From Levilactobacillus tongjiangensis (GTDB lineage: Bacteria > Bacillota > Bacilli > Lactobacillales > Lactobacillaceae), in assembly GCF_003946345.1 (NCBI RefSeq), contig NZ_RHNY01000001.1, positions 124,001-188,000 of the forward strand: DNA of 64,000 bases, written 5' to 3'. The notes under the pieces were generated by a model. The model was not told where the DNA came from and did not search any database. It saw nothing but the letters and a program-made list of their open reading frames with translations. How positions within the stretch are numbered: the first letter of the stretch is position 1; each line of letters opens with the position of its first letter. Below are positions 1 through 64,000 of this stretch, piece by piece. Both the position numbers and the translations under genes were made by a program.

Positions 1-156
1 GCTCTCAACTCGATGAACGACTGTCGGGTCGTTCGTGAGGTCTGTGAGTGATTCGTGAATCTTCCGGGGGTCGAACGGACTGTGTTCTCCCGCAACGTTC
101 TCCACGGTCAGGCCGCCTGGGTGCATCGTGGTCTGTGATCTTCTTAAAACGTCCAT
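1..156 (-). CDS. Partial ATP-cone protein, probably anaerobic ribonucleotide reductase NrdD (N-terminus only)
   Basis: Only the first 52 codons lie in the window; the gene runs off the left edge. The start ATG (154-156) follows a strong AGGAGG site at about 9 nt. The peptide contains a run SPFDPRKIHESL that resembles the (P-F-D-x-x-K-I) signature of ATP-cone domains, the allosteric nucleotide-binding module at the N-terminus of NrdD, NrdA and NrdR. Two NrdR-box-like sites 30 bp apart lie upstream (262-301), as expected for a ribonucleotide reductase gene. The combination favours NrdD, which makes deoxyribonucleotides without oxygen, but the catalytic part is not visible, so NrdA or another ATP-cone protein cannot be excluded. 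Confidence 0.55.
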   Translation of the reverse strand, partial: MDVLRRSQTTMHPGGLTVENVAGEHSPFDPRKIHESLTDLTNDPTVVHRVES

Positions 157-261
157 CGTCTCTAGCCCTCCTAGGTTTGCCGGACCTATCTCAATCATGA
201 TCTTAGTGGTCGGTAAAAATTCGTCTATCACTATGTTACGATGAATGACCCTAAATTACAA

Positions 262-301
262 CTAGATATGGTGTGAAAATTTGACGTTTTTCTACATATA
301 G
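262..301 (-). promoter_or_regulatory. Tandem NrdR-box-like operators
   Basis: Read on the minus strand, CCATATCTAG (262-271) and CTATATGTAG (292-301) fit the core of the NrdR box (CwATATcTwG) with one mismatch each. Their centres are 30 bp apart, close to the three-turn spacing typical of NrdR box pairs. They sit 105-145 bp upstream of the start of the ATP-cone gene. Confidence 0.5.
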
Positions 302-338
302 TAGTAAAACCACAGAGCGTGGTGCTCTGAATTTTACG

Positions 339-1268
339 TTAGATACCGCGCAAAGCTTCTTGACTGTGAATAAGTTGGGCTAACAGGGCATTGTTAGGAG
401 CCGCAACGCCTAATTTAGTCCCCAATTTAGCTACATAACCGTTTAAGAAATCAATTTCGGTCGGCCGGTGCTTAGCCATGTCCTGATGCATGGATGGGTA
501 GTGGCCACCGTTGGTTTCTGGTGAGAATTGGGCGGCAATGAGGTCGGTGACGTCGGCCACGCTGAATTGGATCTTGGCGGCGTTAGCGACGGCTTGGAAT
601 TCGTTGAGAACCCGGTCATTGAGTTCGCGCCAGTTAGGTAGCGCCCCAAATTCACCAATATTGCAGTCAAAGAGGGTGCAGTAGGTGTTCAACACACTGT
701 TGAGGCCCGCCTTTTTCCAAATGGCGGCCATCACGTTGGCAGCTTCACTTGCGTGTAGTCCTGCGGCATTGAGGGTGTCGATCAATCCAGGTAGGTTCGG
801 GAACTTATCGGGAACGACAGCCTGGAGCGAAATACTCCCAGTGCCAGTGACCGTAATGTGGCCGGGGCCAGCTAAGCCGGAAGACCAAACGGTGGTTCCG
901 ACAACAATCTGTTCCTTAGGGACGTGGCGTTCGATGGTCTCTACGTTGCCGATTCCGTTGGCCAGGGTCAAGACGGCCGGCTGGTTGTCCAAGATACCAT
1001 TGAGCTGTTGTAGCATGGCATCCATCTGCATGGCTTTGGTGAAGAGGATGACGAGGTCGAACTGTTCAGTGACCTCGGCCGGGCGTTTGGCCGTCATGGG
1101 GATGACCTGGTCGCCCTGACCGTCCGTGGTGATGGTCAGACCGTCCCGGTTGATGACGTCCACGTGTTCCTGCCAGTTATCGATCAAGGTGACTTGGTTG
1201 CCTGCCTGCTGTAGCTTAACGCCGAAGCGGCTACCCATGGCACCCGCGCCAGCAATCGCAATTTTCAT
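339..1268 (-). CDS. panE: 2-dehydropantoate 2-reductase (ketopantoate reductase)
   Basis: NADPH-dependent reduction of 2-dehydropantoate to pantoate in the pantothenate/CoA pathway, cytoplasmic. The 309-aa length is normal. The N-terminus begins MKIAIAGAGAMGSRFG, the GxGxxG Rossmann motif at residues 7-12, and the helical C-terminal half has the KKAGLNSVLN stretch with the family's catalytic lysine. In lactic acid bacteria related enzymes can also act as D-2-hydroxyacid dehydrogenases, so substrate is inferred. The start has an AGGAG site (1274-1278 on the minus strand). The gene is monocistronic and divergent from the S9 peptidase. Confidence 0.85.
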   Translation of the reverse strand: MKIAIAGAGAMGSRFGVKLQQAGNQVTLIDNWQEHVDVINRDGLTITTDGQGDQVIPMTAKRPAEVTEQFDLVILFTKAMQMDAMLQQLNGILDNQPAVLTLANGIGNVETIERHVPKEQIVVGTTVWSSGLAGPGHITVTGTGSISLQAVVPDKFPNLPGLIDTLNAAGLHASEAANVMAAIWKKAGLNSVLNTYCTLFDCNIGEFGALPNWRELNDRVLNEFQAVANAAKIQFSVADVTDLIAAQFSPETNGGHYPSMHQDMAKHRPTEIDFLNGYVAKLGTKLGVAAPNNALLAQLIHSQEALRGI

Positions 1269-1434
1269 GAAGAATCACTCCTATTATGATTGACTTAGCC
1301 TCAGTGTAGCAGTTTTTTGGTGAAAATGGTGTGGGAACGGTAAGGATTGGTAATTGACATCATCCAAGCGCTGGGCTAACATGAAACTTACTATTAGATG
1401 AGAAAATAATGAGAAAAAAATAGGAGCGATGTGT

Positions 1435-3405
1435 ATGTCCAAGAGTGTTAGCGCGCAAGACTTGTTCAAGTTAGTAGCGCTGTCTCAACCATTAGCCAGC
1501 GACGGTCAGGTATTTTTCGTGGAAAATGGTGTCGATCAAGCTAGTAATGGGTATGTTTCTCAAATTAAACGACTCAGTGTTACTGGTGGTACGCAGGATG
1601 TGGCGGTTAATGGCCGGTTGAACCTACAACCCACCGTTGCCGGTGAGAGCCTATACTACACTGCTATCGTGGACCAGGCCAAGGCACAGCTCTTTCGGGT
1701 ACCGGTGACCGGTGGCGAACCAACGGCCGTTACGACAAGTACGCCCAATGAGGCCGTCAACACGGTGATCGCCGCTGCGGATGGTACCAGCATTTTCTTC
1801 AAGACCACGCAGACGGCGGAACGGCCTAAGTTACCAAATACCGAAGCGTTTCCGCAGCCCCGGCACGTTGAGAATTTGATCAACAAGGCTGACGGCTATG
1901 GGTGGCTCCCTTTGGACGTGGTGTACCGATTACGCCGCTATCAACCGAGCACCGGCGTCGTTGAAGAAATTTTTCAACAGGGTCACGATTTCGACCTGAC
2001 CTCGGTGAGTGCTGACGGTCGTTACGTTTCCTATTTAGTTGATGATCGACCAGCGGATGATACGGACTTTTCCCGGGGCGTCAGTGTGTTAGATGTTCAA
2101 ACGGGAGAGACGGTCGATTTGACCACCACGCTGCCTAAGGCCCGTTTCTCAGACGCCACGTTATCGCCAGATGGCCGACGGGTGGCTTTAGTGGGTGACG
2201 ACGGTTCCTTTGGCCGTCATACCGTGGCGAACCTTTACCTAGTCAACCGGGAGAGCGGGGAATTAGTTAACCGTACCGCTGAATTAGACGCTGATTTGGT
2301 GCCAGACTTTGCTGGCGACTTCGTGCAACATCCTAGTGGTAAATTAGTTCGGTGGCTGACCGATGAGGACGTGGTATTTGCCGCTGCCTTTCACGGGCGT
2401 TCCCAACTTTACGTGGCGAATGCGACCGACCTGCATTTAATTGACGACACTGCACGTCAAATCGTGGACTTTGACGTGGTCGATGCTCAGCACATCGTTG
2501 CCGCTGTGTCCTATCAGGATAAGCCGAGTGAACTCTTGCGACTGTCCGTCAAGACGGGTGAAGAACGCGTATTATACGATCCGAACGCAGCTTATGAGGA
2601 CACCCATGAGTTTGCCCACGCACAACGGTTTGATTTTGAATCGGATGATGGTCAGCCCTTGGAAGGCTGGTACTTACCGGCCCAAACGCAGGCGGCAAAG
2701 GAACCAGTGTTGCTATACGTTCATGGCGGTCCACACGCCAACTATGGCGAAACGTTCTTCTATGAATTTCAGGTACACGCGAGTCGTGGGTTCGGGGTCG
2801 TCTTCTTCAATCCCCGGGGGTCAACCAGTTATGGGCAAGCATTTGAGGACGACGTAAACGGTCACTATGGAGAAAATGATTACGACGATGTCATGAAGGG
2901 GTTAGATGTTGCTTTGCAACGGTTCCCACAGTTAGATGCTAGCCGGCAGTACATTGCTGGTGGCTCCTATGGTGGGTTCATGACGACCTGGGCTGTGGGT
3001 CACACCAAGCGGTTTGCCGCAGCGGTTGCCCAACGAGCCGTGACTAATTGGATCAGCTTGTTTGGTATTAGTGACATTGGTTTTTACTTTAATCCGGAAG
3101 AACTGGGTGTCGATCTCTTTGCCAAAGGTGGCCTAGAGTCTTACTGGAAGCAGTCACCATTAGCTTACGCGCAGAACGTGACAACGCCGATTCGGTTGCT
3201 TCACGGTGAGTGGGACATGCGTTGTCCGATCAGCCAGTCAGAGGAATTCTTTACAGCTATCAAACGCAACGGCGTGGATGCAGACTTTTTGCGGTACCCG
3301 CAGAGTTTCCATGGGATTTCACGGAGTGGGTTGCCTAGCCTGCGGATTCAACGGATTGACGATATGACTGAGTGGTTTGTCGCTCATCCTGCTGTTCAGA
3401 AATAA
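1435..3405 (+). CDS. S9 family prolyl-oligopeptidase-type serine peptidase
   Basis: A cytoplasmic acylaminoacyl-peptidase/dipeptidyl-peptidase-like enzyme of 656 aa. The N-terminal two thirds look like a beta-propeller with repeated strand patterns. The C-terminal third is an alpha/beta hydrolase, with HGGPHANYG near residue 430, the nucleophile motif GGSYGG near 512, a late aspartate in HGEWDMRCP and a histidine in YPQSFHGISR. Two ATGs are available; I chose the second (1435) because AGGAG at 1422-1426 lies 8 nt before it and only 2 nt before the first. It probably trims short oligopeptides. The gene stands alone, followed by a structured repeat. Confidence 0.85.
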   Translation: MSKSVSAQDLFKLVALSQPLASDGQVFFVENGVDQASNGYVSQIKRLSVTGGTQDVAVNGRLNLQPTVAGESLYYTAIVDQAKAQLFRVPVTGGEPTAVTTSTPNEAVNTVIAAADGTSIFFKTTQTAERPKLPNTEAFPQPRHVENLINKADGYGWLPLDVVYRLRRYQPSTGVVEEIFQQGHDFDLTSVSADGRYVSYLVDDRPADDTDFSRGVSVLDVQTGETVDLTTTLPKARFSDATLSPDGRRVALVGDDGSFGRHTVANLYLVNRESGELVNRTAELDADLVPDFAGDFVQHPSGKLVRWLTDEDVVFAAAFHGRSQLYVANATDLHLIDDTARQIVDFDVVDAQHIVAAVSYQDKPSELLRLSVKTGEERVLYDPNAAYEDTHEFAHAQRFDFESDDGQPLEGWYLPAQTQAAKEPVLLYVHGGPHANYGETFFYEFQVHASRGFGVVFFNPRGSTSYGQAFEDDVNGHYGENDYDDVMKGLDVALQRFPQLDASRQYIAGGSYGGFMTTWAVGHTKRFAAAVAQRAVTNWISLFGISDIGFYFNPEELGVDLFAKGGLESYWKQSPLAYAQNVTTPIRLLHGEWDMRCPISQSEEFFTAIKRNGVDADFLRYPQSFHGISRSGLPSLRIQRIDDMTEWFVAHPAVQK

Positions 3406-3420
3406 CCTGTATGGTTTTGG

Positions 3421-3607
3421 TCGCCTCCGGCCGTCAGGGCTGGTGCTGGCTGTGGGGACCGCCTGCAGCCAAAGTACGGGCTTCCGGCTCGACTTGAAAC
3501 CTCGGAAGTTCGCCGAGTTTCCAAGCTCGTCCCGTGGCGTAACCTCGGAAATGCACCGAGCTAACGCCACTTTCACTGCCAACACCAGCCCTGACGACCT
3601 GCGGCTA
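3421..3607 (+). repeat. Structured intergenic repeat, type I, copy 1
   Basis: Outer arms 3423-3450 and 3578-3605 pair over 28 positions with four mismatches. Inside are three hairpins: one with loop CCAAAGTACGGG (3470-3481), one of CTTGAAACCTCGG against CCGAGTTTCCAAG, and one of GTGGCGTAACCTCGG against CCGAGCTAACGCCAC. Strand refers to the CCAAAG loop. The ORFs overlapping this stretch have no support as genes. Confidence 0.8.
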
Positions 3608-3747
3608 CACTTGTGGGTTGGGTGAACATAACTGAACTGTTTACTGATGTAATACGAGGTTGTCATTGCTGTGATTAACTGGCATATTCATTGATTTTGG
3701 TCAGTAAGCCAACTAATTTAAGTGAAATTGATTGTTTATAAATCACC

Positions 3748-3792
3748 AAAAAGGCCGTTAGTACCGTGAGTTTCGGTATTAACGGCCTTTCT
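3748..3792 (+). terminator. Rho-independent terminator
   Basis: AAGGCCGTTAGTACC pairs with GGTATTAACGGCCTT and is followed by a short T tract. The sequence between it and the next gene (3793-3963) includes a GC-rich dyad near 3861-3890 with GGCAAAGTGCGG, perhaps a decayed fragment of the intergenic repeat. Confidence 0.7.
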
Positions 3793-3963
3793 CGTATCGT
3801 TTAGATAATTCAAAAGAAACAGCGTTGTATCAGCGTTTGCAACCACCTTGGCAACCGTGACGGGCGCAACTAGCCCGGGCAAAGTGCGGGGTGGCAGTTT
3901 TGATTGCTAGACGGGATTAGGGGTGAGTCATTATACTCGAATTAAATTATAGGGGATGAGCAG

Positions 3964-4317
3964 ATGGAGAATGTATTTAGACAGCAGCTGGTTAAAATTC
4001 GGCGCCAGCAAAACCTTTCACAGGAACAATTGGCCGGACAACTGTTTGTGTCACGCCAGTCTATTTCTAAGTGGGAACAGGGGGAAACGTCGCCGGACAT
4101 TGACACGTTGGTCAAACTCGCCAATTTGTTGCAGGTTGATTTGAATGAATTAGTTGGTGGTGAGAAAACCACGGAAACGTCCTTCAGAACCGATAACTTG
4201 GGGACGCAACAAACTAATCATCAGTCACAGATGAATGGTTGGGAATTTCTATCAAAGAATTGGTGGACGATTATTCCGATTCTGGGGATTATTGGTTGGA
4301 TTCTTGGAGCTAATTGA
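3964..4317 (+). CDS. Small membrane-tethered XRE-family HTH regulator
   Basis: A 117-aa protein. Residues 5-60 form a Cro/C1-type helix-turn-helix (QLVKIRRQQNLSQEQLAGQ, then VSRQSISKWEQGE). A polar linker leads to a C-terminal tryptophan-rich hydrophobic segment (WWTIIPILGIIGWILG) that probably spans the membrane, so the regulator is likely membrane-anchored. The upstream GAGGGG-like sequence (GGGGATGAG) is the best ribosome site. Its target is unknown; no adjacent gene is obviously controlled by it. Confidence 0.8.
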   Translation: MENVFRQQLVKIRRQQNLSQEQLAGQLFVSRQSISKWEQGETSPDIDTLVKLANLLQVDLNELVGGEKTTETSFRTDNLGTQQTNHQSQMNGWEFLSKNWWTIIPILGIIGWILGAN

Positions 4318-4331
4318 AGATGCTGGTTTAG

Positions 4332-4541
4332 ATGGTAGTGCTGGGATGTGGGGATGTCCTGGCGCTATTTTTTGTGGCGCTGGGGTTGAGCTGGGGCGTT
4401 AGAGAGTTTCTCGCCGAACTGTTGTGGCCTGGCAACTTCAGAAACGTGTTACTACCGGGCAGACAGTTGCGCTTAACCCGATTAAGTAAACGACCCAAAC
4501 CCAGGGTCATTCACTTAATCACGTTAATGCTCGCTGTCTAA
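4332..4541 (+). CDS. Possible small hydrophobic protein (doubtful)
   Basis: A 69-codon frame directly after the XRE gene with a hydrophobic N-terminal half (VLALFFVALGLSWGV) and a basic C-terminal half. There is no convincing ribosome-binding site. It may be a decayed extension of a membrane gene. I do not recognise it. Confidence 0.2.
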   Translation: MVVLGCGDVLALFFVALGLSWGVREFLAELLWPGNFRNVLLPGRQLRLTRLSKRPKPRVIHLITLMLAV

Positions 4542-4565
4542 CCGCCCTTCGTAACACTCTTGACC

Positions 4566-4598
4566 CAAAAATCCCCCGTCGCGACGTACGACGGGGGA
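4566..4598 (-). terminator. Rho-independent terminator of the NlpC/P60 gene
   Basis: Minus strand CCCCCGTCG pairs with CGACGGGGG, then a run of T. It lies about 60 nt after the stop codon of the NlpC/P60 gene. Confidence 0.8.
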
Positions 4599-4657
4599 CA
4601 CAGTTTATTTCATTTATGAGGATCAGGAACTGTTTTAATCTTTTTGTGAATCAGTGA

Positions 4658-5131
4658 CTATTCAACGTTACCGACACGGGCGTAACCTACAGCGTGCCAC
4701 CATGGGGCGTGAACGGCTTCAGTCACAACACCGCGGTTTTGTGAATCAATCATCTTACCCTTACCAACGTACAGACCAACGTGAGAGATAGAATGCTTGG
4801 AACCACCGAAGAAGACCAGGTCACCCTTCTTGATGTTCTTGTAAGTCACGTGCTTGAACTTGTTGTATTGTGCTTGGGCGGTACGAGGGATCTTCTTAGA
4901 AGCACCCTTCTTGTAAACGTAACTAGTAAGGCCAGAGCAATCAAAACGGGAAGGACCAGTTGAACCCCAACCGTAAGGCTTACCTAATTGGGCTTTAGCA
5001 ACCTTGTGGATCTTGTCGTATGACATGGTAGCTGCGGATGCGTCAGTTGGTTGGGTAATGGCGATACCTGCAATTGCAAATGCTACAGCGGCCATCACGG
5101 ATAATAAAATGTTAGTAAACGTCGTCTTCAT
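4658..5131 (-). CDS. Secreted NlpC/P60 peptidoglycan endopeptidase
   Basis: A 157-aa cell-wall hydrolase made of a signal peptide (residues 1-33, cleavage near DASAA) and a single NlpC/P60 domain. The cysteine nucleophile is in RFDCSG (Cys65), the histidine in ISHVGLYVG and the third residue near HAPWWHAVGY. The domain cleaves peptide cross-bridges in peptidoglycan, typically gamma-D-Glu to diamino acid. A TTG lies four codons upstream but almost touches the GGGAG site, so I prefer ATG at 5131, 13 nt from it. It has no cell-wall-binding repeats, so it may act freely secreted. Confidence 0.85.
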   Translation of the reverse strand: MKTTFTNILLSVMAAVAFAIAGIAITQPTDASAATMSYDKIHKVAKAQLGKPYGWGSTGPSRFDCSGLTSYVYKKGASKKIPRTAQAQYNKFKHVTYKNIKKGDLVFFGGSKHSISHVGLYVGKGKMIDSQNRGVVTEAVHAPWWHAVGYARVGNVE

Positions 5132-5287
5132 AAATGTAAACAAACTCCCTTTTTCAAATTAGATTTAGTATTTTGTGTTTCGCGCTTCGTTTCAACATGC
5201 TTAATACTATCAGGGAGTTGTTACAGAAATGTCTCAAAGCCGTCTCATTCGGATTAAAGGTAATGTTAAGCTCTGCAACATTTGGCC

Positions 5288-6244
5288 TTAATTGTCCGGG
5301 TAGGCGTGAGGGAAACGCCGGTGGGACGCCATTTCTGGCGTCAAAGTGATTTGTTGCAGACGCTGAGTAGTTCGCGGGATAAAAAAGTAATTTAGCGTAT
5401 TTAAATCGATAACAGACCGATAATGGGTGTAATTATGGTTGGGTTGGGTCCGTCTGGCGGGGTCATAGGGCAGGATAACCTCTGCTAACCAGTTGAAAAT
5501 TCCAGTGATACTTTCAGCGGTCGTCATGAAAGTGGGGGTTCCCCATTTTCTTAAAGCCATGTGGATGAATCGGCGCGTGGGGACTGAACCGGTGGGGAGT
5601 GGTGCTTGGCTTGCCAGATAATTGTGGGCGGCCATGGCCGTTTGACCAGAGAAGTCCGACCCACTGACGTCTAGAAAATCGTTTAAGTTCTGCAAATGAG
5701 TGGGTAGCACGGGGGTGTTGGTCAGAACGCCCACTGGATTGCGGTCAGCGTGCAGCGGGCCACCAGTGGGTTCAATGACGAGCGTTTGGCCTGACTGGTC
5801 GCTGAGAATCCAGTGGAAGGGGTAGACGTGCCGATCCTGCCCCCATTTGCGGCCAACTAGGGTGACTTGGGGCAAGTCGTTGACGAGTGCATCCAAGGTA
5901 GCGTGTTCACCTAGGGCCCAGTTGATGAAGTCTTGGGGGTTGAGGTTGATATTCCCCGTGACGGGATCGTCGGCGTAAGATGCAGCGCCAGGTAGGTAGA
6001 GTTCGGCACAGCTGATACCGTTTTCATTTACACCGTCGGCTAGCAGGTAGGCGGAGAAGTCGCTAGCAATGCGACCGCCGCCTAGAATTGCGTAACGCGT
6101 GGTCCGAAAAGTATGTAAGGCCGTTTGCCACCGGTAGTTGCGTGGTAGGAAGACCGGCCGCCAAGGAGTGGTGGTTGGAAAATCCATGGTTCGCGCAAAA
6201 AAATGGTGGGCAGAAGCGGAGGTATAGGTTAGACTAGTACACAC
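5288..6244 (-). CDS. Linear amide C-N hydrolase, choloylglycine hydrolase/penicillin acylase family (Ntn)
   Basis: A 318-aa Ntn-hydrolase. The likely start is GTG at 6244 rather than the upstream ATG: AGGAGG lies 7 nt before it and it places Cys as residue 2 (M-C-T-S), where the family needs its N-terminal nucleophile after Met removal. Other family features are FARTMDF (Arg near 18), the ENGIS-type segment and the conserved NTPV and NYLAS stretches. Members cleave conjugated bile salts, penicillin V or N-acyl homoserine lactones; substrate cannot be read from sequence. Confidence 0.8.
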   Translation of the reverse strand: MCTSLTYTSASAHHFFARTMDFPTTTPWRPVFLPRNYRWQTALHTFRTTRYAILGGGRIASDFSAYLLADGVNENGISCAELYLPGAASYADDPVTGNINLNPQDFINWALGEHATLDALVNDLPQVTLVGRKWGQDRHVYPFHWILSDQSGQTLVIEPTGGPLHADRNPVGVLTNTPVLPTHLQNLNDFLDVSGSDFSGQTAMAAHNYLASQAPLPTGSVPTRRFIHMALRKWGTPTFMTTAESITGIFNWLAEVILPYDPARRTQPNHNYTHYRSVIDLNTLNYFFIPRTTQRLQQITLTPEMASHRRFPHAYPDN

Positions 6245-6394
6245 AAGGGTTCCTCCTTTGGGACTCATAATTAGTCTAATTATAACTTATAAATGACCGG
6301 GACTGCGGCCTTGTATTCCGGGCAATAATCTCGTAAGCTATTAAGGAGAGAAAATGCCCAGATAAAGGCTTATTTCTGGAAGGGAATTGGGATA

Positions 6395-7021
6395 ATGAAA
6401 TCAACATGGAACTTAGTGGGGATGGCCCTATGGCTCATCGTCCTCGTCACGCTGGTCTGGATGGTCCACGATATGCGGGTTCGTCGGATTCGTTTAATTG
6501 TTAAAGAGCATCATAGTTTTTCCTGGAAGAACTTTAGCATTTCAACCGTTGAACTGGTCGTCTGGCTCCTCTTCTTTGGGGGGATGAGTTACACGACTTT
6601 CTTCCAAAACGTTAACCAACTGGGAACGCGGGTCAGTCAAACGACGCGTTACGAACCGCTGGTCATCAACACGGGGAGTAGCAATGGCTCGGCCTACTAC
6701 GTTTCTGTGAACAATAGTACGGGTAAGAAGCCCGTGCAGACCTACACGTACTTAACTGAGGGCGAGAAGTATGAAGTCCGCAGCACGGATGCCACGGTCT
6801 CCGATGGCAAGAAAGCCATCAACCTTCCAGCTTCAGCTTACAAATGGAATACCCAAAAGGTGACTAAGTATGATCAACGTCATCAAAAGGCGTGGGTCGG
6901 GGTCATTGAAACCACGTATAAAAAATCGTTTGTCAACGGGATTGGCTTGCACGCTGGCCGTTTGGCGAACCGCTTCACGTTGATTCGAATTCCGGATCAC
7001 TCCTTCATGTTACGAGAGTAA
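6395..7021 (+). CDS. Conserved lactobacillar membrane protein, function unknown
   Basis: A 208-aa protein with two transmembrane segments (about 8-25 and 48-66) and a long extracytoplasmic C-terminal domain rich in Ser, Thr, Tyr and Lys. The region between the helices is basic. I do not recognise a catalytic motif. It resembles conserved lactobacillar two-helix membrane proteins of unknown role. The ribosome site is weak (GGAAGGGAATTGGGATA upstream). It is monocistronic, closed by a strong terminator. Confidence 0.7.
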   Translation: MKSTWNLVGMALWLIVLVTLVWMVHDMRVRRIRLIVKEHHSFSWKNFSISTVELVVWLLFFGGMSYTTFFQNVNQLGTRVSQTTRYEPLVINTGSSNGSAYYVSVNNSTGKKPVQTYTYLTEGEKYEVRSTDATVSDGKKAINLPASAYKWNTQKVTKYDQRHQKAWVGVIETTYKKSFVNGIGLHAGRLANRFTLIRIPDHSFMLRE

Positions 7022-7024
7022 ACC

Positions 7025-7069
7025 AAAACACAGGCTGTTTTCCAATCGGAAAACAATCTGTGTTTTTTT
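7025..7069 (+). terminator. Rho-independent terminator
   Basis: AAACACAGGCTGTTTTCC pairs with GGAAAACAATCTGTGTTT and is followed by seven T. It lies directly after the stop codon of the membrane protein gene. Confidence 0.85.
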
Positions 7070-7109
7070 GTATATCGGGGGAGTGCTTTGGTTATGCATC
7101 TCGTTTTGT

Positions 7110-7272
7110 CCGCCTTACCGGGCAGGAAAAATAGGTTGGAACGCTGTGAACGCGATTTCGAGCCAAAGAGCGGTCTCGAAACTCGGTTCTGCCTAACCGA
7201 AGAAAATCACTTCGCTAAGGCAGTGCCACGGCTGAACCTATTTTTCCTGCCCTCACGGCTGATGTTTGGCGA
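7110..7272 (+). repeat. Structured intergenic repeat, type II, copy 2
   Basis: Outer arms 7120-7137 and 7235-7252 are perfectly complementary over 18 bp. Hairpin 1 is TTTCGAG / CTCGAAA (7156-7162, 7175-7181) around loop CCAAAGAGCGGT. Hairpin 3 is CTGCCTAACCGAAG / CTTCGCTAAGGCAG (7189-7202, 7210-7223) with the unpaired TAAC/CTAA bubble. The flanks CGCCTTACCGG and CTCACGGCTGA recur in the other type II copies. Confidence 0.85.
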
Positions 7273-7329
7273 TACATAAACTTACAGTTGATATCATTGC
7301 GAGCAGCTAATGTTAGATTATTAAGTATT

Positions 7330-7495
7330 CGCAGTGTTAGCCGAGAGGTCGCTGGATATGGGCTCAGGCGCCTCGTTGTTCTTCGCCGTTTACGGCTTAG
7401 AACAAGGCCAAGCTTTGAGACTCACGTTTTTGGTGAGGCTCAAAGTTGTGCCGGCACCGTTCCAGCCCATATTTGGCGACCGGTAAGGCGGGATA
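7330..7495 (-). repeat. Structured intergenic repeat, type II, copy 3
   Basis: Opposite orientation to copy 2 and only about 60 bp from it. Outer arms 7349-7364 and 7464-7479 pair over 16 bp, three of them G-U wobbles if read as plus-strand RNA. The loop hairpin CTTTGAG / CTCAAAG is kept but its loop has diverged. The flank CGCCTTACCGG is present on the minus strand. Confidence 0.7.
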
Positions 7496-7504
7496 AGGCG
7501 AAAA

Positions 7505-8059
7505 TCAGAAATCATTGGGGTTGGCAGCGGCTGGTTGGTAATCGTCCATTTGGGTGTCGCGGTAATCCCACCACTCGTTTTCGTAGCCGAAGAACCCGGC
7601 CTCACGCATGGCGGCGTCCAGAATCTGGTAGTTCTTTTCCTGCGTCGCAGTACGGGGATGGTTCCGGTGAGCGGCTAAGGTGAAGTCGTCGAAAGGTGTT
7701 TGCATTTCTAATTCGTTGCCGTCAGCGTCACAGAGTGTGAGGTCGAAGGTCACGCCTTTTTGATGAGAGAAGTTGGGATTGGGTTTGGCAACGAACGAGG
7801 GATCGGGGTAGACATCGTATAATTTTTCCTGGGCCGGTACGGGGCGATAAGCGTCCCAAATTTTTAGCCGGTAACCCTGTTCTTTAACAATGGCACTCGC
7901 TGCGGCCAATTTTTTTGCCGTTCCTGTGCGGGCGATAGCGGTGGTAAAATCGTAGATCACACGGTGGGTAAAGTTGTCCGTGGTGGCGTAGCGCAGGTCG
8001 ACAATGATGCTGGGGTCCAGCGCTTGGACGTTGGTGAAACCAGTTTCTAGTTGTGACAT
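7505..8059 (-). CDS. D-Ala-D-Ala dipeptidase, VanX/DdpX family (M15D)
   Basis: A 184-aa cytoplasmic zinc dipeptidase expected to split D-Ala-D-Ala. Arg72 in DAYRP matches the substrate-binding Arg, His99 and Asp106 in SHQKGVTFD match two zinc ligands, and Glu162 in NEWW matches the catalytic base. The third zinc ligand, normally His in EWWH, is Asp165 here (EWWDY). The ribosome site GGAGGTGCCCC precedes ATG. Lactobacilli with D-Ala-D-Lac ends can use such enzymes to remove D-Ala-D-Ala, which is inference here. Confidence 0.85.
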   Translation of the reverse strand: MSQLETGFTNVQALDPSIIVDLRYATTDNFTHRVIYDFTTAIARTGTAKKLAAASAIVKEQGYRLKIWDAYRPVPAQEKLYDVYPDPSFVAKPNPNFSHQKGVTFDLTLCDADGNELEMQTPFDDFTLAAHRNHPRTATQEKNYQILDAAMREAGFFGYENEWWDYRDTQMDDYQPAAANPNDF

Positions 8060-8159
8060 GGGGCACCTCCATAAATTGTTATCAATAGTATACCGGGTTC
8101 CAGATAGAAAAGCTTGTGAAAGGGCTTAAATTACTGAAGTTCCGGGCATTCTTGACCAA

Positions 8160-8252
8160 AAATAAAAAACGCCCGACCCCGCAGGATCAGACGTCCAATA
8201 TAGTCGGAAACCGCGAAAGTCACTTCAGCTTTCGTACCTTCCAGTGTACCTG
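8160..8252 (-). ncRNA. Candidate small RNA or structured 3' UTR after nnrE
   Basis: On the minus strand, after about 55 nt of AT-rich spacer behind nnrE, there is a stem GGAA..CGAAAG / CTTTCG..TTCC (about 8206-8242). A second strong stem, CGTCTGATCC / GGGGTCGGGCG, is followed by six T (8163-8194). The terminator is clear; whether the first stem belongs to a separate sRNA or to the nnrE transcript is unknown. Confidence 0.45.
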
Positions 8253-8305
8253 ATGATTGCTTATTTTAATGGGTTGAACGGCTAGTTTGTTTGGTCACTT
8301 AGTAA

Positions 8306-8953
8306 TTAGCGTACGTGTTCCAAATGGTCCTGCGCATAAATCCCAATGTCGGCGACGTGGACTGTGCCGGCGTGGTGCTTACCGCTGGCGGTCAAGAGGC
8401 CAATCTTGTTGTAGGCCATGGTCGTCGTACTGTCGGCAACTACGGCGACGCCCATGACATCACCAGTGTCGGCGTTGATGCCAGATGGCACATCGATAGC
8501 GACCTTCTTAGCGTCGGCAGCGTTGATGGCGTTGATGGCGTTGGCAAAGTTCCCCGTGACTTCGCGGGACAAGCCAACGCCGAAGATGGCGTCGACAATC
8601 ATGCTGGCGGCCACGATATGATTCAAGTCGTTGGTCACGGGAATGCCGTAGTATTGGGCAATCTTCAATTGTTGATCAGTCTGAGGGGTTGCCTTTTCGA
8701 GGTCCCCCAGAATGTAGAGTTCAACGTCGATTCCCCGAATTTTAAGCAACCGGGCCACGGCAATGCCGTCGCCACCGTTGTTACCGACACCAGCGACCAC
8801 GATGACCTGACTTAGGTCAAAGTCATCGTTCAAAATGTTGTTAAAGGTAGCCAAGGCAGCCCGTTCCATCAGAACTAATGCGGGAATCCCGACCTTATTA
8901 ATCGTATGGGCATCGTAGCGTTGGGCTTCGGCAATGGTAATAGCTTTACTCAT
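8306..8953 (-). CDS. nnrE: NAD(P)H-hydrate epimerase
   Basis: A 215-aa YjeF N-terminal-domain protein that interconverts the R and S forms of hydrated NAD(P)H so that the dehydratase can repair them. Visible motifs are VVAGVGNNGGDG (residues about 53-64, cofactor binding), the DAIFGVGL stretch and the DVPSGINADTG segment that carries the catalytic Asp. In some bacteria it is fused to the dehydratase NnrD; here it stands alone. The start ATG has a GGAGGGATTTTT ribosome site. It lies 31 nt after the MarR gene on the same strand and may be co-transcribed. Confidence 0.9.
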   Translation of the reverse strand: MSKAITIAEAQRYDAHTINKVGIPALVLMERAALATFNNILNDDFDLSQVIVVAGVGNNGGDGIAVARLLKIRGIDVELYILGDLEKATPQTDQQLKIAQYYGIPVTNDLNHIVAASMIVDAIFGVGLSREVTGNFANAINAINAADAKKVAIDVPSGINADTGDVMGVAVVADSTTTMAYNKIGLLTASGKHHAGTVHVADIGIYAQDHLEHVR

Positions 8954-8984
8954 AAAAATCCCTCCTCAGTTAGGGAAAGCGCGG

Positions 8985-9440
8985 CTAATGACTATCCGTT
9001 TGACGGTCAACTTGCAAGACCCGTGAAGAAAGTTGCTGGAGTTGGGTGGTAATTGTCGCGTAGTCAAAATTAGTATCGGTTGGCGTGGCCTGTTGCCACC
9101 AATCATGAAGGACGGCGACGGCCTGTTTAACCAGGTGCTGGCCATCTGCAGTTAACGTTATGCGGCGGTTTCGCCGGTCCGCGGGGTCGGTTTCCTTGCC
9201 TAACAGGGAAAGACCGACCATGTGGTGAACCATCCGGGCCATCAAGCCTTCATCGACTGCCATGGTCCAGGCGGCCTTGCGTTGATTCAGTTGACTGGTC
9301 TCAGAAACCAAAACTAACAGATAAAATTCAGTAATGTTGATAGGCATCTCATCGGCTTCTAGAATCTGGTTCATCGCCCGTTGAAATTGGCGGTGGAGGA
9401 TGGCCAGATTCGTGGTGAAGTCTAGTATTGAGTCTTCCAT
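8985..9440 (-). CDS. MarR family transcriptional regulator
   Basis: A 151-aa winged-helix protein with the MarR layout: N-terminal dimerisation helix, HTH around residues 50-85 (SQLNQRKAAWTMAVDEGLMARMVHHM) and the wing DPADRRNRRITLTADG near 95-112, matching the DxRxxxxxLT consensus. The ligand is unknown. It is upstream of nnrE on the same strand and divergent from the small hypothetical gene at 9577, which is the natural candidate target. Confidence 0.85.
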   Translation of the reverse strand: MEDSILDFTTNLAILHRQFQRAMNQILEADEMPINITEFYLLVLVSETSQLNQRKAAWTMAVDEGLMARMVHHMVGLSLLGKETDPADRRNRRITLTADGQHLVKQAVAVLHDWWQQATPTDTNFDYATITTQLQQLSSRVLQVDRQTDSH

Positions 9441-9576
9441 ACGCCACCTCCTTAGTTTGACTTGATTTGATATAACTTTAGTTTACACCAGATTAGCGGG
9501 AAGGATAATCCTTTGACTCGTATTTGGCAGTTGGCGTGCTAGAATAGGAGTACAACTAATTATGGGAGGCATTGCC

Positions 9577-9903
9577 GTGTTTATTCAAATTCCGACCGAC
9601 ATGGACGAGGTGCAGATGCGCCAGCTACAGCTTAAGCAGCACGGGGAGACGGCGACGGAGGATGAAATTATTCACCAGGCCGTTCTCGATATTTTACAGA
9701 ACTTTTTGGACCAGATAGAAGATGGCCACTACGATACTGCCGCTTGGCAGGGTGAAAATTTGACAGTCACGGATATCAATGGTGACTTGACGGCAACGAT
9801 TAAGCCAATGGCAGCAACGTTTATCGCTGACTTTCGGGATAACGCCGACCAAGTGACGGGACGTTTGGAGCAGGAAGCCATTCAAGCATCCGGTGCCAGA
9901 TGA
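9577..9903 (+). CDS. Small acidic protein, function unknown
   Basis: About 108 aa, acidic, no membrane segment or signal peptide. The ATG at 9562 lies before a perfect GGGAGG site; the GTG at 9577 follows that site by 7 nt, so GTG is the probable start (product VFIQIPTD...). The first half (DEVQMRQLQLKQHGETATEDEII) is helical with a ribbon-helix-helix-like flavour, but I cannot assign it. It is divergent from marR. Confidence 0.6.
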   Translation: MFIQIPTDMDEVQMRQLQLKQHGETATEDEIIHQAVLDILQNFLDQIEDGHYDTAAWQGENLTVTDINGDLTATIKPMAATFIADFRDNADQVTGRLEQEAIQASGAR

Positions 9904-9949
9904 ATTATTTGTTCATCAAACTAATTTTGGGTTAAAATAAAGGTGTTGT

Positions 9950-10021
9950 GCGCCCTTAGTGTAATGGATAGCACATGAGATTTCGGTCCTCATGATCCTA
10001 GTTCGACTCTCGGGGGGCGCA
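9950..10021 (+). tRNA. tRNA-Arg (anticodon UCG), imperfect stems
   Basis: Acceptor stem GCGCCCT (9950-9956) pairs with GGGGCGC (10014-10020), including one G-U. The D-arm is GTGTAATGGATAGCAC. The anticodon loop TTTCGGT at 9981-9987 gives UCG. The anticodon stem TGAGA/CCTCA has an A-C mismatch and the T-stem CCTAG/CTCGG a T-C mismatch. The CCA end is not encoded. The body matches bacterial tRNA-Arg; in the usual CCG version the loop would be TTCCGGT. Confidence 0.75.
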
Positions 10022-10037
10022 ATAAGCAGTAGCGTTT

Positions 10038-10078
10038 AGCTGATGTTCTGGGAATTTTCCTGGACGTCAGCTTTTTTG
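10038..10078 (+). terminator. Rho-independent terminator after tRNA-Arg
   Basis: AGCTGATGTTCTGGGA pairs with TCCTGGACGTCAGCT, with GC-rich stem and six T after it. Confidence 0.85.
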
Positions 10079-10227
10079 TGTTCGCAACCAAGTCCTTCTA
10101 ATAAGTAGATGCAGTCACGTAATCTGAGTCTAGTATACGTGTGGCGTAAGGTAGCTTGCCTATTTAGTAATTTTCAATTGGTTAGTGGCACTTTATGCTT
10201 AATCTAACGCGTTATGGTTGAACGGGT

Positions 10228-10240
10228 TTTCATCATGAAA
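10228..10240. promoter_or_regulatory. Palindrome upstream of MFS gene, possible operator
   Basis: TTTCATCATGAAA is a perfect 6-1-6 palindrome 42 bp before the MFS start codon. TetR or MarR proteins bind such sites, and a TetR gene lies downstream. No second copy was found upstream of the TetR gene, so this is weak. Confidence 0.25.
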
Positions 10241-10282
10241 TGACGCAATCCGGGCAACTGACGGTTAGAATAGGAGCTCGTA

Positions 10283-11647
10283 ATGAAGCAAAGAAACGAA
10301 AAGTTTGGCATAGTTTTGCCAATAATTTTATTAAGCTACGTAATGATTTTGTTGGATAATTCGATTATTTTTACCAGTACCGTAAAAATTGCGACGGACC
10401 TGCATTTGAATGCCCAAACGTTGGCGTGGGTCAGCAGTGCGTACACGTTGACTTTTGGTGGTTTTCAGCTGTTCGGCGGGCGGATCGGTGATGTGTATGG
10501 TCGTAAACGGGTCTTCCTGATTGGCCTCTTGGTATTTTCTTTTGGTTCGTTGATGGTGGGTGTTTCCACCAATGCTGCCATGATTATTTCAATGCGGGCT
10601 CTTCAGGGAATTGGTTCAGCCATCGTAGCACCGACCACTTTGGCTTTGCTATTAGATAATTATCACGGAACGATGCGTTCTCGAGCTATTGCGGCCTATG
10701 GTGCAACCGCTGGTGTTGGCGCTAGTCTAGGTATGGTTCTAGGTGGCGTGATTACGAGTGCCTTTTCGTGGCGATATGGTTTCTTTTTTAACGTTCCAAT
10801 TGGGTTACTGATGTTTGTGATGACGATTTATTTCGTTCATGACCGGGAAAGCCAGAAAGCTACGCGCCTGGATAGCGTTGGCACCCTCTTATCAGTGTTG
10901 GGACTATCCGCCTTGGTCTACAGTATTGATGGCACGACTCACCAGCTGTTGGCCTTGGTCGTTGCAGTGATTGCTTTGGGAATATTTGTTTATGTTGAAC
11001 GAGTGGTTACTAGTCCAATCATGCCGTTACGGCTATTTGCGGATCGACAACGCAATAGTGCCTACATTGCGCGGTTTTTCTTTATCGGTGCAGCCTTTGC
11101 GTACTTTTTCGTTACGACACAAGCTTTGCAAAGGATTTATGGATTTACGCCGTTTTTGACAGGCCAGGCGTTCTTGCCAGTCACCATTCCCCAATTTATC
11201 GCTGCGCTACAGGTCCCCAAGCTGGCCAGTAAGATTGGTAACGCTCGGTTGATTGTGATTGCGGACATACTGGTCGCAATTGGCATTTTACTGACGGCAG
11301 TCCTGGGGATGGACCGTGGTTACTGGGTCGCGGTTGCTGTGCCGATGGTCATCTTTGGGGTTGGTCAGGGGCTGATACTCAGTCCGCTCACGGTAGAGGG
11401 GGTCGCCAATACTGATCCTGAAATTGCTGGCGCGGCCTCCGGAGTGGTGAACACAGTCCATCAATTTGGCCAGTCGGTTGGTATCTCAATCGTTGTTGCC
11501 CTGACCAGTGGGGTTCATAATTTCTCGACGAGTTACCATGATCAGTTATTGATTATTACGTTGATTGCGGGGCTGAGCCTGCTTGCCGCATTGGTCTTGC
11601 AGGGGAGTCATAATCGCCAACTGGTACATGATTTAACTGCGAAATAG
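10283..11647 (+). CDS. MFS multidrug exporter, DHA2-like
   Basis: A 454-aa membrane protein with about 13-14 hydrophobic segments. N-terminal VILLDNSII matches the DHA2 acidic motif, GGRIGDVYGRKRV is MFS motif A in the 2-3 loop, and GATAGVGASLGMVLGG is antiporter motif C in helix 5. This fits proton-coupled drug export. The start ATG follows AGGAGCTCGTA. It is convergent with a TetR gene across a shared terminator. Confidence 0.85.
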   Translation: MKQRNEKFGIVLPIILLSYVMILLDNSIIFTSTVKIATDLHLNAQTLAWVSSAYTLTFGGFQLFGGRIGDVYGRKRVFLIGLLVFSFGSLMVGVSTNAAMIISMRALQGIGSAIVAPTTLALLLDNYHGTMRSRAIAAYGATAGVGASLGMVLGGVITSAFSWRYGFFFNVPIGLLMFVMTIYFVHDRESQKATRLDSVGTLLSVLGLSALVYSIDGTTHQLLALVVAVIALGIFVYVERVVTSPIMPLRLFADRQRNSAYIARFFFIGAAFAYFFVTTQALQRIYGFTPFLTGQAFLPVTIPQFIAALQVPKLASKIGNARLIVIADILVAIGILLTAVLGMDRGYWVAVAVPMVIFGVGQGLILSPLTVEGVANTDPEIAGAASGVVNTVHQFGQSVGISIVVALTSGVHNFSTSYHDQLLIITLIAGLSLLAALVLQGSHNRQLVHDLTAK

Positions 11648-11654
11648 GCAATTA

Positions 11655-11709
11655 AAATAATAGTTCCCCTAAGCCGACAAGACGCCAGCTCAGGGGAACT
11701 ATTATTTTA
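11655..11709. terminator. Bidirectional terminator between MFS and TetR genes
   Basis: AATAATAGTTCCCCT pairs with AGGGGAACTATTATT with A and T runs outside both arms. Confidence 0.85.
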
Positions 11710-11710
11710 G

Positions 11711-12247
11711 TTAAAGGCTTGGCTCAATTAACATCCAAATAGCATTAAACCGTTCTTCATAGTCGGGAGAGTTCCAAGTTTCCTTGAAACTGGGTGCGGT
11801 AAAAACGGCAAAGGCTGACATGATGGCTTCGGCCTTCAAATTATTCTGCGGGTCATAGTCCATAATTGTGTTGATTTTGGCATAGGAATCTTGGAGCATG
11901 TCTCTTAGGACGAGGGGTCGCTCATCAATATATTTGGTGTTTAGAGCGAACATTTTGGCATCAGTATTGGCGATTTGTCTTTTGAGATTTATGAACTGCC
12001 AAAGCCAGTTCTTCAACACAAGTTTAGGGTCGGAATCGGTGGTGAGATCAATTTTTTGAAAAACTTCACTGTTAAACCAATTGATCAGGACGGCCGTCCA
12101 CAGTTCATCTTTATTTTTGAAATGTTTATAGAGCGCGGGGTGGGTAATATTTAGTTTCTGTGCGACCTTGGATAAGGTCACCGTTTCCCCATCTTTTAGT
12201 AGGTCTCCGACTGTTTGAATAATACTGTCGTTGGTTACACGGGACAT
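11711..12247 (-). CDS. TetR/AcrR family regulator
   Basis: A 178-aa protein with an N-terminal TetR HTH (residues 10-50; VTLSKVAQKLNITHPALYKHFKNKDEL read in parts) and a helical ligand domain. It is convergent with the DHA2 exporter and probably represses it, although a convergent layout is less usual than divergent. RBS AAGGTGACC precedes ATG. Confidence 0.85.
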   Translation of the reverse strand: MSRVTNDSIIQTVGDLLKDGETVTLSKVAQKLNITHPALYKHFKNKDELWTAVLINWFNSEVFQKIDLTTDSDPKLVLKNWLWQFINLKRQIANTDAKMFALNTKYIDERPLVLRDMLQDSYAKINTIMDYDPQNNLKAEAIMSAFAVFTAPSFKETWNSPDYEERFNAIWMLIEPSL

Positions 12248-12376
12248 AGGGTCACCTTCTTAATCTTTTTTCTAATTCTACCACAGTTAGCCTGCTAAGT
12301 TACTTTATTTAAATTTTGTAACTTCAGAGCCGACTTAAGCCAAGCAGTAGGTGTCAAAATGTTGACGGCCTTTTCG

Positions 12377-12423
12377 CACACGAACAGGGTTTGAGACTTT
12401 TGTCCCAAACCCTGTGTTCGTGC
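12377..12423 (-). terminator. Long hairpin after the diguanylate cyclase gene
   Basis: CACGAACAGGGTTTGAGAC pairs with GTCCCAAACCCTGTGTTCGTG around a TTTT loop. There is no clear T tract on either strand, so it may be a 3' processing or attenuation structure rather than a classic terminator. Confidence 0.5.
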
Positions 12424-12432
12424 TTATCTAAT

Positions 12433-13611
12433 TTATAATTGCCGAGTCTGACCTTCAACCGTCATGCGGTTCCGGCCACTCTGCTTGGATAGATAAAGGT
12501 AGTGGTCGACGCGTTTAAACCAACTGTCAAAATTTATATCGGTTGGTTGTAAGGCTGAAATACCAATGGAGACCGTCACCGTAAGTTTCTGGTTGTCTAG
12601 GTGGACGGGGTGCTGTTTTAAGGTTTCTCGGATGGCCGTGACGGCAATTTGCGCGTCGGCCGGCGAGGTGTCTTCAAAGATGATGACAAATTCTTCGCCA
12701 CCATAGCGAAATAGTTCGCCGTGGGGTGTTTGGCGCACCAACTCCTGGTTGAAGTGCTGGGCCACGTGTTTAAGGACGGCGTCCCCCGCTAAGTGGCCGT
12801 ATTCATCGTTGAAATATTTAAAGTGATCGATATCAAACATCGCCATGGTAATGGGCTTAGTGGGGTGGCGACGGTAAACGCCAAAGACCCCTACCGTTGT
12901 GGTATCAAAGTTGGCCCGGTTACGAACACCAGTCAATTCATCGTAATTAGCGGCCTGACTCAAGCGGGCAAAATGATTAATGACTTGATTGATGCGCGTC
13001 ACGAAGAATCGAATGATCCACATATACAGGATGAAGATGACCAGCACGTTGACCATGTAGAACGGATGATAGGGCCGTACCGACCAGATGATCAAGCACC
13101 AGGTTAGTCCGTATAATAATTGTAGAAGCAAAAAGTGCCATTCCGAGTCTAAAGCTAGTGTTTGATGGCGGCTGATATAAATAATGACGCCAAACAAAAT
13201 CACCGTCATCGTGGCAAATAGCCACCATCTTTGTGGACTAGCACCTAAACGCAGGGAGGCACCGTAGAAAACCAGTGGCATTGCCAGGTTGACTACGGTT
13301 ACGGCGACGGTCTGCATGGCGTATAGGCTAAATAGCAGGACCATTAACTGGGCAATGGCGTACCCCCAGCTTAGAACGCTCCCACCGTTTAGGACGAGGA
13401 AGGTTTGTCTTAAGACCACGACCCCACCGACGACCACACCGGCTTCAAGTAAATCGACGATGATGGTGTAGGGCCGGGAAAGTCTAATGGTACGTTGTGC
13501 CAAAATGTAGGTCATAATCATCATGAGTGTGATGAGGCCGACGGTAATTAAGGCCATAATTACTGATTTAATGTTAAAAATATCCTGGAAAAAGTTCTCA
13601 AGTAGGTCCAT
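12433..13611 (-). CDS. Membrane-bound diguanylate cyclase (GGDEF domain)
   Basis: A 392-aa protein. Six or more hydrophobic segments fill the first about 205 residues, followed by a GGDEF domain with YDELTGVRNRANFD, FDIDHFKYFNDEYGHLAGD and the intact active-site loop RYGGEEF. It should make c-di-GMP from two GTP at the inner membrane. The RxxD inhibitory site expected just upstream of GGEEF is absent. A TTG four codons upstream is possible; ATG at 13611 follows GGGTG. No EAL or HD-GYP gene lies in the window. Confidence 0.85.
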   Translation of the reverse strand: MDLLENFFQDIFNIKSVIMALITVGLITLMMIMTYILAQRTIRLSRPYTIIVDLLEAGVVVGGVVVLRQTFLVLNGGSVLSWGYAIAQLMVLLFSLYAMQTVAVTVVNLAMPLVFYGASLRLGASPQRWWLFATMTVILFGVIIYISRHQTLALDSEWHFLLLQLLYGLTWCLIIWSVRPYHPFYMVNVLVIFILYMWIIRFFVTRINQVINHFARLSQAANYDELTGVRNRANFDTTTVGVFGVYRRHPTKPITMAMFDIDHFKYFNDEYGHLAGDAVLKHVAQHFNQELVRQTPHGELFRYGGEEFVIIFEDTSPADAQIAVTAIRETLKQHPVHLDNQKLTVTVSIGISALQPTDINFDSWFKRVDHYLYLSKQSGRNRMTVEGQTRQL

Positions 13612-13819
13612 AGAATCACCCAATCATTGTGATGTTCTAGTTTCCTTTTAAGCATACCATAAATGGGGATAACGGTTTCGCTGATTAACAAATAAATTGT
13701 TAAAATGATGGCGATTTGGGCTATCTTGATTTTCGGGTTTATGGTGAATGCCGGAAACCAGGGCTCTTCGTGGGTAGTAGTGTTCCGCAAGAAATGCTAG
13801 CTAGATGTTGCTAACTGCG

Positions 13820-14218
13820 CTAGGACTCTTCACGATTTGATAGGGGTGTGGTGGAAATACCGTATTGCGCTTCCAAGGTCTTGCCCCAATCAAAGAGCTC
13901 GCTCATGGTAAGGACTAGGCTTTTACCTGAATCGGTGAGGGGATAGGTCACGGCGGGCGGCACGGTCTCATAGCTGTGGCGTCGGACTAAGCCGTCGCGC
14001 TCTAACTCACGGAGACTCTTAGTCAGCATGGTGTTGGTGATGTTGCCAACGGTCCGTTTGAGCTGATTGTAGTGTTGGCCGTCTTCCAGCATCAGGTGCC
14101 AGAGGATGGGAATCTGCCACTTCGACCCGATGATTTTTAAAGTGTACAGAATCGGGTATTGCGGTGGCATATTTTGTTTGAAGTAAGCAATTTTTTGGTC
14201 AAAAGTGGTTGGATCCAT
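13820..14218 (-). CDS. HxlR family winged-helix regulator
   Basis: A 132-aa protein of HxlR type: YTLKIIGSKWQIPILWHLM near residue 27, then FNQL-like YNQLKRTV, NITNTMLTKSLRELERDGLV and the wing VRRHSYETVPPAVTYPLT. Such regulators often respond to redox or electrophile stress, but no conserved sensing Cys is visible here. RBS GGAGGTGCC precedes ATG. No target gene is evident next to it. Confidence 0.85.
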   Translation of the reverse strand: MDPTTFDQKIAYFKQNMPPQYPILYTLKIIGSKWQIPILWHLMLEDGQHYNQLKRTVGNITNTMLTKSLRELERDGLVRRHSYETVPPAVTYPLTDSGKSLVLTMSELFDWGKTLEAQYGISTTPLSNREES

Positions 14219-14335
14219 AGTGGCACCTCCAGAGATGTTGGAAAGAGAGGTAGGCGTACATGATTATAAGTTGCCACTACAGTCCATCGGTTGGATGGCG
14301 TGCAGTCAAGTCAGTGAGATAAAACGGCTAAGTGA

Positions 14336-14373
14336 CAAAATGGACCGCCGACTTTTTTAGAAACGGCGATCCG
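14336..14373 (-). terminator. Terminator of the GH20 gene
   Basis: Minus strand GGATCGCCG pairs with CGGCGGTCC and is followed by ATTTTGT just after the GH20 stop codon. Confidence 0.6.
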
Positions 14374-14379
14374 TTTAAC

Positions 14380-15465
14380 TTACTTCGGAATCTTAATGCG
14401 GTGGATAAATTTCACGATAGCTTTGGTGGAAATGTGGGAGGAGTTATGACCCCACAGACTGACTAGCGTTCCTCTGGTTTTAACCTTTGGTTGCATGATC
14501 CGGTGGCTGTTTTTATTCTTAGAGGTAATTTCGTTAAACATTGTGGGTTTGTAATGGTTACGCAGGTAATTGATAAAGTAATTATCGTTGGTTTTATTGC
14601 CAATATGCTTTAGTTGATAGTAAGTGGCGTAGCTGTTGGCGTTAACGACGCGGCGCTTGGCGTTCACCAGGTTCTTCACGGAAACTCGGTGTGTTCGCCG
14701 ATTGGTTAGCGTCTTCTTGTCGGAACGGTTACCTGCCTGGGACCAGTAGTTGATGACGATGTTTTTATCTATCCGAGGAAGCTCACTCTTCAAAATTGAG
14801 TCGTTCCAAATGGTCGTGGTGAAGCCCCGCTTGTTCTGGAAACGATTGAGTTGGTTGATGAAGGTGGTCAGCGATTTGTATGCCTCAGGGTTCCCTGGCA
14901 CTTCGTCGGCCCCGATGATAAAGTCCCGCGAGGATTGCTTCTTGAAAATAGTATCGAGCTCACCGTAGATCTTTTGGACGACGGTGATGGATTGCTTCTT
15001 GGTGTAGTCCAAGGTATGGCTATCCATTTTGACCTGTTTATAGGTCTTGGGCCGTTTCTTCTTGAGCTGATGGAGGATGGCCCCGGTATGTGAAGGGGCA
15101 TCAACGTCTGGGACAAGCTGGATGTGTTTCTTCTTGGCAAAGGTGACCAAGCGTTTTAATGCGGCCTTGGAAAGGACCTTCTTACCGGCCTTATTACCGA
15201 GATAGGTGGACTGGAAGCTCAAGTGTTCGTTATCACTGAGGTGCAGGACCACGTAGTTTAATTTTTGATCACGAGCCGCTTGGATGACTGATTTAACAGA
15301 TTTTTCGGTTAGAGGGTGCCGACCGAGGTCAATCAAGATTCCCTGACGGTTAGGCAACTTGGAAGCCTTGACGGCGGCGTGAGTAGTGGTCGGTGCCCGC
15401 CAGAATAGGAAAATACTGAACAGCAATAGTAATGTGGTAAGAAATTTTTTGTGCCGATTAAACAT
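14380..15465 (-). CDS. Secreted family 20 glycosyl hydrolase-like protein
   Basis: A 361-aa protein with an N-terminal signal/anchor (MFNRHKKF, then a hydrophobic run to about residue 30). The rest fits the GH20 beta-N-acetylhexosaminidase barrel: VLHLSDNEHLSF near 75, PDVDAPSHTG near 120 and the catalytic Asp-Glu pair in IIGADEVPG near 190. It likely acts on N-acetylglucosamine-containing glycans outside the cell. The C-terminus lacks a sortase motif. RBS GGAGGTGCACC precedes ATG. Confidence 0.8.
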   Translation of the reverse strand: MFNRHKKFLTTLLLLFSIFLFWRAPTTTHAAVKASKLPNRQGILIDLGRHPLTEKSVKSVIQAARDQKLNYVVLHLSDNEHLSFQSTYLGNKAGKKVLSKAALKRLVTFAKKKHIQLVPDVDAPSHTGAILHQLKKKRPKTYKQVKMDSHTLDYTKKQSITVVQKIYGELDTIFKKQSSRDFIIGADEVPGNPEAYKSLTTFINQLNRFQNKRGFTTTIWNDSILKSELPRIDKNIVINYWSQAGNRSDKKTLTNRRTHRVSVKNLVNAKRRVVNANSYATYYQLKHIGNKTNDNYFINYLRNHYKPTMFNEITSKNKNSHRIMQPKVKTRGTLVSLWGHNSSHISTKAIVKFIHRIKIPK

Positions 15466-15798
15466 GGTGCACCTCCTTAGTTTAGTGTGTGTTTAATGGT
15501 ATTTTCTAGCATACCCCGCGGTATCTTATTGGGTCAATGAAAGGGGCTTGGTTAGGGCGGATTTTATAAGAGGTTGTCATAAATAGTGACCTGAAGGTTA
15601 TTCGTCGTGGAGTTAATCATCCTTAGTTGTGATTTCAATTTGATTGTGTTCATTACGAGAAAGCAGTGCCACATAGGTATGTTTAAAAGTAGACCTCCAA
15701 AGGATGTTGTTAGAGATTTTCTAAATGAAATAGGCAACCGTGGAGATCTTGCAAATGGTATAATTTACGGTAATATAGAGCAATTCAGGAGGGGTAGC
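15466..15798 (+). promoter_or_regulatory. Intergenic region with promoter for the MazG-like gene
   Basis: An extended -10 (TGGTATAAT near 15753-15761) lies about 40 bp before the MazG-like start codon, followed by a strong AGGAGGGG site. An open frame extends upstream through this region, but the promoter and ribosome site inside it argue that it is not translated. Nothing else was recognised. Confidence 0.5.
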
Positions 15799-16119
15799 AT
15801 GGCTGATTTAGACTATTCACAGGTGATGCAAGAGTTACGAGATTTTCGGGATCAGCGGGGCTGGCAAAAATACCATACGTTACCGGCGCTAGCTCGGGCG
15901 TTATCCGTTGAGGTTGCCGAGGTTAACGAGATTTTTTTGTGGCATGACCAGCAAACTACCATTTCCGACCAGCAAACCGCTGATTTGAAGTTAGAAATGG
16001 CAGATGCCTTAACTTACTTGTACTACATGTGCGATCAGTTGGGGGTTACTCCCAACGAGTTGGTGCAACAGAAACACGAAATTAACTTGGGCCGCCATTG
16101 GCGGTTTGACAAGAACTAG
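15799..16119 (+). CDS. MazG-like nucleotide pyrophosphohydrolase
   Basis: A 106-aa all-alpha NTP pyrophosphatase. The metal-binding signature is visible as EVAEVNE near residues 38-44 and LEMADALTYLYYMCD near 69-83, giving the ExxE...ExxD pattern of MazG/RS21-C6 proteins. It should hydrolyse a (d)NTP, possibly non-canonical, to the monophosphate. The start at 15799 has AGGAGGGG 5 nt upstream. The next gene begins 11 nt after the stop, so the two are almost certainly one transcript. Confidence 0.8.
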   Translation: MADLDYSQVMQELRDFRDQRGWQKYHTLPALARALSVEVAEVNEIFLWHDQQTTISDQQTADLKLEMADALTYLYYMCDQLGVTPNELVQQKHEINLGRHWRFDKN

Positions 16120-16130
16120 GGGGAATTGGG

Positions 16131-17858
16131 ATGTCAGAACTACCAAAACCAGTGGTCGAACAAGGGGCGTTTAGCCAAACTGGGCTAGATGAAATAAAAA
16201 AACGGGTCACGGGTAATCACGTTGAACTGCTCCTAGAATATCCCACGGTCTATATCGTCTATGATCAAGATAAACCAAATGCTTATCAAGTTTATGTGGG
16301 TGAAACGAATGACATTGAACAGCGAACGCAGCAGCATTTAAATGACGATGTTCACGTCCGTAAAGACTGGCAATATTTGGCAGATAGTCCTGACTCCCAG
16401 CTGCTGGTGATTGGCCATCCTCACTTCAATAAATCCCTCACACTGGATATTGAAAACAACATGATGTTGTACATGTCTGGTGTTGATAGCGTAAAGAAAC
16501 TCAATAATCGTCGAGAAAATCAACAGAATAAGTACTATACGGCGAATGAAAAGGGACCAATTTTTTCGGCCATTTGGCGGAAGTTACATCGCGTGAATCC
16601 GAATATATTTCCGATTGAAGAGATCGTCCGGGATTCGGCGTTATTTAAAGCATCGCCATTTCATGAGTTGACTAAGGAACAAGATAACGCGCGTAATCGA
16701 ATTTTGCGGCGAATTAAGACGGTTTTCAGGTCCAAAGAAGATCATCAGCTGATTTTAGTTGAAGGGGAAGCGGGTTCTGGCAAGACGGTGCTGTTGAGCA
16801 CACTGTTCTATCAGTTGTGGCAACTGGGCGAAGATTTAAATTACACAGAGTTTAAAACGGCCAATAATTACTTATTGGTGAACCATGATGAGCAGGTCAA
16901 AGTGTATCAAAACATCGCTGAAAAATTGGGGATGCAGGTGGCTAACGTTAGTAAACCAACAACGTTCATCAACCATCACAGTCCCGATGAACAGGTCGAC
17001 GTGGTGTTAGTTGATGAAGCTCATTTACTGTGGACACAAGGAAAACAATCCTATCGGGGCCACAACCAACTGAAAGACATCATGGCACGGGCAAAGCTAA
17101 CAGTAGCGGTGTTTGACGTTAAGCAAATGTTGAAGACGGAAGGTTATTGGACACCGGGTGAAGTGCGGAAGCTGGAAAGCCAGGTTAAGCAGCAAGGGAA
17201 TTTGATTCAGTTTAAGCAACAACTGCGGATGGATGCCAGTGAGGCAACAACCACATGGATTCGCAACTTAATTGATCGGCGAGTTGTGACTAAGATTCCC
17301 CAAGATTCCAAGTATGAGTTGAAAATTTTTGATGATCCGGTAGCCATGTATCAGGCAATCGTGGCTAAATCACAGGATGAAACTCATGGACTGTCACGGA
17401 TTTTAGCGACGTTTGATTGGCCGTTTAAGCTGAAAGATAAAGCGATAGATATGGTAACCGTGGGGGAGCTGTCATTGCCCTGGAATCTGCAGTTACCTTT
17501 GGCGCAGAATCAGCGTGGTCAGGCAAAACATTTAGCCTGGGCGGAACAACATCAAACAATTGGAGAGGTTGGGTCCACCTATACGATTCAAGGATTCGAT
17601 TTAAACTATAGCGGTGTTATCCTGGGGCCTTCCGTGAAATATCGAAATGGAAAAATTGTTTTCGATCCTTCGGTTAGTCAAAATGTGAACGCCACCCGTA
17701 AACGGACGTTACCGAATGGGACGAAGAAGCACGTTGACAATGAACTCTTACCAAATGAATTGAACGTTTTATTGACGCGGGGTGTCCACGGACTCTACAT
17801 TTATGCAGTGGATGATGAGTTGCGGGCAGCATTATTACAAGAAAGTAAGCATAAATGA
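16131..17858 (+). CDS. GIY-YIG plus DUF2075 ATPase/helicase-like protein
   Basis: A 575-aa protein. Residues about 37-75 resemble a GIY-YIG nuclease (TVYIVYDQ, YQVYVGETND, then R and H at the expected spacing). A P-loop ATPase of the DUF2075/Schlafen group 3 type follows, with Walker A GEAGSGKT near 212 and Walker B VVLVDEAH near 292. Helicase-like motifs follow: QLRMDAS near 363, the TIQGFDLNYSGVI stretch near 485, and LLTRGVHGLYIY near 550. It is coupled to the MazG-like gene 11 nt upstream. A nuclease-ATPase next to a nucleotide-clearing enzyme suggests a nucleic-acid surveillance or phage-defence role. This is inference; the usual label is domain of unknown function. Confidence 0.75.
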   Translation: MSELPKPVVEQGAFSQTGLDEIKKRVTGNHVELLLEYPTVYIVYDQDKPNAYQVYVGETNDIEQRTQQHLNDDVHVRKDWQYLADSPDSQLLVIGHPHFNKSLTLDIENNMMLYMSGVDSVKKLNNRRENQQNKYYTANEKGPIFSAIWRKLHRVNPNIFPIEEIVRDSALFKASPFHELTKEQDNARNRILRRIKTVFRSKEDHQLILVEGEAGSGKTVLLSTLFYQLWQLGEDLNYTEFKTANNYLLVNHDEQVKVYQNIAEKLGMQVANVSKPTTFINHHSPDEQVDVVLVDEAHLLWTQGKQSYRGHNQLKDIMARAKLTVAVFDVKQMLKTEGYWTPGEVRKLESQVKQQGNLIQFKQQLRMDASEATTTWIRNLIDRRVVTKIPQDSKYELKIFDDPVAMYQAIVAKSQDETHGLSRILATFDWPFKLKDKAIDMVTVGELSLPWNLQLPLAQNQRGQAKHLAWAEQHQTIGEVGSTYTIQGFDLNYSGVILGPSVKYRNGKIVFDPSVSQNVNATRKRTLPNGTKKHVDNELLPNELNVLLTRGVHGLYIYAVDDELRAALLQESKHK

Positions 17859-17958
17859 AACTACTTATTTTAAAATTTTAGATTCCAATTTACCCCGCAT
17901 TCTCACAGACTAACTACGCATTAAATTCAGAAAAATTAGAACTTTCTCCATTTTATCA

Positions 17959-17987
17959 TTGATTTTTAATCTTGTGCTCGCTATAAT
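17959..17987 (+). promoter_or_regulatory. Promoter of T-box leader 1
   Basis: TTGATT and TATAAT are separated by exactly 17 bp, about 10 bp before the T-box leader begins. Confidence 0.75.
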
Positions 17988-17995
17988 AACTATCA

Positions 17996-18255
17996 AATAC
18001 TTCAAAACGTTGAGGAAAAAAGTAGCGAACGCAGCGATGCCCAGTGAGTCACGTCTAGTGGAAAGTGACCGTTTAGCGTAAGTGAAAATCATTTCCGAGT
18101 TCGATGCTGAATCAGTAGGCTATCGTGGTTGCCACCATTACTTGGCTAGCGGATGTTTGTCCGTGATGAGTGTGGTGGCGTATGCGACCACAAAAAAGGT
18201 GGTACCGTTCTACTCGTAGAGCCCTTTTCCCAGTATGGGAAGAGGGCTCTTTTTA
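17996..18255 (+). promoter_or_regulatory. T-box leader 1, isoleucine-type, of brnQ-1
   Basis: The leader carries the stem I elements (GAGGAAAAAAGTAG), a specifier loop GTGAAA-ATC-ATTTCC with ATC (Ile) at 18088-18090, and the T-box core AAAGGTGGTACCG (about 18195-18208). A terminator follows: AGAGCCCTTTTCCC / GGGAAGAGGGCTCT plus T tract, 18218-18255. Uncharged tRNA-Ile should favour antitermination and so raise BrnQ. The Ile reading rests on alignment with leader 2. Confidence 0.85.
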
Positions 18256-18287
18256 ACGTTAAGGGGAAAATGAGTGGAGGTTTCAAT

Positions 18288-19664
18288 ATGGAAAATAGTT
18301 CAGTTGCACCGCGTAGAAGTTTCAAACAATTATTAGTGGTTAGTTCCTTGATTTTCGGGATGTTCTTTGGGTCCGGGAACCTCATTTTCCCCGTACATCT
18401 GGGGCAAATGGCCGGTTCTAACTGGTTCGTTGCCGCCCTCGGATTCGCCGTCTCCGGTTCGCTGTTCCCACTGCTGGCCATCTTGGCCGTAGTCTTCACC
18501 AAGAGTGATGGCCTGTACGACCTAGCCAAGCCAGTTGGTCGCCACTACGCCGCCCTGTTCCTGGTCTTGGTCCACTTAACCATCGGACCGTTCTTCGGAA
18601 CACCCCGGACTGCCGCGACGGCCTATGAAATGGCCGTTCAGCCATTCCTACCTACCCGCTTTACCACGGTCGGGATGTTAGTCTTTACGGGACTGTTCTT
18701 CGCTGCTGCTTACGTGCTAGCGACTCATCAAAGCAGCTTAGTCAAGGTGGTTGGTAAGTATTTGAACGCTTTCTTCTTAGCCATGTTAGCCGTCCTCTTC
18801 GTCGTGGCTTTCTTCAATCCAATGGGTAGCCTGCAACATACACCAACCGCCGCTTACCAAGCCAATGCCACAGTCAGTGGGCTGTTGGAAGGGTACAACA
18901 CCGTTGATGCCGTCGCCCTGTTAGCTCTGAGTGTGACCTTTGTTCATGCTGTTCGTGGCCTGGGTTACCGGGATCGTGAATTGACTAAGTTGACCGCCCA
19001 TGCCGGAACGTTGAGTATCGTCTTAGAAATCGCTATCTACTTTGGCTTGGTTCTGCTGGGTGCTTTCAGTATGAGTCAACTCAAACTCTCCGCTAATGGT
19101 GGGGTGGCCTTATCCGCCATCGTTGGTCACTACTTTAGTAACTTTGGGACTCTGTTCTTAGGGGTCCTAGTCACGTTAGGGGTCTTCACAACGGCCTTAG
19201 GACTGGTTACGTCCTTTGCTCAAGATTTCCACAAGCTGTTCCCGAAAGTTAGTTACTTGAACTGGCTACGGGTCACGACGTTTGTTTCCTTCGTCGTTGC
19301 GAACGCTGGGTTAAACGCCATCATCGCTTGGTCCTTACCAGTACTGATGCTGCTCTACCCACTGTCTTTAGCCTTGATCTTAGTTTCTTTGACAGTTTCC
19401 AAGCGGCCTTACGCCGGTTTGGTTTACAAACTGACGATTGCCTTCGCGGCCGTTCCCGCCGTCTTAGATATGCTAAACACTGCTCCCGCCGTTGTTTCCG
19501 GCTTTGGACCAGTGGCTGCTGTTCTTAACTTTTATCACGCGGTCGTACCGTTCGCTAGCCTGGGATTAGGCTGGATCGTACCAACCCTGGTGGGCTTCGT
19601 CATCGGCTTTGTTTGGGGTCGCGTTCGGTGGGCCGCTCAGTCGACTGTTCCCGACAACAATTAG
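18288..19664 (+). CDS. brnQ: Branched-chain amino acid carrier BrnQ, copy 1
   Basis: A 458-aa LIVCS-family transporter with 12 predicted membrane segments, importing Ile, Val or Leu with Na+ or H+. The conserved N-terminal SSLIFGMFFGSGNLIFP and GLGYRDRELTKLTAHAGT match BrnQ. The open frame extends upstream into the T-box, but GGAGG 7 nt before ATG 18288 fixes the start. It is about 75 percent alike to copy 2 by eye. The Ile-type T-box leader controls it. It is a tandem paralogue with its own promoter. Confidence 0.9.
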   Translation: MENSSVAPRRSFKQLLVVSSLIFGMFFGSGNLIFPVHLGQMAGSNWFVAALGFAVSGSLFPLLAILAVVFTKSDGLYDLAKPVGRHYAALFLVLVHLTIGPFFGTPRTAATAYEMAVQPFLPTRFTTVGMLVFTGLFFAAAYVLATHQSSLVKVVGKYLNAFFLAMLAVLFVVAFFNPMGSLQHTPTAAYQANATVSGLLEGYNTVDAVALLALSVTFVHAVRGLGYRDRELTKLTAHAGTLSIVLEIAIYFGLVLLGAFSMSQLKLSANGGVALSAIVGHYFSNFGTLFLGVLVTLGVFTTALGLVTSFAQDFHKLFPKVSYLNWLRVTTFVSFVVANAGLNAIIAWSLPVLMLLYPLSLALILVSLTVSKRPYAGLVYKLTIAFAAVPAVLDMLNTAPAVVSGFGPVAAVLNFYHAVVPFASLGLGWIVPTLVGFVIGFVWGRVRWAAQSTVPDNN

Positions 19665-19703
19665 CTATAAAATAAAAAATCTCATCTTTTTCTCATTTTA
19701 TCA

Positions 19704-19732
19704 TTGCATTTTAAGAAAATGGTGACTATAAT
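19704..19732 (+). promoter_or_regulatory. Promoter of T-box leader 2
   Basis: TTGCAT and TATAAT with a 17-bp spacer, arranged like the promoter of leader 1. Confidence 0.75.
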
Positions 19733-19739
19733 ACAAATC

Positions 19740-19997
19740 AATACTTAATAAACGTTGAGGAAAAAAGTAGCACGCCCAGCGATGCCTAGGGAGTCACGGT
19801 AAGTGGAAAGTGACCGTCAAGGGTGCGTGAAAGTTACTTCTGAGTTCGGTGGTTGATAAGGCCATCGTGGGTGCCACCATTACATGGCTAGCGGATGTTC
19901 GTCCGCGATGAGTGTGGTGCATCATTGGCCACAAAAAGGTGGTACCGTTCTACTTGTAGAGCCCTTTTCCCAGTATGGGAAGAGGGCTTTTTTAACG
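19740..19997 (+). promoter_or_regulatory. T-box leader 2, valine-type, of brnQ-2
   Basis: Nearly collinear with leader 1. In the aligned specifier loop GTGAAA-GTT-ACTTCT the codon is GTT (Val) at 19833-19835. The T-box core AAAGGTGGTACCG is near 19935-19948 and the terminator hairpin (AGAGCCCTTTTCCC against GGGAAGAGGGCT, then T) at 19958-19997 is almost identical. Confidence 0.85.
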
Positions 19998-20035
19998 TTC
20001 AAGAGTAAAAAATATAGAAACTGGAGGAATCAATT

Positions 20036-21421
20036 ATGGAAGAACTTGCAGCAACACCAAAGAAAAATATGGGGCAATTACTCGTCGTCAGTTCTTTAAT
20101 CTTCGGCATGTTCTTTGGCTCAGGTAACCTGATTTTTCCAGTTCACTTGGGACAAATGGCTGGGTCTAACTGGTTCATGGCCGCATTTGGATTCGCTATC
20201 TCGGGGTCACTTTTCCCACTGTTAGCTATCATGGCTGTGGTGGTTACCAAGAGTGATGGCCTCCTAGACCTTGCCCGCCCAGTTGGCCGCCACTACGCCG
20301 CCATATTCTTGATTCTGGTTCACTTGACCATTGGGCCATTCTTCGCAACGCCCCGGACGGCTGCGACAGCTTACCAAATGGCCGTTGAACCCTTTATTCC
20401 AAAAAGCTTCTCTACGATGGGCATGCTCTTATTCACCGGATTATTCTTCGCCATTGCGTACTTGGCAGCGATGCATCAGGGGGCCTTACTCAAAATTGTC
20501 GGGAAGTACCTGAACGTGGGTTTCTTAGCCTTACTTGCCATTATCTTTCTGATTGCCTTTATCAAACCAATGGGGAATTTATCCCAAGCACCAACGGCGA
20601 CCTACCAAGCCAACGCCACGATTGGTGGCATGCTTGAAGGGTACAATACATTGGACGCTGTGGCACTCTTAGCCTTGAGCGTTACCTTAATTCACGCAAT
20701 TCGTGGTCTCGGATATCGGGGGCGTGACCTGACGAAATTAACCGCTAAGGCGGGGATTCTCAGTATTTCACTAGAAGTTATCATTTACTTTGGTTTAGTT
20801 CTGCTAGGCGCCATGAGCATGAGTGAATTAAAGCTTTCCGCCAACGGTGGGGTGGCTCTTTCCCAGATCGTGGGTCATTACTTTAGCAACGTTGGGACGT
20901 TATTGTTAGGTGCTCTGGTAACGTTGGGTGTGTTGACGACCGCGATTGGCCTGATTTCTTCTTTCGCCCAGGATTTCCACAAGTTATTCTCTAAGATTAG
21001 TTACCGGACTTGGTTGCGGGTCACCACGATTCTTTCCTTCTGCGTGGCCAATGCCGGGTTGGATACCATTATCAGCTGGTCACTCCCAATTCTCATGCTG
21101 ATGTACCCACTGTCCTTGGCTTTGATCTTCTTGTCCCTGACGGTTTCCAAGCGGCCGTATGCGGGAATTGTCTACAAGGTAACGATTGCCTTTACAATTC
21201 TACCAGCTATCTTAGACATGCTGGCTAATTCACCGGCAGTTATCACCAGTTTTGGTCCAATTCAGAGCTTGTTGGCGCTTTACCACGGAGTGATTCCGTT
21301 TGCTAGCATTGGTCTGGGCTGGTTGGTTCCAACCTTCATTGGTTTTGCCATTGGGCTGCTGTGGGGGCGTCTTCGTTGGGCGAGCCAGCGGGGAACGGTT
21401 CCCGAAAGCAACCGGCTGTAG
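20036..21421 (+). CDS. brnQ: Branched-chain amino acid carrier BrnQ, copy 2
   Basis: A 461-aa LIVCS-family carrier, a tandem paralogue of copy 1 with the same topology and signature segments (SSLIFGMFFGSGNLIFP, GLGYRGRDLTKLTAKAG). Start ATG follows TGGAGG with 7-nt spacing. The Val-type T-box leader suggests the pair has divided regulation: one responds to isoleucine, the other to valine starvation. Whether substrate preference also split cannot be read. Confidence 0.9.
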   Translation: MEELAATPKKNMGQLLVVSSLIFGMFFGSGNLIFPVHLGQMAGSNWFMAAFGFAISGSLFPLLAIMAVVVTKSDGLLDLARPVGRHYAAIFLILVHLTIGPFFATPRTAATAYQMAVEPFIPKSFSTMGMLLFTGLFFAIAYLAAMHQGALLKIVGKYLNVGFLALLAIIFLIAFIKPMGNLSQAPTATYQANATIGGMLEGYNTLDAVALLALSVTLIHAIRGLGYRGRDLTKLTAKAGILSISLEVIIYFGLVLLGAMSMSELKLSANGGVALSQIVGHYFSNVGTLLLGALVTLGVLTTAIGLISSFAQDFHKLFSKISYRTWLRVTTILSFCVANAGLDTIISWSLPILMLMYPLSLALIFLSLTVSKRPYAGIVYKVTIAFTILPAILDMLANSPAVITSFGPIQSLLALYHGVIPFASIGLGWLVPTFIGFAIGLLWGRLRWASQRGTVPESNRL

Positions 21422-21435
21422 TCATGTATCTGAGA

Positions 21436-21465
21436 AAAGTCGCGGCCGATGGTCGGGGCTTTTTC
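21436..21465 (+). terminator. Terminator after brnQ copy 2
   Basis: AGTCGCGGCC pairs with GGTCGGGGCT (one mismatch), then TTTTTC. Confidence 0.6.
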
Positions 21466-21512
21466 TTCGGTTCCAAACGGGTTATGATTGGCTATAAAAG
21501 GGGGGACTTCTC

Positions 21513-22838
21513 GTGGAACAAGAATCGTTGTTTTCAAATAATCGGCAGAATACGCCGTTGGCCAGTCGGGTTCGACCACGTACTCTCGCCCAATTCGTGG
21601 GCCAAACGCACTTGTTGGGAACTGGCAAGATTTTACGAGAATTGATTGAAAATGATCAAGTATCGTCGATGATCTTTTGGGGACCACCTGGTGTCGGCAA
21701 GACCACGTTGGCCGAAATTATTGCTCGCCAAACACAGGCGAAGTTTTTGAGCTTTAGTGCCGTTGATAGCAGTATCAGTAAGATTAAGAAGATTATGCAC
21801 CAAGCAGAAGATGACCGTGAAATCGGGGAACAGACGATTGTATTCGTCGATGAAATTCACCGGTTTAATAAAGCACAACAGGACGCCTTTCTTCCATATG
21901 TGGAGCGCGGCAGTATTATTCTAATTGGTGCAACCACGGAAAATCCGTCGTTTGAGGTCAATTCGGCGCTACTTTCTCGGTGTAAGGTCTTCGTCTTAAA
22001 GGGCTTAGAGACCACTGATATTGAGGAGTTATTAACCAATGCTTTAAAGAATCCCGCCGGGTTTGACGTTCAGGTTAAGATTGGTGCTGATGAGTTACAC
22101 GCCATTGCGGAATTTGCCAATGGAGATGCGCGAACGGCCTTGAACACATTAGAAATGGCCGTGTTAAATGGGGACAAACAGGGCAATCAGGTGACGGTCA
22201 CCCTGGATGATTTAAAGCAACTGATCAGCCAAAAGTTTGTCCTATATGATAAAACGGGTGAGGAGCACTACAATATTATTTCGGCGTTACATAAATCGAT
22301 GCGAAATTCTGACGTCGATGCGGCGATTTATTGGTTGTCCCGGATGTTAGAGGGCGGCGAAGATCCGTTGTATATTGCCCGCCGGTTAGTGCGGTTTGCC
22401 AGTGAGGATATCGGTCTTGCGGACACGAACGCACTGAACATTGCGGTGAACGTCTTTCAAGCTTGTCAGTTCTTAGGAATGCCAGAGTGTGACGTCCATT
22501 TAGTCGAGGCCGTGAGTTACTTGTCCTTGGCTCCCAAGTCGAATGCGCTATACAAGGCGCGGCTGGCTGCTAAGAAGGATGTGAAAGAGACCCGTGATGA
22601 ACCGGTTCCGCTGCAGATTCGTAACGCGCCAACGAAATTGATGAAGGATCTAGGGTACGGCAAAGATTATGAGTATGCTCACTCCACGAAGGATAAATTG
22701 ACTGAAATGGAGACGATGCCGCCAGGACTTCGTGGCCATGTGTACTATGAACCCACGGAACAGGGGCGCGAGGGGCGCTTCAAGGAACGATTGGCGTACA
22801 TTAAGCGGTGGCATCAAGAGCATCGTTCATCAGATTAA
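21513..22838 (+). CDS. rarA: Replication-associated recombination protein A (AAA+ ATPase)
   Basis: A 441-aa MgsA/RarA/Mgs1 family ATPase that acts at stalled replication forks. Walker A is WGPPGVGKTT near residues 54-63, Walker B is VFVDEIHRF near 113-121, sensor 1 is GATTENPSF, and the C-terminal tetramerisation domain carries LVEAVSYLSLAPKSN and the PxxLRN-like PLQIRNAPT. Start is GTG, preceded by AAAAGGGGGG. Cytoplasmic. It stands alone after brnQ. Confidence 0.92.
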   Translation: MEQESLFSNNRQNTPLASRVRPRTLAQFVGQTHLLGTGKILRELIENDQVSSMIFWGPPGVGKTTLAEIIARQTQAKFLSFSAVDSSISKIKKIMHQAEDDREIGEQTIVFVDEIHRFNKAQQDAFLPYVERGSIILIGATTENPSFEVNSALLSRCKVFVLKGLETTDIEELLTNALKNPAGFDVQVKIGADELHAIAEFANGDARTALNTLEMAVLNGDKQGNQVTVTLDDLKQLISQKFVLYDKTGEEHYNIISALHKSMRNSDVDAAIYWLSRMLEGGEDPLYIARRLVRFASEDIGLADTNALNIAVNVFQACQFLGMPECDVHLVEAVSYLSLAPKSNALYKARLAAKKDVKETRDEPVPLQIRNAPTKLMKDLGYGKDYEYAHSTKDKLTEMETMPPGLRGHVYYEPTEQGREGRFKERLAYIKRWHQEHRSSD

Positions 22839-22855
22839 TGGTAACCGGCAGGCGA

Positions 22856-23398
22856 CTACTTGTCGGTTTTTTGAATGTAGCGATTGTGTTGTTGGCGCGA
22901 AGGTTCACATAAAATAAGGAGGAAAATCAGACTTCCCAACGGAATCAAATTGATCAACCACAAACGACCACTATGGCCGGTATCGTGTAGGCGGCGAACC
23001 TGGGCCGTAATGTTACCGGCAATCACAATGGCCAACAAAATCAGCAATGGGGCGGCGGTTAGGAGACTCGTCTCTTCACCCAAGCGGCGAAAACTGCCAA
23101 AGCTAATAATGGCTAAGAAGCCTAACACCATTTCTACCAAGCTGATACCAATGGTCGACCACCAGAAGTCAGCCCGGCCCATGTGTCCCGTTAAATTGCC
23201 TAGGTCCCGGCAAAAAAGGACGCTAGATGTGACTAAGTCTGGGGCAGTCGTTTCGTTATAGGGGCGGTCGGGGTGGTTGGTTATTGGCGAATATGAGAAC
23301 GCATCGATGCCCTGTGCCGTTTGACAGTAATGGCAGAAGTTGGCGCCTAAAGGAATAGGTTTCCCACATTTAATACAGGTACTCTTGTAGTTCTCCAT
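22856..23398 (-). CDS. DUF805 membrane protein with N-terminal zinc ribbon
   Basis: A 180-aa protein. Residues 8-26 hold a zinc-ribbon (CIKCGKPIP...FCHYC). The DUF805 domain follows with hydrophobic segments near 80-105, 115-135 and 150-170 and the family marks GRADFWWS, RRLHDTGHSG and CEPSRQQHN, so it sits in the membrane. The function of DUF805 is unknown; the zinc ribbon may allow complex formation. Converges with rarA, 17 nt apart. Confidence 0.85.
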   Translation of the reverse strand: MENYKSTCIKCGKPIPLGANFCHYCQTAQGIDAFSYSPITNHPDRPYNETTAPDLVTSSVLFCRDLGNLTGHMGRADFWWSTIGISLVEMVLGFLAIISFGSFRRLGEETSLLTAAPLLILLAIVIAGNITAQVRRLHDTGHSGRLWLINLIPLGSLIFLLILCEPSRQQHNRYIQKTDK

Positions 23399-23719
23399 CG
23401 ATGATTGACCCCCTGTGAGTTTACATTTGATAATGACCGACTAGTTTTTCAGGAATGAAGCTGTTAAGATTCATCATAGCGGCTAGCCGTTGGAATAGCT
23501 ATGACTTTCTACCGTCAGGGATAAATCCGCTATAAAATGGTTAATACTTAGCCAGATGATATAATAAACATAATAGACCGTAATTGGCAATTAGGGGGTA
23601 GCGTAACAGACTGGTACAGTAGGAAACCTAGCGACATTTAAAAGTCTGGTTTTCCAAAGAAAAGGTGTAGAATAATAGCACCAATATCATTTGTTTAATA
23701 ATTAGAGGAGGTCTCATCG
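23399..23719. other. Intergenic region without a recognised gene
   Basis: AT-rich. A TATAAT (23562-23567) has a poor -35 match (TGGTTA) 18 bp upstream and could start a small transcript. No ORF, tRNA or strong hairpin was recognised. The arsC ribosome site AGAGGAGG lies at the right end. Confidence 0.4.
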
Positions 23720-24142
23720 ATGACCCAACTATACTTTCTGTGCACGGGTAATTCATGCCGGAGTCAAATGGCAGAAGGGTTTGCCCGTCAGCTTGCACCG
23801 AAGACTTGGCAGGTAGCTAGTGCGGGGGTGGAGCAACACGGCCTGAATCCGTTAGCAGTGAAGGTCATGGCCGAGTGTGATATCGATATTTCGCAGCAAC
23901 AATCCACGTTAATTGACCCCCAGTACCTCAATCAGAGCGATATTGTCGTGACACTCTGTGGGGATGCCCGTGACCGTTGCCCGGTCACACCACCAACCGT
24001 CAAAAAGTTACATTGGCCGCTTCCAGATCCGGCGCAGGCAACGGGCAGCACCGAGGAGGTTCTCGACGTATTCCGAGAAGTTCGCGATGAGATCCAGACT
24101 AAAGTGGCACAGTTGATTACCACCCTGCAAACGACTGATTAG
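23720..24142 (+). CDS. arsC: Arsenate reductase (thioredoxin type), LMW-phosphatase fold
   Basis: A 140-aa protein. Reduction of arsenate to arsenite needs three cysteines, and all are present: the P-loop CTGNSCR (Cys8 in CX5R) and Cys80 and Cys87 in [10 protein letters not shown]. The fold is that of low-molecular-weight tyrosine phosphatases, as in the Bacillus/Staphylococcus ArsC group. No efflux pump or ArsR gene is next to it. AGAGGAGG precedes the ATG. A strong terminator follows. Confidence 0.85.
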
Positions 24143-24162
24143 AAAATTAATGTACGACTAAA

Positions 24163-24201
24163 ATAAGGAGCTGCCCAGTAAATTTGCGGGCAGCTCCTTT
24201 C
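24163..24201 (+). terminator. Terminator after arsC
   Basis: AAGGAGCTGCCC pairs with GGGCAGCTCCTTT. Confidence 0.8.
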
Positions 24202-24449
24202 AATTGTTAACTAAATTAGCCAACAACTTCCGGGGAAACGGAACAAATTTCGGTAAAACGGTTGAATTTTGATTGTACATAAGCGATACTGGGGTTAGTT
24301 GGTTCACTGAACCATGATGAAAAATATTGTTACCGCTTGCAACGTCGATTTAATCGCGGACGTGTGACTGAACGGTTGGTTGGTTTTTCAATAAGACTAA
24401 CTTGGGGCGGCAATGAGGAACGGTTATCGTTTTTGAGGAGGGAATTTAA
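24202..24449 (+). promoter_or_regulatory. xylR upstream region with palindrome
   Basis: TGGTTCACTGAACCA at 24300-24314 is a 6-3-6 palindrome whose halves resemble the xylose operators found upstream of xylA and xylT, but the spacing differs. It could be an XylR autoregulatory site. No cre was recognised. Confidence 0.3.
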
Positions 24450-25634
24450 ATGGTTCGACGTAGTATGAATCGAAATCAGTTGCATGACCAGAACCTGAAG
24501 TTTGTCCTGCAACAGATTTTTAACAATCACCCCACCTCGCGGATTGAAATTTCTCACCAGCTTAACCTGAATAAGTCCACGGTCTCATCGTTGTACAATA
24601 CCCTGATGGCCGAAGGTTACTTAACAGAACTAGGCTTGGGGGAGGCGTCAACCGCTGGTGGGCGGAAACCAACCTTGGTTGAGATCAACAATAGCTACGG
24701 CTACACGTTGACGTTTGATCTGGGCTACCGGCACCTGCACGCACTCGCAACTTGGCTCGACGGGAGTGTCTGGAAGTATGACCGGATCGATACCAAGGGC
24801 CAGTCAATTCATGAAATGGTCGACCGCATCAATCAGTACATCACGGATCTACAACGCGAAGATACTAGCAGTAATGGGCTACTTGGTATCTGCTTCTCCA
24901 TTCACGGGATCGTCTTCAACAACCAAGTGAAGACGTCACCATTTATTGATATGGATGGGGTAAACCTGGAACAGGTCTTCTCCACGGCCTACCAGGTGCC
25001 CGTCGTTTTGGAAAACGAAGCCAACCTGTCCGCTATTTATGAACGGGACTTTAACGGTGCCCGCCAGCTCAACAGTACGGTGACCGTCAGTATCCACAGA
25101 GGGATCGGTGCCGGGATTATCTTGCACCGCGACCTCTTCCGTGGGGAACACGGGGATGCTGGTGAAATCGGTCAGACCATCGCAGATATTCAGATGGATG
25201 CCGCGGATTCACCACATCCCGTGCACGCCGAAGATATTGGCTCAGAAGACGCCATTATCCAACGGATTGAGGACTTGAAGGGCGTCGACAATTTGGACCG
25301 AGCGGCCATCGTGAAGTTATATCGGGAACGGGATCCGGAAACGATGATGACATTGGCTAACTTTGCTGCCGCTATCGGGGGAATGCTCTACAATTTGATG
25401 CGTTCGTTGGATCCTGATGCGTTCTTCCTGAACTCACCGTTGGTTGAAGAGTTGCCAGAGCTATTGACCCAGATTCGTGCCATTTTTGCGAACTTAGCAC
25501 AGGTAGAAATGAGTATTGAGTTAACAAAGAATGCCCGTTTAGCCACGGTATTAGGTGGTTGCTCACTGATTACCCACCGGGTGTTAGGTCTGGATCACTT
25601 TGAATTAAACTTTGAACGGCCAGATGCCGAATAA
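24450..25634 (+). CDS. xylR: Xylose repressor XylR (ROK family)
   Basis: A 394-aa regulator. The N-terminal winged HTH is RIEISHQLNLNKSTVSSLYN near residues 31-50, and the rest is a ROK sugar-kinase-like domain (LLGICFSIHGIV, VVLENEANLSAIYERDF, GIGAGIIL, EHGDAGEIGQ). Xylose binding should release it from operators. It lies 3.6 kb upstream of xylA in the same direction, and three matching palindromes in the window (xylA, xylT-1, xylT-2) are its likely sites. Start ATG follows GAGGAGGG. Confidence 0.88.
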   Translation: MVRRSMNRNQLHDQNLKFVLQQIFNNHPTSRIEISHQLNLNKSTVSSLYNTLMAEGYLTELGLGEASTAGGRKPTLVEINNSYGYTLTFDLGYRHLHALATWLDGSVWKYDRIDTKGQSIHEMVDRINQYITDLQREDTSSNGLLGICFSIHGIVFNNQVKTSPFIDMDGVNLEQVFSTAYQVPVVLENEANLSAIYERDFNGARQLNSTVTVSIHRGIGAGIILHRDLFRGEHGDAGEIGQTIADIQMDAADSPHPVHAEDIGSEDAIIQRIEDLKGVDNLDRAAIVKLYRERDPETMMTLANFAAAIGGMLYNLMRSLDPDAFFLNSPLVEELPELLTQIRAIFANLAQVEMSIELTKNARLATVLGGCSLITHRVLGLDHFELNFERPDAE

Positions 25635-25646
25635 AATTAGACATGT

Positions 25647-25679
25647 AAAAAGACGTGCAGAATTGCACGTCTTTTTTTA
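25647..25679. terminator. Bidirectional terminator between xylR and surface-protein gene
   Basis: AAAAAGACGTGCAG pairs with TGCACGTCTTTTTTT (stem AGACGTGCA/TGCACGTCT). Confidence 0.85.
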
Positions 25680-25688
25680 TATCATGAG

Positions 25689-27911
25689 TTAGTCTTGTTT
25701 CCGCCAGATACCCCATCCAATTAGAGAACTGAGCAAGAGGGCGATTCCGATGAGTGGTGAGGAAGCTGATTCACTGGTTTGTGGTAATGCACTTTTTTGC
25801 TGCTTAGTGGCAGCATTCCAGGCAACTGAGTCCTGCATTGTAGCGCCGACCTTAGCGTTACCGTTAGCGGAAAGGGTGGTGGTTTGACCAGCCACCGTGG
25901 CGGCGCTGCCCCCGCGCTGGTTGTTGATGATGCCGGCGGCGTTACCACCATTCTGGGCGGCTACTTGGGTGGGCGTAGTCGTGGTCGTAGTTAGTTTTTT
26001 GGCCGGTTTACTAGGCTTCTTAGGCCGAGTGGTGTTACCGGTGTCCCCGGTACTTCCGGTCTCGTCAGTTTTATTGGCCCGGTAAATATATGTTACCTCA
26101 AGATCTGTCGTGCCAAACGTCCCGGTGGCGTTGGTTGGCGTGGCAGTCAACGTGTACCCGGACAAGGTTAGTGGCGCGGTTTGATAAGGGGTGCCAGTAT
26201 CGCCGGTCAGGACTTTGTCTGTGGCGAGTTGTTGGCCTTGTTGGTCGACGTAGTGGATGATCACTGAGGAGTGGGTGGTTGGTGTGACAACTGGTGGTGT
26301 TGCCTGCTTTTCATAAACGAAGGTGATGTCGATGGGGGTGTCCGCGTAAGTCCCAGTCGTTTCACCAATTGTTTGGACGAGTGTGTAACCGTCGATGACT
26401 GTGTCTTCAGCGGGAACCGTGTAGGCGTCACCGATCATCCCAGCGGGGAGGGTCGTATCGTCCTTGATGGCCTTGCCGGTGCTGTCTTGGTAGTGCAGGG
26501 TGATGGCCTCGGCCGGTTGCGGGTTGACGTAAGGAATGAAGAGGCGAATCGTGATAAATTTGCCTTCGCCAGAGCCCGAGAAGTCCTCAATCAAGTAGTA
26601 CTTGACTGGGTTTTGAACAGCCGTGAAACCAGGCCAAACCCCATAATTGGATGGTGAAACTTGGTCAGGTAAGTCGAGAAAAGTCACGCTACCATCGGCG
26701 TTGGTGGTGGGGTTGCCGTCCGCGTCAGTTTTAATGTGGCCACCCCGGTAGTACATGCGCATGAGTCCGCCACCGTTCATGTGATCCTGATAGATGGTTT
26801 CCAAAATTTGGTCGTCGTTGTAATCGGATGGAATGTCGATCGATAACTTACCCGAGAAGTTCTTGGGTAGTTTGACGAGTTGCGGAATGGTGATTGTGGG
26901 GTTAGCTGGGTCCACGACGTAGTTGGTCGTCAGCGTTGCTTGTTGTTCGGAAAATTCAAGATTGGTGAATTGGTTGTAATCTAATGAAGAGAAATCGTAA
27001 ACGCCATTGCCGTTGAGAATTAGTGTTTTCAGTTGGGTCAGGTTAGCTAACGGGGTAACGTCGCTGACGTGGTTGTTGGAGAGGTCTAAATAAGTTAGCT
27101 TAGTTAGCGCACTTAATGGCGAAATGTCTGTGATGTCGCCTCAATCGTAGCCTAACAACATCATATCGTTGGTACTCCAAGATAAATCCAGATACGTTAG
27201 ATTCGTAGCGAATTCCAATCCCTGCAGAGAGTAGGGATGAATCCCGTCGTTGGAGGTGGTGGTAGCGATGTTCATGTGGCCAACTTCGAGCTTGGTCAAT
27301 TTTAACAGGTCGTCTTTGGTCAGGGCAGCCGCGTTCTTGCCGAGCGCAGCAGCCACGAGACTTTGCAGCTTTTTATTGGGCATCCACTGGTCAATCGTTT
27401 CTGCGGTAGCTGGGGCAGCCTTTGGCACGGCGACCTTAGGGGCGGAATAGGCTGGCAACTGGGCCATACGACTGGTTGGCCGACTAATTTGAAGATTTTT
27501 CGCCAGTGGCGGCGTTGTTATGTTGTCCGGGTTGGGTGTTTGTTCAGATGTCTTAGGAGTATGTACGGCTATTTCAGAGGACTTGGCTACTGGCGTCGGG
27601 GTCGCTGCTGACGTTGATGCGGGTTGGATTGCTGGTGTTTCCTTTAGTTTTGACTCCTGCTGGTCGATTGTCGGCTCAGTCGATTGGCTGGCAGTGGGTC
27701 TTAATTTGGTCGTTGTGGCAGTTGTTTCTGGAGCTGATGGGTCTGGTTGAGCTGCGGTGGTTGACTGGTCGTTATCAGCGGTGGTGTCCGCACTGGCTTG
27801 TGTTCCACCAAAGGTGACTGCTATTCCAGCGGTGACAATACTGGCGAAAACCCAGGCACGACCGTTTTTATACATTTTGTAGTGTCGTGATTGGTTGTTA
27901 CCCTTAAACAT
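25689..27911 (-). pseudogene. LPQTS-anchored surface protein with LRR and MucBP domains, interrupted by an in-frame TGA
   Basis: Start ATG (27911) follows GGGGGAG with 6-nt spacing. The N-terminus has a KxYKxGKxW-type signal (HYKMYKNGRAWVFAS). A Ser/Thr/Pro-rich spacer, leucine-rich repeats (LTYLDLSNNHVSDVTPL), a bacterial lectin-like/MucBP region with two MucBP-like units, a TTTTTP-rich wall spacer and the sortase motif LPQTS with a membrane tail follow. A TGA at 27141-27143 splits the frame inside the LRR block; the same frame continues without other stops for about 480 codons. It may be a nonsense allele or need readthrough. If translation ends there, no anchor is made. It probably binds mucus or host polysaccharide when intact. 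Confidence 0.8.
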
Positions 27912-28080
27912 TTTAAACTCCCCCTCAGGATAAATGACTTCCAAAGACAGTGTTGCCATTGATCAGGAACAAAAATGATTGCTAGCAGTGGCAGACTTTC
28001 AACTGGTTCTAGTGTTAAATTTTGTAAATCGTTATCGAACCAAGAATAGTCAGGCATTATAGGCTTCAGTCTCATCCAGC

Positions 28081-28195
28081 CACCTGAGGCTGTCAGAGAT
28101 TACGCCTGCTGTGGGGAACGCCTTCGGCCTGAAAGGCGGTCCTTCAGCTCGGTTTGAAGCCTGGAAAAACGCCAGTCTCCAAACACGTTCCACTA
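28081..28195 (+). repeat. Truncated structured repeat, type I, copy 4
   Basis: The left part matches type I (GCTGTGGGGAACGCC, then CTTCAGCTCGG and the hairpin GTTTG..CTGG / CCAG..CAAAC). No complementary outer right arm exists. It ends at the border of copy 5, as if copy 5 had arrived inside it. Confidence 0.6.
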
Positions 28196-28198
28196 GAT

Positions 28199-28369
28199 AG
28201 CCGAGAGTGAGCCTAATTTGGACTCAGCCGTGGGATTTTCAAGTGGGTTTCTTGAAAATGGCGACTTGAAGACGTGTTTTGCGGCTTCAAGCGAGGGGCA
28301 AGACCGCTTTTTGGCTTGTCCCGTCCTGCCCACCGCGTTCCAGTCCAAATTTGGCGAACGGTAAGGCGA
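28199..28369 (-). repeat. Structured intergenic repeat, type II, copy 5
   Basis: Outer arms 28211-28224 and 28342-28355 pair over 14 bp with one mismatch. On the minus strand hairpin 1 is GGGACAAG / CTTGCCCC around CCAAAAAGCGGT. A second hairpin (GCTTGAAG against CTTCAAGT) and a third (ATTTTCAAG / CTTGAAAAT) follow. Flanks CGCCTTACCG and CTCTCGGCTA match type II. Confidence 0.8.
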
Positions 28370-28511
28370 CAATTTCCCACGATGTCTGACTAAATCCTAA
28401 TACCCAATTCTTGTTGTACCAGGTATAGTGGGTGTTTCAGTGCTTTCAACCTTTAGTAACTGAAAAATGCTTACTAAGTTCGCTGGGGAAGTTAGCAAGC
28501 ATCGCAATTCG

Positions 28512-28838
28512 TTAGTCATGCTCTCTAACGCGGCGCAGTTGACGGCCTATCAGTCCCGTTCCAATAAGGCAGAGGCCGATACCTAACCAGGGCGAAACAA
28601 TCTGGTCACTGGTTTGTGGTAACAGCGCTTTTTGTTGGTGAGCGGCGTTCCAGGTAACTGAATTCTTCACGGCGGCCCTGACCTTGGCATTGGGGTCGAC
28701 CTTGCGCGTAACCTGCGAAGCGGCTGAGGCTTTGGTCGTTGTCGTCACGGTGATTCCCCCAAAGGTGCACAGTAAACCAATGACGATTAGCAGGGGGAGC
28801 AGATGGCGCCCCCATTGATGATTTATATGTAAATCCAT
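28512..28838 (-). CDS. Very short LPQTS cell-wall-anchored protein
   Basis: 108 aa: an N-terminal signal (hydrophobic 15-38, Ala-Ser-Ala cleavage near 40), about 30 mature residues, then LPQTS, a hydrophobic segment and a basic tail. The pre-anchor stretch KNSVTWNAAHQQKALLPQTS closely matches DSVAWNAATKQQKSALPQTS of the surface protein upstream. So it looks like that protein with its binding domains removed. Start ATG follows GGGAGGGATATCTG. It may be an evolved mini-protein or a deletion remnant. Confidence 0.65.
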   Translation of the reverse strand: MDLHINHQWGRHLLPLLIVIGLLCTFGGITVTTTTKASAASQVTRKVDPNAKVRAAVKNSVTWNAAHQQKALLPQTSDQIVSPWLGIGLCLIGTGLIGRQLRRVREHD

Positions 28839-29211
28839 CAGATATCCCTCCCAGATAAATGAGTTGTGACCTTACCCATTAATTGCCTTCATTATAAGAA
28901 GAATAATTCTTAAATTCACCAATTTGGATGTGACAATTTTCACAGACACTGGTTTTTCCCGTCACAGACTGGTTTCAGTTTATTAAGTTTATCGCCCAAC
29001 TAAGCTGGTTGGGGGAGGAAGTAGGTGCCACCAAAGACTGGGGATAAATTCTTTTGGAACGCGGATAGTTGGTAGCACAAGGATTAAGCGCAACCGCTAT
29101 CATTTTTCTGGAAAAAGTTTTCGAAAACGCTTGCATTTAGATTGTTCCCTGTTATACTAGGATTTGTAAGTTGGTTGTCGCAACGAACTAACTAGGAGGG
29201 TTTTACTAATT
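28839..29211 (+). promoter_or_regulatory. xylA promoter region: cre, promoter and XylR operator
   Basis: cre-like TCGAAAACGCTTGCA (29121-29135, one mismatch to WTGNAANCGNWNNCW) overlaps the -35 TTGCAT (29131-29136). TATACT (29153-29158) follows with a 16-bp spacer. The palindrome GTTGGTTG-N7-GAACTAAC (29170-29192) lies just downstream of -10 where a repressor would block transcription. AGGAGG precedes ATG 29212. Confidence 0.8.
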
Positions 29212-30567
29212 ATGGATACTAAAACAAGTTATTGGAAAGGCATCGACAAGATTCAATACGTCGGGCACTCAGATAAAAAGTCAGGCTTAGGGTTCCAGTA
29301 CTACAACCCAGAAGAAGTTATTGGCGGTAAGAAAATGAAGGATTGGTTACGGTTTGCCGTAGCTTACTGGCACACATTCGATCAACGTTTGGTTGACCCA
29401 TTCGGTGATGGAACTGCCCAACGTCCTTACGACAAGTACACAGATCCAATGGACTTGGCTTTAGCCAAGGTTGATGCTGCATTTGAATTTTACGACAAAT
29501 TAGGTGTAGATTACCTTTGCTTCCACGATCGTGACTTAGCTCCAGAAGGCGACACTTTACGTGAAACCAACGCTAACTTGGACAAAGTCGTTGACAAGAT
29601 CGTCGAATACCAAAAGACGAGTGGCATGAAGGTTCTGTGGAACACGTCAAACATGTTCACGAACCCTCGCTTCGTTGAAGGGGCTGCTACTTCTCCATAC
29701 GCTGACATCTTTGCTTACTGTGCCGCTCAATTGAAGCATAGTTTGGAAATTGGTAAGCGCGTTGGCTCCGAAAACTATGTCTTCTGGGGTGGCCGTGAAG
29801 GTTACGAATCACTCTGGAACACGAACATGAAGGAAGAACAAGAACATGCTGCTAAGTTCTTCCACATGGCTAAGGACTACGCTAACGAAATTGGCTTCGA
29901 TGCACAAATGTTGCTCGAACCAAAGCCTAAGGAACCAACGACTCACCAATACGACTTCGATGCCGCAACCACCATTGCCTTCATGAAGGAATATGGTTTG
30001 GACAAAGACTTCAAGTTGAACTTGGAAGGTAACCACGCTAACTTAGCTGGTCACACTTACCAACACGAAATCCGGACTGCCCGTGAAGCAGGTCTGTTAG
30101 GTTCATTGGATGCCAACCAAGGCGACAAGCTGATCGGCTGGGATATTGATGAATACCCATCTAACCTGTACGAAACGACTGCTGCAATGTACGAAGTTGT
30201 TGAAAACGGCAGCATCGGCCCTCGCGGTGGTTTGAACTTCGATGCTAAGCCTCGTCGTTCATCATTTGCCCCAGAAGACCTCTTCTACGGCCACATCGTA
30301 GGTATGGACAGCTTTGCTGCCGGCTTACGGGTTGCTGTTGCTATGAAGGAAGACGGCTTCTTAGACAACTTGAAGAAGGACCGTTACAGTTCATACGAAT
30401 CCGGTATCGGTGCTGATATCGAAAGCGGCAAGGCAGACTTCAAGTCCCTTGAAAAGTACGCTATCGACAAGCCACAATCAGAATTGATTGCTGCTACGCA
30501 CTCTGACCACTTGGAAGAAGTCAAGGATACGATCAACCATTACATCATTGACACTCTGAGCAAGTAA
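29212..30567 (+). CDS. xylA: Xylose isomerase
   Basis: A 451-aa cytoplasmic enzyme converting D-xylose to D-xylulose, with Mg or Mn. The family signatures are CFHDRDL (His/Asp active site near residue 103), the metal-ligand block [18 protein letters not shown] near 240, the [12 protein letters not shown] segment near 270 and LDANQGD near 302. The length is that of class II XylA. It is controlled by XylR and CcpA sites upstream and followed by a strong terminator, then two structured repeats before xylB, so the xyl genes are not one tight operon. Confidence 0.95.
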
Positions 30568-30598
30568 TCTCGGACTTTGCGAAAATAAATATCATATA

Positions 30599-30636
30599 GA
30601 ATGGCGGACGGACGGTGTGTTCGTCCGCCATTTTTA
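30599..30636 (+). terminator. Terminator after xylA
   Basis: AATGGCGGACG pairs with CGTCCGCCATT, then T tract. Confidence 0.85.
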
Positions 30637-30659
30637 TGCTTGTGACTATGGTTAACGTG

Positions 30660-30832
30660 GTGTCGCCTGCGGCCGCCAGCTACTGCGCTGTGGGGCAACC
30701 TTTTCAGCCAAAGTGCGGTCTGAAAAGGCACGAGAGAACCCCGCCTAACCCGCGTGTTTCCCTCGTGGCCCGTGGTCTAAGCTAGCTAACACCACCATCA
30801 CTGCGCAGTAACTGGCGGCCTCCGGCTCTAGA
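30660..30832 (+). repeat. Structured intergenic repeat, type I, copy 6
   Basis: Outer arms 30666-30688 and 30803-30825 pair over 23 bp with three mismatches. Hairpin 1 is CCTTTTCAG (30699-30707) / CTGAAAAGG (30720-30728), nine perfect pairs around CCAAAGTGCGGT. Hairpin 2 is CACGAGAGAA / TTTCCCTCGTG and hairpin 3 GTGGTCTAAGCT / AGCTAACACCAC with CTAA/TAAC bubble. Confidence 0.85.
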
Positions 30833-31040
30833 TAGTTGAGGTGGCCACGCAAAACGATGTCTGGCACATGACTGTGATATTCTTGTTAGGCTTTCTAAGT
30901 GATAGAGGTCTGTAAAGTGTTAGATTTACTCACGTAATTTATCTGAAATAATAACTGTTTTAACATAATTAGGATAACCAAACGAATAGATGGCTAGGCC
31001 CATTCACCAGTGTATTAGCAACGGCATGTTGCCAGTAGTT

Positions 31041-31216
31041 AGCTGGAGGTGGGGACGGGTCACGCAGTGTCGATGTTCTTAGTGGCGGTTTTTGCCGCTT
31101 AGAACATGGGCCGCACTTGGTGACCCACGGTTCTGGTGGGGCACCAAGTCGCCGCGGAAGACCGCTTTGTGGCTTCCGGGGTTGCCCCACAGCGTGACCC
31201 GTCCCCACCGGAAGCG
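31041..31216 (-). repeat. Structured intergenic repeat, type I, copy 7
   Basis: Outer arms 31048-31065 and 31192-31209 are perfectly complementary (18 bp). On the minus strand hairpin 1 is CCCCGGAAG / CTTCCGCGG around CCACAAAGCGGT. Hairpin 2 is ACTTGGTG...CACCAAGT. Hairpin 3 is ATGTTCTAAGCGGC / GCCACTAAGAACAT. It lies between xylA and xylB, opposite to copy 6. Confidence 0.85.
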
Positions 31217-31274
31217 ACCTAACCCGCTGACTAAAGACTAAACGATAAAGCAAAATATTTAGGAGGAATGACCG

Positions 31275-32786
31275 ATGGGGAAGTATGTACTCGGTGTTGA
31301 CCTAGGGACCAGTGCCGTTAAGGTGTCGGCCTTAGACCACAGTGGGCAAATTGTCGCCCAAGAAAGTTTTGACTATGATTTGATTCAAAAGAAGCCTGGC
31401 TATAACGAACAGAACCCAGAGGACTGGGTTTCTGGAACAACGGTGGCGATTGTGCGGTTGATTTTAAACGATCACTTAGATGCCGCTGACATTGAAGGCC
31501 TGAGTTACTCTGGACAAATGCACGGGATGGTTCTGCTTGACGAAAATAAGAAAGTTTTACGTCCCGCTATTTTGTGGAACGATACGCGGACCACGCCACA
31601 ACGTGAAGAAATTGAAGCCAAGATGGGCGACGAATTTGTCGACATCACTGGGAACCAACCCCTCGAAGGCTTTACGCTGACGAAATTACTTTGGGTCAAA
31701 GAAAACGAACCTGACATTTGGGCTAAGGCTAAGTACTTTGTCCTGCCTAAAGACTACGTGCGTTATCGGATGACAGGTAACCTGGCCATGGACTATTCAG
31801 ATGCGACTGGGACCGTTCTCCTCGACGTTGCGAAGGGTGAATGGAGCCAGAAAATTTGTGATACCTTTGATATCCCAATGAGCATGTGCCCACCTTTGAT
31901 CAAGTCCGTTGATTTTGCTGGGACGGTTACACCGGCCTATGCCGAATTCTCTGGCTTGACCACGGCCACTAAGGTCTATGGTGGTGCCGCTGATAACGCT
32001 GCTGGTGCCGTTGGTGCCGGGATCCTGCATCCCAACATGGTTCTGTCCAGTATTGGGACGTCTGGGGTTGTTCTGAAGTATGAAGACACGGCTGACGTGA
32101 ACTATCACGGTGTCGTGCAGTTTGAAGACCACGCCATTCCCGACAAGTACTACTCTATGGGGGTCACTCTGGCAGCCGGTTATTCTTTGAGCTGGTTCAA
32201 GAAGACTTTCGCTCCAGAAGCCGATTTCACGGACTTTGTGGCCAGTGCGGCTAAAAGTACCGTTGGGGCCAATGGTCTGCTCTACACGCCCTATATCGTC
32301 GGTGAACGGGCACCATACGCCGACGCTGATATCCGGGGAAGCTTTACCGGGGTCGATGGCACTCACAAGCGCTACGACTTCGTACGGGCCGTTTTGGAGG
32401 GTATCGTCTTCTCCTTCCGTGATCTCTTTGACATCTACGAAGAAAATGGCGGCGACTTTGATACGGTCGTTTCCATTGGTGGTGGGGCCAAGAGTCCACT
32501 CTGGTTACAAATTCAAGCCGACATCTTTAACCGTAAAGTTGTCAGCCTGACGAATGAACAGGGCCCAGGGATGGGGGCCGCCATGATTGCGGCTACCGGT
32601 CTCGGCTGGTTTGACTCCCTGCAGGACTGTGCGGAAACCTTCGTGCACTTCGGTAAGGCTTATGAACCAAACCCTGAGAACGCCAAAAAGTACGCTAAGA
32701 TGCACAAAATCTACAAGCAGGTCTACCAACAGACCAAGTCGATCAGTGCGCAATTGCTGGACTACCGGCGCGAGGAACTTAACTAG
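31275..32786 (+). CDS. xylB: Xylulokinase
   Basis: A 503-aa FGGY-family kinase, ATP-dependent phosphorylation of D-xylulose to xylulose 5-phosphate for the phosphoketolase pathway. Motifs are [11 protein letters not shown] (residues 5-15), SGQMHGMV and WNDTRT (near 80-103), the [14 protein letters not shown] segment near 236 and the adenosine motif [13 protein letters not shown] near 405. AGGAGGAA precedes ATG 31275. No cre or xylose operator was seen directly upstream; it may be expressed with xylA by readthrough or from an unseen promoter. Confidence 0.95.
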
Positions 32787-32827
32787 CGAGAAGCTTTTTA
32801 TCATTGAAATGCAAGTAATCTGATAGG

Positions 32828-32857
32828 AAAACCCGGCGAAATGCCGAGTTTTTTTTA
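32828..32857 (+). terminator. Terminator after xylB
   Basis: AAACCCGGC and GCCGAGTTT form a stem around GAAAT, followed by eight T. Confidence 0.8.
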
Positions 32858-32864
32858 TTTTCTC

Positions 32865-32935
32865 AAGAAAACGCTTCCAAAACGATTTAAACCATGTTAT
32901 TATATGCACATGGTTGGTTGAACCAATCAACCAAC
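32865..32935 (+). promoter_or_regulatory. cre and XylR operator of xylT-1
   Basis: cre-like AAGAAAACGCTTCCA (32865-32879, one mismatch) and the perfect palindrome GTTGGTTG-N7-CAACCAAC (32913-32935). About 105 bp separate the operator from the start codon, a rather long leader. Confidence 0.75.
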
Positions 32936-33039
32936 AACTGTTAAAAACACCAACTTACACTTACATTTTCAGCTATACTTCGTCACATACACTGCCACTT
33001 TAGAATTTTACGGCGAAAGCCGCATAAGGAGCGATATCT

Positions 33040-34413
33040 ATGCGAAAAGTTTCGACCGGATTTGTTTATTTCTTCGGGGCTTTGGGTGGATTACTATTCG
33101 GTTACGATACCGGGGTAATTTCCGGAGCCATTTTATTTATTCAAAAGCAGATGAACCTGGGTTCTTGGCAACAAGGCTGGGTCGTTAGTGCCGTTCTGTT
33201 GGGGGCCATTTTAGGGGCTGCCATCATCGGACCATCCTCTGACCGTTATGGCCGGCGGAAGTTACTGCTATTATCAGCAATTATTTTCTTCGTGGGGGCC
33301 TTGGGTTCCGCGTTCTCACCAGAGTTTTGGACATTAATTATTTCACGGGTCGTCCTCGGGATGGCCGTTGGGGCTGCCTCAGCCTTGATTCCAACTTACT
33401 TAGCTGAACTATCACCCGCTGACAAACGGGGGACGATGTCCAGTCTGTTCCAACTGATGGTTATGACCGGGATTCTGTTAGCCTACATCACCAACTACGG
33501 TTTTGCTGGCTTCTACACCGGCTGGCGTTGGATGTTAGGGTTTGCCGCAATTCCTGCCGCAATCCTGTTCTTAGGTGGGTTGATCTTACCTGAAAGTCCT
33601 CGTTTCTTAGTTAAAACGGGTCACAGTGACCACGCTCGTCAAATTCTGGACACCATGAACAAGCACAATACGCCCGTTGTTGAAAAAGAATTAGCACAAA
33701 TTGAAGAACAAGCTAAGATGAAGAACGGCGGCTGGAAAGAACTCTTTGGCCTGATGGTTCGTCCTTCATTGACGATTGGTATTGGTCTGGCTATTTTCCA
33801 ACAAGTTATGGGATGTAACACCGTGCTGTACTACGCACCAACTATCTTTACTGACGTTGGTTTCGGGGTCAACGCAGCCCTGTTAGCCCACATCGGTATC
33901 GGGATCTTTAACGTGATCGTTACTGCGATTGCCGTGATGATCATGGATAAGATCGACCGTAAGAAGATGTTGAATATTGGTGCCGTTGGGATGGGGATTT
34001 CCCTGTTCGTTATGAGTCTCGGGATGAAGTTCTCCGGTGGTTCTCAAACTGCAGCCATCATCTCCGTTATCGCCTTGACCATCTACATTGCTTTCTTCTC
34101 CGCAACCTGGGGTCCCGTAATGTGGGTTATGATTGGTGAAGTCTTCCCACTGAACATTCGTGGGTTAGGGAACTCCTTTGCTAGTGTGATCAACTGGACC
34201 GCTAACATGATCGTTTCCTTAACTTTCCCATCTCTGTTAGACTTCTTCGGTACTGGTAGTTTGTTTATCGGTTACGGGATTCTCTGCTTTGCTTCTATCT
34301 GGTTCGTTCAAAAGAAGGTCTTCGAAACTCGGAACCGTTCTTTGGAAGATATCGAAGCAACGTTGCGTGCTAAGGCGGACGAAAAAGAAGCTAGCCTGAA
34401 CGCTGCGAAATAA
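33040..34413 (+). CDS. xylT: D-xylose:H+ symporter XylT, copy 1
   Basis: A 457-aa sugar-porter MFS protein with 12 membrane segments. GRR motif (DRYGRRKLL near 65), PESPRFLVK near 185 and the FFSATWGPVMWVMIGE stretch near 350 define the family. Sequence and context match the L. brevis XylT type. AAGGAGCGATATCT precedes ATG. Upstream cre and palindrome place it under CcpA and XylR. Copy 2 follows. Confidence 0.93.
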   Translation: MRKVSTGFVYFFGALGGLLFGYDTGVISGAILFIQKQMNLGSWQQGWVVSAVLLGAILGAAIIGPSSDRYGRRKLLLLSAIIFFVGALGSAFSPEFWTLIISRVVLGMAVGAASALIPTYLAELSPADKRGTMSSLFQLMVMTGILLAYITNYGFAGFYTGWRWMLGFAAIPAAILFLGGLILPESPRFLVKTGHSDHARQILDTMNKHNTPVVEKELAQIEEQAKMKNGGWKELFGLMVRPSLTIGIGLAIFQQVMGCNTVLYYAPTIFTDVGFGVNAALLAHIGIGIFNVIVTAIAVMIMDKIDRKKMLNIGAVGMGISLFVMSLGMKFSGGSQTAAIISVIALTIYIAFFSATWGPVMWVMIGEVFPLNIRGLGNSFASVINWTANMIVSLTFPSLLDFFGTGSLFIGYGILCFASIWFVQKKVFETRNRSLEDIEATLRAKADEKEASLNAAK

Positions 34414-34432
34414 GTTAAGTATTTCCTTTGAT

Positions 34433-34477
34433 TGCGAGAGGGCCATTCCTGCGAGGATGGCTTTCTCGTTTTTTTGT
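34433..34477 (+). terminator. Terminator after xylT copy 1
   Basis: GCGAGAGGGCCAT pairs with ATGGCTTTCTCG (imperfect) and is followed by seven T. Confidence 0.65.
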
Positions 34478-34600
34478 AAAAAATTTTAAAGTGACTTGGA
34501 TTTATCATTGGTGGTGAGAAACATAGAGTTTATAAGGAAAGTCACGAGATTGTGCTGTGAAACCGTTTACCCTGATTGCGAAAACCTTCACGAAATTCCG

Positions 34601-34670
34601 TAGGAAACGCTTTCAAAAATTTGATGAAAGTGCTATCATAGCTTCTAGTTGGTTGTGGCAATCAGCCAAC
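34601..34670 (+). promoter_or_regulatory. cre and XylR operator of xylT-2
   Basis: cre-like TAGGAAACGCTTTCA (34601-34615, one mismatch) and palindrome GTTGGTTG-N7-CAGCCAAC (34648-34670) with the same 8-7-8 geometry as at xylA and xylT-1. Confidence 0.75.
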
Positions 34671-34738
34671 GCTAAATGTGCCAACTTACATATTGCAAAA
34701 AAATTATGCGGCGACGAACCGTCAAAGGAAGTAAGAAC

Positions 34739-36115
34739 ATGCGAAAAGTTTCAACTGGCTTTGTTTACTTCTTCGGCGCCCTTGGGGGTCTCCTCTTTGG
34801 GTATGATACCGGGGTAATTTCAGGAGCAATTCTGTTTATCCAGAAACAAATGAATTTAGGGTCTTGGCAACAAGGCTGGGTCGTCAGTGCCGTCTTATTA
34901 GGTGCCATCTTAGGTGCCGCCATCATTGGACCATCCTCTGACCGTTTTGGTCGGCGGAATTTATTGCTGCTTTCAGCTATTATTTTCTTGGTCGGTGCTT
35001 TAGGATCTGCCTTCTCACCAGAGTTCTGGACACTGATCGTTTCCCGGATCATCTTGGGGATGGCCGTTGGGGCTGCTTCAGCTTTGATTCCAACGTACCT
35101 GGCTGAATTGGCACCTGCTGATAAGCGGGGGACCGTTTCTAGTCTGTTCCAACTGATGGTTATGACTGGGATCCTGTTGGCTTACATCACCAACTACAGT
35201 TTCTCTGGTATGTACACCGGCTGGCGTTGGATGTTAGGGTTCGCTGCTATTCCAGCTGCTCTGTTGTTCATTGGTGGGTTGGTCCTGCCAGAAAGCCCTC
35301 GGTTCTTGGTTAAGTCAGGTCACATGGCCGAAGCACGTGAGGTGCTGGATACCATGAACAAGCATGACCAAGCCGCAGTTGACAAGGAAGTTGCCCAAAT
35401 CGAAGAATCAGCCAAGATCGTTAGTGGTGGCTGGAAGGAACTCTTCAGTAAGATGGTTCGTCCTTCATTGACCATTGGTTTTGGGTTAGCAATTTTCCAA
35501 CAAGTCATGGGATGTAACACCGTGCTGTACTACGCACCAACCATCTTTACGGATGTTGGTTTCGGGGTTTCCGCCGCACTGTTAGCCCACATTGGTATCG
35601 GGATCTTTAACGTGATCGTTACTGCCGTTGCCGTAACCATTATGGATAAGGTTGACCGTAAGAAGATGCTGATCATTGGGGCCGTTGGGATGGCCATCTC
35701 ACTGTTCGTGATGAGCCTTGGGATGAAGTTCTCCGGTGGTTCTCAAACTGCTGCGATTATTTCCGTTATCGCCTTGACCATCTACATTGCCTTCTTCTCC
35801 GCAACTTGGGGCCCCGTAATGTGGGTTATGATTGGTGAAGTCTTCCCATTGAACATTCGTGGGTTAGGGAACTCATTTGCTAGTGTGATCAACTGGACTG
35901 CTAACATGATTGTTTCCTTAACTTTCCCATCTCTGTTGGACTTCTTCGGTACTGGGAGTTTGTTCATCGGTTATGGTGTTCTCTGCTTGGTTTCCATCTG
36001 GTTCGTCCAAAAGAAAGTCTTCGAAACACGGAACCGTTCCTTGGAAGATATCGAAGCCACCTTACGTGCTAAGGCTGGCGAAGATGCTTCTAGCTTGAGC
36101 GCCGCACAAAAGTAA
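34739..36115 (+). CDS. xylT: D-xylose:H+ symporter XylT, copy 2
   Basis: A 458-aa paralogue of copy 1, roughly 90 percent alike by eye; differences cluster in the cytoplasmic loop near residues 200-235 and the C-terminal tail. PESPRFLVKSGHM and FFSATWGPVMWVMIGE are retained. The open frame extends upstream, but AAGGAAG before ATG 34739 and alignment with copy 1 fix the start. It has its own cre and palindrome. Affinity differences are plausible but not visible. Confidence 0.92.
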   Translation: MRKVSTGFVYFFGALGGLLFGYDTGVISGAILFIQKQMNLGSWQQGWVVSAVLLGAILGAAIIGPSSDRFGRRNLLLLSAIIFLVGALGSAFSPEFWTLIVSRIILGMAVGAASALIPTYLAELAPADKRGTVSSLFQLMVMTGILLAYITNYSFSGMYTGWRWMLGFAAIPAALLFIGGLVLPESPRFLVKSGHMAEAREVLDTMNKHDQAAVDKEVAQIEESAKIVSGGWKELFSKMVRPSLTIGFGLAIFQQVMGCNTVLYYAPTIFTDVGFGVSAALLAHIGIGIFNVIVTAVAVTIMDKVDRKKMLIIGAVGMAISLFVMSLGMKFSGGSQTAAIISVIALTIYIAFFSATWGPVMWVMIGEVFPLNIRGLGNSFASVINWTANMIVSLTFPSLLDFFGTGSLFIGYGVLCLVSIWFVQKKVFETRNRSLEDIEATLRAKAGEDASSLSAAQK

Positions 36116-36197
36116 ATGAACGTGGTGCCTGAGAAATTGCCAATAACGCTATGATTGATCAATTTCCCAGCGCATAATTTAAATTTAAGTGAAAGAC

Positions 36198-36233
36198 TGA
36201 AGTCACTCCTGAGAGGGTGGCTTCTTTTTTTGT
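36198..36233 (+). terminator. Terminator after xylT copy 2
   Basis: GAAGTCACTCCT pairs with AGGGTGGCTTC, then seven T. Confidence 0.8.
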
Positions 36234-36349
36234 TTTTGGGGGTGAGGTTACTGATTGATTTGATTAAGGGGGATATTACTTTGATTGAAACTAGACGTGA
36301 AATCAGTGGGCATTTATCAAGTCAATCTAAATGATTAACATCAATATAG

Positions 36350-36540
36350 CTGGAGGTTGTCAGGGAGTGGGCGGGCTGTGTCGGTGGTGTTGGTCCGGGT
36401 GGGGTTACCCGGGCCTACAGCACGGGACGAGCTCAGAGACCGCGCGAACTTGGCGGGGGCTTTGAGTCGAGCTGAAGGACCGCTCCTCAGGCCGAAAGCG
36501 GTCCCCACAGCCCGTCCGCTCCTTGCCAACCGGAGGCGGC
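36350..36540 (-). repeat. Structured intergenic repeat, type I, copy 8
   Basis: Outer arms 36355-36380 and 36506-36531 pair over 26 positions with one mismatch; three of the pairs are G-U in the plus strand. On the minus strand hairpin 1 is GGACCGCT...AGCGGTCC, hairpin 2 joins CTCAAAG..CCGC to GCGCGGTCTCTGAG, and hairpin 3 joins GGCCCGGGT to ACCCGGACC. Conserved linkers are AGTTCG and GCTCGTCCCGT. Confidence 0.8.
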
Positions 36541-36662
36541 AATCGTAATCACTGAAGTCGACCAAGGTTTAGTTAACAAACTACGTCTATTTGGATAAAA
36601 GGATTTCCGTTTAAGTCGTTAAGCACTTAAAGTTCAGTCGTATCAAAAAAGACTCACCTTAA

Positions 36663-37454
<792 letters not shown>

Positions 37455-37468
37455 CGCGCATTTTGTAC

Positions 37469-37507
37469 AAATAAGGTCGGGACAACTATTTGTCCCGACC
37501 TTATTTG
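37469..37507. terminator. Terminator after acetoin reductase
   Basis: ATAAGGTCGGGACA pairs with TGTCCCGACCTTAT, symmetrical enough to serve both strands. Confidence 0.85.
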
Positions 37508-37521
37508 TACGATTAGACTAG

Positions 37522-38145
37522 TTACTGCTTAATCTTCACGACGTATTTTTTCAAGATCCACGCGGTGTGATGGTGGTTATCCTGTACTTTTAGATACGTG
37601 GCCTTCTTGCCATTAATTTTGACGGTTTCCTGTTTAGTGATCCGCCATTTAGTTTTAGCTGATTTGGCAGTCTTCCCCTTGCTGTGTTTGAGGTGAGCGT
37701 CCTTGAACCAGACTTTGTGACCCTTTAACCGGTAGATGTACTTGGTGTGGCGTTTTTTAGTAGCCGTAATTTTAACGGTCTTTTTCGCTTTCTTCGCTGG
37801 TTTGATGGTGTCGCCTTGGCCGGCTTCAGTGACGGTCGTAGCGGTAGACGGTTTCGTTACTGGTGCAGGAGTTGCGGGTTTAGGTGTGCTAGGTGCTGGC
37901 GTGGCGGGAACGCTAGGACTGGGCTTAGTCGTGGTATAAGCCGAGCTGTAAGGCGTGTTCTTGCCGTCAGTTGAGACCAGGTAGCGGGCCTTCAGTTGTT
38001 CACGTTTGGCAACTGGGAAGTTCAGCTCGCGAGTCAGATAATTTGAAATGTTGGTGTAGTTTTGTGAGATGACTTGATAGTATTCATCGATCCAGCTTTG
38101 CTTAACGGCTTCTCGGCCGTAGTAATAGTTGGACAGCGTCAATTG
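37522..38145 (-). pseudogene. C-terminal fragment of a secreted/surface protein, cut by the TnpB element
   Basis: About 205 residues remain: an aromatic stretch (NYYYGREAVKQSWIDEYY), a Pro/Thr-rich linker (PATPAPSTPKP), and a basic Lys-rich C-terminal module with aromatic positions (TKYIYRLKGHKVWFKDAH) like those at the ends of lactobacillar surface proteins (DUF5776-like, uncertain). The frame continues into the right end of the TnpB element but has no ribosome site or signal peptide. The N-terminal part is missing: no coding sequence for it is found beyond the other end of the element. Confidence 0.7.
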
Positions 38146-38283
38146 CCCCTGAATGAATTCAGAGGCTTGTCGCTCACGTGTCTGATGACACAGACACAGT
38201 AGTCCAACGTGCCAGTTAGACACTCCTACTCGTAGTGGCAACATCATCGGGTAATTGACGGCTACCCGTTTAACTATCAGGAT
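38146..38283 (-). ncRNA. Candidate omega-RNA at the 3' end of tnpB
   Basis: In TnpB elements the guide RNA is derived from the right end. Here, after the tnpB stop, there is a stem GTGTCTG / CAGACAC (38178-38197) and the terminal hairpin ending at 38146. The adjoining host sequence (GCAATTGACGCTGTCC on the minus strand) would be the guide. Location is by analogy. Confidence 0.45.
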
Positions 38284-39504
38284 CTACCCAATAGTTGTTA
38301 GCTTCTTAATCTTTGGTCGTTTAACACCGTTCAACCATTCTTGACCAAGCATTGCAATATTCATGGCTCCTAATCGGTCATCGTTACAACGATACTGGCA
38401 TTGTTTACACCAATACTCATGAGTCTCGTGATGGCGATTTGTTTTCTCAACCAGGCCACACCTGGGACAGCGCTGTGAGGTGAACGCTGGATTGACCTTT
38501 ACAACGGTACTCTGAATGGACAGAGCCTTGTACGTTAGGAAAGTTTCTAGTTGAAAGAAAGACCAGGAACGATGACTGCTTCGTAGGGACTTAGGCAGGT
38601 CATCGGTGTTAAACGTCACATTGGTTAAGTCTTCCAAAACAAAAAGTGTATGTGAACCATATGCTGCAACGAGTGTCTTAGCTAGCCGATGATTCACATC
38701 GGTCATCCAGCGGTTCTCTCGTTGGGCCAGTCGCTTCAGTTTTTTCTTGGAAGACTTGGTACCTTTTCTTTGTAGTTGTCGACGGGTCTCTAGGAACTTT
38801 TTCCGCTTACGTAAGATTTTTTTACCATCAAAGAATAGTGTCTTTCCCTCACTATCAAAGGCGGTTGCTAGAAAGCGCAGGCCACGGTCAACACCCACAA
38901 TTTGAGGATTATCCTTGGGATTGAAATCACTGGTTTCCTTTGTGATACCGATATGCAAAAACCACTTACCCCGATTGTGGACCAACTTAGCGGTACCTAG
39001 CTTCCAGTCCTCGGTAAAGTATTTTTCAAATCCCTTGTCGGTAAAGCTTAATTTAGTCCGTTTACCTAGGGTGGTTATTGAGAGCTGTTGCATTTTATCT
39101 ACAAAAGAGTAATTACTTTGACGAACCAAATCAGCCTGTGGTTGCCGAAAATGGATGGGTTTTACCAGCCAAGTCAAATCTTTCGGAATCTGAATCCACT
39201 TATTCTCTTCGTTCTTGTAACGGTAAGGGTGCTGTCTCATCTGGTCCTGAACAGTTTTGTAATGAGCTGAGACCGTCCGAAAAACGGATTGGACCATCTG
39301 ACTATTGAGTGATGATTCCTGCCGAAATCGTTTGTACAGTTGGTGATTGATTTTTAACCAGCTTAACTGAAACTCATGGTCAAAGATCCATTGACTGACA
39401 ATATTAGCTAATCGTTGATATTCTTGACTCATTGCAAGAAAAGCGGCTGCCTGATCAGTATCTGGATAGAGTCTCAGTTTGATTGTGCGCCCCAGCTTAA
39501 CCAA
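38284..39504 (-). CDS. tnpB: TnpB RNA-guided endonuclease
   Basis: A 406-aa TnpB. The RuvC triad is intact: Asp in VGVDRGLRFLA (near 202), Glu in VLEDLTN (near 296) and Asp in CNDDRLGAMN (near 381). The zinc finger is CPRCG...CKQC. N-terminal helical OB-like region and basic linker RKRKKFLETRRQ are present. It likely nicks or cuts donor DNA guided by the right-end RNA, helping the element persist. No TnpA is present, so movement would need one in trans. RBS AGGGGAGGTATC lies before ATG. Confidence 0.9.
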   Translation of the reverse strand: MVKLGRTIKLRLYPDTDQAAAFLAMSQEYQRLANIVSQWIFDHEFQLSWLKINHQLYKRFRQESSLNSQMVQSVFRTVSAHYKTVQDQMRQHPYRYKNEENKWIQIPKDLTWLVKPIHFRQPQADLVRQSNYSFVDKMQQLSITTLGKRTKLSFTDKGFEKYFTEDWKLGTAKLVHNRGKWFLHIGITKETSDFNPKDNPQIVGVDRGLRFLATAFDSEGKTLFFDGKKILRKRKKFLETRRQLQRKGTKSSKKKLKRLAQRENRWMTDVNHRLAKTLVAAYGSHTLFVLEDLTNVTFNTDDLPKSLRSSHRSWSFFQLETFLTYKALSIQSTVVKVNPAFTSQRCPRCGLVEKTNRHHETHEYWCKQCQYRCNDDRLGAMNIAMLGQEWLNGVKRPKIKKLTTIG

Positions 39505-39713
39505 TAGATACCTCCCCTGTAGATTGGATTAAGTATACCATGTTTGGCTTTTTAGGGGAACGTATGTTTTAAAAGTTGTTAAGTCCTGGCATTCATCTTG
39601 CGATTAAAATCGCAGGCCTTCTGCTTAGTTTTAAGTAAAAGTTTACTGACCTAACGACTAAGAGAACATGGTACAATGAGGGCAACTTTTTGAGAATGTT
39701 GAGGGGTGACTAG

Positions 39714-40088
39714 ATGATTGCAGAGTTTGAGGAGTACCTAGGGAAGATTGAAGATGAAGCGCATCAGGAACGGGTGCGTACCGTTTTAAATTGGGTCCAG
39801 GAGACCTTCCCGCAGCTAGAACAGCGGTATGCGTGGAACCAGCCCATGTTTACAGACCACGGCACGTTTATTATTGGCTTCAGCGTGGCCAAGCCCCACA
39901 TGGCATTTGCACCGGAAGGGCCAGTCATGGAAGAATTTGCTGACCAGATTGCGGCGGCGCATTACAATCCTGGCAAGAAATTTGGCCGGATTAAATGGAC
40001 CCAAGACGTGGATTACGACCTACTAAAACAAATCATTGCCTTTAACATTGCGGACAAGACGGACTGTACGACATTTTGGCGGAAATAA
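39714..40088 (+). CDS. DUF1801 (YdhG-like) protein
   Basis: A 124-aa soluble protein of the DUF1801/YdhG fold (IRVLNWVQETFPQLEQRYAWNQPMF region, then GFSVAKPHMAFAPEG and KKFGRIKW). Members are annotated as iron chaperone-like (frataxin fold) without strong evidence of function. Promoter TACAAT near 39671 and GAGGGGTGACT before ATG. The TnpB element ends about 75 bp upstream, so the promoter was retained. Confidence 0.85.
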   Translation: MIAEFEEYLGKIEDEAHQERVRTVLNWVQETFPQLEQRYAWNQPMFTDHGTFIIGFSVAKPHMAFAPEGPVMEEFADQIAAAHYNPGKKFGRIKWTQDVDYDLLKQIIAFNIADKTDCTTFWRK

Positions 40089-40197
40089 GTACTTATCTCC
40101 GGTGGCCAGAAGTGGGGCCTATCGTGGGGACGCTTCAGTCTTGGTCTAAATGATGGCCGTGGTTGTGGCGCTCTTGAGGGCCTGTGTAGTATAAAAT

Positions 40198-40236
40198 AAA
40201 GATTCCTCAGCCATGTCGGCTGAGGAATCTTTTTAG
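40198..40236. terminator. Terminator after DUF1801 gene
   Basis: AAAGATTCCTCAGCC pairs with GGCTGAGGAATCTTT, then TT; A/T runs on both sides permit bidirectional use. Confidence 0.85.
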
Positions 40237-40327
40237 GTTGATCTTAAATTGTTTCGTTTAACTAAGTTGCCTTCCGCATATTGGGCTAGCAAACAAGCTG
40301 GTGAATAGTTGAAGTCAAACTTGGATA

Positions 40328-40358
40328 GTCGGAGGTTGCCGGCCCCCGCCAACCGGAG
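40328..40358. repeat. Remnant of a type I structured repeat
   Basis: GGAGGTTGCCGGC joined directly to CCCGCCAACCGGAG looks like the two outer ends of a type I element with the interior deleted. Compare GGAGGTTG and GCCAACCGGAGG in copies 8 and 9. A second trace (CTCCGGTGGCCAG...GTGGGG) lies near 40097-40120. Confidence 0.4.
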
Positions 40359-40371
40359 ACAAACCACTTAG

Positions 40372-40887
40372 CTAGGAAAGCTTAGGCTGTTCGGCGTTCT
40401 TGGCAGCGGCGCGTTTGGTATCGATGGGTTCGCCCTGTTCATTAGTCCGAACGACAAAGACATCGACCTTAGCCATGCGACTAACGTAGGCCGTTACGGA
40501 ACCTTCGACGACACGGGCCATGGCGCTTAATCCGGTAGCGCCCAGCATGATCAGGTCATTGTGGTGGTCTTGTACAAATTCATGTGAGATCACCGTTTTG
40601 GGATTTCCGAACCGCACGTGGATGTCCATATCCTTGAAGCCAGTGGCAGAACTGGTCGTTTCCACTAATGAGTTCAGGTAGGACTGGGCGTCTTCTGCGA
40701 GTTCGTGGATGACACCGCCAGGCATCGATCCACTGGCGTAAAAGCCGTAGTGGTTGATACGTAAGACGTTCAGGAGGTCAACGTGCGCGTGGTTTCTTTG
40801 CGCAACGTCCACGGCCTTTTTAAGCGCCAGTTCGGCTTGAACGGACCCATCAAGGGGAACCAGGATTCGTGAGTAATTCTGTTCCAT
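40372..40887 (-). CDS. Universal stress protein UspA family
   Basis: 171 aa, one Usp domain: ILVPLDGS near residue 8, then ALKKAVDVA, and the ATP-binding loop LGATGLSAMARVVEGSVTAYV near 120-140 (G-x2-G-x9-G(S/T)). Cytoplasmic, role in stress survival inferred. The C-terminal tail is Lys/Ala rich. It is 24 nt downstream of the PEBP gene on the same strand, probably one transcript. Confidence 0.88.
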   Translation of the reverse strand: MEQNYSRILVPLDGSVQAELALKKAVDVAQRNHAHVDLLNVLRINHYGFYASGSMPGGVIHELAEDAQSYLNSLVETTSSATGFKDMDIHVRFGNPKTVISHEFVQDHHNDLIMLGATGLSAMARVVEGSVTAYVSRMAKVDVFVVRTNEQGEPIDTKRAAAKNAEQPKLS

Positions 40888-40911
40888 AATTAGCCTTCTT
40901 TATATAGTAGT

Positions 40912-41421
40912 TTAGACGCGGCCCTTTAAGGTAATTGTGGCTGTATCCAGGACGTGGCCGTTGATTTGATGAAGGAAGTCGTTGAGCCAGAAGCCGTCCT
41001 CCAGGTCTAGTTTGGTGTTCAGTGCATAGACCGTCAAGCTGTAGTCGTGGTCCTTATCTGGTGGGAATGGTCCCGTGTAGTTTTGAAAGATAGCGGGATC
41101 CGTATTGCCAACCAGGGAACCGGCATTACTGTTGCGGCCATGGACGTGAGGAATCGCGTTTGTCCGGGACACGTCGGCCGTGATTTCACGGGTGGTTCCG
41201 GGGAAATTGGCGGCTACCCAGTGAATCCAGGGAAAACCGCTGACTGGAACGGCATCGAAGTCAATCAGGTTTAAGGCAATGGTGCTAGTTTTCTTAGGTA
41301 CTTTCGATAGACTAATGGGAAATGACTTGACGGGGTCACCGGCATACACATCGTCGCCAGTGGCGTGCTTACTGTATTCATCGGCTAAATAGCCGTCTTC
41401 TGTTGGCACAAAAATTCGCAT
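40912..41421 (-). CDS. YbhB/YbcL family PEBP (Raf kinase inhibitor-like) protein
   Basis: A 169-aa phosphatidylethanolamine-binding-like protein. The ligand-pocket motifs are visible: DFDAVPVSGFPWIHWVAANFP (usual DxDAPxxxGxxHW) near residues 54-74 and YTGPFPPDKDHDYSLTVYAL near 120. Bacterial function is poorly known. GGAGGGATTTC precedes ATG. It is followed by uspA. Confidence 0.85.
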   Translation of the reverse strand: MRIFVPTEDGYLADEYSKHATGDDVYAGDPVKSFPISLSKVPKKTSTIALNLIDFDAVPVSGFPWIHWVAANFPGTTREITADVSRTNAIPHVHGRNSNAGSLVGNTDPAIFQNYTGPFPPDKDHDYSLTVYALNTKLDLEDGFWLNDFLHQINGHVLDTATITLKGRV

Positions 41422-41619
41422 GAAATCCCTCCTATTGATGACGCTTAACTCCCTTCATTATACCGCAGGCGACTGGCAAACTGTGAATATTCATGAATAA
41501 TGTATAATTATCCGTATAATAAGAATATATCTAATATAATTTCAAAAATAGCTTGATTTACGGAATTATTAGCGTATGATTAGAAACAATTAGTTCGCTA
41601 CTCAGAAAGGATGATTCGT

Positions 41620-42789
41620 ATGACACCCCAAGCAAAGGTTGAAATTCTTCAGCATTTAATTCAGATTCCCTCAGTAAATGACCACGAGACCGACGTTGCC
41701 GACTACATTGCCAGTTTATTTGCGCCATATCCACAAGCCAAGATTGAGAAAGTCCCGTTTGCTCAGAACCGAGATAATCTAGTGGTAACGATTGGTAATC
41801 CAGCAGGTCCCCAGCTTGGACTTTGTGGGCACATGGACGTAGTATCGGCCGGGAATGAATCTGCTTGGAGTCATGCGCCATTCGCTGGTGAAGTGGTTGG
41901 TGACCAACTTTTTGGTCGGGGGGCTTCCGATATGAAGAGCGGCCTGGCAGCCATTGTCATCACTTTGCTGGAGTTCTTGGAACAGGGCGTTCAGCTCAAA
42001 GGGAGCGTCCGGTTGATGGGGACCGTCGGCGAGGAGACCGGGGAGTACGGTGCGGCTAAACTCACGGACGAGGGTTATGCTGATCATCTGGCGGGTTTGG
42101 TGATTGCGGAGCCCAGCGGCTTAGATAATGTGGTCTACACGGCACGGGGGGTCATTGACTACAAGGTCGTGTCCACGGGCAAGGCTAGTCACAGTGCGCG
42201 GCCAGAAAAGGGTGTCAATGCGATTGATAATCTGATGAAATTTTATAATGCGGTGGGACCAATCATGGCGAAACACACTAAAACGGATCCGGTTTTAGGT
42301 GGTCTTCTGCACAACGTTGATTTAATTTCTGGTGGTGAGCAGATCAACTCGATTCCGGCCCACGCTGAACTGATGGCCAACATGCGGACGATTCCGGCTT
42401 ACCCCAACCAGGTGATTTACGATGAGCTGGAAGCATTGATTGCAAAATTAAATGAAGAACCTGATGTAGATTTAGCATTGAGTTACAGTTATCCTGAAGA
42501 AGCAATCCCGGGTGACCCCAACGCCCCACTGGTACAATTAGCCAAGCAAATTAGTGATGAGGTCTGCGGGCATGATACGCAGATTGTGGGTTCTGGCGGT
42601 GCCAACGATGGGGCCGAGTTCTTGCGGGCTAAGGCAGACTTTACCAGCATTGAAATTGGTCCAGGGAGTAACACCTCGCATCAAGTTGATGAATACATTT
42701 CCATTACGGAGTTCCTACAGGCTGTTGAGGTCTACGAGGCATTGGTGCCAGCGTTCTTTGAGGAGACGTTGAAGACAGCGGTGGACTAA
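41620..42789 (+). CDS. M20 family ArgE/DapE-type deacylase
   Basis: A 389-aa zinc metallohydrolase. Metal-binding motifs: LCGHMDVV near 68-75, GRGASDMKSG near 102-111 and the catalytic Glu in GTVGEETGEYGA near 133-144. The lid domain contains HSARPEKGVNAI. Probably hydrolyses N-succinyl-LL-diaminopimelate or a related N-acyl amino acid or dipeptide; not part of a dap cluster here. Start ATG 41620 is favoured because AGAAAGG lies 9 nt upstream; an ATG at 41611 abuts that site. Confidence 0.85.
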   Translation: MTPQAKVEILQHLIQIPSVNDHETDVADYIASLFAPYPQAKIEKVPFAQNRDNLVVTIGNPAGPQLGLCGHMDVVSAGNESAWSHAPFAGEVVGDQLFGRGASDMKSGLAAIVITLLEFLEQGVQLKGSVRLMGTVGEETGEYGAAKLTDEGYADHLAGLVIAEPSGLDNVVYTARGVIDYKVVSTGKASHSARPEKGVNAIDNLMKFYNAVGPIMAKHTKTDPVLGGLLHNVDLISGGEQINSIPAHAELMANMRTIPAYPNQVIYDELEALIAKLNEEPDVDLALSYSYPEEAIPGDPNAPLVQLAKQISDEVCGHDTQIVGSGGANDGAEFLRAKADFTSIEIGPGSNTSHQVDEYISITEFLQAVEVYEALVPAFFEETLKTAVD

Positions 42790-42860
42790 TTAATTGCGTG
42801 GTGAGTAGTTGGCAGTTGACTAGGAACTGCTGGGTACTACTGAAGTGAATGTAATGTGTT

Positions 42861-42895
42861 AATAGGGCTGAGAGGTGATCTCGGCCCTATTTTTG
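42861..42895 (+). terminator. Terminator after the deacylase gene
   Basis: AATAGGGCTGAG pairs with CTCGGCCCTATT, followed by TTT. Confidence 0.8.
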
Positions 42896-42929
42896 ATGAG
42901 CGCAATCACAAAATTGATTGGAAAAGACC

Positions 42930-43120
42930 AGTGTAGTCAGAGGTTGGCGGGGTGGGTGCCAGCCGTGAAAGTAGTATTAGCTGAGTGAGCTCAGCTAATA
43001 CTACGGGACGAGCTTGGAAACTCGATGAACTTTCGAGGTTTCAAGTCGAGCCTAAAGACCGCACTGTGGCTTTAGGCGGTCCCCACAGCGGGCACCCAAC
43101 CGCCAACCGGAGGCCGCGAT
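42930..43120 (-). repeat. Structured intergenic repeat, type I, copy 9
   Basis: Outer arms 42942-42967 and 43084-43108 pair with bulges. On the minus strand hairpin 1 is GCCTAAAG / CTTTAGGC around CCACAGTGCGGT (43050-43077), hairpin 2 CTTGAAACCTCGA / TCGAGTTTCCAAG (43013-43044) and hairpin 3 is a perfect 15-bp arm pair GTAGTATTAGCTGAG / CTCAGCTAATACTAC (42971-43004). Confidence 0.85.
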
Positions 43121-43245
43121 AGGTATCTAATTATTAAGATTACGAATAGAAGCTAGCAAACTGATTAAGCTTGCATCGAATTTCTGGTAATTTTGACCGA
43201 TTTGATTATATTTAAAGTAATTGGGTAAGGGGGGCAGTAAGTCTG

Positions 43246-44022
43246 ATGGCGAAACGAGCACAACGTGGATTAGTTATTTATCATACCGGCGTGACGCTGC
43301 TAACACTCTGGTCGGTAATCAACGTGAGTCTAATGATTCTGCGACTGGGAAGCCATGCGGTTGAATTGACGATTGCTAATGGCTTATTAGTGGTGTTTGC
43401 CATTGATTATTTCGTCCGGTTAGTTGTGACGAAGAATCGTAAAATTTTTCTCATTCAGTCAGCTTTTGACTTGCTGGGGATTATTCCGCTACACCCGGTT
43501 TTTGCTTTCTTTCGACTAGGTCGGTTGGTCCGGCTGATTCGGTTCCACCACCTTTTTTGGCGATTAGGGATCGCGGGCAAATGGACGAAGACCTACCATC
43601 GGTTCATCTATAAAACGGGATTTATCTATTTATTTTCAATCAGTGTGGCCATCATTGTGCTGAGTGCTTTTCTCTTCTCGCTGGCTGAGAAGCAAAGTTT
43701 GGCCGATTCACTTTGGTGGGCGATTACGACGGCTACGACAGTGGGATATGGGGATGAGACGCCGCACACGGCGGTTGGGAAGATTGTTGCCAGCTTTCTG
43801 ATGTTCGGTGGCGTTGGCTTCATCGGGTTGTTGACCAGCACCATCATGGACTTCTTTACCAGTCGGACCACACAATTGGCCACCGACCACGAAGCCCAGC
43901 AGCAGGCTGATTTGGTGGAATTATTGACGAAGATCGACACCCTGACCACGAAGGTCAATCAGCTACAAGCTAAGATTACTTCCTTAGAAAAAACGACGAA
44001 AAAAAACACGCCCTCCCATTAG
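43246..44022 (+). CDS. Voltage-gated-type potassium channel
   Basis: A 258-aa six-TM channel subunit. An S4-like segment with regularly spaced Arg (FFRLGRLVRLIRFHHLF) is near residue 88. The selectivity filter TTVGYGDE is near 162. A cytosolic C-terminal coiled coil (LVELLTKIDTLTTKVNQLQAKITSLEK) likely holds the tetramer. No RCK domain, unlike Kch. GGGGGGCAGTAAGTCTG precedes ATG. Convergent with the next gene, sharing the terminator. Confidence 0.85.
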   Translation: MAKRAQRGLVIYHTGVTLLTLWSVINVSLMILRLGSHAVELTIANGLLVVFAIDYFVRLVVTKNRKIFLIQSAFDLLGIIPLHPVFAFFRLGRLVRLIRFHHLFWRLGIAGKWTKTYHRFIYKTGFIYLFSISVAIIVLSAFLFSLAEKQSLADSLWWAITTATTVGYGDETPHTAVGKIVASFLMFGGVGFIGLLTSTIMDFFTSRTTQLATDHEAQQQADLVELLTKIDTLTTKVNQLQAKITSLEKTTKKNTPSH

Positions 44023-44035
44023 GAAGAGGCGTGTC
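43998..44035 (-). terminator. Terminator between K+ channel and anchored protein gene
   Basis: Minus strand ACACGCCTCTTCC / GGGAGGGCGTGT followed by eight T; the stem overlaps the end of the channel gene. Confidence 0.8.
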
Positions 44036-44042
44036 ACCGTGA

Positions 44043-44660
44043 TTAATGAACAAATTGTAAATTGTAATTACCTTGACCATCCGAGGTGATGGTGTAAGTG
44101 CTGTAACCTTCTTGAAGCCATTGGTTCTTAGAGGCCTGGGCCCAGTTCTGTGCATCAGCGACCGACGAAAAAGTGTGGGTCGTGCCAAACGAAGTTGGGT
44201 TGTGACTGCTGTTTTTGTTAGGCGCACTAGATGTGCTGTTAGCAGAACTCTTCTTCGTTTGTGCCTGATCCAGTAGCTTTTGCTCACGGGTCTGAACAGC
44301 GTTGTTTGACTCGTTGTTAATAATATTCTGTAATTTTTGTTTTTGCGTAACGGTAAGGCCACTGTCATCGTATTGACTGTAGCGCTTCTTGAAGCTCTCA
44401 AAGGCGGACTGTTCCGAAACAGAAGAGGATCGAGCCGCAACGGAAGCACTAACACTGGATGAGTTACCGGTGCTGGCACCAGAAGGATTGTTGTGGTGGT
44501 TAATGGCTAGGACCAGCAAAATGGCAATAGCCAGCGTTAATAACGTCATGATCCATGGCCACCAGCGACGCGGCTTCCTTGGCCGTTTGCGAGTGGGCTG
44601 ATCTGACCCCTGGTTAAAGTTATACCGTTGTACGCGTGATTTTGGTTCTTGGTTGTTCAA
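44043..44660 (-). CDS. Membrane-anchored extracellular protein, function unknown
   Basis: About 205 aa. GGAGG lies 8 nt before TTG 44660, which gives MNNQEPKSRVQ; the longer ATG frames include that site and are unlikely. The N-terminus has a basic stretch (RKRPRKPRRWW) and one transmembrane helix, then a Ser-rich outside linker and a conserved-looking C-terminal module (SSVADAQNWAQASKNQWLQEGYSTYTI). I recognise similarity of layout with lactobacillar stress or cell-wall proteins but no family. Confidence 0.65.
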   Translation of the reverse strand: MNNQEPKSRVQRYNFNQGSDQPTRKRPRKPRRWWPWIMTLLTLAIAILLVLAINHHNNPSGASTGNSSSVSASVAARSSSVSEQSAFESFKKRYSQYDDSGLTVTQKQKLQNIINNESNNAVQTREQKLLDQAQTKKSSANSTSSAPNKNSSHNPTSFGTTHTFSSVADAQNWAQASKNQWLQEGYSTYTITSDGQGNYNLQFVH

Positions 44661-44866
44661 CTGAAAAACCTCCATGTCCAGAACGGTGTGAAAAAACAAG
44701 CTTGCCGTCGAGACGACAAACTACCACACCCTTCATAATACCGCAAAACACCGCCAGAACAAAATTTTCCTGCTGATTTCGGAGATTTCTTAACCTTTCT
44801 TACCGCGAAATCAGTCAACCTATTGTATGATAGGAGTGGAACTAAGTCTGAAAGGTGGTTTTTATT

Positions 44867-45730
44867 TTGCATAATGATATTCCTGCATTACCGTTAAATA
44901 ATGGCAACCGGATTCCCCAACTCGGTTTAGGGGTCTTCCAAGTTGATAACGCTGAAGATACCAAGAACGCGATTAAATGGGCTTTGGCAGCTGGGTACCG
45001 TCACATTGATACGGCCGCATACTACGGCAATGAGCAGTGGGTCGGTGAAGCTATTCGTGAGAGTGGCCTCAAGCGTGAGGACGTCTTTGTGACCTCTAAG
45101 CTGTGGAACAGTGAACGTGGTTATGATGAGACGAAGGCAGCCTTCCAAGCAACGTTGGACCGTTTAGGATTTGATTACCTGGATATGTTTTTGATCCATT
45201 GGCCAGCTCCTGGTTACGTTGACAGCTGGAAAGCAATGGAAGACCTTTACAAAGAAGGTAAAATCAAGAACATTGGGGTGTCTAACTTCAATCAGAAGCA
45301 GATGGATGAGATTTTGAAAGCAGGGACGGTTAAGCCAGTCGTTGACCAGATCGAAACGCACCCATACTTCCAACAAGACGAGATGCACGCTTACCTTGAA
45401 AGCAAGGGCATCTTGCATGAAGCCTGGAGTCCACTTGGTGGTGGGAACAACAACGCCTTGAGTGATCCAGTAATCAATGAATTAGCCGCTGCGCATGACG
45501 TTAGCGCTGCTCAAATCATTTTACGTTGGCACGTTCAACGAGAAGAAATTGTGATTCCAAAGTCCATTCATGAGGCGCGGGTTCAACAGAACCGCGATAT
45601 CTTTGCCTTTGGATTGAATCAAGATGAAATGCGAGCCATTGCGAACCTTGATGCCGGCAAACGGGTGGGTCCAGACCCAGACGATGCCGCCTGGTTAAAG
45701 AAGTCACAGACCTACAGTAGCCGCAAGTAA
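44867..45730 (+). CDS. Aldo/keto reductase
   Basis: A 287-aa NADPH-dependent carbonyl reductase (2,5-diketogluconate reductase-like). Active-site tetrad is Asp and Tyr in HIDTAAYYGNE, Lys in TSKLW, His in LIHWPAP; the C-terminus has the cofactor motif IPKSIHEARVQQN. TTG 44867 is the best start: AAGGTGG is 8 nt upstream, whereas the GTG at 44855 lies within that site. Physiological carbonyl unknown. Ends exactly where the convergent membrane gene ends. Confidence 0.88.
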   Translation: MHNDIPALPLNNGNRIPQLGLGVFQVDNAEDTKNAIKWALAAGYRHIDTAAYYGNEQWVGEAIRESGLKREDVFVTSKLWNSERGYDETKAAFQATLDRLGFDYLDMFLIHWPAPGYVDSWKAMEDLYKEGKIKNIGVSNFNQKQMDEILKAGTVKPVVDQIETHPYFQQDEMHAYLESKGILHEAWSPLGGGNNNALSDPVINELAAAHDVSAAQIILRWHVQREEIVIPKSIHEARVQQNRDIFAFGLNQDEMRAIANLDAGKRVGPDPDDAAWLKKSQTYSSRK

Positions 45731-46120
45731 TTAGCGGTACGGTGGAATGTCTTTGGCCGTTGCCTGGGGTGCCAACTGATCGGTTAATGTGTTTACAACC
45801 GTAATGGGTATCCGGGCAAACGGACTGAAGAAGTGAGGATGATCTGGGTCAGGAACGTCCTGAGTCTCCTTAAGTTTAGGTACCAATGCAACTAGGTCTT
45901 CCTTGTGAAGACCTAGTTTTTTTGCGTAATAGACGACTTCGCGGTAACTAAAATTTTTAAAATAGAAGTAGTAGCAGAGTCCAGCAACTACGAAATACCA
46001 AAAAATCGTCCATTCTAGGCCAATGGTACTAGGGTTGAGGAACCCGATGAAGATTGCGGCCACGACAAAGATGAGATAAAGCCCGATGGAAAGAGCGGCC
46101 CAACGCTGTTTATGCGTCAA
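45731..46120 (-). CDS. Small two-helix membrane protein, function unknown
   Basis: About 129 aa. TTG 46120 follows GAGG by 9 nt and gives MTHKQRWAALS; a GTG 9 nt farther up overlaps the site. Two hydrophobic segments (about 11-32 and 42-57), then a soluble tail (FSYREVVYYAKKLGLHKEDLVALVPK) and a proline-rich C-terminus. I do not recognise it. Tail-to-tail with the aldo/keto reductase with no spacer. Confidence 0.65.
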   Translation of the reverse strand: MTHKQRWAALSIGLYLIFVVAAIFIGFLNPSTIGLEWTIFWYFVVAGLCYYFYFKNFSYREVVYYAKKLGLHKEDLVALVPKLKETQDVPDPDHPHFFSPFARIPITVVNTLTDQLAPQATAKDIPPYR

Positions 46121-46269
46121 ATGTAGCACCTCGTTCTGTTTAGATTTGTGCTCCTAGTGTACGTGGTTTGGTTGGGAAAATTCAAGCTATTTCGTTAAAT
46201 CTTCCCCGAAAGTTTAGACATTACCCGCCAGTCGTGTATAATAACACGGTATTATCTAGTTTGAGCGTA

Positions 46270-46438
46270 ATATGCGCCTTACCGGGCGGGTCTGTAGGTG
46301 CTGGAACGCCATGGACACGGCTTTGAGCCAAAGAGCGGTCTCAAAGTCCGACCTTTCTCTAACCTGAGAAGACCACTCAGCTAAGAGAAATTTCATGGCT
46401 GAGCACCTACAGACCCGCCCTCACGGCTGAAGTTAGCT
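46270..46438 (+). repeat. Structured intergenic repeat, type II, copy 10
   Basis: Outer arms 46284-46302 and 46402-46420 are perfectly complementary (19 bp), with a sequence unlike any other copy. Hairpin 1 is CTTTGAG / CTCAAAG around CCAAAGAGCGGT (46328-46339) and hairpin 3 is TTTCTCTAACCTGAG / CTCAGCTAAGAGAAA. Flanks CGCCTTACCGG and CTCACGGCTGA are as in copy 2. Confidence 0.88.
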
Positions 46439-46465
46439 TAGACCAGATAGCTGGGTTGACGTCGA

Positions 46466-46625
46466 TGTTAGCCGTGAGGGCGAGAAAAATAGGCTCAGCC
46501 GTGGCACTGCCTTAGCACGGTGGTTTTCCGTGGTTAGGCAGAACCGAGTTTCGAGACCGCTCTTTGGCTCGAAATCGCGTTCACAGCGTTCTAGCCTATT
46601 CTTCTCGCCCGGCAAGGCGGCCAAC
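46466..46625 (-). repeat. Structured intergenic repeat, type II, copy 11
   Basis: Adjacent to copy 10 in inverse orientation. Outer arms 46478-46495 and 46593-46610 pair over 18 bp with one mismatch. Loop CCAAAGAGCGGT (46557-46568, minus) sits in stem TTTCGAG / CTCGAAA, identical to copy 2, while the outer stem differs from copy 2 at paired positions. Confidence 0.88.
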
Positions 46626-46692
46626 CCAAGCAGCCAACCCAAGACCAAGAACAATGATGAAGTCAATCGCGAAGAAATGAGAGGTAGACAAA

Positions 46693-47223
46693 GTGAGTTT
46701 AAGTTTTGAAACGATTCAGCCGGCCGACTACGAACAGGTCGACCAGATCGTCAAGAGTGCTTTCGCTGCTATTGAAGAAAGCGACGGCGATGAGGTACCT
46801 CTGATACACCGATTGCGAGCAACGTACGACTACCAACCTAGCTTGGAAGTGGTCGCCAAGACCGATTTAACGACGGTGGTCGGCCATGGGTTACTGACCC
46901 CCGTTACTGTCCGGGGAAGTCGCCACAATGCAACTATCGTGGCTTTAGCACCCCTGGCCGTGGCGCCTGACCAACAGGGCCAAGCCATCGGAAGTCAATT
47001 ACTGAGTGAATTAGAGACTCGGGCCCGGCTAGCTGGATTTACAGCGGTCAGCGTGGTGGGGGATATGAACTTCTACGGGAGTCGCGGTTACGTGATGGCC
47101 GAAGATTTTTCAATTCATAATTCACTGCCAGTACCGATGGGAAGCAACTTGATCAAACCGTTGACAGCTGGGGCTTTAGCTCACGTTGGTGGGATGATCG
47201 AATACCCAGCCTCATTTAAATAA
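46693..47223 (+). CDS. GNAT family N-acetyltransferase
   Basis: 176 aa. Acetyl-CoA-binding motif A is LAVAPDQQGQAIGSQLLSEL near residues 93-112 (Q/R-x-x-G-x-G/A-like). The N-terminus begins with GTG after GAGAGGTAGACAAA. The fold matches YhbS-type acyltransferases (VVGDMNFYGSRGYV). Substrate not readable. It precedes the tyrosine T-box gene but has its own start region. Confidence 0.85.
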   Translation: MSLSFETIQPADYEQVDQIVKSAFAAIEESDGDEVPLIHRLRATYDYQPSLEVVAKTDLTTVVGHGLLTPVTVRGSRHNATIVALAPLAVAPDQQGQAIGSQLLSELETRARLAGFTAVSVVGDMNFYGSRGYVMAEDFSIHNSLPVPMGSNLIKPLTAGALAHVGGMIEYPASFK

Positions 47224-47238
47224 AAATTAGATTAGAGG

Positions 47239-47267
47239 TTGACGAGGTTTTCTCATCGTGCTATTAT
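47239..47267 (+). promoter_or_regulatory. Promoter of the tyrosine T-box leader
   Basis: TTGACG and TATTAT with a 17-bp spacer just after the GNAT gene. Confidence 0.7.
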
Positions 47268-47274
47268 CAAATCA

Positions 47275-47536
47275 ATCAAATAACGAACGCTAATTTCCAT
47301 TTCCAAGTAGCGTGTCATCTGTGTGTCAGAAAGTCGGTGGTTGCTGCGAACCGATCAGGGTGATTACGACGAAATACAGTGGAATGTCCTGGTACGCCAG
47401 GCGGATAATTACTAGAGCCGTTACCATCTAGAGAGTGGAGTTGCTGGGTCTAGAACCAGTGGCTCAAGTTGGGTGGTACCACGGTTTAAGTCTAATCGTC
47501 CCTGTTGCATAGTTGCAGCGGGGACGATTTTTTTGT
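47275..47536 (+). promoter_or_regulatory. T-box leader, tyrosine-type, of the NhaC-family gene
   Basis: Specifier loop ACGACGAAA-TAC-AGTGGA places TAC (Tyr) at 47375-47377. The T-box core is GGGTGGTACCACGG (47471-47484). A terminator hairpin AATCGTCCCTGTTGC / GCAGCGGGGACGATT with T tract ends at 47534. Uncharged tRNA-Tyr should switch on the transporter. Confidence 0.88.
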
Positions 47537-47579
47537 ACATAACTTGGCGAAGATAAGATAAAAAGAGGAGCGTTTTGAT

Positions 47580-49025
47580 ATGAAAGAAGAACAACCAAAG
47601 AAAAATTGGCGGTCAGTACATTTTGGCGAAGCCATTACCATTTTATTAGCAATGTTAGTCATTATGGGTTTTGGGGTTATCAAATTCGGGTTATCACCAA
47701 TGACCCCCGTGTTACTGGTTATCGCGTTAGTCATTCTGTGGGCCAAGCTTCGTGGCGCTGAATGGGATGACATTCACGGTGGCATTATTGAAGGAATTAA
47801 AACCGGTATTATTCCCATCTTCATCTTTATTTTAATCGGGGCGTTGATCAGTGTTTGGATCGCCGCTGGAATCATTCCTTCTATGATGGTCTTCGGGTTT
47901 CATTTAATCTCTGCACAGTGGTTCGTTCCTTCCGTATTCCTAGTTTGTGCTATTATCGGGACGTCCATTGGGAGTGCCTTTACCATCATCTCAACTATCG
48001 GAATTGCCCTCTTCGGCATGGGGACCACGATGGGCTTCAACCCAGCCTTAGTTGCTGGGGCCATCATCTCCGGTGCTATCTTCGGTGATAAGACGTCACC
48101 ACTTTCTGATTCAACTAACCTGGCTTCGGCCATCGCTGAATCTGAATTGTTTGCCCACATTAAGAACCTGATGTGGTCCACGATTCCCGCTTTCTTGGTT
48201 TCCTTAGTTCTGTACTTCATCCTGGGCACCGGTGCCTCTGACACCAACGCTTTAGGTAAAATCAATGCGACGTTGGCGACGTTAAACGGCCACTTTAGTA
48301 TTACTTGGTGGGCAGCTTTACCATTAGTTATTATGCTGGTTTGTGCTTGGCGGAAAGTTCCTGCAATCGCAACCTTGTTGATCAACATTGGTTTGGCTAT
48401 CGTCATGATTTTTATTGAAAAGCCTTCAACATCTCTGAGTAGTATCGCTACAATGATTGAATCTGGCTTTGTTTCTAAGACTGGTAACGCTAGTGTAGAT
48501 GCTTTGCTGACTCGTGGTGGGATCAGCGCCATGATGTCCACTGTTTCTCTGATTATCCTGACGTTGACTTTAGGTGGTTTGTTGATGAAGTTCAACATCA
48601 TTCAAACGGCCATGGTACCGTTAGCTAAGCGTCTGAAGAGTTCTGGCTCATTAGTTACCGCTGCTATCCTGTCTGGGATTGGCGTGAACGTCTTCGTTGG
48701 TGAACAGTACTTATCCGTTATCTTACCTGGGAAAGCCTTCAAACAAACCTTCAACGACCGTGGCTTGGACAACTTGGCCTTGAGCCGGGTCCTTGAAGAT
48801 GGTGGGACCGTTATCAACTACTTGGTTCCATGGGGGGTTGCCGCCGTGTTCGCTGCCAACACGTTAGGCGTTTCTACGTTGGCATACCTGCCATTCTGTT
48901 TCTTCAGTCTCTTATCGCCAATCTTCTCCATCCTCAGTGGTTTCACTGGTATTGGGTTGAAGCGCCTGCCTTCTAGTGAAGACAGTAGTGCTACGGCGGC
49001 AACGATGGCGGCTGATGGCCGTTAA
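47580..49025 (+). CDS. NhaC-family transporter, probable tyrosine-linked transporter
   Basis: A 481-aa membrane protein with 11-12 hydrophobic segments and NhaC/IT-superfamily marks (GTSIGSAFTIISTIG near 122, GDKTSPLSDSTNLAS near 170, the GINVFVGEQYLSVI-like stretch near 380). By sequence it is a Na+/H+ antiporter-type protein, but the Tyr T-box and the known tyrosine-linked NhaC genes of lactic bacteria suggest it moves tyrosine or related amino acids. AAGAGGAGCG precedes ATG. A terminator shared with mntR follows. Confidence 0.85.
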   Translation: MKEEQPKKNWRSVHFGEAITILLAMLVIMGFGVIKFGLSPMTPVLLVIALVILWAKLRGAEWDDIHGGIIEGIKTGIIPIFIFILIGALISVWIAAGIIPSMMVFGFHLISAQWFVPSVFLVCAIIGTSIGSAFTIISTIGIALFGMGTTMGFNPALVAGAIISGAIFGDKTSPLSDSTNLASAIAESELFAHIKNLMWSTIPAFLVSLVLYFILGTGASDTNALGKINATLATLNGHFSITWWAALPLVIMLVCAWRKVPAIATLLINIGLAIVMIFIEKPSTSLSSIATMIESGFVSKTGNASVDALLTRGGISAMMSTVSLIILTLTLGGLLMKFNIIQTAMVPLAKRLKSSGSLVTAAILSGIGVNVFVGEQYLSVILPGKAFKQTFNDRGLDNLALSRVLEDGGTVINYLVPWGVAAVFAANTLGVSTLAYLPFCFFSLLSPIFSILSGFTGIGLKRLPSSEDSSATAATMAADGR

Positions 49026-49040
49026 TCAATAATTTTATAA

Positions 49041-49078
49041 AAAAATCCAGCACCTTAGAGGTGTTGGATTTTTTTTGT
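49041..49078. terminator. Terminator between NhaC-family gene and mntR
   Basis: AAATCCAGCACCT pairs with AGGTGTTGGATTT, with A and T runs on both sides. Confidence 0.8.
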
Positions 49079-49711
49079 GTAAATGTAGTCCGCGGCGTTG
49101 AGGTTTAGCGTAATTTCCCGGTGTTGTGGCAATTCCAAATACAACAGATTCAAGTTACGGTCACATTTGGTAATTGTCACGGGAACGTCCAATGGCAACG
49201 CAATCTCTTGCAGGTAGTCCACCAAGTCGGCTGTTTCTAAGTAACTTTGACAAATGACTTGCTGGCCGGTCACCACGTCACTGAGGCGGGTGATATGGGT
49301 GTCATCCAGGACGTGACAGGGCGCCAGAATGCCGCCAAAGGGGCTACGTTCTGGTCGGCCAAGATAAGAATTAAGGGCAGCGGCGGTTGCCGGTGTCAGT
49401 GTGTCTGCCATGGCCCAGGCCTGAGCCGGAACCTCTGATAAAGGCAATTTCAATTGTTGTGTTAAGAAAACCTCACAAAGCCGGTAGTTATGTAGTAGTT
49501 GGCAAGCGAGGTGGCGCCCTCGGTCGGTGAGGGTGACCCCAGTGTAGCGACGGCGGTCGACCAATTCGTCACGTTGTAGTAGTCGCGTGGTTTCAGTCAC
49601 AGTGGCGGGTGAAACATTGGCGAAGTGGCGAATCTGTTTGTTGCTGACTCGTGGCCGAGCATAACTGCACTCAGCAATGATTTTTAAATATGAATGACGC
49701 TGGTGTTGCAT
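49055..49711 (-). CDS. mntR: DtxR/MntR-family metalloregulator
   Basis: A 218-aa protein with the DtxR layout: winged HTH at residues 10-60 (VSNKQIRHFANVSPATVTETTRLLQRDELV), a dimerisation/metal domain near 65-140 (HNYRLCEVFLTQQL; GGILAPCHV), and a FeoA-like SH3 C-terminal domain. It sits tail-to-tail with the NhaC gene and divergent from mntH-1. A shared 17-nt motif lies upstream of both it and mntH, consistent with Mn-dependent repression. ATG at 49711. Confidence 0.85.
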   Translation of the reverse strand: MQHQRHSYLKIIAECSYARPRVSNKQIRHFANVSPATVTETTRLLQRDELVDRRRYTGVTLTDRGRHLACQLLHNYRLCEVFLTQQLKLPLSEVPAQAWAMADTLTPATAAALNSYLGRPERSPFGGILAPCHVLDDTHITRLSDVVTGQQVICQSYLETADLVDYLQEIALPLDVPVTITKCDRNLNLLYLELPQHREITLNLNAADYIYTKKIQHL

Positions 49712-49749
49712 CTAATCAACTCCCCAGTAAGACCAGAAAATGTTAATCT

Positions 49750-49766
49750 CCCCTAAAAAAATGTTT
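49750..49766. promoter_or_regulatory. Candidate MntR site upstream of mntR
   Basis: CCCCTAAAAAAATGTTT. It matches the site at 50019-50035 in 16 of 17 positions and lies 39-55 bp upstream of the mntR start. Confidence 0.55.
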
Positions 49767-49959
49767 TTCCAACTAAAAGTTTACCTGTAAGTGGCAGTCG
49801 TTGCAAGTTATCTTTTTCTAACCATAATTTTGGTGACTAATTGTGCGTACTTTTAGAAAGTAAATGCCGTAGACTGGGCATTCTTTCACTGATTTAAAAT
49901 TATTTTTGAATAAATCTTCGGGTATTTTGGTCAGTGAAATGATGACTGGACTAGCAGTG

Positions 49960-49974
49960 ATGAAAGCGCTTAAA
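49960..49974 (+). promoter_or_regulatory. cre-like site upstream of mntH-1
   Basis: ATGAAAGCGCTTAAA matches WTGNAANCGNWNNCW with one mismatch. It lies about 75 bp upstream of the -35 element; a carbon-catabolite link to manganese uptake would be unusual. Confidence 0.5.
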
Positions 49975-50018
49975 ATACTAAAGCTAAAATTAACTTAGGC
50001 GTATTAAAGAGTTAAGTG

Positions 50019-50061
50019 CCCCTAAAAAAGTGTTTGATTTAGCAAAACATTGGGTTACAAT
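50019..50061 (+). promoter_or_regulatory. mntH-1 promoter with overlapping MntR-type site
   Basis: Promoter TTGATT (50034-50039) and TACAAT (50056-50061) with 16-bp spacer. CCCCTAAAAAAGTGTTT (50019-50035) overlaps the -35. Confidence 0.6.
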
Positions 50062-50094
50062 GGGTCTTGTAGGAAATAGAAGGGGGTCTTCGTT

Positions 50095-51681
50095 TTGAGT
50101 GATACACCAAAGAAGCACAAACTCATTGAGTACGCCAACGGGCGCTCACTTGAAGAGATTAACGGTACGGTTAAAGTACCCAAGGGGAAAGGGTTCTGGA
50201 AAACATTATTTATGTATTCCGGGCCTGGCGCGTTAGTTGCGGTTGGTTACATGGATCCAGGTAACTGGTCAACGTCCATCACTGGTGGGCAAAATTTCCA
50301 ATATCTATTAATGTCGATTATCTTGATCTCAAGTTTGATCGCGATGTTGTTGCAATACATGGCGGCTAAACTTGGTATCGTGAGTCAGATGGATTTGGCC
50401 CAAGCTATTCGGGCCCGGACAAGTAAGTCCTTGGGAATTGTCTTATGGATCATGACAGAATTTGCGATTATGGCCACGGATATTGCGGAAGTTATTGGGG
50501 CGGCGATTGCCCTGTATCTGCTCTTCCACATTCCATTGATTGTTGCGGTATTTATTACGGTATTAGATGTTTTGCTATTATTACTGCTGACTAAGATTGG
50601 TTTCCGGAAAATTGAAGCCATCGTAGTTTGTCTGATTCTGGTTATCTTAGTGGTCTTTGCCTACGAAGTGGCATTGTCTAATCCCGATTGGGGTGGCGTG
50701 ATTGGCGGTTTAGTGCCAAGCGCTAAGACGATTTCTTCGACACCACAGGTTGGTGGTCAAACCCCAATCAGTGGGGCATTAGGAATTATTGGGGCCACGG
50801 TCATGCCACATAACCTTTACCTGCATTCAGCGATTTCGCAAACCCGGGAAATCGACCACAATGATGAAGAGGATGTTGCACGTACAGTTAAGTTCACCAG
50901 CTGGGATTCCAACATTCAGTTGACCTTAGCCTTCTTCGTCAATGCTTTACTGTTGGTCATGGGGGTTGCTGTGTTCAAGAGTGGTTCCGTGAAGGACCCA
51001 TCGTTCTTCGGCCTGTTCCAAGCCTTATCCGATACGAGCACCATGAGTAACGGTGTCCTGGCTGGAGTAGCTAAAACAGGAATTCTATCAACACTGTTTG
51101 CCGTTGCCTTACTGGCTTCTGGGCAAAACTCAACTATCACAGGGACTTTGACGGGTCAAGTTATCATGGAAGGTTTCGTTCACATGCGGATGCCACTGTG
51201 GTTACGGCGGTTAGTCACCCGATTGATTTCTGTGATTCCAGTTCTGATTTGTGTGATGTTAACGAGTGGCAAGAGTGCGATTGCTGAACACGAAGCTTTG
51301 AACGACTTAATGAACAACTCGCAAGTCTTTCTGGCATTTGCGTTACCTTTCTCCATGCTGCCGTTGTTGCTAATGACGGATAGCAAGTTGGAAATGGGTA
51401 AGCGGTTCAAGAACACTCTGTGGGTCAAGATTCTAGGCTGGATTTCTGTGTTAGCCCTGACCTACCTGAACCTGATTAATATGCCAGCGTCCATTCAAGG
51501 CTTTTATGGAGATGCGATTACAGCTGGTCAAAAGGTTTTCGCAAACAATTTGGCCTATGTCTTGGATGCTGCAATCATTGCTATGTTGATCTGGACGGTT
51601 CTTGAGTTACACCGTGGTAGTAAGCGGGTTGCCGCTCAGCTCCGTGCTGAACAGGACGCAACCACGAAAGAGGAGGCCTAA
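50095..51681 (+). CDS. mntH: Nramp-family manganese transporter MntH, copy 1
   Basis: A 528-aa Nramp protein with about 11 TM segments, proton-coupled Mn2+ import. Metal-site motif DPGNWSTSI (residues 57-65, the Nramp DPGN) and MPHNLYLHS near 236 (helix 6 MPHN) are intact, as is the long conserved GQNSTITGTLTGQ region near 345. Start is TTG, preceded by AGAAGGGGG. Usp follows 3 nt after its stop. Regulated by the MntR-type site upstream. Confidence 0.93.
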   Translation: MSDTPKKHKLIEYANGRSLEEINGTVKVPKGKGFWKTLFMYSGPGALVAVGYMDPGNWSTSITGGQNFQYLLMSIILISSLIAMLLQYMAAKLGIVSQMDLAQAIRARTSKSLGIVLWIMTEFAIMATDIAEVIGAAIALYLLFHIPLIVAVFITVLDVLLLLLLTKIGFRKIEAIVVCLILVILVVFAYEVALSNPDWGGVIGGLVPSAKTISSTPQVGGQTPISGALGIIGATVMPHNLYLHSAISQTREIDHNDEEDVARTVKFTSWDSNIQLTLAFFVNALLLVMGVAVFKSGSVKDPSFFGLFQALSDTSTMSNGVLAGVAKTGILSTLFAVALLASGQNSTITGTLTGQVIMEGFVHMRMPLWLRRLVTRLISVIPVLICVMLTSGKSAIAEHEALNDLMNNSQVFLAFALPFSMLPLLLMTDSKLEMGKRFKNTLWVKILGWISVLALTYLNLINMPASIQGFYGDAITAGQKVFANNLAYVLDAAIIAMLIWTVLELHRGSKRVAAQLRAEQDATTKEEA

Positions 51682-51684
51682 GCG

Positions 51685-52116
51685 ATGGCAACGACTTTTA
51701 AGCGGATTTTAGTGGGGGTCGATGATTCGGCGGACGCCTTATTAGCCTTTGATTACGCGATTCACCAGGCAAAGAAGGACGATGCTGAACTGGTCATTGT
51801 CTCCGTCTTGGAAAATGATGAAATGAACGTGTACCAAGCATTAGACAGTGATTACATCCATGGGGAGCGGGATGCACTGAAGGAACACGTTAAAACGTAT
51901 CAACAACAGGCTGAAGAGGCAGGCGTTACCAAGGTTAAGGTGATCATCGCTGAGGGGGAACCTGGTGAAACAATCGTGAAGAATGTGATTCCTCACGTTG
52001 AACCGGATTTACTAGTGATTGGTTCGATTGCCAAGAAGGGTGTTAGCCGGCATTTTGGGAGTCAGGCCGCCTACATGGCCAAGTACGCCAAAATTTCGGT
52101 TATGGTAGTCCGTTAA
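51685..52116 (+). CDS. Universal stress protein, partner of mntH copy 1
   Basis: 143 aa, single Usp domain: ILVGVDDSADALLAFDYAI, and nucleotide loop IGSIAKKGVSRHFGSQAAYMA near 112-132. The start is 3 nt after the mntH stop with AGGAGG inside the mntH end, so it is translationally linked. It may signal in the same Mn/stress response; inference. Copy 2 has the same partner. Confidence 0.9.
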   Translation: MATTFKRILVGVDDSADALLAFDYAIHQAKKDDAELVIVSVLENDEMNVYQALDSDYIHGERDALKEHVKTYQQQAEEAGVTKVKVIIAEGEPGETIVKNVIPHVEPDLLVIGSIAKKGVSRHFGSQAAYMAKYAKISVMVVR

Positions 52117-52144
52117 ACATTACGAAAGTAAAATGACTTATCCG

Positions 52145-52184
52145 AAGTCGGTCAAGCTGGAAGTCCAGCCTGGCCGGCTTTTTG
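52145..52184 (+). terminator. Terminator after first mntH-usp unit
   Basis: AAGTCGGTCAAGCTGG pairs with CCAGCCTGGCCGGCTT, then TTT. Confidence 0.7.
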
Positions 52185-52308
52185 CGACCGATTGTTTGGT
52201 GGCACCGAAAAAATTTTCAAATGGGACGGCAAACGGTACTTTTCGTGAGCGACTAGCCTTACACTTGCCGTGGCTCAGGTAAGGTGGGTCGTTAGGGGGA
52301 GTGATTGG

Positions 52309-53871
52309 ATGGACAAGGAAAAGAAACACAAGCTGATTGAGTATGCTAACGGACGGTCGCTGGAAGAGATCAATGGCACGGTTAAGGTTCCCAAAGATCT
52401 AGGATTCTGGAAAACATTGTTTGCTTATTCAGGACCTGGTGCGTTGGTTGCCGTGGGGTATATGGATCCTGGAAACTGGTCAACTTCCATTACTGGTGGT
52501 CAAAACTTTCAATATTTGTTGATGTCTGTCATCTTGATGTCAAGTTTGATTGCGATGCTCTTACAGTACATGGCAGCTAAACTTGGCATCGTGAGTCAGA
52601 TGGATTTGGCCCAAGCTATTCGGGCGCGGACCAGTAAATCATTAGGGGTAGTTCTGTGGTTACTCACAGAGTTAGCCATTATGGCGACGGATATTGCTGA
52701 AGTCATTGGCGCGGCAATTGCGTTGTACCTACTCTTTCACATTCCATTGGTCATTGCCGTCTTTATCACGGTGTTTGATGTCCTGTTGCTTTTACTCTTA
52801 ACGAAGGTGGGGTTCCGCAAGATTGAAGCCATTGTTGTTTGTTTGATCATGGTGATTCTGTTCGTTTTCGTTTATCAAGTTGCACTATCCAAGCCAGACT
52901 GGTTGGGGGTGGTCAAAGGACTGATCCCAACGACTAAAACTTTTTCCACGGGTACGCAGGTCAGTGGGATGACGCCGTTGAACGGAGCATTGGGCATCAT
53001 TGGTGCGACCGTCATGCCACATAACTTATACTTGCATTCTGCTATTTCTCAAACCCGGTCGATCGATCATGATGATGAGGACGATGTGGCGCGGACGGTT
53101 AAATTTGCAGGACTGGATTCAAATATTCAGTTGACCTTTGCTTTCTTCGTCAATGCTTTACTCCTAATCATGGGGGTCGCGGTCTTCAAGACTGGTGCAG
53201 TCAAGGACCCCTCGTTCTTCGGGCTGTTCCACGCGTTGTCAGATACCAGTACCATGAGCAACGGGTTATTGAGCAGCGTTGCACGGACCGGTGTTTTATC
53301 TACGCTGTTCGCGGTGGCCTTGCTAGCTTCCGGGCAAAATTCCACAATTACTGGGACGTTATCTGGGCAAGTTATTATGGAGGGTTTCGTTCACATGCGA
53401 ATGCCATTGTGGCTGCGGCGGTTGGTGACCCGGCTATTATCCGTAATTCCTGTCTTGATCTGTGTCATGTTGACCAGTGGGAAGAGCGACATTGCTGAAC
53501 ACGAGGCCCTCAACGACTTAATGAACAACTCACAAGTTTTTCTGGCGTTTGCGTTGCCCTTCTCGATGTTACCGTTGCTGATGATGACGGATAGCAAGTT
53601 AGAGATGGGGGAACGGTTCAAGAATTCCTGGTGGCTAAAGATTCTGGGATGGTTCTCCGTCATTAGTTTGACGTTTTTGAATATGGAAGGCTTGCCGGGC
53701 CAGGTCCAAGGCTTTTTCGGGAGCAATGTGACGGGCGACAAGCTGCTGCTTGCCAATAGTATTGCGTACGGCTTGATTTTTGCAGTGTTGGCGTTGTTAA
53801 CGTGGACGGTCGTTGATTTACACCGCGGTAATCGGCGGTTGGCGGCAGCCAAAGCTAAGGATTCAGAGTAG
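52309..53871 (+). CDS. mntH: Nramp-family manganese transporter MntH, copy 2
   Basis: 520 aa, paralogue of copy 1 (roughly 85 percent alike by eye). DPGNWSTSI and MPHNLYLHS are kept; the C-terminal helix region and the loop near 195-215 vary. ATG 52309 follows GGGGGAGTGATTGG; an in-frame ATG 39 nt upstream is less well placed. No copy of the 17-nt MntR motif was found in front, so control may differ from copy 1. Confidence 0.93.
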   Translation: MDKEKKHKLIEYANGRSLEEINGTVKVPKDLGFWKTLFAYSGPGALVAVGYMDPGNWSTSITGGQNFQYLLMSVILMSSLIAMLLQYMAAKLGIVSQMDLAQAIRARTSKSLGVVLWLLTELAIMATDIAEVIGAAIALYLLFHIPLVIAVFITVFDVLLLLLLTKVGFRKIEAIVVCLIMVILFVFVYQVALSKPDWLGVVKGLIPTTKTFSTGTQVSGMTPLNGALGIIGATVMPHNLYLHSAISQTRSIDHDDEDDVARTVKFAGLDSNIQLTFAFFVNALLLIMGVAVFKTGAVKDPSFFGLFHALSDTSTMSNGLLSSVARTGVLSTLFAVALLASGQNSTITGTLSGQVIMEGFVHMRMPLWLRRLVTRLLSVIPVLICVMLTSGKSDIAEHEALNDLMNNSQVFLAFALPFSMLPLLMMTDSKLEMGERFKNSWWLKILGWFSVISLTFLNMEGLPGQVQGFFGSNVTGDKLLLANSIAYGLIFAVLALLTWTVVDLHRGNRRLAAAKAKDSE

Positions 53872-53883
53872 GGGGAAGGATAC

Positions 53884-54315
53884 ATGCCAACAACTTTCAA
53901 AAGGATTTTAGTTGGGGTGGATGATTCGGCGGACGCCTTACTAGCATTTGATTACGCGATTCATCAAGCAGTTCGGGATGAGGCGGAGCTAGTGATTGTG
54001 TCTGTCCTAGAAAATGAAACGATGAGTGTCTATCAAGTTTTGGACAATGACTACATTCATGGCGAATATGATGAATTGAAGGCGCACATTCAACGTTACC
54101 AGCAACAGGCTCGTGATGCCGGGGTTAAGCATGTGCGGATGATGATTGCGGAGGGTGAGCCCGGTGAAACGATCGTTAAGGATGTGATTCCCCAGGTGCA
54201 GCCAGATATTTTGGTGGTCGGATCGATTGCTAAGAAGGGTGTCAGTCGACACTTTGGCAGTCAGGCGGCCTACATGGCCAAATACGCACCCGTTTCGGTA
54301 TTAGTTGTTCGGTAG
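53884..54315 (+). CDS. Universal stress protein, partner of mntH copy 2
   Basis: 143 aa, close paralogue of the Usp at 51685 (ILVGVDDSADALLAFDYAI; VGSIAKKGVSRHFGSQAAYMA). Starts 12 nt after mntH-2. The whole two-gene unit was therefore duplicated together. A terminator follows. Confidence 0.9.
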   Translation: MPTTFKRILVGVDDSADALLAFDYAIHQAVRDEAELVIVSVLENETMSVYQVLDNDYIHGEYDELKAHIQRYQQQARDAGVKHVRMMIAEGEPGETIVKDVIPQVQPDILVVGSIAKKGVSRHFGSQAAYMAKYAPVSVLVVR

Positions 54316-54329
54316 TTTTATTAGAATAG

Positions 54330-54380
54330 AAAAAACACGTCGTAAAAATCAGGTTACCTGATTTTCACGGCGTGTTTTTG
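54330..54380. terminator. Terminator between usp-2 and guaC
   Basis: AAAACACGTCGTAAAAATCAG pairs in part with CTGATTTTCACGGCGTGTTTT; A/T runs on both sides. Confidence 0.8.
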
Positions 54381-54385
54381 TTTAA

Positions 54386-55372
54386 TTAATAACTATCGCC
54401 ATTCAAGATGGAACTCTTAACGATGACGTAGTCGACCGTTCGAATATCCAAGAGATTACGACCGCCCGCGTAGGAAATAGAAGATTGTAAGTCCTCTTTC
54501 ATAGCGTTGAGCGTGTTCGCAATATCACCACGGAATGGGACCAACATTTGCTTACCTTCGACGTTACGGTAGGCGCCCTTTTGTTTCTCAGAGGCGGAAC
54601 CCCAGTATTGCTTGAAGGTCCGACCGTCGATGGTCAGTAAGCTATCAGGGGATTGTTCGTGACCGGCCAGCATTGAACCAATCATGACCATGCTAGCGCC
54701 AAATCGAACTGACTTAGCGATGTCCCCGTTATACCGGATACCACCGTCGGCAATGATTGGCTTGCGGGCAGCTTTGGCACATAGCCGTAAGGCAGCTAGT
54801 TGCCAACCACCGGTCCCGAAGCCGGTCTTGAGCTTCGTGATGCAGGCCTTACCAGGACCAATACCAACTTTAGTAGCGTCGGCACCAGCATTTTCCAGTT
54901 CACGGACAGCTTCGGGGGTGCCGACGTTACCGGCAATAACGAAGCTGTCTGGCAGGTGCGTTTTGATTTGCTTAATCATGCGAATCACGGCGTCACTGTG
55001 GCCGTGAGCAATGTCGATGGTAATGTATTCTGGCACCAAGTTAGCGGTGGCCAGCTCTTCAATGAAAGCTTGTTCATCGGGTTTGACCCCAACACTAATG
55101 GATGCAAAGAGTGATTTTTCATGCATCCGTTCGATAAATCCGCGCCGTTCTTCAGGTTGGAAGCGGTGCATCACGTAAAAGTAATCGTGTTGCGCCAGCC
55201 AAATAGCCAGCGGTTCATTGATTACCGTTTCCATGTTGGCTGGTACTACTGGAATTTTAAACCGGTGAGGGCCAAATTCAATGCTGGTATCAGCTTCACT
55301 ACGGCTTTCAATGATACATTTATTGGGAATTAATTGGATGTCTTCGTAATCAAATACTTCAGCAGGATGCAT
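54386..55372 (-). CDS. guaC: GMP reductase
   Basis: A 328-aa enzyme reducing GMP to IMP with NADPH. The catalytic loop [17 protein letters not shown] has the Cys nucleophile. N-terminus [13 protein letters not shown] and GNVGTPE segment fit the GuaC2 type. Start ATG 55372 with AAGGAGTGA upstream; a GTG 3 codons before overlaps that site. It lies 27 nt downstream of purA on the same strand, so purine salvage/interconversion genes form an operon. Confidence 0.92.
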
Positions 55373-55399
55373 GTGGGTCACTCCTTGTACTTAGTTAGG

Positions 55400-56686
55400 T
55401 TAGGCGTTCCAGACGTCTTGTAAGATGTTGGTTTGTTCCCGGTCAGGACCGACGGAAAGAGTAGCCAGATCAACGCCGACTAATTCAGCCAAACGCTTCA
55501 CGTAGTTTTGTGCGTTAACGGGCAGTTCCTCAACGGAATGACAGTGGGTGATATCTTCCGTCCAGCCAGGGAATTCTTCGTAGATTGGTTGGCAAGCGTC
55601 CAAGTCGACCAAACTAGCTGGGTAATGATAGATGGTTTCGCCGTTTAATTCGTAAGCGGTACATAGCTTCAAGGTCTTTAACCCGGTTAAAACGTCTAAA
55701 CAGTTCAATGAAAGACTAGTTAAACCGGAAACCCGCTTGGCGTGACGAAGGACAACGCTATCGAACCAGCCGATTCGGCGAGGCCGTTTCGTAACCGTTC
55801 CGTATTCATGACCAACTTCGCGAATCGTATCGCCAATTTCGTCAAATAATTCAGTTGGAAATGGGCCGTCACCAACTCGGGATGTGTAAGCCTTGCAAAC
55901 ACCGACAACGTGGTCGATCTTGGTAGGGCCAACACCGGAGCCGATGGTAACACCACCTGCAACTGGGTTGGATGATGTGACGAATGGGTACGTTCCGTGG
56001 TCGATATCAAGCATGACCCCTTGAGCACCTTCAAAGAGGACGTTCTTACCGGCGTCGATGGCATCGTTGATGACAACGGAAGTGTCGGTAACGTGGCCTT
56101 TGATTTGTTGCCCTAAGGCGTAGTATTTATTGAAGACTTCGTCAAAGTCTAAAGGTTCTTCATCATATAATTTGGTTAAAACATTGTTCTTTTCGATTAA
56201 GTTTTGGCGCAGCTTGTCAGCAAAGATATCGTGGTCCAATAAGTCGGCCACCCGAATACCAATTCGTTCGGCCTTGTCCATATAGGCAGGGCCGATACCC
56301 TTGTTCGTAGTCCCAATCTTGTTTTCCTTGGCCTTTTCTTGCGCCTGATCTAACAGGATGTGATAAGGCAAGATGACGTGGGCACGGTTAGAGATTCGTA
56401 AATTATCGGTTGCGACGCCATGTTCGTTAAGGTAGGCCAGTTCTTCAATTAAAGATTCTGGATTTAAGACGACACCGTTACCAATCACACTAGTCTTGTC
56501 GGCGTAGAAGATCCCTGAAGGAATCAAGCGTAACTTGAACGTCTGACCATTAAAGACGATGGTATGACCGGCATTGTCACCACCTTGGTAGCGGGCAATG
56601 ACATCAGCCTTCTCACTCAGAAAATCCGTGATCTTTCCTTTACCTTCATCGCCCCATTGACTACCAACTACTACTGTTGATGACAT
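55400..56686 (-). CDS. purA: Adenylosuccinate synthetase
   Basis: 428 aa. GTP + IMP + Asp to adenylosuccinate. N-terminal [12 protein letters not shown]-loop (residues 8-18) with the catalytic Asp, and the [11 protein letters not shown] segment near 125, RPRRIGWFD near 302. ATG 56686 follows GAGG by 8 nt; GTG 9 nt upstream overlaps that site. Divergent from purB, so both AMP-synthesis enzymes share one control region. Confidence 0.95.
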
Positions 56687-56689
56687 TGC

Positions 56690-56960
56690 AAACACCTCAT
56701 CGTTATTATTTGCTAGGCCGAACGCCCAGCAGAAATAAGTGTATCAAGTTCGGGTGGGAAAAGCAAGCAAAAAACGAAGAATTATTTATTTATGTTAAGT
56801 TAAAGTTCTTTTAATTAAGGGAAACAACTAATTATATAAAGATATAAAGGTGAAATAACTAGCTAAAGTGGGATATTCTGTGATATGATTATCTGTGGAG
56901 AAAAAACGAATAAAGTCTTTAATGTTCGGGTTTTACCTGAATTCACGGGAGGAAAACACT
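56690..56960. promoter_or_regulatory. purA/purB intergenic region with PurBox-like sites
   Basis: AAACCCGAACATT (minus strand, 56921-56933) matches the PurBox AWWWCCGAACWWT with one mismatch. A weaker match AAAAACGAATAAA lies about 56902-56914, and another near 56769-56781 (AAAAACGAAGAAT) on the purA side. PurR control is likely for purB. Confidence 0.5.
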
Positions 56961-58259
56961 ATGTTAGAGCGCTATACCCGACCAGAGATGGGCAGAATCT
57001 GGTCCCTTGAGAATCAATACCAGTCCTGGTTAGCTGTTGAAATTGCCATTGATGAAGCTTGGGCGCAGTTAGGCGAAGTGCCAGTTGCAGATGTTCAAAA
57101 AATCCGGGAGAATGCTAAATTTGACGTTGCGCGCATTGCTGAAATTGAAGCTGTGACCCACCATGATATTGTAGCCTTCACGCGTAATGTTTCTGAGTCC
57201 CTGGGCGCTGAACGTAAGTGGATTCACTTTGGTGTGACGAGTACCGACGTGGTCGACACGGCTCAGGGGTACCGACTGAAGCAAGCTAATGCAGTCTTAC
57301 GTCAGGACTTGGTTGCCATCATCGCGACGTTAAAACGATTAGCTCTTCAGTATAAAGAGACAGTCATGATTGGTCGGACACATGGTATTCAAGCGGAACC
57401 TACGACATTTGGGTTAAAGTTAGCTCGTTTCTACGCTGAAATGCAACGCAACCTAGACCGGTTTGACCGGGTTGCTGCGGCCGTTGAGACTGGGAAAATT
57501 AGTGGGGCCGTGGGGACGTTTGCTAACGTGCCACCAGAAGTTGAAGCGTTCGTTTGCGACCAGTTAGGTATCAGTGCGCAGCCAGTTGCTAGTCAGGTGT
57601 TGCCACGAGATCTACATGCCGATTATATTGCCACGTTGGCCCTGATTGGGACCGGTGTTGAAAATATTGCGACGGAGATTCGGAGTTTGCAGCGTTCGGA
57701 AATTCATGAAGTGGAAGAACATTTCAACCCTGGTCAGAAGGGCTCCAGTGCTATGCCACACAAACGCAATCCGATTGGTTCGGAGAACGTTACGGGATTG
57801 GCGCGGGTGCTACGAGGTACCATGGTCACCGCGTACGAAGACGTAAGCCTTTGGCATGAACGAGATATTTCTCATTCATCTGCTGAACGGATGATTTTAC
57901 CGGAAAGTACGACGTTGTTGGATTACATGCTGCATCGGATGAACAGCATTCTCAGCAACTTGGATGTCTTTCCAGAAACGATGAAAGCCAATATGGGACG
58001 AACCTATGGGTTGATCTACAGTCAACGGTTGTTGCTTAAACTGATTGAATCAGGGCTGAGTCGTGAAGCCGCGTATGATTTGGTTCAGCCGTTAACAGCT
58101 CAGGCGTGGGATGAACAAAAGCAATTTCGGCCGTTGGTTGAAGCCAAGCCAGAAATTACGGATCGCTTGACTCCCGAACAGATCGCCGATGCCTTTGACT
58201 ATCACTACCATTTACGCCGGGTTGATTTCATCTTTCAACGACTGGGGTTAACGAAGTAG
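56961..58259 (+). CDS. purB: Adenylosuccinate lyase
   Basis: 432 aa. Two reactions: SAICAR to AICAR and adenylosuccinate to AMP, releasing fumarate. Fumarase/aspartase superfamily loop SSAMPHKRNP is near residue 262, with the HDVVAF-like HHDIVAFTR near 68 and GRTHGIQAEP near 139. ATG 56961 has GGGAGGAAAACACT; the frame runs upstream but lacks any ribosome site. Followed by a strong terminator. Confidence 0.95.
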   Translation: MLERYTRPEMGRIWSLENQYQSWLAVEIAIDEAWAQLGEVPVADVQKIRENAKFDVARIAEIEAVTHHDIVAFTRNVSESLGAERKWIHFGVTSTDVVDTAQGYRLKQANAVLRQDLVAIIATLKRLALQYKETVMIGRTHGIQAEPTTFGLKLARFYAEMQRNLDRFDRVAAAVETGKISGAVGTFANVPPEVEAFVCDQLGISAQPVASQVLPRDLHADYIATLALIGTGVENIATEIRSLQRSEIHEVEEHFNPGQKGSSAMPHKRNPIGSENVTGLARVLRGTMVTAYEDVSLWHERDISHSSAERMILPESTTLLDYMLHRMNSILSNLDVFPETMKANMGRTYGLIYSQRLLLKLIESGLSREAAYDLVQPLTAQAWDEQKQFRPLVEAKPEITDRLTPEQIADAFDYHYHLRRVDFIFQRLGLTK

Positions 58260-58287
58260 AGACGTTTCTTTTTTTGAACCGTAACGC

Positions 58288-58333
58288 AAAAAAATCGCAC
58301 CGTTCTTAGGGAAGAACGGTGCGATTTCTTTTC
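58288..58333 (+). terminator. Terminator after purB
   Basis: AAAATCGCACCGTTCTT pairs with AAGAACGGTGCGATTT, then T tract. Confidence 0.9.
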
Positions 58334-58635
58334 ATGAGGAGTGCGTTCACATAAGGGGGGTGCGAACGCAGTTTAGAGGAGTTGGTTAGGCTTGAGGGAA
58401 CCTAACCAGGGAATGATTCTCTTAGGGGGAGAGAATCTAAAAGGGGATTGGATATAGATTTTGATTAGTAATAGTTATTAGCTAATTACTATGGTTATTA
58501 CTATACCCGGAGATTGTGAATAGAAAAGGTCAAAAGCCGTGACGACTTTTTGATAAATTGGTAAAGAAAAAATAAAGTGTGAAGATTCTTCGAATACGTC
58601 CCAAATACCGTTAAGTTAGGCTTAAGGTTACTTAG
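58334..58635. other. AT-rich intergenic region
   Basis: No gene found. A dyad TAGTAAT...ATTACTA around 58467-58504 could fold, but no T tract or conserved motif follows. Confidence 0.3.
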
Positions 58636-59568
58636 TTAGTTGAAGTAAGTTTGTAAAAATTCTTCAACGTGTTGCTGATAACGAGTCGGATTGATCCAGA
58701 AACTTTCGGCGTGTGAAGCGTTTTTCACAATCCAAAGTTGCTTAGGCGCGTGTGTAGCCGCGTAATTTTCGTAGGCCATACCAACCGGCACGTAGACGTC
58801 CTTTTCGCCGTGAATGAAAAGGATGGGGCGTTTGTTCTTTTTCAGCTGGTCGGTAGCAGTTACATCGCCGAGATAGTAGCCTAGCCGGCGCTTGGAAATG
58901 GTGCTAACTAACGGTTCGATTGGATACTTTGGAAGGTGGAACTGCCGTTTTAACAGGTAGGTCAATTCAGCCTCAATGCTGGAGTACCCACAGTCAGCGA
59001 TGATTTCTTTGACTTGTGGGGGTAAACTTTCACCGGATAACATTTCCATGGTTGCGCCCCCCATGCTGACACCAAACATAAGGATTTTCACGTCAGCGTT
59101 GGCGCGGTCGATGACCTGTTGAATCCATTGGAGGTAGTCCAGTCGGTCCAACCAGCCAAAACTAATGTACTTGCCGGCGCTCTCACCGTGGCCCCGGTCG
59201 TCTGGTAAGAGGACGTTAAAGCCCAAACGGTGGTACATTTGGGCAAAGTTCGCCATGGTTTCACCGTTACCCTTGTAACCGTGAGAAATGATGACAGTCT
59301 TGTCGCTGGGGGTTTCAGCGGGAATGTATTCTGCGACCATCCGATTTTGTGGGTCATGTTCGTGCAGGTACCATTTTTCCTTGTCGACGTGTTGGAACCA
59401 GTCGACATACGCGTAGTAGGCGTCAGCGTATTTTTGTTTGTCAGCCGAAGTTTCGGGAACGTAGTTGACCCGCTTAAAGGCAAAGCTGAATAAGCGTTCG
59501 CTGGCAATCAATGAGGTGGCCGCAATCCCAAGTAGGGGGAGGGTCCAGGTCAGCGTTTTTTTCTTCAT
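58636..59568 (-). CDS. Membrane-anchored alpha/beta hydrolase
   Basis: 310 aa. An N-terminal hydrophobic anchor (residues 8-28), then a serine hydrolase: VIISHGYKGNG near 92, oxyanion strand LLPDDRGHGES, nucleophile GVSMGG near 168, Asp in FIHGEKDVYV and His in NASHAESF. This resembles cell-envelope-associated hydrolases of lactobacilli; substrate unknown. The start ATG has GGACCTGATTAACG upstream, weak. Opposite in direction to purB; a second hydrolase of another type is found at 60605. Confidence 0.85.
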   Translation of the reverse strand: MKKKTLTWTLPLLGIAATSLIASERLFSFAFKRVNYVPETSADKQKYADAYYAYVDWFQHVDKEKWYLHEHDPQNRMVAEYIPAETPSDKTVIISHGYKGNGETMANFAQMYHRLGFNVLLPDDRGHGESAGKYISFGWLDRLDYLQWIQQVIDRANADVKILMFGVSMGGATMEMLSGESLPPQVKEIIADCGYSSIEAELTYLLKRQFHLPKYPIEPLVSTISKRRLGYYLGDVTATDQLKKNKRPILFIHGEKDVYVPVGMAYENYAATHAPKQLWIVKNASHAESFWINPTRYQQHVEEFLQTYFN

Positions 59569-59596
59569 CGTTAATCAGGTCCTTTCGAATTATTGT

Positions 59597-59636
59597 TAAA
59601 AAACCAGACTGCCCGCTAACACGGTTAGTCTGGCAC
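59597..59636 (-). terminator. Terminator of the tyrosine phosphatase gene
   Basis: Minus strand GCCAGACTAACCG pairs with CGGGCAGTCTGG, followed by seven T. Confidence 0.85.
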
Positions 59637-59639
59637 GGA

Positions 59640-60440
59640 CTAGGCGTCCAAATAAAGTTGTTTTAAATTAGTTAAGTCGCTGTGGGATAAACCTAAGACA
59701 TCCTTCAGGTAGTCTTGCGTGCCACCGTACTGCGTATTGATAATTTTGTTGGCAGCATCGAAGTAATCGTTGCTAACGGAGTACAGGGCCCGAATGTTCG
59801 AAGCAAAGGCCTCACCGTAGCCCTTCTTTAAGGCATCCGTAGTAACCAGCTTAATGTGCTCTGCTGAAGTTTCATTCGTCATCAGATAGTCTTGACGAAT
59901 CGTCTGGGGGTCAACTCCCAACGCACTCAACACAAAGAAGGCGCCCATCCCGGTACGGTCCTTACCAGCTGTACAGTGGAACAACACGGATTGTTGGTCA
60001 TCCTCGTTCGCCAGTAACGTCGCAAAGAAGTCGTGGTAAGCACTCTGCGCTGAATCTAAGGTCACCATTTGGCGGTAGACGTCGACCATGTGATCGTGAC
60101 CAGCGTGACCATCACTAGAAAAGCGTTTCTGTAAATCAGCCTCGCTGGCCGAAGCATCCGTCTGGTCATCTGCGGGGAAAACCGGGAGAAAATGGTACGT
60201 GACGCCTGCTGGCACGCGGTCTGGCGACTGAGCCTGTTCGTCCTTAGAACGGAAATCGACGTCGGCCACGACACCGTAATTACTTAGCATTTGTTGATCT
60301 TCCGGGGTGAGCTCAGCCAACCCAGCGGTCCGCAACAACTTGTGCCACTTGACCGTGTGCCCGTCAATCGTCCGGTAGCCGCCAAGCTCCCGAAAATTCC
60401 GACCGCCAGTCACATTTAAAATTCGTTGGTTGTCTGTCAT
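59640..60440 (-). CDS. Protein-tyrosine phosphatase (Y_phosphatase3 type)
   Basis: 266 aa. Signature loop FHCTAGKDRTGMG near residue 160 gives Cys nucleophile and Arg (CX5R). The N-terminal NFRELGGY is typical of this lipid/tyrosine phosphatase group (LipA/IphP-like). Substrate may be phosphotyrosine or phosphoinositide. ATG 60440 has GAAAGGGTGG 8 nt upstream; an ATG eight codons farther overlaps no site. Confidence 0.85.
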   Translation of the reverse strand: MTDNQRILNVTGGRNFRELGGYRTIDGHTVKWHKLLRTAGLAELTPEDQQMLSNYGVVADVDFRSKDEQAQSPDRVPAGVTYHFLPVFPADDQTDASASEADLQKRFSSDGHAGHDHMVDVYRQMVTLDSAQSAYHDFFATLLANEDDQQSVLFHCTAGKDRTGMGAFFVLSALGVDPQTIRQDYLMTNETSAEHIKLVTTDALKKGYGEAFASNIRALYSVSNDYFDAANKIINTQYGGTQDYLKDVLGLSHSDLTNLKQLYLDA

Positions 60441-60604
60441 TCGTTTTACCACCCTTTCAGTCATAAGTTGTTACCCTTTCTATTTTACCGGTTTTCCAGA
60501 AAATTACCTAGCAATTGGTTTAAGAAGGGGCGTTTTCGGCAAAAAGGCTGTATACTGTCAATTAAGAGTGAGAATTGTAGAAGGCAAAAGATAGGGTGAT
60601 AGTC

Positions 60605-61492
60605 GTGAGTTTGCGTGGGAAATGGTTACTTTTCAAGACCCAGCATAGTCAACTTAAGCAACAGATCCAGCAAGCGTTTTTACAGCCTAGTCGGCAAAAC
60701 CGGGCCGTAGTCCCCGAAAAGTTCCCAGCCAATATGGTGACTAAGGAACGCGAGGTCTTCGGTGGGCGGTTGTTGACCGTGGCCTCGGGTGCGCCATTAC
60801 CGCAACACGTGTTGCTATTTCACGGTGGGGCGTACACCATGCAGGGAATCGACAGTCACCGTAAATTAATGGAAACGTTGGTCGATCAAGCTAACCTCAG
60901 AATCACATATGTAGATTATCCGTTGGTTCCGGAGGCAACTGTGGATGATACGCTGGTGTTTGCGATGAATAGTTATAGCTATTTGCGGGCCCAGTATCCC
61001 GACGACCAATTCTTTTTAATGGGTGACTCTGCCGGTGGTGGTTTGGCACTTTCGTTGTTACAACAGCTGAAGGAACACCAAGAACCGCTTCCTGCCGGGA
61101 CTATTTTGATTTCGCCGTGGACGGACTTGAGTATGATGAATCCGGATTTGAAGACTGCTGCCAAGCACGATCCATATTTAACGCTAGCCACGTTAAAGAA
61201 AATTGGGTTTGCGTACGCTGGTGATCATCCAGTGACGGATCCGCTGGTGAGTCCCATCTATGGGAATTTTGATAATTTAGGACCGATTCAATTGTATTTT
61301 GGTGCTAATGAACTACTAGCTGCCGATGATGAACGGCTGCTGCAAAAACTTAAAGCAGCTGAAGGAACGCCCATCAAGGCCCGCCGGTTGAAGTCGATGC
61401 TTCACGATTATATTTTGTGGAATAAATTACCAGAATCCAAACGAACGTTGAAGGAAGTTAAGCAGTTTATTTTAACGGGAGACTTGGATTAG
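60605..61492 (+). CDS. Alpha/beta hydrolase, HSL-like esterase
   Basis: About 295 aa. The HGG oxyanion motif in LFHGGAYTMQG is near residue 75, nucleophile GDSAGGG near 142, Asp in the GANELLAADD segment near 240 and His in SMLHDYIL near 262, as in hormone-sensitive-lipase-type esterases. Cytoplasmic. Start is GTG 60605 after AGGGTGA; a GTG 9 nt before is possible. Confidence 0.82.
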   Translation: MSLRGKWLLFKTQHSQLKQQIQQAFLQPSRQNRAVVPEKFPANMVTKEREVFGGRLLTVASGAPLPQHVLLFHGGAYTMQGIDSHRKLMETLVDQANLRITYVDYPLVPEATVDDTLVFAMNSYSYLRAQYPDDQFFLMGDSAGGGLALSLLQQLKEHQEPLPAGTILISPWTDLSMMNPDLKTAAKHDPYLTLATLKKIGFAYAGDHPVTDPLVSPIYGNFDNLGPIQLYFGANELLAADDERLLQKLKAAEGTPIKARRLKSMLHDYILWNKLPESKRTLKEVKQFILTGDLD

Positions 61493-61549
61493 GCGGGGTT
61501 GCAGGACCATCTATCCTGGAAACTGTTTGATGTAAATAAGGAACCAGTA

Positions 61550-61577
61550 GGCCGGGTCGAATGACACGGCCTTTTTT
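61550..61577 (+). terminator. Terminator after esterase gene
   Basis: GGCCGGGTC / GACACGGCC stem with six T. Confidence 0.75.
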
Positions 61578-61748
61578 GGCGTACATTAAGAGGGAGATAA
61601 TAGTGACGACCAACTAGTTCTGCGCCTCAACAACTGTCGTAGCATTCGTCTTTGTTAACCCGTCTAATTTATCGGTAACCAACCAGTAATTCCCCATTCT
61701 TTTTGTGGCCAACGGCGTATAATATGAACATACGAAGGGGATGGATTC

Positions 61749-63593
61749 ATGAAAATACGTTTAATTGTGGCTAGCCTAGTAGTTGGGCTGTTGGGGGTTA
61801 CAGGCGCGCAAGCCAGTGCAGCACAGACAACGTCGCTGGCCACACCATATCGGGAGAGCTCGTTAACTGGGCTTAAAAATGTTAAACAGGTCGCTAAGGG
61901 GAAAACGGTGACGTTGGACTTGGTATTGAAGACGCGTAACGCCAACAAGCTAACGTCGACAGCCTTAGCCGTTAATACGCCAGGGAATTCGCAATTTCAG
62001 CAATTCCTAACACCGAGCACATTTCGGTCTAAGTTTGGTCAATCAGCTAGCACGACCAAACGCCTGACAACTTACTTCAAGGCCCGGCATCTGAAGGTCG
62101 TCACGTTTAATGATGGCTTAGTGATGCAGCTGAAGGGGTCAGCTGCCGCGATTGATGCTACGTTCGCGACTAAGCTAAAGACGGCGAGCTATCACGGCAA
62201 AAAACTGCAATATTCTAAGAAGACGCCGCGATTACCAAAGAACGTGGCGCAACCCATTGAAGCGGTCATCGGTATTACCAATTTGGTTAAACTCACGGGT
62301 CTATCGGAACCTGGGAGCACGGCGAGCGATGGACCGACGGCGGATGGCGCGCCCAAGAACTTTCTTTCGCAGTATCATGCCACAGACTTGGCCGCCAACA
62401 ATCAGGGCCAGGGTCAAACCATTGGTATCATTAGCTTTAGCAAGGTGAAAACGGCTGATATCACTCATTTCTGGTCAGAAGAGGGTGTTGCGACTTCCGC
62501 CAACCGCATCAGTGTGAAGTCGACTGGCGGGATGAATGTTTGGGGAAACGTTGATCCAGGTAACGCCGAAACTTCGCTGGATGTCGAGCAGGCCGGCGCG
62601 CTGGCACCGAAGGCCAAAATTCGGGTCTACACCGCGTCACTTAGTGATGTTGGGTGGATCAACGCCTTTGCTAGCGCCTTTGGTGAAAATAAGGCGAGTA
62701 CCCTCTCTCTGAGCTGGGGCCTGTCCGAAGGTGTTCTCCAGAGTCTCAGTAAGTATCACTTGTTAACGCCGTTATACGGAAGCATCATGAGCACGCTACT
62801 ATCTCAGGGAGCGACGCAAGGGGTGTCAACCTTTGCGGCTTCTGGGGACAGTGGTGCCTACGGAGAAGAACTAGCGGCTAACGGTGACGTAAACGAGGGA
62901 ATCTACGCCAACTTCCCAGCCAGCAACCCGTGGGTCACGGCGACTGGTGGAACGACGTTGCCATTTTCTGGAGACTTGCAGAACGGTAATCACGTCACCG
63001 TTAAGCAAGAACGAACTTGGGGTGGCGATGCGTTATTTAATGCGTACCATCGTGATCCGGACTTCTTTAAAGAAAACTCGGACGCCATGGATACGCTGCA
63101 GAGTGGTAGTGGCGGCGGGATTTCTACGCTGTATGGCACACCGAAGTATCAACAAGGGGTTTCGGGGGTCAACACTTACAATGCCCGGCAGTACCTGTCT
63201 GCTAGTGGCTTGCCTCGGCTGAATCCTAAATTGATTCAAGGCCATCAGAGTGGTCGAAACTTCCCAGACGTTGTGGCCGATGCCGACCCACTTACGGGCT
63301 ATGATTCTTACACCTCCAGTGATGGCTGGCAAGTCATTGGGGGAACCAGCGTTGTGGCACCGCAGTTTGCAGCCATGACGGCTCTAATGAATGGAAGTCG
63401 GACGCACCGGATGGGCCTGTGGAACCCGCAGCTCTATGCCTTGGCGCAAACATCTGAGTCACCGTTTACCCAACTGGATGCGACGACCAATAACAGTAAT
63501 CTGTTCTACGTGGGCCAGCCTGGTAAGACTTACAATCAAGCTGCCGGTTTGGGTACCGTGAACTTTGACGAGTTAGCACACGTTTTCCAATAA
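61749..63593 (+). CDS. Secreted S53 family serine-carboxyl peptidase (kumamolisin-like)
   Basis: 614 aa: a signal peptide (about 1-25), an activation prodomain (about 35-185), then the catalytic domain. Catalytic Glu/Asp lie in NAETSLDVEQ near 275, the oxyanion Asp in ASGDSGAYG near 365 and Ser in GGTSVVAPQ near 532. Calcium-site Asp residues near the C-terminus are plausible. It should be an acid-active extracellular endopeptidase, fitting an acidic habitat. The start ATG has GAAGGGGATGGATTC upstream. No anchor is seen. Confidence 0.9.
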   Translation: MKIRLIVASLVVGLLGVTGAQASAAQTTSLATPYRESSLTGLKNVKQVAKGKTVTLDLVLKTRNANKLTSTALAVNTPGNSQFQQFLTPSTFRSKFGQSASTTKRLTTYFKARHLKVVTFNDGLVMQLKGSAAAIDATFATKLKTASYHGKKLQYSKKTPRLPKNVAQPIEAVIGITNLVKLTGLSEPGSTASDGPTADGAPKNFLSQYHATDLAANNQGQGQTIGIISFSKVKTADITHFWSEEGVATSANRISVKSTGGMNVWGNVDPGNAETSLDVEQAGALAPKAKIRVYTASLSDVGWINAFASAFGENKASTLSLSWGLSEGVLQSLSKYHLLTPLYGSIMSTLLSQGATQGVSTFAASGDSGAYGEELAANGDVNEGIYANFPASNPWVTATGGTTLPFSGDLQNGNHVTVKQERTWGGDALFNAYHRDPDFFKENSDAMDTLQSGSGGGISTLYGTPKYQQGVSGVNTYNARQYLSASGLPRLNPKLIQGHQSGRNFPDVVADADPLTGYDSYTSSDGWQVIGGTSVVAPQFAAMTALMNGSRTHRMGLWNPQLYALAQTSESPFTQLDATTNNSNLFYVGQPGKTYNQAAGLGTVNFDELAHVFQ

Positions 63594-63672
63594 AAAATAG
63601 AGTGGGCTAGAGGGCGTTAAGCGAAGCTAGCTGCCGTCTAGCGCACGTTTCAGCAATATAGATTTGAATATG

Positions 63673-63708
63673 AAAAAATGGCCTGGGAGCTTATTCCAGG
63701 CCATTTTT
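63673..63708. terminator. Bidirectional terminator at end of S53 gene
   Basis: AAAATGGCCTGG(G) pairs with CCAGGCCATTTT with A/T runs on both sides. Confidence 0.8.
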
Positions 63709-63741
63709 GATTTTGTAGTTGCTTAAGTGTTGCCGAGTCAT

Positions 63742-64000
63742 TTATTTGTAGACGATGCTGTAATCGCCTGAATCCTTTTGATGGGGAAAGTCGGTACCAG
63801 TGAAAGCGTTGGTGGGCATCCACGTGGTCAAGTCCTCATAGCTGTAATTTTTCGTTGATTTAGTTTTGATCTGCCGGCTAGCCGTCTTGCTGTCGGTCAT
63901 GATGCTGGCAATTTTACTGGATTTTTTGACGGGAATCAGATAGGCGTTGGCACCACCAGCTGGGACCTTGCTGTAAACGGCGTAGACTGGAATCTTCTTC
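63742..64000 (-). CDS. Partial CDS, C-terminal part of a secreted-type protein (function unknown)
   Basis: An open minus-strand frame of 86 codons running off the right edge and stopping at 63742. It is Lys/Ser rich with aromatic repeats (KKIPVYAVYSKVPAGG; NAYLIPVKKSSK). The end, DSGDYSIVYK, suggests an extracellular domain. I cannot assign it. It converges on the S53 gene with a terminator between. Confidence 0.6.
   Translation of the reverse strand, partial: KKIPVYAVYSKVPAGGANAYLIPVKKSSKIASIMTDSKTASRQIKTKSTKNYSYEDLTTWMPTNAFTGTDFPHQKDSGDYSIVYK

Follow-up and report, generated by a model that had tools for sequence, protein, structure and literature searches.

REP elements and BIMEs comprise more than 100 extragenic palindromic copies of 20-40 bp, arranged as inverted pairs with spacers, according to the cited passages of two reports (PMC3733652, PMC2817692). 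The pneumococcal BOX, RUP and SPRITE repeats are characterised, in the cited part of their description, as strongly structured interspersed repeats that are old and insert slowly (PMC3049150). The window analysed here, a 64,000-nt stretch of the Levilactobacillus tongjiangensis genome, contains copies of an intergenic repeat family. We favour, without calling it probable, the reading that this family is a BIME-like interspersed palindrome whose active form is folded single-stranded DNA and the unit of which commonly consists of two complexes inverted to each other.

An initial annotation had listed eleven copies in both orientations. A covariance model (R1), built from 14 copies (nine of the window and five from elsewhere in the genome), confirmed all eleven positions as real copies, the truncated one weakly. 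Ten full-length window copies matched R1 with E values from 4e-29 to 2e-13, nine of them by construction, being model input; the matches independent of model input are those of the complex at 7340 (E 8e-15), of the truncated copy at 28072 (E 0.026) and, weakly, of another site at 40328 (E 0.19). In the following list the strand sign of a complex gives its H1-first orientation.

3423..3605, + strand: B-type complex with three hairpins (R1 E 7e-23, R1 input); has orthologues in G010 and in G028, among which the stems show two-sided changes
7112..7259, + strand: A-type complex, left member of a facing pair (R1 E 4e-29, R1 input); pair inverted in place in G028
7340..7489, - strand: A-type complex that lacks H1, right member of the pair (R1 E 8e-15, not R1 input); inverted in G028
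28026..28457, no strand assigned: left-truncated copy of a composite MITE holding the 28072 and 28200 complexes, with right terminal repeat CTTTCAACCTTTAG; matches the L075 composite at 85 and 88%
28072..28199, + strand: truncated B-type complex of the composite (R1 E 0.026 for 28072-28255)
28200..28367, - strand: A-type complex of the composite (R1 E 6e-18, R1 input); only part retained in G010, none found in G028
30665..30826, + strand: B-type complex, left member of a facing pair (R1 E 2e-14, R1 input); collinear in G010 and G028
31042..31215, - strand: B-type complex, right member of the pair (R1 E 3e-17, R1 input); 96% identical in G028
36349..36537, - strand: B-type complex (R1 E 2e-13, R1 input); about half lost in G028
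42936..43114, - strand: B-type complex (R1 E 1e-20, R1 input); a stem pair differs from G010 by A-T to C-G on both sides; only a remnant in G028
46276..46427, + strand: A-type complex, left member of a facing pair (R1 E 7e-27, R1 input); lacks its interior in G010; the pair is inverted in G028
46471..46618, - strand: A-type complex, right member of the pair (R1 E 5e-29, R1 input); pair inverted in G028

Both orientations are thus represented. The shared architecture described in the annotation holds in general, but 7340 lacks the CCAAAG hairpin, 28072 and 36349 carry a CCTGA variant, and 28200 is without the TAAC/CTAA bubble.

The covariance-model search that the annotation had proposed for the genome, related genomes and Rfam revealed at least 150 copies in the 2.72-Mb genome (the best 150 of 884 first-look candidates, all with E < 1e-5), which makes the predicted hundreds per genome plausible. 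Copies are 148-189 nt long and contain several helices. R1 matches were found in 33 of the 35 genus genomes searched, with no copy found in G022 and G031, and R1 also matches loci in Lactiplantibacillus, Companilactobacillus and Secundilactobacillus. As had been noted for the window, the copies lie between genes, there and in five further stretches (elements were masked in one of the two analyses behind this, which kept ORFs from crossing them), and ORFs called mechanically across the window copies are short (at most 131 aa). The annotation had connected the repeats with no Rfam family; a search of the window against Rfam showed only a tRNA at or above the gathering threshold, and in two stretches searched up to E 5 one microRNA-family match far under the cut-off was detected in one and nothing in the other. 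Plasmids and phages were rejected as carriers, since two plasmid queries and one phage query gave no match to the family. No earlier description was found in the open-access papers searched.

The arrangement of the copies amends the initial picture, as close neighbours form facing pairs. Among the best 150 matches, neighbours within 1 kb were plus-minus in 23 cases and plus-plus in six, with no minus-plus or minus-minus arrangement; facing pairs occur in other genera too. Inverted and partly deleted sister copies were observed directly. Both A-type pairs of the window (7112/7340 and 46276/46471) were found inverted in place in G028, and one unit is inverted between G023 and G025. None of the B-type or mixed pairs was flipped (0/6 in G028, 0/6 in G010). 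Two further inversion flags in G010, at 46276 with its absent interior and at L156:4151, come from partial-copy matches of 76% and 85% and were left uncounted. Flank copying in the G023/G025 unit was rejected: its extra letters are about 12 nt of its own outer arm in inverted form, and the flank letters beside them are already complementary in both species; the BIME-like reading loses a little weight thereby.

Each complex consists of a clamped long stem, copy-specific in sequence, which bears two or three hairpins with conserved tips; the H1 tip is almost invariant across copies of the L. tongjiangensis genome. An unconstrained MAFFT alignment of 14 copies (A2) showed 86.8% of pair cells paired, compared with 72.3% when shuffled and 36-46% when slid, and 36 of 60 pairs vary on both sides. 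Beyond the clamp, the 40-nt flanks of the same copy complement each other (z 5.0 across 82 non-solo copies, z 2.3 across 16 solo copies). For the covariation test suggested in the annotation we used our own tree-aware procedure on alignments fitted to the model, by which 19 of 58 and 27 of 48 pairs of the structure covary significantly (39 and 21 pairs, respectively, not being significant singly), with none away from the structure.

Strong covariation is usually read as a hallmark of RNA. The annotation had taken outer stems that differ but remain paired as a mark of selection on structure. Significant covariation and slow change agree with this; selection on RNA, however, is not proven thereby, because some matched changes are transversions, units are found inverted and wobble-type mismatches amount to only about 2-4% of pair cells. 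These three features also fit DNA hairpins.

Many copies are old: of 39 compared, 25 persist intact at the corresponding site of the sister genome G010 and 14 at that of G028. The elements change at about one third of the four-fold-site rate; at 0.058 and 0.083 they are little slower than other, distant intergenic DNA (0.074 and 0.091). Unpaired positions of intact orthologues (filtered set) change at 0.069 and 0.090, compared with 0.144 and 0.162 for the flanks.

A serious, if unlikely, alternative is a multicopy structured RNA, in which the H3-first strand would be transcribed, the folded RNA would function alone or within messages and RNA selection would keep the pairs. The covariation and the slow change would be expected of such an RNA, as would the excess of wobble-type mismatches on the H3-first over the other strand (164:63, 39:25, 50:27 and 88:41 in four alignments) and among orthologue changes (57 to 34). 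This preference is clearest in the L. tongjiangensis genome and, with redundancy removed, significant by columns only in the copies of that genome. The scarcity of wobble cells argues against an RNA, and so do the inverted units and the transversions, which make up four of the 11 distinct two-sided changes between orthologues. Moreover, the spacers showed no excess of promoter signal (mean z 0.17 and -0.08 over 29 rows, which represent 26 distinct spacers because three appear twice, under two locus names), and the orientation to genes is balanced in tandem intergenic regions (13:13).

That the copies are plain selfish MITEs, remnants without function whose paired stems would be kept by mutational arm-to-arm copying alone, we regard as improbable, although one subfamily, the composite, is carried inside a MITE that has terminal repeats and is flanked by duplications of its target. 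The L075 composite has a perfect 8-bp duplication, which is imperfect in other composites, and the empty site, with an imperfect duplication, is present in two sister species. The related short element L171 has a perfect target duplication, and the A-type units in G023 end in the terminal repeats GCCTTACCGG/CCGGTAAGGC. The contrast drawn in the annotation with ordinary terminal inverted repeats was therefore too sharp for the composite subfamily and these G023 units. The transversions are also in line with selfish MITEs, whereas the slow unpaired positions, the element rate of about one third of the four-fold rate and the near-invariant H1 tip speak against them. Outside the composite no clean empty site was found, and the 20- or 40-nt flanks at the outer clamps showed no surplus of direct repeats, either in 35 facing pairs or in 16 solo copies; the actual ends may, however, be more distant, which is the case in the composite.

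As a mobiliser, the Y1/RAYT transposase (PF01797) was rejected because its presence does not track the family: it was detected in 23 of the 35 genomes, is absent from carriers such as G023, G025, G029 and G034, and occurs in G022 and G031, neither of which has an R1 match. Ten ORFs beside CTAAAGGTTGAAAG ends, from 10 of 30 pattern loci, revealed no transposase domain at E 1e-5. L126, a 2007-bp stretch of G023 between two ends, was rejected as an autonomous element; its ends are degenerate and its 413-aa open frame looks by eye like a membrane transporter.

Hairpins in 3'-UTRs that protect or terminate messages in the H1-first direction are hardly credible: the clamp lies 12-30 nt past a stop codon in 9 of 40 elements (read off coordinates), but the wobble bias sits on the opposite strand, divergent genes flank 4 of the 40 elements and the tandem-region orientation is balanced.

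According to the BIME-like reading, a strand would be exposed in replication, or the duplex would extrude a cruciform. The H3-first strand would fold, a putative host or transposon protein would recognise the fold, and selection would keep it. Template switching at the folded arms may let one arm serve as the template of the other, invert units and remove interiors, so that the long stems would be particular to each copy and still paired. At least one subfamily spread with a MITE, as its passenger. We count for this reading the at least 150 copies, the 23:0 facing neighbours and the facing pairs in other genera; the tree-aware covariation and the complementary flanks outside the clamp; the inverted A-type pairs in G028, the G023/G025 unit and the missing interior of 46276 in G010; the transversions (4/11), the H3-first wobble bias and the slow change; and the composite's empty site and target duplications together with the lack of plasmid or phage matches. 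Against it we count that no Y1 transposase tracks the family and no mobiliser was found among the ORFs tested; that a GTAGCC head occurs in only 40 of 98 copies; that an excess of outer-clamp direct repeats, and a clean empty site outside the composite, were not found; that the wobble bias is column-significant in one genome's copies only; that the elements are little slower than distant intergenic DNA; and that B-type and mixed pairs are unflipped in G028 and G010 (0/6 each). A fold-dependent DNA role also leaves the constraint at unpaired positions unexplained by itself. A doubtful but conceivable extension is a new class of paired, junction-folded elements that lactobacilli would maintain through selection for the fold of the single strand and through template copying between arms, with a putative factor recognising them and inversion of whole units as routine.

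Covariation is joined here with inverted units, lost hairpin interiors and transversion-type paired changes, which makes the family a natural test case for RNA selection versus DNA palindrome dynamics. Should there be a binding factor, it would have hundreds of target sites in food lactobacilli. The copies may help to explain assembly breaks and may serve as markers of genome evolution in these genera.

By description, the family resembles BOX, RUP and SPRITE as interspersed repeats of Firmicutes with strong secondary structure and is set apart from them, as far as the cited part goes, by spanning several genera and by its pairing (PMC3049150). With MITEs the composite subfamily shares terminal repeats and target duplications of 8 bp; a difference is that these terminal repeats also bound the short elements L171 and L162, which have no visible complexes, and most complexes of the L. 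tongjiangensis genome lie outside any recognised copy of the composite MITE. With REP/BIME, as the cited passages present them, the family shares more than 100 palindromic copies between genes, facing pairs with spacers and, on the reading favoured here, a single-stranded form preferred on one strand (PMC3733652, PMC2817692). A search for the REP-type GTAG tag showed GTAGCC at the head of 31 of 61 B-type and 9 of 37 A-type copies. In contrast to the 20-40 bp single hairpin and the Y1 (RAYT) transposase of the REP/BIME systems described there, the family has no Y1 transposase that tracks it, and its copies are 148-189 nt long, form a clamped junction with two or three hairpins, carry copy-specific long stems and are inverted as whole units in sister species.

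A covariance model of the repeat family (R1) was built from alignment A2, comprising nine copies from the window and five from elsewhere in the same genome. Where the initial annotation had counted eleven copies in the window, R1 recovered ten full ones, nine of them its own building material, and the truncated one with an E value of 0.026; an additional weak match lay at 40328 (E 0.19). The large copy number expected per genome is made plausible by at least 150 R1 matches in the whole Levilactobacillus tongjiangensis genome, each with E < 1e-5. This number is a lower bound, since all 150 candidates scored, out of 884, were matches. The annotation could not link the repeats to an Rfam family; likewise, Rfam detected only a tRNA in the window and nothing relevant in two stretches searched at E values up to 5. 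As we also found no earlier description in the open-access literature searched, the family appears to be novel.

Read with the CCAAAGNGCGGT hairpin (H1) first, each folding copy, termed complex, starts with a GCC clamp, an internal loop, a long copy-specific stem and the inner clamp GCTGTG. H1, an optional H2 and H3, mostly with a TAAC/CTAA bubble, follow, and the complex is closed by the inner clamp CAC.GC, the second stem arm and a GGC clamp. Two main types were distinguished, A (GCCTTACCGG ... GGAAC) and B (GCCTCCGG ... GCTGTGGGG); splitting 98 copies by GGAAC assigned 37 to A and 61 to B. The conserved sequence extends a few bases beyond the clamp on either side. Complementarity between the flanks of one copy exceeded that between flanks of different copies (z 5.2 for 40 nt and 6.6 for 80 nt, 98 copies). 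At 40 nt, z was 5.0 for the 82 copies that have a neighbour, so that one of their flanks is mostly spacer, and 2.3 for the 16 solo copies. No excess of direct repeats was found in the flanks at 20 or 40 nt; the excess at 80 nt (z 3.5) is attributed to neighbouring copies entering the flanks.

Neighbouring complexes mostly face each other. Among the top 150 matches of the genome, neighbours with starts at most 1 kb apart were oriented plus-minus in 23 cases, plus-plus in six, and minus-plus or minus-minus in none. Many GCCTTACCGG ends of the genus genome G023 have an inverted counterpart 297-597 bp on, and the facing arrangement also occurs in other genera (e.g. loci L196, L220, L268, L211, L232, L253, L308 and L312). 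For 35 facing pairs, similarity between the outer ends was no higher than in cross pairs, neither at 20 nt (direct z -0.7, inverted z 1.2) nor at 40 nt (direct z -1.0, inverted z -0.1). Gene context was analysed in 161 kb of L. tongjiangensis sequence, consisting of the 64 kb window and stretches chosen for holding elements. Here, elements were present in 16/60 tandem, 5/18 convergent and 2/25 divergent intergenic regions, with a 13:13 orientation in the tandem ones. The clamp end, read from coordinates, was 12-30 nt from a stop codon in 9/40 cases, and 26 distinct spacers displayed no promoter excess.

Other features of the window were:
16131-17858: protein carrying a helicase domain of Schlafen group 3
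18001-18229 and 19746-19969: T-box leaders scoring below the Rfam gathering cut-off (E 5e-19 and 4e-16), preceding two branched-chain amino acid transporter genes in tandem
29212-30567: open frame of 451 aa, no Pfam match at 1e-10
33040-36115: two sugar transporter genes in tandem that are 81% alike across a 300-nt stretch
50095-54315: an Nramp transporter gene and the small gene after it, duplicated in tandem (from repeats and Pfam)

In A2, which was made without fitting to the structure, 86.8% of pair cells were paired compared to 72.3% after shuffling, and none of 500 shuffles reached the observed value. Two further alignments were fitted to the model, A4 with 106 distinct rows from the L. 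tongjiangensis genome and A7 with 65 rows from other genera. Paired cells amounted to 85.9 vs 65.8% shuffled in A4 and 88.0 vs 57.9% in A7, with two-sided changes in 56/58 and 57/58 pairs, respectively. The H1 tip is nearly invariant in A4 without any choice by pattern; its conservation in A7 is partly by choice, as some loci were picked by the H1-tip pattern. Covariation was assessed with our own R-scape-style test (not R-scape itself), a G-test with APC and nulls simulated on a FastTree tree. On these inputs, which lean towards the model by construction, 19/58 structure pairs and no other pair were significant in A4, and 27/48 structure pairs plus one other, adjacent to a structure pair, in A7. 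This agrees with the earlier claim that the stems differ in sequence while pairing is retained. We regard the existence of the repeat family, of its facing pairs and of its fold as solid.

R1 matches were found in 33 of 35 genus genomes including that of L. tongjiangensis, with at most the best 46 matches considered per genome; G022 and G031 gave none under the stricter filters of this search. Among 198 genomes drawn from the order, again including L. tongjiangensis, five had matches. A pattern scan of named genomes revealed at least 80 loci, and R1 was run on 34 of these and nine from the order search. Within these 43 chosen loci, complexes were confirmed in five Lactiplantibacillus species and in Companilactobacillus nantensis, huachuanensis and mishanensis, though the huachuanensis locus L230 gave no match. 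Support was weaker in Secundilactobacillus similis (E 1e-5), and only a fragment was matched in Lacticaseibacillus porcinae (E 0.07). R1 matched none of ten loci of unrelated bacteria at E values up to 0.1.

The sister genomes G010 and G028 are close relatives, judging from identities to L. tongjiangensis of 94% and 89% in one gene and 91% and 89% in another. The 23 L. tongjiangensis regions compared hold 39 elements, of which 25 in G010 and 14 in G028 were whole and collinear at the corresponding position (coverage >=93%, identity >=80%, <=6 inserted bases); the others were inverted, had lost some or all of their sequence, differed in length or lacked flanks that could be aligned. A single BLAST-based map served all site classes; on it, divergence from G010 and G028 was 0.058 and 0.083 for elements, 0.135 and 0.168 for intergenic DNA within 60 nt of them, 0.074 and 0.091 for other intergenic DNA, and 0.185 and 0.245 for four-fold sites. 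Elements thus change at about one third of the four-fold rate, yet only slightly below that of other intergenic DNA. Among the orthologues that passed the intactness filter, which favours slowly changing copies, differences were 0.046 and 0.045 in stems, 0.069 and 0.090 at unpaired positions and 0.144 and 0.162 in flanks.

Changes in the stems were compared between the two strands. Strand-neutral folding yielded 15 two-sided changes at 11 distinct sites, four of them transversions. One-sided changes, read on the strand with H3 first, led to G-U in 57, to A-C in 34 and to other mismatches in 41 cases. Wobble cells were few; their counts on the H3-first versus the other strand were 164:63 (A4), 39:25 (A5), 50:27 (A6) and 88:41 (A7), the same direction in all four alignments. 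After 80% redundancy removal they were 96:36 (A4), 23:14 (A5) and 12:6 (A6), with column significance in A4 only. Both measures point to the H3-first strand as the favoured one, be it RNA or single-stranded DNA.

In G028, the two A-type pairs of the window occupy the same sites but in inverted orientation; G010 has only one of them whole, and there it is uninverted. Wherever both halves of a B-type or mixed pair were matched, the pair was collinear (6/6 cases in either genome). Between G023 and G025, mostly 95-98% identical across long BLAST matches, one unit is inverted and another (L316:14685) lies within a collinear match. The inverted unit is flanked in G023 by the perfect 17-bp inverted repeat ATTCCGGCCCCGGTAGC. 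Part of this repeat is ATTCC/GGAAT, which the two flanks contain in G025 too; the rest is a further, inverted occurrence of about 12 nt from the outer arm of the unit itself. This arrangement would be compatible with template switching or with a recombination event involving the inverted arms; arms may also be copied by template switching. Interiors can be lost: the copy at 46276 retains only its two clamps in G010, and L156:9495 is without left arm and interior in G028. Given the inverted units, the lost interiors, the transversion-type changes and the rare wobble, we prefer to see folded DNA, not RNA, as the form in which the family acts.

Two complexes are also carried by a composite MITE subfamily of about 500-600 bp with the ends CTAAAGGTTGAAAG, represented in the window by:
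28026-28457: left-truncated composite copy

L075 has a perfect 8-bp duplication, other composites imperfect ones. One L. tongjiangensis copy is absent from G010 and G028 and has an imperfect 8-10-bp duplication at its site. The ends were found in 23/35 genus genomes (control pattern: 0), with no transposase among ten ORFs beside them, and they also bound short elements without visible complexes. L171:1501-1724 and L162:1501-1697 are MITE-like sequences of this kind, each with a terminator-like inverted repeat, and L171 has a perfect 8-bp duplication. For copies outside the composite subfamily no clean empty site was found, and plasmid (two queries) and phage (one query) searches gave no match. 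An IS200-type Y1 transposase was rejected as mobiliser, its distribution not tracking the repeat family. Because size and transposase set the family apart from REP sequences, it is not filed as REP, but in its organisation it is like BIMEs.
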